A stretch of DNA of 26,081 nucleotides from the IMG/VR virus record IMGVR_UViG_3300005466_000065, positions 1 through 26,081 of that record; one strand, written 5' to 3'. The position numbers were made by a program, and so were the translations under genes. This document shows positions 1 to 26,081 of this stretch, piece after piece; within the stretch, counting starts at the first letter, position 1; each line of letters starts with the position of its first letter. The notes under the pieces are model-generated. The model did not search any database. It worked only from the letters and a program-made list of their open reading frames with translations, and was not told the origin of the DNA. Source of the stretch: a virus.

Positions 1-9
1 CCGCCCAGG

Positions 10-846
10 GTGCTCGTGATCGGGCGCCCGGCGCGCTGCCCGACCACCGAGAAGCCACGCGGCCAGGACGGGGGCTACCTGCTCCACCTCGACACGCCAG
101 TAAACGGCAAGATCTGCCACTACGCCGACGGCGGCGGCTGGCAAAAGTGGGTCCCGGACGGCCCGCGCCAGACCATCGATCCGGCCATCGTTCGCGCGCG
201 CCAGCTCGAGCGAGAGAAGGCCAAGGCGGGCGATGCCGCGGCCGCACGCCTGCGGGCGCTCGGCATCTGGGAGGCATGCACCAACATCGGCGCGGACCGG
301 CACCCGTACCTCGAACGCAAGGGCCTGCGCTCCGCGCACGGCGCGCGGCTCGGCCGGCACGGCATGCTGGTGGTCCCCGCCTACGACACGGCCGGCGAGC
401 TCCAGACGCTGCAGTTCATCGGCGCCGACGGCATGAAGCGGTTCCTGCGCGGCGGCCAGAAGCGGGGCGCCTCGTGCCTGGTGGGCCTTCCCGGCGTGCA
501 CGTGCTCATCGCCGAGGGGTTCGCCACGGCGTGCAGCCTGACCGAGGCCACCGGCATGCCCTGCCTGGTCGCCTTCGACGCCGGCAACCTGGGTCCGGTC
601 GCGATCGCGCTTCGGAAGACCATGCCCCGCGCGCACATCACGGTGTGCGGAGACGACGACTGGAAGACCGACGGGAACCCGGGATGGGCGATGGCGGCGC
701 GGGCCGCGCGCGCGGTGGGCGGCGAGCTGCGCCTGCCGGGCCCGTGGCCGGCGAACCGCGGGCAGAAGGATACCGACTTCAACGACCTGGCGCGGCTGTG
801 CGGTCCGCGCGCGGTCGTGGCGGCCGTACTTGGAGGTGCACGATGA
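10..846 (+). CDS. TOPRIM-domain DNA primase-like protein (probably 5'-truncated by the window)
   Basis: The 278 visible residues look like the zinc/TOPRIM part of phage and plasmid primases of the P4-alpha type, which make RNA primers at the replication fork. The TOPRIM signature is visible: the IAEG motif ends in the catalytic Glu-Gly at residues 169-170, followed by a hydrophobic strand (LVAFDAGN) and the acidic cluster CGDDD at 213-217, then the family's typical DFNDL near 256-260. The N-terminal stretch with W-x-x-W (44-47) resembles the pre-TOPRIM region. The GTG at 10 is the first start in the window, but the frame is open to base 1, so the gene may begin upstream. No helicase domain is visible, so this is a stand-alone primase or the tail of a longer gene. 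Its stop overlaps the next start (ATGA). Confidence 0.75.
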   Translation: MLVIGRPARCPTTEKPRGQDGGYLLHLDTPVNGKICHYADGGGWQKWVPDGPRQTIDPAIVRARQLEREKAKAGDAAAARLRALGIWEACTNIGADRHPYLERKGLRSAHGARLGRHGMLVVPAYDTAGELQTLQFIGADGMKRFLRGGQKRGASCLVGLPGVHVLIAEGFATACSLTEATGMPCLVAFDAGNLGPVAIALRKTMPRAHITVCGDDDWKTDGNPGWAMAARAARAVGGELRLPGPWPANRGQKDTDFNDLARLCGPRAVVAAVLGGAR

Positions 847-941
847 GACGCCGAGACGACAGGGAGACCGGAGCAGCGATCGCGGTGACGTTCGCGTTCG
901 TGCTGATCTACTCGTTCGCCCTGTGGGTGACCGGCCGATGA
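843..941 (+). CDS. 32-residue single-pass membrane peptide
   Basis: This very short frame starts at the ATG inside the ATGA overlap with the primase stop and ends in another ATGA overlap with the next gene, an arrangement that favours real translation by coupling. The product has a charged N-terminus (MRRRDDRETG) and then one hydrophobic segment of about 19 residues (about 11-29, rich in A, V, F, L, Y, W). It would sit in the inner membrane with the basic end in the cytoplasm. No family is recognisable. GAGGTG at about 834-839 could act as ribosome binding site. The function is unknown. Confidence 0.45.
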   Translation: MRRRDDRETGAAIAVTFAFVLIYSFALWVTGR

Positions 942-1141
942 AGCCCGTGGCGGGCCCCAAGCACTACAGGAACGTGCCGGACATGGAGGTCTCGATGTGC
1001 AGCCAGCGCGGCGCGAACCTTCGCTTCTCGCGTGCCCGCGGCGGCATCACCTGCGTTGAATGCAGAGACCGCCTCGATCGCGCCATCGCCGGCAAGCGCA
1101 ACCGGCGCGAGTTCCTGGCGCGCGTGAGGGCGGGGCTGTGA
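938..1141 (+). CDS. Small basic Cys-containing protein
   Basis: This 67-residue protein begins at the ATG overlapping the previous stop. It contains C21 and a C-V-E-C pair at 39-42, followed by a highly basic helical tail (RDRLDRAIAGKRNRREFLARV). Three cysteines plus H9 could hold a zinc ion, but the spacing is not a standard finger. Its placement between a primase and an HNH-like gene, with overlaps on both sides, suggests a small DNA-metabolism accessory. No family is recognised. Confidence 0.5.
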   Translation: MKPVAGPKHYRNVPDMEVSMCSQRGANLRFSRARGGITCVECRDRLDRAIAGKRNRREFLARVRAGL

Positions 1142-1416
1142 CCGACGGCCAGCTTTACCTCGCGAACGTGCGCCGGCTGCCGTGCGTGCTGGCGGCCACG
1201 CGCGCCTGCAGCGGGCGCGTCCACGCCCACCACGCTGGCCCGCGCCCGGGGATGGGCCGCAAGGCCGCCGACGACACCGCGATCCCGCTGTGCGCCCAGC
1301 ACCACCAGGAGTGGCACAACGCCGGCGGGTTCTTCGGGATGCTGACCAAGGTCGTCAAGGCCCGCTGGGTCGAGGACGCCATCGCGGCGACGCGGGCGAG
1401 GCTGGCTCCGTTTTGA
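1138..1416 (+). CDS. HNH/Ref-like nuclease
   Basis: This 92-residue protein starts at a GTG overlapping the previous stop by four bases. It carries the cysteine/histidine pattern of a small HNH or Ref-type nuclease fold: C16 and C24, then RVHAHHAGP (H29, H31, H32), a DD pair at 45-46, and PLCAQHHQEWH with C52, H55, H56 and H60. This spacing (HxHH, about 20 residues, PLC..HH..WH) is typical of the DUF968/Ref-like group found in phage replication regions, where such proteins cut DNA during recombination or packaging. The family call rests on motif reading only. The catalytic residues are intact as far as can be seen. Confidence 0.6.
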   Translation: MTDGQLYLANVRRLPCVLAATRACSGRVHAHHAGPRPGMGRKAADDTAIPLCAQHHQEWHNAGGFFGMLTKVVKARWVEDAIAATRARLAPF

Positions 1417-1640
1417 AGGGCTGCGGAAAGCAGCTGACGAACGGCCTGACGTGTGGCCATGTGGTCGCAGCATCGGGCCAGGTGATTCGCTGCCGGACCT
1501 GCGCGTTCAGCCAGGACGGGGAGGCACCCCGGCGCGAGAAGTTCGACCAGCAAGAGAAGCGCGGCAAGTACCGCGCTCGCCCTAGACATAGGTGCGGCAA
1601 GACAACGCCGCCTAGCCGACGGGGACCCGTGCCGAAGTAG
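1413..1640 (+). CDS. Small zinc-ribbon protein
   Basis: The likely start is a TTG at 1413 overlapping the stop of the nuclease gene. The 75-residue product shows a four-cysteine arrangement (KGC, then TCGH, then CRTC), typical of a zinc ribbon, followed by a strongly basic Arg/Lys/Pro-rich tail. The last 20 codons include AGA and AGG and weaker G/C preference at third positions than neighbouring genes, so the end of the frame may be non-coding or recently acquired. No function can be given beyond probable nucleic acid or protein binding through zinc. Confidence 0.4.
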   Translation: MKGCGKQLTNGLTCGHVVAASGQVIRCRTCAFSQDGEAPRREKFDQQEKRGKYRARPRHRCGKTTPPSRRGPVPK

Positions 1641-1941
1641 CACGTGAGCATCCGAGGCTGGGCTGGTACGACGACAGCCTGGCGCCCCTCTCGGAGCCAG
1701 CAAGATGAACCGGTTATCTGCCAGGCGGCGGGTCCGGGTCAGAAGGCGGGCTGTTCCGAGCTGAGAGAAGGCAACTCTGGATGCGCTCCCGCCGACCTCC
1801 GCACCGAAAAAGCAGTCTGACCTTCGATTTCCAGAAGGGAACTCGGGGTCTGCCCAGGGCCTGGACTTACCGAACAAATATTCGCTATCTCCGTGAAGCT
1901 TGCAGCCTACAACCAATCCTGCTACGGGCGGAATTAGGCAA
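1641..1941. other. 301-base non-coding stretch
   Basis: I see no convincing gene on either strand. The stretch is less G/C-biased than its surroundings and holds one copy of the dispersed site (1864-1891), followed immediately by a degenerate version of the start-associated element (1885-1901). A minus-strand frame runs through it, but it has no start signal and also runs antisense through the nuclease gene. I looked for a tRNA and found no T-arm or acceptor pairing. It marks the border between the replication and packaging regions, so a promoter region is plausible. Confidence 0.5.
1864..1891 (+). repeat. Dispersed palindromic site, copy 1
   Basis: The left arm GACTTACCGAA (1864-1874) is perfect, the core CAAATA is at 1875-1880, and the right arm retains only TTCG. 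The left arm plus four more bases is identical to copy 4 read on the other strand (CTGGACTTACCGAA). It lies in the gap before the gene at 1942. Confidence 0.85.
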
Positions 1942-2220
1942 ATGAACCAGGCGGCTCTCCCTACTTTGCTTAATGACGTCGTTGGGCGGCTGGTCTACCT
2001 GCGGCGGATGAGCAAGGCAGCGCAGCAGGCCTACGAGCGCGTGGGAGACCTACGCCAGCGCGTGCGCTGCAGCCTGGTCGCGGAATATGTCGCCCGCGTG
2101 CTTGACCGGGAGAACTCGCCCTACTTCCGCCGGGACCTGACACAGGCCCTCGAAGCCATCGGCTGGCGGTCCGTGAACACCGACAACGTGCGCAGCTGGA
2201 AAGGGGTCGTCGCGAAATGA
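1942..2220 (+). CDS. Small helical protein of unknown function
   Basis: This 92-residue protein starts at ATG 1942, preceded by AGG five bases upstream. A TTG at 1900 in the same frame is the alternative and would overlap the degenerate control element. The sequence is helical, with an Arg-rich middle (DLRQRVRCSLVAEYVARVL) and a C-terminal segment with aromatic and charged residues. No family is recognised. It overlaps the next gene by four bases (ATGA) and is the first gene of the packaging block, so a regulatory or packaging-accessory role is possible but unproven. Confidence 0.6.
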   Translation: MNQAALPTLLNDVVGRLVYLRRMSKAAQQAYERVGDLRQRVRCSLVAEYVARVLDRENSPYFRRDLTQALEAIGWRSVNTDNVRSWKGVVAK

Positions 2221-2690
2221 CCAAGCTCGAGCGCGAATGGGCGGCCAAGCTCCGAGAGACCGGCTTCCACGACCTGGAGGGGGCGGAACGAGACGGCCCG
2301 CTCTCCAACGCAGGCAAGCCCCACGCGAAGTACGAGACGGCCGACGGGCACCGGCGCCTCGCCAACCACCTGACGGACGGAGCCGCCTACCAGCAGGCCG
2401 CCCGTGACCTGCTGTGGGCACGCCGCTGGCCAACGGCCGCCGACCGGCGCATCTGGGAGATGCACGTGGACGGCTCGGGCCTCCGGGAGATCACCGCCGC
2501 GCTGGACGTGAGCTGGCACCGTGCTTCGAAGGTGCTCCACGAGTGCCAAGCGCGAATGACCCAAAGTAACCAAATGACCAAGGGGGATAGATGCGACAGG
2601 CGAAAGATTCGCCAGCTGATTCGAAGGTGCGAGCCACGCGTCCTGGAGAAGCTGGCGCTGGCGCTGGCGCGGACCCTGACGCTCTCCTGA
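2217..2690 (+). CDS. Helix-turn-helix protein (DNA-binding, packaging region)
   Basis: This 157-residue protein contains a helix-turn-helix-like segment at about 88-113 (GLREITAALDVSWHRASKV), resembling sigma-factor region 4 or invertase/transposase type DNA-recognition helices. The N-terminal half is charged and contains a WARRW segment at 67-71. The gene sits two places before the large terminase, where small-terminase or regulatory DNA-binding proteins are usual. Its last 100 bases also lie inside the next gene in a different frame; third-position G/C preference stays high in this frame through the overlap, so the long C-terminus (RRKIRQLIRRCEPRVLEKLALAL) appears to be genuinely coding. 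Confidence 0.65.
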   Translation: MTKLEREWAAKLRETGFHDLEGAERDGPLSNAGKPHAKYETADGHRRLANHLTDGAAYQQAARDLLWARRWPTAADRRIWEMHVDGSGLREITAALDVSWHRASKVLHECQARMTQSNQMTKGDRCDRRKIRQLIRRCEPRVLEKLALALARTLTLS

Positions 2691-2938
2691 ACGTTGGCCT
2701 GGCCATCGTCGGCGACCAGCTGGACCGCATCAGGCAGGTGCGAGGTAAGGGGCCGCTTCCAGCGCGCCACGCCATGGCGCTCGCCGGCTACCTGCGCGCG
2801 CTCTCAGCCGTGCGGCGGGACCGCAACCCTGGCAAAGGCGGGGCGGGGAAGCTGGCAGGCAAGAGCGTGGCCGAGCTGCTGGAGATCATCCGCCATGATC
2901 CGGAGCTCGCGGAAGCCCTGGGGTCCACCGGGCAGTGA
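2591..2938 (+). CDS. Putative small terminase subunit
   Basis: This 115-residue protein directly precedes the large terminase, with a four-base overlap (GTGA). ATG 2591 has the good ribosome binding site AAGGGGG five to ten bases upstream, which decides the start despite a 100-base out-of-frame overlap with the previous gene. The N-terminal 30 residues are of low complexity (Gly/Ala/Pro). The rest is helical (QLDRIRQVRGKG and LAGKSVAELLEIIRHDPEL), compatible with an oligomerising small terminase that recognises DNA for packaging. The assignment rests mainly on position; no helix-turn-helix is obvious here, so the previous gene could instead be the DNA-recognition subunit. Confidence 0.5.
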   Translation: MRQAKDSPADSKVRATRPGEAGAGAGADPDALLNVGLAIVGDQLDRIRQVRGKGPLPARHAMALAGYLRALSAVRRDRNPGKGGAGKLAGKSVAELLEIIRHDPELAEALGSTGQ

Positions 2939-4482
2939 CCTCGGCCGAAGTGCTGGCGGCGCTCATCACCGCCAAGGAGGCCGAGCGGTCGCGCGTCCGG
3001 TGGGATCCGGCGGCGTTCGCCGGCGACCACGGGCCACAGCTGGCGTTCGTGACCGAGAAGGCTCCGTTCACCCACGTCATGTGCGCGCGCCAGTCGGGAA
3101 AGTCATGGGGCGACGACTTCACCCTGGGGTGCAACGCGGACGAGCACCCGCAGAGCGTTGGCCTGTTCCTGGGGCTGAAGGGGACGGGTGTGAAGGTCTC
3201 GAACTGGGTGCCCATCTGGAAGCAGGGGCTCTGCGATATGCACGAAATCCCCCAGGACTGGCACAATGAGACCTCGATGGTGACGACCTGGCCGAACGGC
3301 AGCCGGGTCATGTTCGGGGGTACCGACGACCTCAGCAACGTGAAGAAGTTCCTGGGCAACAGCCTGCGGAACTACGGCATCGTCATCATCGACGAGTGCC
3401 AGGACCAGCCGGATGGGGTCCTGCGCTACATCCTAAATACGCTCCTGCCCCCGATGCTGGGACCGAAGTCGCGGGTCATCCTGTCTGGCGTGCTGCCGGA
3501 CGTGCCAGCCGGCTACTTCTACGAGCTGGCCCACCCGGCATCGCTGAACGGCGAGGCGTGCACGTGCAAGGGCTGGCGCCACCACGAATGGGGGCGAGCT
3601 GCCAACGTGCACACCCCCGAGGCAATGGCCCAGCTTCGGAAGTACATGGACGACCACGGGCTGACCGAGAAGGACCCCCAGATCCAACGTGACTGGTACA
3701 TGCAGCGCGTGTGGGACATGGCGGCCACGGCCTACCGCTACAGCCGCGAGCGCAACGGCTACGAGGCGGACCAGCCCGAGTGGGTGAGCGAGGTGGAATG
3801 GGGCGTGGGCGTGGCCAAGGCGGCCGAGCCGCACGAGGGCATCGACGAGTTCACGATCGGCATCGACCCGGGCGGCGGGGACCGGACCAGCATCGTCGTG
3901 TGGGGCTGGGGCGACCACACCACGGAGATTCAGCAGGTGGCCGAGTGGGTCACGCCCAGGGACGCCCACACGCCGCTGTCTGCCATCGCCGAGGCTCTCT
4001 CCGTGATGGTGCAGCACTACCCCACGGGGCTCATCTTCTGGGACCCGGGCTCGGGCTCAATGGAGATCGACACGTTCGGGACCGACTACGGCATCCCGCT
4101 CGTGCGTGCCGCCCAGAAGACCGACTTCCCCGGCCAGGTCCGCCGCGTGAACGACCTGCTCTCGAAAGGCACGCTCAAGGTCATCATCGGCTCCGCGCTC
4201 GAGGAGGACTACCAGCGCGCCCGCTTCGACACCGACGCGCGCGCCAAGGGCTCCTGGAAGTGGGCGAGCCAATGGCACCCGGACCCAAGTGAGGCAGGGC
4301 GCTACGGCCTCCAGGGCTACTGGAACACGTACACGCCGCCAGCCCCGCCCAAGCCCATCGAGCTGCAGAAGCGGGAGGCGGCCGAGCTGCGCCAGCGCCG
4401 CGTGACGGCCATGAAGGCGGGACGACGGTTGGAAGAGGACGACGAACGCAGCATTTTCCAGGAGGACGAACCATGGACGTGA
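2935..4482 (+). CDS. terL: Terminase large subunit
   Basis: This is the DNA-packaging motor ATPase and nuclease, docking on the portal to pump and cut the genome. The 515 residues match the family in length. Walker A is ARQSGKS at 51-57, and Walker B with the catalytic Glu is IVIIDE at 149-154. The C-terminal RNase H-like nuclease domain shows the expected acidic residues: D311 in GIDPGGGDRTS, D370 in GLIFWDPG, and a probable third Asp near 450 in WHPD. The GTG start at 2935 overlaps the previous stop. The gene ends nine bases before copy 2 of the dispersed site and overlaps the next gene by ten bases. Confidence 0.93.
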   Translation: MTSAEVLAALITAKEAERSRVRWDPAAFAGDHGPQLAFVTEKAPFTHVMCARQSGKSWGDDFTLGCNADEHPQSVGLFLGLKGTGVKVSNWVPIWKQGLCDMHEIPQDWHNETSMVTTWPNGSRVMFGGTDDLSNVKKFLGNSLRNYGIVIIDECQDQPDGVLRYILNTLLPPMLGPKSRVILSGVLPDVPAGYFYELAHPASLNGEACTCKGWRHHEWGRAANVHTPEAMAQLRKYMDDHGLTEKDPQIQRDWYMQRVWDMAATAYRYSRERNGYEADQPEWVSEVEWGVGVAKAAEPHEGIDEFTIGIDPGGGDRTSIVVWGWGDHTTEIQQVAEWVTPRDAHTPLSAIAEALSVMVQHYPTGLIFWDPGSGSMEIDTFGTDYGIPLVRAAQKTDFPGQVRRVNDLLSKGTLKVIIGSALEEDYQRARFDTDARAKGSWKWASQWHPDPSEAGRYGLQGYWNTYTPPAPPKPIELQKREAAELRQRRVTAMKAGRRLEEDDERSIFQEDEPWT

Positions 4483-4877
4483 AGCTCGATAGTGAACAAA
4501 TATTCGGAAACGAGGTGCGCGAGGCCGAGCCGCCCACGTACCAGTCGCCGCTCCTGGCCCTGCTGGACGAGCGGGCGAAGGGACCGCCCAAGCCCATCGA
4601 GATTCCCGAGCCCACGCCCGAGATTGCCGCCCGCATCCGGCAGATGGAGGAGCGCCGCGAGCAGGAGCTGGACAAGGCCCGTGACCGCGCCTACGGCGGT
4701 GACGAGGGCCTGAAGGCCCGCGGCATCGGCGCCCCCATCCGCGACCGTGACCTGTCGCCCGACCAGGTGGCGTGGCTGAACGAGCGGCGCGCCGAATGGA
4801 AGGCGTGGCACGAGGACCCGGCTAACGCGGACTGGCGGCCCGAGGGCGGCGAGCTGGATGTGAGCGGCCTGCCATGA
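4473..4877 (+). CDS. Hypothetical charged protein between terminase and portal
   Basis: This 134-residue product starts at ATG 4473 with a strong binding site (AGGAGG at 4460-4465), so the start is well supported. Codons 7-12 (S-E-Q-I-F-G) are encoded by copy 2 of the dispersed palindromic site, meaning the site lies inside coding sequence. The middle is Pro/Glu-rich, with a long helix (RQMEERREQELDKARDRAYG), and the end contains the WLNERRAEWKAWHED segment. No family is recognised. The position suggests a head or packaging accessory. Confidence 0.7.
   Translation: MDVKLDSEQIFGNEVREAEPPTYQSPLLALLDERAKGPPKPIEIPEPTPEIAARIRQMEERREQELDKARDRAYGGDEGLKARGIGAPIRDRDLSPDQVAWLNERRAEWKAWHEDPANADWRPEGGELDVSGLP
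4492..4507 (+). repeat. Dispersed palindromic site, copy 2 (inside coding sequence)
   Basis: GTGAA, core CAAATA (4497-4502), TTCGG. It lies nine bases after the terminase stop and within the first codons of the next gene. The right flank TTCGGAAACG is identical to that of copy 7. The left arm has GTGAA in place of CCGAA, as in copy 6. Confidence 0.85.
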
Positions 4878-5134
4878 AGCTGCCCGAGGCCATCAAGCGG
4901 CTGTTCACGAAGGACGAGGTGTTCACCTTCGTGGCGCACGACCAGACGGAGCCGACCATCGTGGTGTACGAGCCCGACTGCAAGGTGGACCAGATCCACG
5001 CGGTCAACGGCTACCTGCTCGTGCCGCACCCCATCGCCAGGCGCCTGCCCGCGCCCCACGGCAACATCACGCACGCGCAAGGAAACGTCCCCTGTTGGAA
5101 GCTGGTCGACCTGTCGGACGCGGGGCCGAATTAG
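4874..5134 (+). CDS. Hypothetical 86-residue protein
   Basis: ATG 4874 overlaps the previous stop (ATGA). The product looks like a small beta-rich globular domain (VFTFVAHDQTEPTIVVYEP, then VNGYLLVPHPIA) with two cysteines. No family is recognised. The TAG stop at 5132-5134 directly abuts copy 3 of the dispersed site. Confidence 0.6.
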   Translation: MKLPEAIKRLFTKDEVFTFVAHDQTEPTIVVYEPDCKVDQIHAVNGYLLVPHPIARRLPAPHGNITHAQGNVPCWKLVDLSDAGPN

Positions 5135-5149
5135 CGAACAAATATTCGG
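5135..5149 (+). repeat. Dispersed palindromic site, copy 3
   Basis: CGAA, core CAAATA (5139-5144), TTCGG. It starts at the base after a TAG stop. Eight bases separate it from the start-associated element at 5158. Confidence 0.87.
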
Positions 5150-5157
5150 ATAGTCGG

Positions 5158-5170
5158 CGATCGCCGTGGC
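5158..5170 (+). promoter_or_regulatory. Start-associated element (copy a)
   Basis: CGATCGCCGTGGC matches the consensus exactly and is followed by six bases and the GTG start at 5177. No Shine-Dalgarno sequence is present between the element and the start. It also forms the perfect 12-base palindrome CGGCGATCGCCG at 5155-5166. Confidence 0.75.
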
Positions 5171-5176
5171 TTCCAC

Positions 5177-5422
5177 GTGAAGCCACCCGAGCTGGAGGCC
5201 ATTCTAGACGTCCTCGACCGCCACCCGCGCGTCACGTCCGTGCACATCGCCGAAGGCGAGGTGCGCCTGACGCTCGGTGAGGTGCTCGTCGCCCCCGAGG
5301 AGGGCACGAAGGACGACCGGGACGAGTCGTTGGAACTGCCCGCGGGCGTGGTCGACCCGCGGGACCGCATCCGTGAGATCTACCGGAAGGCCGGCATGCG
5401 GAACGGCAAGGTGCCGGCGTGA
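5177..5422 (+). CDS. Hypothetical 81-residue protein preceding portal
   Basis: The GTG start at 5177 is chosen because the conserved element CGATCGCCGTGGC sits six bases upstream, as before five other genes. The product begins MKPPELEAILDVLDRHPRV and has a beta-type centre (VHIAEGEVRLTLGEVLV), followed by an acidic linker and a C-terminal helix (PRDRIREIYRKAGM). It overlaps the portal start by four bases (GTGA), so translation of the portal is probably coupled to it. No family is recognised. Confidence 0.6.
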   Translation: MKPPELEAILDVLDRHPRVTSVHIAEGEVRLTLGEVLVAPEEGTKDDRDESLELPAGVVDPRDRIREIYRKAGMRNGKVPA

Positions 5423-7398
5423 ACTTCGACTTCTCGGGCAACAGCACGCCCGGAGCGGTCGCCCCCCAGCCATGGTGGCCTGACCCCAAGGGGAGGTTCG
5501 AGAGCGGGCCAGGCGTCACCCAGGGCGCGGCCATGATTGCCACGGCCAGGGCCATCAGCACGAGCCCCACCGAGGAACTGCGCCAGGACCTGAACCTCCT
5601 CTACGGCTCGATGTACGAGGGCCGCCCGCTCACGAGCCTCTACCAGTACGGCGGCCAGGCGACCGCGGCACGCGGCGAGCTCACGGCCATTGGATCAGGC
5701 GAGGTGACCTGGAACGTCGTCCGCTCGGTCGTGCAGACCGTCGGCTCCCAGGTCTCGCGCTCGCGCCCGCGCGCGCGGTTCGTGACCAGCGGCGGCGACT
5801 ACAAGCAGAAGCGCAAGGCAAAGAAGCTCACGCAGCTAAACGACGGCCTGTTCCACCACTGCCGGGTGTACGAAAAGACCCAACAGGTCTTCATCGACGC
5901 CGGCGTGTTCGACGTGGGGGCCATCGAGGTGGCCCGCGACGGCAACGTCCCGAAGGTGAGCCGCGTCCTCGCCTGCGAGGTCATGGTGGATGCCAACGAC
6001 GGCATCTACGGCGAGCCCCGGAGCATGTACCGGCGCCGCTACGTGGACCGCGGCGTCCTGCTGGCCAAGTACGGCCGCCTCGCGAGCGGCAAGGGCGTCG
6101 AGGACGCCTTCAAGTCGCGCGAGGAGCGCGACCAAGCGCTGGCCACCGTGTCGACGTCCAGCCCCGTCATGGACGGGCAGCAGACGAACCTCGTCGAGGT
6201 CTTCGAGGCGTGGCACCTGCGCAGCTCGGACGAGGCCAAGGACGGCTGGCACGTCATCGCCGTCGAGGGCATCCAGCTCGTCTCCGAGCCCTACGAGCGC
6301 GACTACTTCCCGATCATCCTGTTCCCGATGGACCCGGCCATTGCGGGCCCCTACGGCGTGTGCGCGGCGAGCGTCCTGCTCGCCATCCAGATGCAAATCA
6401 ACACGCTCCTGGACAAGATCGCGAAGGCCCAGCACCTGGCCTGCGTCCCGCGCATCGGCATCCCGATGTCCGCCAAGCTCGGGACCGTCTCCAACGCCAT
6501 CGGTGCCCACTACCGCTTCGCCGGCACCCAGGGCGCCATCTTCTCCACGCCCCCCGCGCTCTCGGCCGAGGTCTACGAACACCTCGAACGGCACATGGAG
6601 AAGGCCTTCTCGCTCTACGGCGTGAACGCCCAGATCGCCGCCGGCCAGAAAGAGGCTGGCCTGACCGCCGCGGTCGCCATCCGCGAGTCCCTGGACATCC
6701 AGACGGCCCGCTTCGCCGTGCTCTCCCAGCGCTGGGAGCAGCTCCACATGGACATCGCCCGCCGTCTGACCGACCTGGCGCGCGAAATCTACGATGACGA
6801 CCGCGCGGCGGTGGTGGCGGCGCCCGGCACCAAGTTCCTGGAGACCATCAGCTGGAAGGACATCGACCTCGAGGAGGACGAGTACGTCATCCAGCCCTAC
6901 CCGGTGAGCCTCCTGCCCACCACGCCCCAAGGCAAGATCGACAAGATCGGAGACCTGGTCGACCGAGGCATCTGGAGCGCCAAGCGCGCCGAGGCCGCGC
7001 TCGATGACCTAGACCCCGACGCCAATATGAGCGCCGAACGGGCCCTGGAGGAGGACGCCGAGCGCATCTGCGACGAGATGCTGACCGACGGCAAGTACAC
7101 CACGCCCGATCCAACGATGGACCTGACCATCTGCCTGAAGACCGCCGCCACCTACGCCGCCATGGGCCGCAACCAGAAGGCCCCCGAGAAGAACCTGGAC
7201 CTGCTCTACCGGTTCATGGACGACGTCGCGGCCCTGCAGCAGCAGCTCACACCCGCGCAGCCTCCCGCGCCAGCGCCTGGGACGGGAGCCGTGGCCGTCG
7301 CCCCAGGCGCGCCGCCGGTCATCCCGGGAACGCCTCCTGGCACTGACCAAGGCGGCGGCAGCGCCCCGCCTGCGGCGCCAGCTTTGCCGCCCCCGTAA
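5419..7398 (+). CDS. Portal protein
   Basis: This is the dodecameric ring at the capsid vertex through which DNA enters and leaves and to which the tail binds. The 659 residues fit podovirus-type portals. Supporting signs are the early segment with RQDLNLLYGSMYEG, the WNVVRSVVQTVGSQVSRSRPRARF stretch, the FEAWHL and YFPIILFPMDP strands, the wing/stem-like helix containing QMQINTLLDKIAKAQ, and the late helix QTARFAVLSQRWEQLHMDIARRL, in the usual order. The C-terminal 50 residues are Pro/Ala/Gly-rich and probably disordered. The GTG start is coupled to the previous gene, and the TAA stop abuts copy 4 of the dispersed site. Confidence 0.85.
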   Translation: MNFDFSGNSTPGAVAPQPWWPDPKGRFESGPGVTQGAAMIATARAISTSPTEELRQDLNLLYGSMYEGRPLTSLYQYGGQATAARGELTAIGSGEVTWNVVRSVVQTVGSQVSRSRPRARFVTSGGDYKQKRKAKKLTQLNDGLFHHCRVYEKTQQVFIDAGVFDVGAIEVARDGNVPKVSRVLACEVMVDANDGIYGEPRSMYRRRYVDRGVLLAKYGRLASGKGVEDAFKSREERDQALATVSTSSPVMDGQQTNLVEVFEAWHLRSSDEAKDGWHVIAVEGIQLVSEPYERDYFPIILFPMDPAIAGPYGVCAASVLLAIQMQINTLLDKIAKAQHLACVPRIGIPMSAKLGTVSNAIGAHYRFAGTQGAIFSTPPALSAEVYEHLERHMEKAFSLYGVNAQIAAGQKEAGLTAAVAIRESLDIQTARFAVLSQRWEQLHMDIARRLTDLAREIYDDDRAAVVAAPGTKFLETISWKDIDLEEDEYVIQPYPVSLLPTTPQGKIDKIGDLVDRGIWSAKRAEAALDDLDPDANMSAERALEEDAERICDEMLTDGKYTTPDPTMDLTICLKTAATYAAMGRNQKAPEKNLDLLYRFMDDVAALQQQLTPAQPPAPAPGTGAVAVAPGAPPVIPGTPPGTDQGGGSAPPAAPALPPP

Positions 7399-7420
7399 CC
7401 GAATATTTGTTCGGTAAGTC
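7393..7420 (-). repeat. Dispersed palindromic site, copy 4 (reversed orientation)
   Basis: Read on the minus strand: GACTTACCGAA, core CAAATA (7409 to 7404), TTCGGTTACGG. It is the only copy with the asymmetric core reversed. The portal stop codon TAA lies inside one arm. Confidence 0.87.
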
Positions 7421-7428
7421 CAGCCGAT

Positions 7429-7441
7429 CGATCGCCGTGGC
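7429..7441 (+). promoter_or_regulatory. Start-associated element (copy b)
   Basis: CGATCGCCGTGGC matches the consensus exactly, 14 bases after the inner edge of site copy 4 and six bases before ATG 7448. CCAGCC (7420-7425) and GGCTGG (7439-7444) flank it as an inverted repeat. Confidence 0.75.
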
Positions 7442-7447
7442 TGGGGC

Positions 7448-7741
7448 ATGGGAACCGAAGCCGCCAAGCCCGCCGCCAAGGCCGCCGCGCCCGCCAAGCC
7501 CGCGCCGAAGTACCGCCAGCGGTACACCATCGGCCACAACACCCACCCGCACGACGCCGAGCGCCTGTTCAACCTGGGCCTGCTCGACGACGACCAGATC
7601 GGCGACCTCTGTCGCCGGGGCGTCCTCGTGCCGTCCGCCGAGAAGCTGGACCAGCTGCGCGCGCGTGGCGTCCAGGTGGACCCCGTCAAGGTCGACGACC
7701 CCGACGTGATCGGCGACATGGAGCCCGTGCCGAATGAGTGA
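7448..7741 (+). CDS. Hypothetical protein with Ala/Lys/Pro-rich N-terminal tail
   Basis: This is a 97-residue product. The first 25 residues are a low-complexity basic tail (repeats of KPAAK and PAKPAPK) that could contact DNA or a capsid surface. The rest is a compact domain (AERLFNLGLLDDDQIGDLCRRGVLV) whose pattern resembles small helical peptide- or nucleic-acid-binding folds, followed by an acidic end. The start follows the conserved element by six bases and there is no Shine-Dalgarno sequence. It overlaps the scaffold gene by eight bases and is the first gene of the capsid block. The function is unknown. Confidence 0.6.
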   Translation: MGTEAAKPAAKAAAPAKPAPKYRQRYTIGHNTHPHDAERLFNLGLLDDDQIGDLCRRGVLVPSAEKLDQLRARGVQVDPVKVDDPDVIGDMEPVPNE

Positions 7742-8690
7742 CATCGGCGACGCTCCCGTGCCCGGCGACGCCGGGGCGCCCGCTGCCGAAGGCGGCGGGG
7801 ACGGTGAAGGGCTCGTCTCGTACGAGACCGCGCTTGCCGAAGCCGCTAAGGAGTGGTCGCCCGAAGGCGACGAGGCGGGGGAGGGCGAAGCTGCGCCCAA
7901 GGAGACCGAGGCGACGGCCGACGACGCCGAGAAGAAAGAGCCCGAGGCGAAGGAGCCCGAGAAGAAGGACGAGGAAAAGCCGAAGGAGGAGCAGCAGCCT
8001 TCGAAGCTATTCGCGGCCATCGCCCGCGAGCGGAACAAGGTCAAGGAGCGCGAGGCCAAGGTCGCCGCGCGCGAGAAGGAGCTGGAGGGCGTGACCGTCA
8101 AGGCGAAGGCCTTCGACGACGTCCGCCGCCGGCTCCACGAAGATCCCTACGGCCTGCTGGTCGAGGCGGGTGGCGAGGAGCTGGTCAACAAGCTGCTCGA
8201 CGCCGCTGCCGGCACCGTGCAGAGCCCCGCCGAGCAGCGCGTGGCGAAGCTCGAACGCGAGATGAAGGAGCGCGACGAGCGCGCCAAGGCCGACGCCGAC
8301 CGGCAGATGGTCGAGCGACATCAGCGGCTCGTGGCCGAGGAGGTCACCAAGGCGGGCGAGAAGTTCGACCTGGTGAACAGCCTGGGCGAGCACGACGCCG
8401 TCTACCAGCTGATCGTGCGGTACCACGCCAAGCACGGCCACGTCCTGCCGACCATCGACGCGGCAGAGATCGTCGAGAAGGCGCTCACCGAGCGTCTCTC
8501 GAAGTCGAAAAAGTTCGGCGCGCGGGAAGCCGAAAAACCCCCGCAGGCGCGTAACGGGAATCCGCCCCCGAAGCGATCGAACACCACCCTCTCCAGCGTC
8601 GCCGTGGGCCAGGTGCCCGCCGCAGATGACGACGGACCGCAGGACCCGCAGGAGCGGGTGGCCTGGGCCCTTCGTCTCGCGACCGGCTGA
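7734..8690 (+). CDS. Scaffolding-type protein
   Basis: This 318-residue protein lies directly before the major capsid gene. Phage scaffolds fill the procapsid, guide shell assembly and then leave. The first 85 residues are extremely acidic (runs of E, D and K). A long charged coiled coil follows (ARERNKVKEREAKVAAREKE), then a helical region with further heptads near 175-210, and a basic C-terminal tail, which in scaffolds usually binds the coat protein. Composition, coiled coil, position and size together support the call. No protease motif is visible. Confidence 0.75.
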   Translation: MSDIGDAPVPGDAGAPAAEGGGDGEGLVSYETALAEAAKEWSPEGDEAGEGEAAPKETEATADDAEKKEPEAKEPEKKDEEKPKEEQQPSKLFAAIARERNKVKEREAKVAAREKELEGVTVKAKAFDDVRRRLHEDPYGLLVEAGGEELVNKLLDAAAGTVQSPAEQRVAKLEREMKERDERAKADADRQMVERHQRLVAEEVTKAGEKFDLVNSLGEHDAVYQLIVRYHAKHGHVLPTIDAAEIVEKALTERLSKSKKFGAREAEKPPQARNGNPPPKRSNTTLSSVAVGQVPAADDDGPQDPQERVAWALRLATG

Positions 8691-8710
8691 TGCACTGAAA
8701 GGACACGCCC

Positions 8711-9979
8711 ATGCCGTCTGGCGCAAATACCACCACCGCATCGAACTTCATCAAGCGGTACTACTCGCCCAAGATGACCGTGAACACGGTCTCCAAGGTC
8801 GAGAGCCGCTCCCTCAACATCATCAAGCACGACACCGGCGGATCCGGCGACGATTACAGCTTCCTGACCATGTACGGGGACAACCCGTCGGGTTCGCAGG
8901 ACTTCAACGAGGCGCAGACCACCGGCCAGAACGCGATGTCTGGCGGCGCGCAGTTCAAGGTCACCTGGTGCAACGACTTCCAGGTGCCCTCCGTCGGCAA
9001 GGACATCATCGCGAAGACCAAGAACAAGGCCGGCGGCTGGATCCCCCAGCTGAAGAACGAAATGGACAGCTCGCTGCGCTACTCGGCGCACCGCCGGTCC
9101 GTCGCGCTCTTCACCACGGGGTTCGGCGAGCTGGCGACGGTCACCAACGCCATCGGCGCGGGCTTCGTCATCACGCTGGGCAACCCCCGCACGGGCTCGG
9201 TCGACCGCTCGGTGGCCTACCGGTTCGTCAAGGGCATGACCCTGGTGTTCTCGGCGAGCATCAGCGGCAACGCCCTGCGCGCCGGGCAGTCGGCCAAGAT
9301 CACGAAGGTCGACTACACCGCCGGCACCATCACGCTGGACACGGCGCTCAACGCCATCTCCGGCCTGACCATCAACGACGTCATCTTCACGAAGGGTGAT
9401 CGTCAGGACTCGGGCACGCCGTCGCGCCTGCGCCCTGCGGGCCTGCCCGCCTGGGTGCCCACCACGGCCCCCAGCGCGTCGGAGAACTTCTTCGGCCAGG
9501 ACCGCACGGTCAACTCGTTCCTCTACGGGTGGATCATCGACGGCACCACGACCGGAAAGAGCCTGGCGCAGTCCCTCGTGGAGGCGGCCAACTACTGCTC
9601 GACCGTCGGCCACGCCGAACGGCTCGTGAGCTGCGTCTCGGTGGACAAGTTCATCGAGCTGTCGGCCTCCATCGAGAACAAGCAGTACACCCAGATCACC
9701 GGGCGGGGCGGCACGGGCTTCAAGACGATCGTCATCTACGCCGACGGCGTGGAGCTGCCGGTCATCTCGGAGCAGTACTGCCCGAACAGCGAGGCCTACG
9801 TCTACGACCCGGGTGCCCTTCACCACCCGAGCATCGGGGACGCGCCCCACATCGACGCCGAGGACGGCAACCAGATCTTGCGCCAGTCGGCCGCGGCCGG
9901 CGTCGAGGTCCGCTACGAGGCCTTTGAGTGCTTCAGCGGCGAGAACTGCGCCGCGATGGCAGCCGTCAAGCTCGCGTAA
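8711..9979 (+). CDS. Major capsid protein
   Basis: This 422-residue protein forms the icosahedral shell. The binding site AAAGGA at 8698-8703 before ATG 8711 is among the better ones in the window, in line with high expression. It follows the scaffold and shows the layout of an HK97-fold coat protein: an N-terminal arm, a long middle beta-rich region (GFVITLGNPRTGS, AKITKVDYTAGTITLD) and a late segment (SVDKFIELSASIE, FKTIVIYADGVELPVISEQY, then the VEVRYEAFECF strand), as seen in coat proteins of N4- and P22-like groups. The exact family cannot be fixed by eye. Confidence 0.8.
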   Translation: MPSGANTTTASNFIKRYYSPKMTVNTVSKVESRSLNIIKHDTGGSGDDYSFLTMYGDNPSGSQDFNEAQTTGQNAMSGGAQFKVTWCNDFQVPSVGKDIIAKTKNKAGGWIPQLKNEMDSSLRYSAHRRSVALFTTGFGELATVTNAIGAGFVITLGNPRTGSVDRSVAYRFVKGMTLVFSASISGNALRAGQSAKITKVDYTAGTITLDTALNAISGLTINDVIFTKGDRQDSGTPSRLRPAGLPAWVPTTAPSASENFFGQDRTVNSFLYGWIIDGTTTGKSLAQSLVEAANYCSTVGHAERLVSCVSVDKFIELSASIENKQYTQITGRGGTGFKTIVIYADGVELPVISEQYCPNSEAYVYDPGALHHPSIGDAPHIDAEDGNQILRQSAAAGVEVRYEAFECFSGENCAAMAAVKLA

Positions 9980-9988
9980 GGAGCCGCC

Positions 9989-10411
9989 ATGGGAGAGCTG
10001 CAAAAGTACCGCCCGCCTGGTCGTGTTCAGCCGAACACGATCACGCTCGGCGGGACCATCACCATCGGCGCGGCCGGGGCCATCGCGGCCCAGACCGACA
10101 CGCGTAACTCGGGGGTGAACTTCAGCAAGAACGCCGCCGCCGGGCGCTACGACGCCACCATCCACAAGGCCTACCGCCGGTACATCGACGGTGACGCCAA
10201 CGTGCAGTTCCCCACGGCCGGCACCGTTCCGACGGGCACCGACGGGAACGAGGCGTACATCCAGGGCATTTCAGCCGCTGCGGCGGCCGGGACGTCGGGG
10301 TTCTCGACGTTCACCATCCAGTGCGTGACGTCGAATGGCACGCCCGCCGCCGCCAACCCAGCGTCGGGCACCGTCATCTCCTGGCAGATCGAAGTCTCGG
10401 AGAGCCCGTGA
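9989..10411 (+). CDS. Probable head decoration or structural protein
   Basis: This 140-residue product has binding site AAGGAG just before ATG 9989. It follows the coat gene immediately, the usual place for decoration proteins that clamp the shell. It has a Gly/Ala/Thr-rich beta-type sequence (TITLGGTITIGAAGAIAAQ) and ends in strands (FSTFTIQCVTSNG and TVISWQIEVSESP). No specific family is recognised. The stop overlaps the next GTG start. Confidence 0.5.
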   Translation: MGELQKYRPPGRVQPNTITLGGTITIGAAGAIAAQTDTRNSGVNFSKNAAAGRYDATIHKAYRRYIDGDANVQFPTAGTVPTGTDGNEAYIQGISAAAAAGTSGFSTFTIQCVTSNGTPAAANPASGTVISWQIEVSESP

Positions 10412-10629
10412 GCTTCGCCGGCAAGAAGATGGCGACGGACCTCGCCGACAGCCTCCCCCCGCCGGACCGACTCTCGAAGTCGGGCGGCGGGATGGAGGAG
10501 GGCGAGGAGACCGACGAGGGGGCGACCATGGGGAGCGCCCTGGCGGACGCGATCAAGAGCGGCGACGGCGCCGCCATCTACGCCGCGTTCAAGGACATGG
10601 CCGACCACTGCAGCGGAGGGCCCGAATGA
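10408..10629 (+). CDS. Small acidic hypothetical protein
   Basis: This is a 73-residue product with a GTG start overlapping the previous stop. It begins MSFAGKKMATDLADSLPPPD, has an acidic Gly/Glu linker (GGGMEEGEETDEGA) and ends in an amphipathic helix (GSALADAIKSGDGAAIYAAFKDMADHC). It resembles short phage head-region proteins that carry one conserved helix near the end, but no role can be assigned. Confidence 0.55.
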   Translation: MSFAGKKMATDLADSLPPPDRLSKSGGGMEEGEETDEGATMGSALADAIKSGDGAAIYAAFKDMADHCSGGPE

Positions 10630-10871
10630 AGTGCATCGTCGAAGGATGCAGCTCGGAAATCGACGAGCTGAAGGAGTTTCCGGTCTCGTACGGCCCGAAG
10701 GGCGCCGTTTACGACGAGGCCGGGCAGCGCGCGCACGCGGCCGAGCTCGAGCGGTGGACGTTCGTGCTCATCACCGCGCGCGGGGCCCGCGACGTGGACC
10801 TGGCGACCGGGCACATGTGCCCGGGGCACGGCGGCAAGGGCTTCACCATCGCCGAGAAGGGAGCGGCCTGA
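10626..10871 (+). CDS. Small zinc-binding-type protein
   Basis: This is an 81-residue product. ATG 10626 overlaps the previous stop, and its own stop overlaps the next ATG. It carries C3 and C8 near the start (KCIVEGCSSE) and HMCPGHGG near the end, so two cysteines at one end and a Cys/His cluster at the other could hold one zinc ion. The centre is strand-helix (RWTFVLITARGARDVDLATGH). No family is recognised. Confidence 0.5.
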   Translation: MKCIVEGCSSEIDELKEFPVSYGPKGAVYDEAGQRAHAAELERWTFVLITARGARDVDLATGHMCPGHGGKGFTIAEKGAA

Positions 10872-11314
10872 TGCTTTACACCGTCGTCGGAACGCAGACT
10901 GCCGCCGCCAAGAGCGCGCTCGGTGTCACGGCCACGGCCGCGGTTCGCCCGCGGCTCGTGGCCTTCACGGCCTCCAACATCGGGACCGTCTCCACGGACT
11001 CGGCCTTCCAGCTTCAGCTCAAGCGCTACACCGCCGCCGGAACCTCGACGGCTGTCACGCCTGCGCCTGGTGACTCGGGAGATCCGGCCGCGACGTTCAC
11101 CGCGGGCTCGAACCACTCGGCCGAGCCCACGTACACCGCCAACACCACGTTCAAGGACGTGGCGGTCAATCCGCGCAGCACCTGGCGGTGGGCGGCGTAC
11201 GAGCAGCGCGCGGAGCTGGTGGCGCCGGCGACGGCAGCCAACGGCTTCGGCTGGCTGCTGAACGCGCTGGGCGGCGCCACCACGGTGAACGTGGACGCCG
11301 AGGTGATGCAGTAG
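10871..11314 (+). CDS. Probable structural protein (Ala/Thr-rich, beta-type)
   Basis: This is a 147-residue product with ATG 10871 inside the previous stop overlap and binding site GAAGGGAG upstream. The sequence is rich in Ala, Thr and Val, with alternating strand patterns (RPRLVAFTASNIGTVSTDSAFQLQLKRYT) and a C-terminal WRWAAYEQRAELVAP segment. Small beta proteins of this kind, downstream of the coat gene, are typically virion components. No family is identified. Confidence 0.5.
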   Translation: MLYTVVGTQTAAAKSALGVTATAAVRPRLVAFTASNIGTVSTDSAFQLQLKRYTAAGTSTAVTPAPGDSGDPAATFTAGSNHSAEPTYTANTTFKDVAVNPRSTWRWAAYEQRAELVAPATAANGFGWLLNALGGATTVNVDAEVMQ

Positions 11315-11315
11315 C

Positions 11316-11573
11316 GTGAACCAGGCGCGCGGTTTCGTGACGGTCACCGGGCCCGACGGGCGCTCGGTGACCCGCGAGACCTTCACCTGCTGCCACTGCA
11401 ACAGCGTGCACTACACCCCGCCTCCGAACGCTCAGGAGGTGGGGTTCTGTCATCGCTGCTTCGCGCGTGAGTGCGTGGGCTGCGCGAAGCAGCTCTCCGG
11501 GCGATGCGCCGCCTTCGAGCGGCGCATCGAGGCCTACGAGCGACGCCAGCGGATGCTCGCCGCGGTGGGGTGA
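11316..11573 (+). CDS. Zinc-ribbon phage protein
   Basis: This 85-residue protein (GTG start one base after the previous stop) has a dense cysteine pattern: CCHC at 25-28, C45 and C48 (FCHRC), C53 and C56 (ECVGC), C63 (GRC). An Arg/Glu helix follows (AAFERRIEAYERRQRMLAAV). Small proteins with two Cys pairs followed by a C-x-(P/A)-FE helix are common in the morphogenesis regions of podo- and siphoviruses; their role is not settled. The match to that group is by pattern only. Confidence 0.6.
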   Translation: MNQARGFVTVTGPDGRSVTRETFTCCHCNSVHYTPPPNAQEVGFCHRCFARECVGCAKQLSGRCAAFERRIEAYERRQRMLAAVG

Positions 11574-11576
11574 CCC

Positions 11577-12953
11577 ATGGCGATCGCCGTCGCGCAGGAG
11601 ACCTGCACTCCCGCCACCGGCGGCATGTCAGGGGCCGGCACGACGTTCGCCGCCTCTTCGATCACGCTCAGCGCCGGATCCATCCTGGTGGCGGTGGTGA
11701 CGGGCGTGAACGCCACATCGCTGGCGTCCATCTCGGACTCGGTCAACGGCACGACCGGGTGGGTGATCGCCAAGCAGGTCACCCAGTCCCCCCTGACACT
11801 GGCCATCTGCTACCGCGAGAACATGGCCGCGGGCGCCGTTACCGTGACGGCCACGTACACCGCTTCCGCCAGCCAGCGCGGCATCAAGCTGCTGGAGATC
11901 ACCGGCGGCAAGACGTCGGGCTCCCAGGACGGCACGCCGGCCGGGCAGTTTCAGACGGGCGTGGGGACGGGCGCCGACGCCATCACCAGCGGCAACACCA
12001 CGAACGCAAACCAGCCCGCGCTACTCGTCGGCGCCTGCCAGAACTACGGCAACAACCAGAACTCGGCGGCTGGCACAGGGTTCACGTCGACGCGCGTCGA
12101 CTGGAACACCGACGTCGGCGGGTGCCGCATTGAGTACAAGACGCTCACGACGACGACTGCCGTCGCGGCGACCTACACCGGGCCGATCTCCGACAGCTGG
12201 ATCACGCTGGCCGCTGCCTTCGACGAGGCCCCCGCCGGCAGCGTGACCGCATTCCAGTCGTCTCCCGAGCCGCCGAAGCGGCCACAGGCGCGGGCATGGG
12301 TCGACTCTGCCAATCCCATGCCCGCTTCGAAGGGCAGTCCGTGGGTGTTCGTCGAGCCGCCGCGCATCGTGCCACCGCGGCGACAGGAGGCGCAGTCCGC
12401 CAACCCGCTGCCGCCGCTATCCGCGCCGGCGGCCGTGTCGTTCGCGCCCTCTGGGCAGCATGATCGGCGCCCGCAGGCGCCGCGAGCGGCGCCCGTGAAC
12501 CCGGATCCGCTCCCTGCCGCCCGCGTCTCGCCCTGGTTCCAGGAGAACGCGCCCCCGCCCCAGCGCGCCGCCGCGCGGCCGCGCCCGGAGGCGGCCGCTC
12601 TCCCGCTCCCGCCGTTCGCCGGCAACGGGCCTCCGGTGGAGACCGCCTCGCCGCCCGCGCGCCCCCCCCAGCGGCAGCGCGGCGAGAGCGCGGCACCGCT
12701 CCCGTCGTTCGTCCGGCTGGCCCCCGTCGTCGATCCACCGCCGACGCGCCATGTTCCCCTCGCGCGGCGGATCATCAACTACGTGCGGGAGGCGATCGGC
12801 ATGCCCGCCGTGTTCATTCCGGTCAACACCCAGGTGGTCAAGCCGCCCCTGGTCGCGAAGGTCGACGACCTGGACCTGGCGGTGGCCAATGTGCAGCTCG
12901 GGAACGCCGCGTCGGTCGACTCGATCGACATGGCTATCGCAGGCGACACATGA
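11577..12953 (+). CDS. Structural protein with beta domain, proline-rich repeats and C-terminal anchor
   Basis: This is a 458-residue product with GGTGGGG ahead of ATG 11577. Residues 1-225 form a beta-sandwich-like domain of the kind seen in tail or surface-display proteins (AGTTFAASSITLSAGSILVA; ISDSWITLAAAFDEAP). Residues about 230-388 hold about five imperfect 30-residue Pro/Arg-rich repeats, each with an Arg/Gln start and an NPMP/NPLP/PDPLP-like centre. The last 70 residues are a different domain (ARRIINYVREAIG, then AKVDDLDLAVANVQLG). The gene lies among tail genes and overlaps the BppU-like gene. A tail or capsid surface protein is the best guess. Confidence 0.5.
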   Translation: MAIAVAQETCTPATGGMSGAGTTFAASSITLSAGSILVAVVTGVNATSLASISDSVNGTTGWVIAKQVTQSPLTLAICYRENMAAGAVTVTATYTASASQRGIKLLEITGGKTSGSQDGTPAGQFQTGVGTGADAITSGNTTNANQPALLVGACQNYGNNQNSAAGTGFTSTRVDWNTDVGGCRIEYKTLTTTTAVAATYTGPISDSWITLAAAFDEAPAGSVTAFQSSPEPPKRPQARAWVDSANPMPASKGSPWVFVEPPRIVPPRRQEAQSANPLPPLSAPAAVSFAPSGQHDRRPQAPRAAPVNPDPLPAARVSPWFQENAPPPQRAAARPRPEAAALPLPPFAGNGPPVETASPPARPPQRQRGESAAPLPSFVRLAPVVDPPPTRHVPLARRIINYVREAIGMPAVFIPVNTQVVKPPLVAKVDDLDLAVANVQLGNAASVDSIDMAIAGDT

Positions 12954-13270
12954 GGCCCCGCAAGGTCGGAGACACCGGGTACCCCATCACGGCGACGCTG
13001 TACACCAACGGCGTGGCCCGCGACCTGACGGGCTCCACGGTCGTGATCTACATGCGCAACCGGACCACCCGGGCCATCAAGATCAACGGCTCAGGCGTCA
13101 CGGTCGTCACGCCCACCGCTGGGACGGTGAGCTACCAGCCGAGCGCGGGCGACGTGGACACCGAGGGCGTCTACGACCTCGAATTCCGCGAAACCACCGC
13201 CACCGGGAAGGTGAACCACTTCCCAAGCGACGGGTTCGAGCCGCTGCGCCTGGAGGCGCCCATCGGATGA
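12950..13270 (+). CDS. BppU N-terminal-domain-like protein
   Basis: This 106-residue protein starts at ATG 12950 (ATGA overlap). The order of conserved features resembles the BppU N-terminal domain of lactococcal phage baseplates and related upper-fibre domains: an initial GD...YPITATLY strand, DLTGSTVVIYM, a strand ending AGTVSYQPSAGD, GVYDLEF, and a final pair around FPSDGFEPLRL. In such proteins this domain anchors receptor-binding parts to the tail. Here it stands alone, without the usual following helix, so it may be a small adaptor for fibres encoded next door. Confidence 0.6.
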   Translation: MRPRKVGDTGYPITATLYTNGVARDLTGSTVVIYMRNRTTRAIKINGSGVTVVTPTAGTVSYQPSAGDVDTEGVYDLEFRETTATGKVNHFPSDGFEPLRLEAPIG

Positions 13271-13926
13271 GCATCTACCTCTCCCAGCTGATCGAGGCCG
13301 CGCGTGACCTCGCGGACATCACCGACGATCCGCACGTCGAAGATCCCACGATCGTGCGGTGGGCGAACCGGGGCATCGAGCGGGCCTACAAGATCGCCCT
13401 CGTGCACGCCCCCAGCATCTTCCAGACCTCGTCCCTCTTTACGCTGGTGGGCGGGCTGGGCCAGAACACGGTCGCTGTGCCGGCCAACCTGCGCCGTCTC
13501 GTGCACGTGGCCAAGGATCCGAGCAACCCCAGCCTGCGGCGCACCCTGCGACAGTACAACGCCGACGAGAAAGAGGGTACCGCCTCCCTGGCCTACCGGC
13601 GTGAGGGCTCGGTGGTGGCCATCGAGCCCTACACCGCGTGCGCGGGCAGCTACGCGCTCTACTACATCGCGGGTCCGACCACGCTCGCGAACCTCAGCGA
13701 CCCCCTCGATGCCGCGCTCGAGACGGCCGCCGAGTACATCGAGACGTACATGGCCATCAAGTGCCTGCAGAAGGAGGAGAGCGACACGCGCGAGCTCCGC
13801 GAGGAGCTGGCAGAGCTGAAGTCGGACCTGGAGATCGACTTCACCACGCTCGAAAGCGGCACCGCCGAGACCATCGTGGACGTCGACAACGTCGGCAACC
13901 GGTGGCCCTGGGACTGCGTGCCCTGA
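13267..13926 (+). CDS. Head-tail adaptor-type protein
   Basis: This is a 219-residue product with ATG 13267 overlapping the previous stop. Its pattern resembles podovirus adaptor proteins, which sit below the portal: an N-terminal helix (SQLIEAARDLADITDD), then PTIVRWANRGIERAYKIAL, a strand pair ending NTVAVPANLRRLVHV (the usual LP-x-(D/N)-x-x-R step), a middle section with RQYNADEKEG, and a C-terminal helical region (AAEYIETYMAIKCLQKEESDTRELREELAELKS in overlapping heptads). Presence of both adaptor- and nozzle-like proteins fits a short-tailed virion. The family call is by pattern. Confidence 0.5.
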   Translation: MSIYLSQLIEAARDLADITDDPHVEDPTIVRWANRGIERAYKIALVHAPSIFQTSSLFTLVGGLGQNTVAVPANLRRLVHVAKDPSNPSLRRTLRQYNADEKEGTASLAYRREGSVVAIEPYTACAGSYALYYIAGPTTLANLSDPLDAALETAAEYIETYMAIKCLQKEESDTRELREELAELKSDLEIDFTTLESGTAETIVDVDNVGNRWPWDCVP

Positions 13927-14672
13927 TGGCCAGGCCGCAGACGGCCTACCGACCTATCCAGGTCGCCGACGAGGCGACCATGCGCAACCTACGCAAGATC
14001 CAGGAGGCGTTCACCCGCATCACGGAGGCCCAGGCAGCCGCCGCGGTCTCCGGGCGCCTCCTGCGAGCGGTGCGACTGACCGGGACATCACTGGCCTCGA
14101 CCCCAGGAACGACGCTCGCGATTATCGACGGCTGGGGAGGCGCCGGACAGGGCGGTGGCGCCGTGGCGGGCGTCCAGGACGGTGGCGGCGGGGGCGGCTC
14201 GGGAGCTAAAGGGCGCCTCGTGACCACCAGCATCCCCGCGACATGGAATTTTGTGCTCGGTGCCGGCGGATCCTCCGGCGGCGTCGGTGCGAACGGGCAG
14301 GCAGGCGCGGCAAGCACATTCACCGACGGAGTGGTCACGATGACATGCCCGGGCGGCGCTGGCGGCCAGGTCAGCGGCGTCCCAGCCGCGGCCACCGCGG
14401 CGGCCACGAACGCGACGGTGGCCGGCGCAGGCGCGCCGGGCTTCCCTGGCCTGTTCACCGGCTTCACGTTTTGGGGCGGCGCTGGGGCGTCATCCGAGTA
14501 CGGCGCTGGCGGCGGCTTCAGGATGGGCAGCGCCGGAGACGGCGATGGGAACGCGGCGGTGGGATTTGCCGCTGGCGGCGGGGGAGCGCTCAGCAGCGGC
14601 GCCGGCACTGCCTACAAGGGCGGCGCGGGAGGGGCGGGCACCGGGTTCTTGTGGGAATTCGGCGGGACCTGA
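13926..14672 (+). CDS. Glycine-rich tail tip protein
   Basis: This is a 248-residue product starting in a TGATG overlap. Residues 1-50 form an anchor helix (ATMRNLRKIQEAFTRITEAQ). From about 60 the sequence becomes a strand plus glycine-rich pattern (IIDGWGGAGQGGG, GGGGSGAKG, FVLGAGGSSGGVGANG) typical of phage glycine-rich receptor-binding or tip domains, where polyglycine helices pack around a core and the loops contact the host. The end, GGAGGAGTGFLWEFGGT, is a normal terminus for such domains. A single copy of the dispersed site begins directly after its TGA, followed by the convergent nozzle gene. Confidence 0.65.
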   Translation: MARPQTAYRPIQVADEATMRNLRKIQEAFTRITEAQAAAAVSGRLLRAVRLTGTSLASTPGTTLAIIDGWGGAGQGGGAVAGVQDGGGGGGSGAKGRLVTTSIPATWNFVLGAGGSSGGVGANGQAGAASTFTDGVVTMTCPGGAGGQVSGVPAAATAAATNATVAGAGAPGFPGLFTGFTFWGGAGASSEYGAGGGFRMGSAGDGDGNAAVGFAAGGGGALSSGAGTAYKGGAGGAGTGFLWEFGGT

Positions 14673-14696
14673 TACCGAACAAATATTCGGTAACTA
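14673..14696 (+). repeat. Dispersed palindromic site, copy 5 (between convergent genes)
   Basis: TACCGAA, core CAAATA (14680-14685), TTCGGTAACTA. It fills the whole 21-base gap between a plus-strand stop and a minus-strand stop (TAG at 14696-14694). Confidence 0.87.
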
Positions 14697-17600
14697 CGGC
14701 TTGCGGGAGCCGCCGGACATCGAGTGCGAGGTGCCCTGCCGGAACTGGCCGCCCTTCACGCCCACCGTGAACGAGAGCGCCGACCAGGCGCTGCCCTGGG
14801 TCTGGTAGTCGGACGTGTCTTCGATCTGGAGGTCCATCGCCGTGACCTTCTGGACCGCTGGGAAGAAGTCGAGCACGTAGGGATCGGGGTTCACGGTCGC
14901 GTCGAAGGTGAACGGCCGCTCGCTGGCCGGCAGGCCCGTCTCCGGGTCGGTGAGCCGGTGGTTGTCGGTGATCGTGATCTTGACCTTCTCGCTCGCGTAC
15001 CATTCGCCCGTGAGCGAGCCCTGGTAGACCCGCGCGAAGCCGTTCACGCCCGCGAAGTTGATGTCCGAGACCTTCACCCGCCGCGTGAAGGCGGCGCCGG
15101 CGGTGAACGCCCCGCCCGCCAGCGCGACGCCATCCTGCCAGCGCGTCAGATCCTCCTTCAGCAGCTTGCCGGTGCTGGTGAGCAGGTACCAATCGCCCTG
15201 GTGGACGATGCTGTGCACGCACGCCTGGCCCGTGAAGGTGGTCCAGATGGGCTGGCCGGCAACCTCGGTCGCCCAGGTGTTCAGCACGAACGTCGTGCCT
15301 CCCTCGGTCGTGAACCGAACCTCGGGATAGGTCGGGTGGACCGTGGCGCCCGAGACCGTCTGATTGGCGGCCGTCGTCTCCACCGCGGCGCCGATGTACT
15401 TCACGCCCAGGGATCGGTTGAGCAGCCAGAAGCCGCGCTTCGAGCTGTAGAAAATCACGCCCAGCTCGGTGAGGACGACCGAGCGCGGCTGCTCGCTGCC
15501 CACCGCCACGGGCAGGAGCGAGTACGACGGGATCGTGCCCGCGCCGGTGTTGTCGGGGAAGTCCCCCGCCCAGACGTAGATCGAGTCCTTCTTGATGGCG
15601 ATGAGGTGCCCGTCCATCGACATGAGCTTGTAGATGGGCCCTGTGCTGTCGGGCGTCTCCGCGATGAAGGCGTCGTTGAACCCGACCGCCGTGCCGGGTG
15701 TGTACGTCTTCGAGAAGCGCACCCGCCAGGGCTGCTCGGCGTCGATGCCGAAGACCCGGCCCGCGTGCTCGATGACGTCGTTCAGCGCGGGCGGCGCGAC
15801 GTTCTCCAGCTCGACCGTACCCGTTTCGCTGGACACGGAGAGCGGCTCGCCAGCCGCCAGCGTCGCCTCGCTGGCCGTGTCGGTGAAGGTGACGACCGCC
15901 CGGGTGGCCGTGTCGACGGTGTAGACCGAGGGGGTGACGCGATAGTAGATGTCGCCGGTGCCGTCCTTCGGCGTGCGCAGGATCTCGAGCTGCACGAAGT
16001 TGCGCACCGTGGTCGCGTCGGGGCCGTAGATGCTCACCTGCACGGAGCTGTTCGCGTTGACCGTCGTGATGGCGACGGGCGTGCTGATCGCGGAGACGTA
16101 GTCCTGACCGGCCGAGTCGACCCACTTCCAGCGGACCACGTAGGAGCGCGTCCCCGGGTCGATGCTACCGCTCGCGGCCGCGCCCTCGACCAGCTTGGGG
16201 ATCTCCGGTTTCGTTCGGAAGCCCTGCTCGTGCACCGGATAGGTCGAAAGGGGGCGCGTGGGGGTGTTGTCGACCTCGAACAGCTCGGATCCGGGGAAGA
16301 GCGCAACGCCGCCAAAGGAGAGGGGGGATCCGACGTTGGTGGGTCGGAAGGTGAGGGCGATGTCTGCGAGCTCGTAATTGAGCACCACGTCGCCCGAAAC
16401 CGCCTCGGCCTTCACGGCATGACCGAACAGCCCGTGGAGCATGCCGGCCGAGTCGGCAGCCAAGGAGGTGAGCGCGAACGTCGTGTGGGCGCCGGCGCTG
16501 CCGGGCATCGCCTTGCCGATGACCTGTTGCAGGAGGCCGGTAAGCGCGGTCTTCTCGACCGCCGCGATGAACAGTGTGGGCTGCTGGGCGACGACCGTTC
16601 CGGCCGCCTGGCTCGAGTTGTAGAGCAGGGCGACGTAGCCGAATGCCTTCGGGGTGCCGAGGAAGGCGATCCGGCTCGCCAGGGAGACGTTCGACATCCA
16701 CGGGCTCACGCCCGCCGTGGCGTCGACCTGATCGATGACTCGATGGTTGACGCCAGAGCCGTCCGTGATCTGCCGGTCGATGAGCACGTACGGCGCCGTG
16801 GCGGTGCCGTTGTAGGCCGACGCCCCCGTCATGTTCTTGACGGTGGTCACGGGCGCCGCCGCCTGCGTGGCGGTCGCCGTGATGGCCAGGGTCGTGCTGT
16901 CGATCGTCTGGATCTTGAGGCCGTTGGCGGCGTTCAAGGTCGCGTAGTAGAGGCTCGTGCCGAACGTCGGCTGAGACAGCCAGCAGAGCGCCACGTCAGG
17001 CTGATTCGCGGCCGTGGCGTCGCTGACCGTGGTCCCCACCGCCAGAGCGGTCGACAGGAGGCTGCGCACGTAGGTGCCGGCGGCCGACCGGTAGAGGAGC
17101 GCGATGTGGGTCGAGTCGAACCCGACCTGGACATCGTAGTCGGTGCCGGCGAGCGCGGAGCCCGCGGCGATGACCGTCGTGGTAGTGATCGCGTAGGTCG
17201 TCGCATCCATCGAGGCGCCCTTGATGGCGTTGGCCTCCTTCCAGAAGACATACCACTTGTTACCGAGCGCGACCGTCTTCACGTTCGTGGCGCCGGAGAC
17301 GTTGAAGGTGGCCTCGCCGATGGGGACGCCGCTCGCGTCGCGGACCATCCAGTTGACGACTCCCGCATCGTCGTACCAGGTGTAGAGGCCCTGGTTCCCG
17401 ACGAACGAGACGTCCCGGCTGTCCTGGGTCGGCGTCTGCGTCCCGGCGGCCTGCCTGATGGGGACCTGCAGGTTCGTGCGCGTGAGACCGATCGCCCCGA
17501 AGCCAAAGTAACCGGCCGTGGCGCCGCCGCTCACCGTGAGGAACGTCTGCGTCGCGCTGTTGAAGCGCTGCACGCCCGTCCCCGCGTCCTGCACCAGGAT

Positions 17601-17831
17601 GCCGCCGGCATGGCTCAGCATCCGGTACGGGTTGATGAAGTTCGCCGACCCGGACAGGTCCGCCACCTCGACCAGCCCGTTGCGCCTGACCAACTCGATG
17701 CCCGCCGCCGTGCCCTTCTGGATCCGGGTGTTCTCGGCCACCTCGAGCTGCCCGAGCACCCCCACGGTCCCAGGCGCCTTCTGGTTCAGCCCCTGGAGGA
17801 GCACCGTCACCGGCTGCTTGCGAAGCGGCAT
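14694..17831 (-). CDS. Tail nozzle / tail tubular protein B-like protein
   Basis: From ATG 17831 the product has 1045 residues. The N-terminus has the form seen in podovirus nozzle proteins (MPLRKQPVTVLLQGLNQKAP, then GQLEVAENTRIQKG), and the late part has the propeller signature EL-GVIFYSSKRGFWLLNRSLG followed by VKYIGAAVE. Such proteins form the distal tail tube that controls genome release. ATG 17831 is preferred because it has the conserved element (CGATCGACGTGGC) seven bases upstream. An in-frame ATG at 17915 would add MSTIRMTLALVVALSAC and 11 more residues, a lipoprotein-type signal not expected on a nozzle. The gene runs against all neighbours and is bounded by dispersed sites 5 and 6. 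Confidence 0.8.
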   Translation of the reverse strand: MPLRKQPVTVLLQGLNQKAPGTVGVLGQLEVAENTRIQKGTAAGIELVRRNGLVEVADLSGSANFINPYRMLSHAGGILVQDAGTGVQRFNSATQTFLTVSGGATAGYFGFGAIGLTRTNLQVPIRQAAGTQTPTQDSRDVSFVGNQGLYTWYDDAGVVNWMVRDASGVPIGEATFNVSGATNVKTVALGNKWYVFWKEANAIKGASMDATTYAITTTTVIAAGSALAGTDYDVQVGFDSTHIALLYRSAAGTYVRSLLSTALAVGTTVSDATAANQPDVALCWLSQPTFGTSLYYATLNAANGLKIQTIDSTTLAITATATQAAAPVTTVKNMTGASAYNGTATAPYVLIDRQITDGSGVNHRVIDQVDATAGVSPWMSNVSLASRIAFLGTPKAFGYVALLYNSSQAAGTVVAQQPTLFIAAVEKTALTGLLQQVIGKAMPGSAGAHTTFALTSLAADSAGMLHGLFGHAVKAEAVSGDVVLNYELADIALTFRPTNVGSPLSFGGVALFPGSELFEVDNTPTRPLSTYPVHEQGFRTKPEIPKLVEGAAASGSIDPGTRSYVVRWKWVDSAGQDYVSAISTPVAITTVNANSSVQVSIYGPDATTVRNFVQLEILRTPKDGTGDIYYRVTPSVYTVDTATRAVVTFTDTASEATLAAGEPLSVSSETGTVELENVAPPALNDVIEHAGRVFGIDAEQPWRVRFSKTYTPGTAVGFNDAFIAETPDSTGPIYKLMSMDGHLIAIKKDSIYVWAGDFPDNTGAGTIPSYSLLPVAVGSEQPRSVVLTELGVIFYSSKRGFWLLNRSLGVKYIGAAVETTAANQTVSGATVHPTYPEVRFTTEGGTTFVLNTWATEVAGQPIWTTFTGQACVHSIVHQGDWYLLTSTGKLLKEDLTRWQDGVALAGGAFTAGAAFTRRVKVSDINFAGVNGFARVYQGSLTGEWYASEKVKITITDNHRLTDPETGLPASERPFTFDATVNPDPYVLDFFPAVQKVTAMDLQIEDTSDYQTQGSAWSALSFTVGVKGGQFRQGTSHSMSGGSRKP

Positions 17832-17915
17832 CGAATCAGCCACGTCGATCGGCTTGTCGATGCCGCACGCCGATAGAGCCACCACCAGGGCCAGGGTCAT
17901 TCGTATCGTGCTCAT
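17832..17915 (-). other. In-frame lipoprotein-signal-like extension upstream of the nozzle start
   Basis: This 84-base stretch reads MSTIRMTLALVVALSAC followed by GIDKPIDVADS and runs without a stop into the nozzle. It has a basic start, a hydrophobic core and an LSAC lipobox with Cys17, as in lipoprotein signal peptides. The last codons (PIDVA) are simply the conserved element read as protein. Either it is translated from a leaderless message as part of the nozzle, or it is a 5' leader holding a remnant of a lipoprotein gene. Confidence 0.5.
17839..17851 (-). promoter_or_regulatory. Start-associated element (copy c)
   Basis: On the minus strand it reads CGATCGACGTGGC, one base from consensus, then TGATTCG and the ATG at 17831. 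It supports that ATG as the nozzle start and shows that the element follows gene direction. Confidence 0.65.
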
Positions 17916-17950
17916 GCCCAGATGATACGGACGATACGATACGCGGTCAA
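17916..17950 (-). promoter_or_regulatory. Sigma-70-type promoter for the nozzle gene
   Basis: TTGACC (17950-17945), a spacer of exactly 17 bases, and TATCAT (17927-17922). The expected transcription start, seven bases further on, is at 17915, the A of an ATG. The promoter lies directly downstream of site copy 6, which ends 12 bases before the -35 box. Confidence 0.6.
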
Positions 17951-17961
17951 GGGTGCCGTTA

Positions 17962-17977
17962 GTGAACAAATGTTCAC
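17962..17977. repeat. Dispersed palindromic site, copy 6 (variant, operator-like)
   Basis: GTGAA, core CAAATG (17967-17972), TTCAC. Both arms differ from the other copies but remain complementary to each other, and GAAC-N4-GTTC is complete. It lies between divergent genes, beside a sigma-70 promoter. Confidence 0.8.
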
Positions 17978-18015
17978 GATTGCGCGCGTCGGGCGCCCGG
18001 CGAGACCATCGAGGC

Positions 18016-18528
18016 ATGCGCAGGCTGCTATTGGCGGTGGTCCTACTGGTCGGGTGTGGCGGCGAGGGCGGCCCGATAGGTCCTAGCGGAAGCGGCGGAG
18101 CGACGGTGGCGCCGCCGCCGTCGGCGGTCGTTGGCGGCTGGGGGGCGACACTGTCATCGTCATGCATCCTGCTGCTCGGACTTAAAGACGACGGCAGCTA
18201 CACTCAGGGCGCGGCGTGCGTCGAGGCATCCGGTCGGAACGACTTGAGTGAGGAGAAGGGCACCTACATCGAAGATGCGACTACCGAGCGCATCTACTTC
18301 ACGATCACGGACTCCACGTGTGCCGTTACCACCAAGGGCTACTACTACGGCTATTCGGTGGCGCGAGGGAAGTCGCTGACGATCATGGCAGCTGATGCGT
18401 TGGTCGTGATGACCCCGCTCGAATCATGGTCGGGGAGCGGGTCGCCACCGAGCATGGGCGGTGTGTTCACCCTTGGGTGTCTCGACAAGGGAGTCTTCAC
18501 GCCGGGCCCGCTGATGCCGGTCCCATAA
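18016..18528 (+). CDS. Lipoprotein (phage cargo gene)
   Basis: This is a 170-residue product. MRRLLLAVVLLVGC is a clear lipoprotein signal with lipobox LVGC (Cys14), followed by a Gly/Ser/Pro linker and a compact beta-type domain with several cysteines (WGATLSSSCILLLGLKDDGS, GAACVEAS, YFTITDSTCAVTTKGYYYGY, FTLGCLDKG). The layout resembles small lipocalin-like lipoproteins of environmental Gram-negative bacteria. It would be anchored in a host membrane. The gene has no part in a virion, stands alone between the nozzle and ejection blocks, is flanked by sites 6 and 7, and has a less extreme codon bias than its neighbours, all typical of an inserted cargo (moron) gene. Superinfection exclusion is one possible role. 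Confidence 0.7.
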   Translation: MRRLLLAVVLLVGCGGEGGPIGPSGSGGATVAPPPSAVVGGWGATLSSSCILLLGLKDDGSYTQGAACVEASGRNDLSEEKGTYIEDATTERIYFTITDSTCAVTTKGYYYGYSVARGKSLTIMAADALVVMTPLESWSGSGSPPSMGGVFTLGCLDKGVFTPGPLMPVP

Positions 18529-18529
18529 A

Positions 18530-18545
18530 CCGAACAAATATTCGG
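18530..18545 (+). repeat. Dispersed palindromic site, copy 7
   Basis: CCGAA, core CAAATA (18535-18540), TTCGG, beginning two bases after the lipoprotein stop TAA. The right flank matches copy 2 (TTCGGAAACG). Eleven bases separate it from the start-associated element. Confidence 0.87.
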
Positions 18546-18556
18546 AAACGGTCGCC

Positions 18557-18569
18557 CGATCGCGGTGGC
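18557..18569 (+). promoter_or_regulatory. Start-associated element (copy d)
   Basis: CGATCGCGGTGGC, one base from consensus, seven bases before ATG 18577. No Shine-Dalgarno sequence is present. A GTG at 18565 inside the element is in frame and is the alternative start. Confidence 0.7.
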
Positions 18570-18576
18570 CCTGGTG

Positions 18577-20196
18577 ATGGCTGATGAGCTTGAGGTCAGG
18601 ACCTCTGGTGGGACGAGCGCGAATCCGACCGGTGCCCCGCGGGCGGTGACGGCGGAAGACTACGCCTACGCTCTACAGCCTGACGGCACGTATCTGTTTA
18701 ATAGCCCAGAACAGATGAAGGCTCTGGTGGCGTCTGGGATCCTGTCCGTGATCGACGGACGGAAGGTTTTCTTCCGGATGCCGGACGGAAGTGTCCACCC
18801 GGCCATTGAGCAACCGGCGCCGACGACGCTCACGGGCGCCATTCCGCAGTCGTGGAAGGACGCGGCCTACAACGTTAAGACCCAGATGGACAAGCTTGAC
18901 CCGCTTGGGTCGCCCGGGCTCAACGACAAGGCGGTGAACGACAAGCTCTTTGGGACGCCAGGCTCTGGAAGCGAGAGCATCTTCACCAACGACACGGTCG
19001 GGAACATCCTGAAGGGCGCTGCGGGTTACTACGGCCTCGGGGGGCTAGCGGGGTCGGGCGGCGCCGGCGTCGCCGGATCCGCCGGCGGGGCGGGTGCCGG
19101 CGCGGCCGGCGGAATCAATACGGACGCCATCTCGGCCGCCGCCGCCGCGTCTCGGGCCATGTCCGACAAGTTCCTGGCCGAGTACAACGCGGCCCACCCG
19201 GGCCAGCCGCCGACGATGACCGCGGCGCAGCTCCCCCCCGCGGCGCAGGCCGACATGCTGGCCGCCATCAAGGCCGCGCAGGCGTCGCAGTTGGACCCGT
19301 TCTCCGCGTCGCACGCGACGGCCACGCTACTCGACCCGACGAACCAGGAGGAACAGCGGCGGCGCGCCCTGGGCCTGGAGGACCAGTACGGCGACGTGAT
19401 CGCAGGCAAGGGGCCGAGCGTCGCCGAGCTGCAGCTGCGCGCGGCCGAGCAGCGCCAGGAGGCCAACCAGCTCGGGCTCGCGTCCAAGGCCAGCGGCGGC
19501 GGGAACGTCGCCCTGTCGCTGCGCACGGCCGCCAACAACATCGGCCGGCTCAATCAGGGCGCGTCGGCGGACGCCGCGCTCCTGCGCGCGAAGGAGATCG
19601 AGGCGGCGCGCGCGGGCCTCGGGGGGCTCATCGACCAGACCCGGACCGGGGACATCAACGTTGCCGGCCACAACGCTGACCTCTCGACGAACACCAGCCT
19701 GAAGAACGCCGAGCTCGACACGAACGCGACCCTCAAGGCGGCCGAGTTGGAGGCCGCGCGCCGTGGATCGAACGCCCAGCTCACGACCAACGCCGCCCTG
19801 AAGGACGCCGAGCTCGAAGCCGCGCGCCGAGCGACGAACGCCAAGGAGGTGAACGACGTGAACGTGGCCCAGGGCGGGTTCAACAACACCGCCGCCGCGA
19901 ACAACCTCACGTCCGCGCTCGAGCAGCAGAAGATCGACGCCGCGGCCAAGGACGCCGCCGCCAAGAACGCGATCGCATCGAGCGGCCAGGTCATCACCGG
20001 CACCGTAGGCGCGGCCCAGGCGCAGGCCGAGGCCGTGAAGGCGGCGCAGGCGGCGAAGGCCGCCGAGGACGCGAAGCAGGCGGCTGGCCTCGGCGCCCTC
20101 GGGTCGCTGGCCGCAACTTGGCTCAAATCGGGCAGTGGATCGAGCAGCGGCAGCGGAATCAAGTACGGCGCGAACGGCTCGCCCATTCTGGAGTGA
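18577..20196 (+). CDS. Putative internal virion / ejection protein
   Basis: This is a 539-residue product from ATG 18577 (GTG 18565 would add four residues). It begins ADELEVRTSG and has a small N-terminal domain (EDYAYALQPDGTYLF to VFFRMPDGSVH), a Gly/Ala hinge (about 150-185), then long Ala-rich helices (QLRAAEQRQEANQLGLASKA, ALSLRTAANNIGRLNQGASA). Residues about 368-422 contain a repeated helical motif LKxAELEAARR spaced by TN/SNA segments. The end is again Ala-rich. The Gln/Ala helix followed by a GG-NxAL-RxA segment is common in podovirus proteins ejected with DNA. It is first in a co-directional run of four such genes. Confidence 0.55.
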   Translation: MADELEVRTSGGTSANPTGAPRAVTAEDYAYALQPDGTYLFNSPEQMKALVASGILSVIDGRKVFFRMPDGSVHPAIEQPAPTTLTGAIPQSWKDAAYNVKTQMDKLDPLGSPGLNDKAVNDKLFGTPGSGSESIFTNDTVGNILKGAAGYYGLGGLAGSGGAGVAGSAGGAGAGAAGGINTDAISAAAAASRAMSDKFLAEYNAAHPGQPPTMTAAQLPPAAQADMLAAIKAAQASQLDPFSASHATATLLDPTNQEEQRRRALGLEDQYGDVIAGKGPSVAELQLRAAEQRQEANQLGLASKASGGGNVALSLRTAANNIGRLNQGASADAALLRAKEIEAARAGLGGLIDQTRTGDINVAGHNADLSTNTSLKNAELDTNATLKAAELEAARRGSNAQLTTNAALKDAELEAARRATNAKEVNDVNVAQGGFNNTAAANNLTSALEQQKIDAAAKDAAAKNAIASSGQVITGTVGAAQAQAEAVKAAQAAKAAEDAKQAAGLGALGSLAATWLKSGSGSSSGSGIKYGANGSPILE

Positions 20197-20203
20197 GGAG
20201 ACC

Positions 20204-20920
20204 ATGTTCAGCGGTTACAACATCTCTCACCCCGCCGGCGGATCGGGGCTCGCCCGGTGGCAGCAGAACCCCGGCGGCGCCACCACGCCGAACGCCCAGG
20301 CGCTCGCGCAGGGGACGACGCCCGATGCGGCCCCCGCCGCCGGAACCCGTGACACGCACGTCGCGCCCGCCGGAGCACCCCCGGTAGAGACGCCTGGCGC
20401 GCGGGCGGCGCGCATCGCCGGTGCGCGCGCGCCAGCGCCGCCTCCCGCCGCGCCGCCACCCCAGGCCACCCTTCGCCCGCCGCCGGCCACGCCGCCGCCT
20501 CCCACGAGCCTCGCGCCGCCTCCGGCCGCCCCTGCGCCCGCGCCGTACGTCCCGCGGGCGAGCGACTACCAGCAGGTCCCTGCCGGGTTCGTCCAGCTGG
20601 GGGAGGCGGCCCTGCGCGCGCCGCTCAACATGGACGGCACACCGCTCTCGGGCGCGCAGCTGGCCGCGCTCGCCGGCACCGGGCGCCCTGGCGACCCGTT
20701 CACCGGCGGATACGCCCCCACCGGGGGATGGAACGCCGGCAACGGCGGCCGGTCCGCCGAGGAGCAGGCCGCGGCCGTCGCCGCCTACAAGGCGCAGTAC
20801 GGGAACCCGTCTGTCACCGCCGATCAGGTGCTCTCGTCGACCTCGAACGACCCGAATCAGGTGGAGGCCGCGCGCCAGGCCTATCAGGCGTGGGTCGATA
20901 GCGTGGGGAGGTTCCAGTGA
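20204..20920 (+). CDS. Pro/Ala-rich putative virion protein
   Basis: This is a 238-residue product with binding site GAGGAG six bases before ATG 20204. The N-terminus is MFSGYNISHPAGGSGLARWQ. About residues 75-130 are almost pure Pro/Ala linker. The C-terminal 100 residues form a folded segment (YQQVPAGFVQLGEAALRAP) and an Ala-rich end with YKAQYGNPSVTADQVL. It lies between large ejection-type proteins with a four-base overlap to the next gene. A structural link between internal proteins is possible. No family is recognised. Confidence 0.55.
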   Translation: MFSGYNISHPAGGSGLARWQQNPGGATTPNAQALAQGTTPDAAPAAGTRDTHVAPAGAPPVETPGARAARIAGARAPAPPPAAPPPQATLRPPPATPPPPTSLAPPPAAPAPAPYVPRASDYQQVPAGFVQLGEAALRAPLNMDGTPLSGAQLAALAGTGRPGDPFTGGYAPTGGWNAGNGGRSAEEQAAAVAAYKAQYGNPSVTADQVLSSTSNDPNQVEAARQAYQAWVDSVGRFQ

Positions 20921-22638
20921 CCTTAGACGACGAGCTGGAAAGCGCGCTCCACCCCGACGACCTGGGGAGCATTGGCGAGCAGGACACGGCGCCGGTCGAC
21001 CCGGCGCGCATGGCCGCGCCGGAGATCGCCCCCGCCATCGCTCCCCCGATCGCGCCGACCATCGCCCCCCAGCCGGCGGCCCAGACGCCGTTCGACGCGC
21101 CAAAGCCCCCCGGGCTCACCACCAAGAAGGTGACGCTCTCGCCGGCCGAGACGGAGAACCTCGGCGCCCTGGACGCGAACACCCAGGCGCGCAAGGACAC
21201 CGTCGAGCAGGAAGGCAACCTCGCCGTCGACAAGGCGGTTGACCGCGCGGCCCAGGCGCAGGCGGAAGCCGACCTCAAGGAGCAGCAGGCGCAGCAGGTG
21301 GCCGACCAGCAGGCCCAGCAGCGGAAGCTCATCGAGGAGCGCCAGCACCGCGACGAGGCCGAATACGCGAAGTACCGCGAGATGGGCCTGAAGGACCCCG
21401 ACGCGGGGAAGGGTTTCCTCAACCGCGTGGGCGCGGCGCTGGCGATCGGACTCGGCCAGTACAGCGCGGCCATGAACCACACGGAGAACCAGGCGGCGCG
21501 CATCTTCGAGCAGGCCCGGCGCGAGAATCTGGAGCTGCAAAAGGCCAACATCGAGAAGCAGCGCGAGGCCAGCATCCGCGCCGGCAAGGACGTCGAGCAG
21601 GCGAAAGCCGAGGCCGCCGAGGCGCTGCATAACCTGCAGATCAAGAACGTCGCCCAGATCGACGCGTTCCGCGCGAAGTTCGCCGCCGAGAGCGAGCGAA
21701 TGGGCATCCCCGCCGCCCGCATCCAGGCGTCGAAGACCATGCAGGAGCTCGAGCGCCAGGCGCTGGAGGCCCGCGAGAAGCACCTGGAGAGCACGCGGAC
21801 GTTCAGCCGGGACCTGACGCCGAAGGAGCTGCGCGCGGGGAAGGGCGGCGGTGGCGGCGGTGGAGCCGGCGGGGGAAGTCTCTCCGCGCGCGAGAAGCTG
21901 AACGAGTATGCGACCCGCAACCCGGGCGACAGCGCGGGGCTCTATCGGCTCGCCGGCACGCTGGGGTTCAAGTCCGACAAGGACGCGGTCAGCGCCGTCA
22001 CGGACGCCATCAAGAATAGCAAGGCCCCCGAAGGCCAGCAGAAGCACGCCGCTGCCGGCGCGACGATGCTGCGCGGGATCTCGACGCTCGAAAAGCTGCA
22101 CGCGAAGGGCTACCAGCCGACAGAGAAGGACTGGCTGAAGTGGCAGAAGAACCAGGACGACGTCCAGCTGTCGAAGGCGAACGCCGAGAAGGGGAATCGG
22201 GCCGGGGCGATGTTCGAACGCGGCCTGCAGACGGTGGGTCTCTCGGCCAAGACCGAATACGACGGCCTGTCCGACGACACCAGGGCCTACTTCGAAAACG
22301 TGAAGCGCATCCTGGAGTCGGTGGGACGCGAGCAGTCGGGCGCCGCCATCTCGCGGAACGAGTGGGACAACTTCGGCGGCCAGTACGGCCTGCAGGCGTC
22401 CGGTGGGCTCGCCGCGGCCAAGGAATACGCCCGCGACCGGATGACGCTGTCCGGGGTCGCCGGGCGCCAAGTCGAGGCCGCTGGCGGCGTCCCGAAGGCC
22501 GCCCCTGCGCCCGCCGCCAGCGGCGGTGACAAGTCCGAGGCCGAGCGCGCGAAAGCGCTGCTGGCGGACCCGCGCGCGCAGAACCTGTCCCCGGCGAAGC
22601 GCGCCTACCTGACCAAGTTGGCCCGCGGTGCGCAGTGA
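20917..22638 (+). CDS. Putative internal virion / ejection protein with long coiled coil
   Basis: This is a 573-residue product, GTG start coupled to the previous stop. After a Pro-rich N-terminal linker, residues about 75-300 form a very long Ala/Glu/Gln/Lys helix (for example KEQQAQQVADQQAQQRKLIE). Within it is a less polar segment, RVGAALAIGLGQYSAAMNH, a motif often seen in podovirus ejection proteins that may insert into or line a channel. A Gly-rich hinge follows at about 308-325, then a helical C-terminal domain (VKRILESVGREQSGAAISRNEWDNFGGQYG). The N-terminus (TLDDELESAL) resembles that of the next gene. No peptidoglycan hydrolase motif is seen. Confidence 0.6.
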   Translation: MTLDDELESALHPDDLGSIGEQDTAPVDPARMAAPEIAPAIAPPIAPTIAPQPAAQTPFDAPKPPGLTTKKVTLSPAETENLGALDANTQARKDTVEQEGNLAVDKAVDRAAQAQAEADLKEQQAQQVADQQAQQRKLIEERQHRDEAEYAKYREMGLKDPDAGKGFLNRVGAALAIGLGQYSAAMNHTENQAARIFEQARRENLELQKANIEKQREASIRAGKDVEQAKAEAAEALHNLQIKNVAQIDAFRAKFAAESERMGIPAARIQASKTMQELERQALEAREKHLESTRTFSRDLTPKELRAGKGGGGGGGAGGGSLSAREKLNEYATRNPGDSAGLYRLAGTLGFKSDKDAVSAVTDAIKNSKAPEGQQKHAAAGATMLRGISTLEKLHAKGYQPTEKDWLKWQKNQDDVQLSKANAEKGNRAGAMFERGLQTVGLSAKTEYDGLSDDTRAYFENVKRILESVGREQSGAAISRNEWDNFGGQYGLQASGGLAAAKEYARDRMTLSGVAGRQVEAAGGVPKAAPAPAASGGDKSEAERAKALLADPRAQNLSPAKRAYLTKLARGAQ

Positions 22639-24281
22639 GCCTACTCGATGAATTGGAGGCCGAGGTCAAGGAGGAGCGCCCGGCCTTCCTGACGAAGAAC
22701 CCGAAGATGTCGCTCGACGACATCGAGGCCGAGGTGAAGTCGGCCCCCGCGCCAAAGGAGACGCGGCCGTTCCCAGACGTCAAAGGCGAGATGGAGGGGC
22801 TGAAGCGAGACTATGAAGCGGCGGCGAAGCCGAGCCGCCTGGACGCGGCATTCGAAGGGATCGCTCAGGGCGCGTCCCTTGGGTTCGGCGACGAGCTCAC
22901 GGCCGCCACCGGTCGCCTTGGCGATCTCGTAACCGGCAAGGAGGGCCCCTCCTACACGGAGCGCCGCGACGCCATCCGCGCGTACATGAACCGGGCGCGC
23001 AGCGACCACCCATGGGCCTTCGGCGGCGGTGAGCTCGCAGGAGGCACCGCGGTGACGGCGGCCATCCCCGGCCTCGGCCCAGCGGCGGGCGCGGGATGGC
23101 GCGGCGTCGCGCTCGCGGGCGCAAAGCAGGGCGCGGTTTCCGGCGTTGGCAACAGCAACGCCGACCTGACGAAAGGCGAGGTGCTGCCGCTCGCGCGCGA
23201 CGCCGCGGTAAGCGCCGGCGCCAACGCGCTGATCGGCGGCGCCATCGGCAAGGTCATTCGCAAGGCCCCGGAGCGGGTTGACGACCGGCTCCTGCGCAAC
23301 ATCTCCCGCGGCGAGGCCGGGGGCGCGGCGAAGGACAAGCTCTACAAGAACCTCGTGGCGAAGGCCGGGGACGAGGTGTCCGAACTGAACGACACCCTGT
23401 CTCGCTTCCCGGGCGTGAAGCAAGCCCTGGCCACGAGCTCGGCTGCGAATCCCACGAAGGCCGCCAGGGTTGCGACGGCCGTGGTCAAGGACATCGGCGA
23501 GAGGCTGGACCCCATCTACGAGGCGATCGACAAGGGCCCCGCCGTCCCGAAGGCCGTCGATCTGCAGAACGCTCTGATCGAGCTGCGCCAGGGCCTGGTG
23601 AGTGCCGGGAAGACCGCCCAGGCGGACGCCGTCGAGACCTTCGAACGCCACATCGCCAAGCACTTCGGCGACGGAGACGCGGTCCTCGACGCCGCCACGA
23701 TCCCGGCATCGAGCCTGCGCAACATGAAGCGCACCGTGGGCGAGGTCGCCTTTAAGGACCTCTCGGCCGCGTCCACCCCTGACGCCGTGCAGGCGAAGCG
23801 CGCTATCTATGGCGCCCTCGACGACGCCATCAACCAGGCCGGCGCCAACACGCCCGGCGTGGATATTGCGAAGCTGGCCCGGCTGAACAAGGACGCGAGC
23901 ACCATGATCGCGGTGCGCGACACCCTGGCCGATCGGAGCACGAAGGCCCTCGCAGGCAGGACGAGCCTCTACCAGAACCTGCTGCGCTCGGGCGTCATGG
24001 GGGCCGCTGCCGGCAACATTATGGGCTCGGGCGGCGGCGGCGTGGGGACCGCCGCGGCCGCGCTGGCGGCGCCGTCCGTTATCAAGGGCGCCGCCCAGGT
24101 CGGCCGGCGCGTGGACTACCGGCTGGCCCAGCTCGTGCGCGCCGCCCGCGCCGGGAGCAAGCCTGCCCAGCTCGGGCAGATGGCGCTTGAACTCGGCATG
24201 TCCCGCGCCGCCGCCGAGGCTATCGCAGAGAAGGGTCCGGGCGTATTCGAACAAATATTCGGTAAGTCAGACGCTCGCTGA
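22635..24281 (+). CDS. Putative internal virion / ejection protein
   Basis: This is a 548-residue product, GTG start coupled to the previous stop. The N-terminus has two copies of a short acidic motif (LLDELEAEVK at 3-12 and SLDDIEAEVK at 26-35). Residues 71-90 hold AFEGIAQGASLGFGDELTA, followed by YTERRDAIRAYMNRARSDHP and GGGELAGG, a combination common in virion-associated proteins of podoviruses. A Gly/Ala-rich hydrophobic zone (about 130-220) may be membrane-active. The rest is helical. The final codons (F-E-Q-I-F-G-K) are encoded by dispersed site copy 8, and the end overlaps the convergent gene by 15 bases. Confidence 0.6.
   Translation: MSLLDELEAEVKEERPAFLTKNPKMSLDDIEAEVKSAPAPKETRPFPDVKGEMEGLKRDYEAAAKPSRLDAAFEGIAQGASLGFGDELTAATGRLGDLVTGKEGPSYTERRDAIRAYMNRARSDHPWAFGGGELAGGTAVTAAIPGLGPAAGAGWRGVALAGAKQGAVSGVGNSNADLTKGEVLPLARDAAVSAGANALIGGAIGKVIRKAPERVDDRLLRNISRGEAGGAAKDKLYKNLVAKAGDEVSELNDTLSRFPGVKQALATSSAANPTKAARVATAVVKDIGERLDPIYEAIDKGPAVPKAVDLQNALIELRQGLVSAGKTAQADAVETFERHIAKHFGDGDAVLDAATIPASSLRNMKRTVGEVAFKDLSAASTPDAVQAKRAIYGALDDAINQAGANTPGVDIAKLARLNKDASTMIAVRDTLADRSTKALAGRTSLYQNLLRSGVMGAAAGNIMGSGGGGVGTAAAALAAPSVIKGAAQVGRRVDYRLAQLVRAARAGSKPAQLGQMALELGMSRAAAEAIAEKGPGVFEQIFGKSDAR
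24244..24268 (+). repeat. Dispersed palindromic site, copy 8 (between convergent genes)
   Basis: TATTCGAA, core CAAATA (24252-24257), TTCGGTAAGTC. The complete right arm matches copies 1 and 4. It lies in the last codons of the plus-strand gene and beside the stop of the minus-strand gene. Confidence 0.86.
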
Positions 24282-25082
24282 GGCCGTGGCCTCGTTCGCC
24301 ATGTCCTTCTCTTGGCTGTGCGAGCGCACGGGCTGGCCGGCCGCGGCGGCCGCCTGCTGCTGGGCGAAGAGCGCCTGCAGCGCCTGGCCCAGCTCGGCGT
24401 TCGTGTTCTCCTGGCGGGTGAGCACGCGCAGCAGGATCTCCTTGCGGTGGGTGAGCCGGTATTTGGGGTCGACCGTCTTGCGGCGGGCGAGCTGCTGTTG
24501 GGCGATGGGCCACAGGGTGCCGTAGACGGCGGGGTAGAGGTCGGCGAAGGCGGTCACCTGGTCGCGGGACAGGGCGAACTCGTTCAGGTCGTCGAGGACG
24601 GACATGGGGTCGCACGCGACCACCCACAGGCGCCGGAACCGGGCCACGTCGGATGGCGGGGGCGGCTCGGAGATCGGGCCCGCCAGAGAAGGGCGGATGA
24701 GCCGGGGTACGTGCGCGAGCAGGTAGGCGCGGATCCGCTGGATGACCAGGTTCGCGGCGACGGCGGTGTCCAGGTCCTCGCCGAAGGCGGCCACCTCCCG
24801 CACGACGTTCTCGGGCGTCTGCTCGAGCATGAGCATGCCGGCCACGTGGTCGAAGTCGAAAGGGGGAAGGTCAGCCGCGGGCTCGGGCTCCTCGCGGGTC
24901 AGGAAGCGGTGGATCTTGGAGGCGATGGTCTCGGCGAGCTTGGCTGCCCGGTCGACGTGGTAGCCGTGGACCTTGGTCATCGTCCGATCCACGAACGGCT
25001 CGATCCCGACGGATGCGACGATGGATTCGACGGCCAGCGGGTCGGGACCTGGGGCGGGCATCGGCGGGGCAACGGCGGTCAT
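24267..25082 (-). CDS. Hypothetical helical protein on the minus strand
   Basis: This is a 271-residue product starting at ATG 25082, six bases after the conserved element read on the minus strand. The N-terminus is Pro-rich. Then come an amphipathic segment (RTMTKVHGYHVDRAAKLAETIASKIHRFL), an acidic loop, helices (NLVIQRIRAYLLAHVPRLI) and a late segment (ALYPAVYGTLWPIAQQQLARRKT in two parts, then RLTHRKEILLRVLTRQ). It ends in a Gln/Ala-rich tail. No family is recognised. Third-position G/C preference is high, so it is genuinely coding. Its direction opposes its neighbours, like the nozzle gene. Confidence 0.65.
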   Translation of the reverse strand: MTAVAPPMPAPGPDPLAVESIVASVGIEPFVDRTMTKVHGYHVDRAAKLAETIASKIHRFLTREEPEPAADLPPFDFDHVAGMLMLEQTPENVVREVAAFGEDLDTAVAANLVIQRIRAYLLAHVPRLIRPSLAGPISEPPPPSDVARFRRLWVVACDPMSVLDDLNEFALSRDQVTAFADLYPAVYGTLWPIAQQQLARRKTVDPKYRLTHRKEILLRVLTRQENTNAELGQALQALFAQQQAAAAAGQPVRSHSQEKDMANEATASASV

Positions 25083-25088
25083 ACCAAG

Positions 25089-25101
25089 GCCACCCCGATC
25101 G
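25089..25101 (-). promoter_or_regulatory. Start-associated element (copy f)
   Basis: On the minus strand it reads CGATCGGGGTGGC, then CTTGGT and the ATG at 25082. It shares its central CGATCG with the plus-strand copy, so the two elements are fused head to head. Confidence 0.6.
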
Positions 25102-25108
25102 CCGTGGC
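25096..25108 (+). promoter_or_regulatory. Start-associated element (copy e)
   Basis: CGATCGCCGTGGC, exact consensus, six bases before ATG 25115. No Shine-Dalgarno sequence is present. With copy f it makes the whole 32-base space between two divergent start codons an imperfect palindrome. Confidence 0.72.
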
Positions 25109-25114
25109 TTGGGC

Positions 25115-25501
25115 ATGGCCAGCTCGCGCACCATGAAGATCCTTTCTGCCGGTGACGTGTCGACGCTGCTCGTCAGCAACTGGATCGACCTCAACCGGGT
25201 CAACAAGTGCAGCATCGAGATCCGGGAGACCGGCACGCCGAGCGGCACCATCAGCCTGGAGGGCACGAACCAGCCCAGCTCAAACGAGGGCGTTCCCGAT
25301 CCGAACGTCACCCCGGTCACCCTGGCCGCGGGCGCCATCACCCCCGCGCTGCCGGCGCCCGGCGGCGCCGCGGTGAACTACATCGGCGGCCTGGTCATCC
25401 TGGGCGGGCAGAGCCAGTGCCGGTGGGTGCGGCTGCGCCAGACCGCCGGAGGTGGCGGCGCCGCGACCGTCTGGGTCCACTTCAGCGGGGACGGTTTGTG
25501 A
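25115..25501 (+). CDS. Small beta-type protein, probably structural
   Basis: This is a 128-residue product. ATG 25115 is chosen because the conserved element precedes it by six bases; ATG 25133 (MKILSAGDV) is the alternative, without a clear binding site either. The sequence alternates strands and turns (STLLVSNWIDLNRVNKCSIEI in two parts, GTISLEGTNQP, YIGGLVILGG, WVRLRQTAGG, TVWVHFSGDG), as in small jelly-roll-like virion or decoration proteins that start with a VSNWIPL-type segment. No exact family is assigned. The stop overlaps the next gene by four bases (GTGA). Confidence 0.6.
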   Translation: MASSRTMKILSAGDVSTLLVSNWIDLNRVNKCSIEIRETGTPSGTISLEGTNQPSSNEGVPDPNVTPVTLAAGAITPALPAPGGAAVNYIGGLVILGGQSQCRWVRLRQTAGGGGAATVWVHFSGDGL

Positions 25502-25716
25502 CCGAACAGGCCCGCCACATAGCGATCATCTGCATCGGCGCCGGCGTCGCCATCTTCGGCGCCTGCACGAAGACATGCGAGCACGAGCTGTACGCACTGG
25601 CCGGCATCATCGTGGCGGGAGAGTTCGGCCTCGCTCGATCGACGCCATCCGCCCCGAGCGTTCGGGTCAACGACCATCCCGTGACCATCAACCAGGAGAG
25701 CCGTGGGCCAGGATGA
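25498..25716 (+). CDS. Holin-like small membrane protein
   Basis: This is a 72-residue product with a GTG start overlapping the previous stop. Two hydrophobic segments, about 7-23 (IAIICIGAGVAIFGAC) and 29-45 (LYALAGIIVAGEFGLA), are separated by a short charged loop containing CEHE. A polar tail follows. Size and two helices fit a class II holin, which makes holes in the inner membrane at lysis, and the following small genes could continue a lysis cassette. No endolysin is visible in the window, so the call stays tentative. Confidence 0.45.
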   Translation: MTEQARHIAIICIGAGVAIFGACTKTCEHELYALAGIIVAGEFGLARSTPSAPSVRVNDHPVTINQESRGPG

Positions 25717-25981
25717 GGACTACGCCATCGACCGCACTCCAAGCCTTTGGGACCGCATCTGGCGCGGGCGCAGCAGCAGCCACCGACGAGCCATCACCAA
25801 CGCCGGCGTTCACGCGGCACAATGCGCGGTTGCTCTCGGACAGGCTGCGCGGATCATCGACCAGGTTAAAGGCGACCGTCGAAAGGCTGAAGGCCGCGCG
25901 CTCGCCCTCCAGATTCGCGATCTGGCTGAGGGGATGATGGCTTACGCGGACCACCTTGACGCCGAGTTCGGCGATGGGTGA
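25703..25981 (+). CDS. Small helical hypothetical protein
   Basis: This is a 92-residue product. GTG 25703 has binding site AGGAGA seven bases upstream. It begins with an acidic segment, a WDRIWRGRSSSHRRA basic patch, then a continuous helix (AQCAVALGQAARIIDQVKG, EGRALALQIRDLAEGMMAYADHL). It overlaps the membrane-protein gene by 14 bases and the next gene by 8. No family is recognised. Confidence 0.55.
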   Translation: MGQDEDYAIDRTPSLWDRIWRGRSSSHRRAITNAGVHAAQCAVALGQAARIIDQVKGDRRKAEGRALALQIRDLAEGMMAYADHLDAEFGDG

Positions 25982-26081
25982 CACCGCGCCCGAGCCGGTC
26001 CTCGACGGCGACGCGCTGATCCCGCGTGACTGCGAGATCGAGGCCGACTTCGACCCGCACGAGGCCCCCACCAAGCCGGGC
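25974..26081 (+). CDS. Start of a gene cut by the window end
   Basis: ATG 25974 overlaps the previous stop and the frame is open for 36 codons to the window edge (MGDTAPEPVLDGDALIPRD, then acidic and Pro-rich residues). Coupling by overlap, as in most neighbouring genes, supports it. No function can be read from this fragment. Confidence 0.45.
   Translation, partial: MGDTAPEPVLDGDALIPRDCEIEADFDPHEAPTKPG

Follow-up and report, generated by a model that had tools for sequence, protein, structure and literature searches.

To our knowledge, dispersed sites at gene ends have been firmly tied to a repressor only in the Cluster A actinophages. Cluster A (L5) stoperators are dispersed in short intergenic spaces and at promoters, and their consensus differs between related phages (PMC6550527, PMC9283540); in L5 each site is an asymmetric 13-mer to which a monomer binds and which points in the direction of transcription (PMC9283540, PMC6550527). 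The Cluster O mycobacteriophages (Corndog, Firecracker, Dylan) carry dispersed 17-bp dyads of unknown function as well as a ParB-like gene (PMC4351075). In SPbeta, a prophage-wide intergenic repeat, SPBRE, is the target of a master repressor whose fold is that of a dead tyrosine recombinase (PMC10516654), and KorB, by sliding, silences promoters at distances of up to 1.5 kb (PMC11790492).

The DNA studied here is a 26-kb viral metagenome record of an uncultured soil phage (26,081 nucleotides, analysed at full length and called the window below). Its gene content includes a primase fragment, an HNH protein, TerL, a P22/podovirus-like portal, a capsid candidate, tail genes and two divergent lipoprotein-like genes (Table 1). 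No relative of its capsid and portal was found among 50,697 records of cultured phages; IMG/VR does contain relatives of this phage, and it is these contigs, mostly fragments and annotated with our own home-made gene calls, that were compared. Genome contigs scanned for a host with the capsid and with an integrase-like protein of the relatives gave no relative. Since the gene at the right end of the window (25938-26081, +) matches the first gene of the related contig L137 (115-444; 54% over 52 residues), the region to the right probably resembles L137. An ORF at 25688-26074 (-) was rejected as a gene, being the shadow of this + strand coding gene. No repressor gene was found within the window, because it ends before the early/lysogeny region.

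The original prediction was that an AT-rich 12-mer with an invariant asymmetric core is repeated eight times in this window. The multiplicity was confirmed: GAACAAATATTC occurs seven times exactly (sites 1–5, 7 and 8 in Table 1) and the variant GAACAAATGTTC once (site 6), so that 8 copies with up to 2 mismatches were observed against 0.20 expected (at most 2 in any of 100 dinucleotide shuffles). The sites had been placed one base too far to the right, and the reversed fourth copy in fact occupies 7401-7412 (-). A 22-24 bp dyad, GTTACCGAACA-NN-TGTTCGGTAAC, has the 12-mer at its centre. When the full dyad TTACCGAACA-N2-TGTTCGGTAA was searched with up to 6 mismatches, 8 sites were again found (shuffle mean 0.15, maximum 1), and the aligned flanks gave the two-fold consensus GTTnCCGAACA-AA-TATTCGGTAAC. 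This extended consensus is symmetric over the 19 window-type sites known from the window and its relatives, with TACCGAAYA as the half-site and a spacer of 2. The asymmetry of the core, constant within the window as had been claimed, proved variable across relatives, where the symmetric dyad is the common part.

Table 1. Dyad sites and neighbouring features of the window
Feature	Coordinates	Strand	Remarks
Dyad site 1	1867..1888	+	core 1872-1883; within a non-coding gap (483 bp) ahead of gene 1900-2220
Dyad site 2	4489..4510	+	core 4494-4505; just 3' of the TerL stop (4482)
Dyad site 3	5131..5152	+	core 5136-5147; overlaps the TAG stop of gene 4874-5134
Dyad site 4	7396..7417	-	core 7401-7412, reversed; overlaps the portal TAA stop (7398)
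Dyad site 5	14672..14693	+	core 14677-14688; occupies the whole 21-bp interval separating convergent gene ends 14672 / 14694
Dyad site 6	17959..17980	+	variant core, 17964-17975; divergent lipoprotein promoter region, upstream of TTGACC-N17-TATCAT
Dyad site 7	18527..18548	+	core 18532-18543; 3 bases past the stop of gene 18016-18528
Dyad site 8	24244..24265	+	core 24249-24260; last codons of gene 22635-24281, convergent gene junction
Sigma70-like promoter TTGACC-N17-TATCAT	17915..17950	-	ATG 6 nt past the -10 (leaderless); drives lipoprotein gene 14694-17915; same module in L137
Terminase large subunit gene	2935..4482	+	phrog_2, 8.8e-22
Portal/head-tail connector gene	5419..7398	+	
Major capsid candidate gene	8711..9979	+	assigned by position; homologous across the lineage
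Large tail/lipoprotein-like gene	14694..17915	-	homologues bordered by dyads in G002, G003 and G005

The positions of the sites are strongly biased. By our own gene calls, seven of the eight cores are fully non-coding, compared with 7.4% of positions (P about 9e-8), and the core centre lies within 20 bp of a gene end in 6/8, compared with 4.0% of positions (P about 1e-7); other AT-rich 12-mers, taken as a control set, had no bias toward non-coding DNA or gene ends. The enrichment at gene borders that had been anticipated was thus borne out, as was the location of copy 8, whose host gene overlaps the end of the convergent gene at this point. Copies 2, 3, 4, 5 and 7 do follow stop codons; their first core base lies 1-4 bases after the stop at 5136, 7401, 14677 and 18532, and 11 bases after it behind TerL, rather than the 0-9 initially given. 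In most of these after-stop copies the stop codon is carried or touched by the outer dyad arm (TAGC-GAAC, TAACC-GAA, TGATACC-GAAC). Sites 1 and 4 match beyond the dyad as a 24-bp perfect inverted repeat (1861-1884 versus 7400-7423), and because of this common flank recent copying is suggested. The flank CCAGGGCCTGGA of site 1 is also present at a site of the related contig L108.

In a pattern scan the extended motif turned up in three GC-rich contigs: L067 (the same contig as L108), L073 (L137) and L103 (L138). Sites lie 3' of the TerL and portal stops in L108. In L137 they lie 3' of the integrase-like and VRR-nuclease-like genes, over the stop of an XRE-type gene and upstream of a Sak4-like gene, with one more inside a spanin-like gene. 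Other viral loci with one exact core were mostly AT-rich single copies; the one copy of L042, which falls within a baseplate-like gene, was attributed to chance.

Other members of the lineage have different dyads, often at equivalent places. G003, the closest relative (capsid 85% and portal 73% identical), lacks the window motif and has TTTCCGGTCG-N2-CGACCGGAAA eight times. The corresponding elements are TACCGGACA-N3-TGTCCGGTA in G002 (four copies), TTGGACA-N3-TGTCCAA in G004 (five), TACCGGTCA-N2-TGACCGGTA in G005 (four) and TACCGTAC-N5-GTACGGTA in L107 (two); these counts were compared with shuffles, the consensuses having been built from the very sites that were then counted. A less symmetric repeat occupies similar places in G001, and a CTG-AC-CAG dyad 3' of the portal is common to L111, L114 and L115. 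G006 and L112 (portals 63% identical) yielded no motif set. The end of TerL bears a site in the window, L108, G002, G004, L107 and L114; the end of the portal gene in the window, L108, G003, G001, L114, L111 and L107; and the end of the homologue of gene 14694-17915 in the window, G002 (14897) and G005 (7064), the dyads of the last two differing from site 5. At this end the dyad is squeezed between convergent genes in both the window and G005. A strict scan of all contigs for palindromes after stop codons, which misses imperfect sites and of which some matches fall outside these dyad types, gave 5/296 gene ends against 0/1480 in-gene windows. Similarity of structural genes is no predictor of the motif: G002 and L108 have different dyads although TerL, portal and capsid are 78-89% identical, whereas the window and L108 have the same motif with structural proteins only 25-34% identical. 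The dyad types nevertheless look related, with TACCG ... CGGTA on the outside, a variable inside and a spacer of 2, 3 or 5.

An arrangement with a dyad upstream of a sigma70-like promoter and a start codon 6-7 nt past the -10 box recurs in the window, L137, G002 and G004, with three dyad types. Between TTGAC and TATCAT of the leaderless promoter, CGTATCGTATCGTCCG is found in the window (17915-17950, -), L137 (about 2993-3030) and G002 (about 4904-4854, -); the XRE genes of L137 and G002 also contain CGTATC repeats, and repeats of this type are possibly a second operator. Promoter-proximal and gene-end sites together would fit a global regulator. Among possible functions, we give an even chance to the eight copies being operators for a phage-encoded dimeric DNA-binding protein that silences late genes in the prophage by blocking RNA polymerase. 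Such a protein would bind the 22-24 bp two-fold sites, a few upstream of promoters and most right 3' of late-gene stop codons; once bound, it would probably block RNA polymerase at initiation or during elongation, whichever the direction, and late genes would thereby be silenced in the prophage state. Silencing of both initiation and elongation is favoured because many of the sites have no promoter and are flanked by gene ends that are convergent or in tandem. We infer that a phage protein binds, that binding would block elongation and that divergence of the sites would reflect immunity specificity. Against silencing, the sites associated with promoters are not over the promoter but roughly 50-80 bp ahead of the start codon, a position that would suit an activator too; in L137 several sites neighbour early genes or fall within a gene; G006 and L112 have no motif set; and lysogeny is deduced solely from an integrase-like gene in relatives whose catalytic residues are apparently lost. 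More tentatively, we propose that the same late-gene ends are marked in each phage by a dyad of its own, and that the reader is a dimeric regulator that diverges fast and for which a ParB-like clamp or a dead recombinase may replace a classical repressor; near-identical phages would thus differ in genome-wide silencing and in immunity specificity. If operators they are, the binder might be a protein other than those named here, a possibility well short of even; the XRE protein is a candidate only slightly less plausible, the ParB-like protein is somewhat unlikely and the degenerate tyrosine recombinase improbable. The XRE protein of L137, encoded at 2439-2951, has 68% identity to that of G002 and an almost unchanged recognition helix, and the half-sites of the two phages differ by one base, with changed spacing. 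These candidates are to be compared with the extent of the contigs in mind, since the window-type contigs do not include the ParB region and G004 does not include the region of the other candidates. G002 also encodes a sigma70-region-2 protein (31778-32527, -), at the N terminus of which there is a zinc-finger-like CxxC motif. Short tandem repeats are present at contig ends (G002 near 38300-38498, about 30 bp; L106 and L134 at their starts, units of about 12 bp).

Dyads 3' of stop codons and between convergent gene ends, with stems that can form across phages, could also be RNA hairpins serving as terminators or processing signals. However, pairing of the arms within copies (71.8%) was no better than after shuffling one arm among the copies (72.5 +/- 2.0%; 19 window-type sites), an absence of covariation that would be expected of half-sites recognised separately in DNA. 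Moreover, a C-A mismatch in the stem is invariant in seven window copies, no T-tract follows the sites and some copies lie upstream of promoters, so we regard hairpins as the least probable of the readings considered. Because the arms do not covary and the orientation of the core is independent of transcription (L108 and L137), the motif is, judged by its sequence, a two-fold double-stranded DNA site and not an RNA hairpin, a promoter or an asymmetric stoperator of the L5 type. Scarcely more probable are host LexA (SOS) boxes or functionless short repeats copied between gene borders. The variant GAACAAATGTTC fits the Gram-positive LexA consensus, and the 24 bp common to sites 1 and 4 would suit copied repeats; yet the conserved part is a symmetric dyad, unrelated dyads occupy the same places in relatives, and about 118 other viral loci scanned with the G-core variant gave no multi-copy GC-rich relative.

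Two further readings keep a protein at the sites and change its nature. A ParB-like clamp (KorB/Noc-like) might nucleate at the dyads and slide to silence neighbouring promoters or organise the genome, which we consider unlikely. G002 and G004, with capsids 30% identical, have GGACA-N3-TGTCC in common and a ParB-like protein 59% identical; within its gene, which lies at 36049-37170 in G002, both carry the palindrome in a poorly conserved linker before the HTH (12/13 bases identical). The N-domain of the predicted structure matches PadC, ParB, Noc and KorB, the G004 protein matches a PHROG ParB-like family (1.3e-6), and some sites are upstream of promoters. However, the gene is in no contig with the window motif (the contigs being fragments), PF02195 was undetected, confidence of the model is limited to the N-domain and the outer arms are unlike between G002 and G004. 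No ParA was found, and ParABS partition was rejected on that ground. Considerably less probable is a dead tyrosine recombinase that became a master repressor like MrpR, with the dyads as its dispersed elements, as SPBRE in SPbeta. Integrase-like genes, whose product matches phrog_1, are located at 5996-6853 in L137, 1444-2304 (-) in G002 and 10001-10855 in L139. From motifs read by eye, three catalytic residues (first Arg, box II His, third His/Trp) are missing from the protein of L137, G002 and G007, and Lys, the second Arg and Tyr are retained, the same set as in MrpR (PMC10516654, Table 3), and a site directly follows the integrase-like stop codon in L137 and L138. On the other hand, G002 and G007 have no site at this gene end, the dyad is conserved to 2-3 bp from its centre where recombinase sites have a 6-8 bp spacer, and the C-terminal half of the predicted structure is of low confidence. 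L139 additionally has clustered TGTGGC-N5-GCCACA palindromes (18496-18889) resembling an operator cluster.

If silencing by a dimeric operator-binding protein is correct, a second lineage, with symmetric sites, would show that silencing of a whole genome at gene ends has evolved at least twice. Of greatest interest is that the sites change sequence between close relatives and keep their places; the half-site and spacer variants (N2, N3, N5) are a natural series for studying the evolution of specificity.

Like SPBRE with MrpR, the window dyad is a repeated element of intergenic regions genome-wide, but SPBRE peaks at promoters whereas window-type sites are mostly at gene ends. Dispersed palindromes and, in two relatives (G002, G004), a ParB-like gene that itself contains a site recall KorB/OB of RK2 and ParB/parS, from which the lineage differs in having no ParA and, in the window-type contigs (fragments), no ParB-like gene. 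As in L5, the sites are multiple, dispersed and in short intergenic spaces, and their consensus differs between related phages. The stoperators originally suggested hold as dispersed, gene-border protein-binding sites, which are well supported, and not as sites of the L5 kind, the window sites being two-fold dyads, free of the direction of transcription, at about 8 per 26 kb; that they would work like stoperators is, by analogy, the leading functional idea. Cluster O dyads are present in more than 30 copies, about one third of them inside genes, with no evidence of sequence change between relatives, and their half-sites are everted (TGTTCGG-N3-CCGAACA), the inverse of the arrangement in the window. 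In Firecracker and Dylan (L154 and L155) they flank the ParB-like gene on both sides, with none inside. Nevertheless, they too are dispersed and often intergenic, with an uninformative core orientation and a ParB-like gene, as in G002 and G004, and the half-site heptamer CCGAACA is identical; the lineage described here bears on these unexplained dyads.
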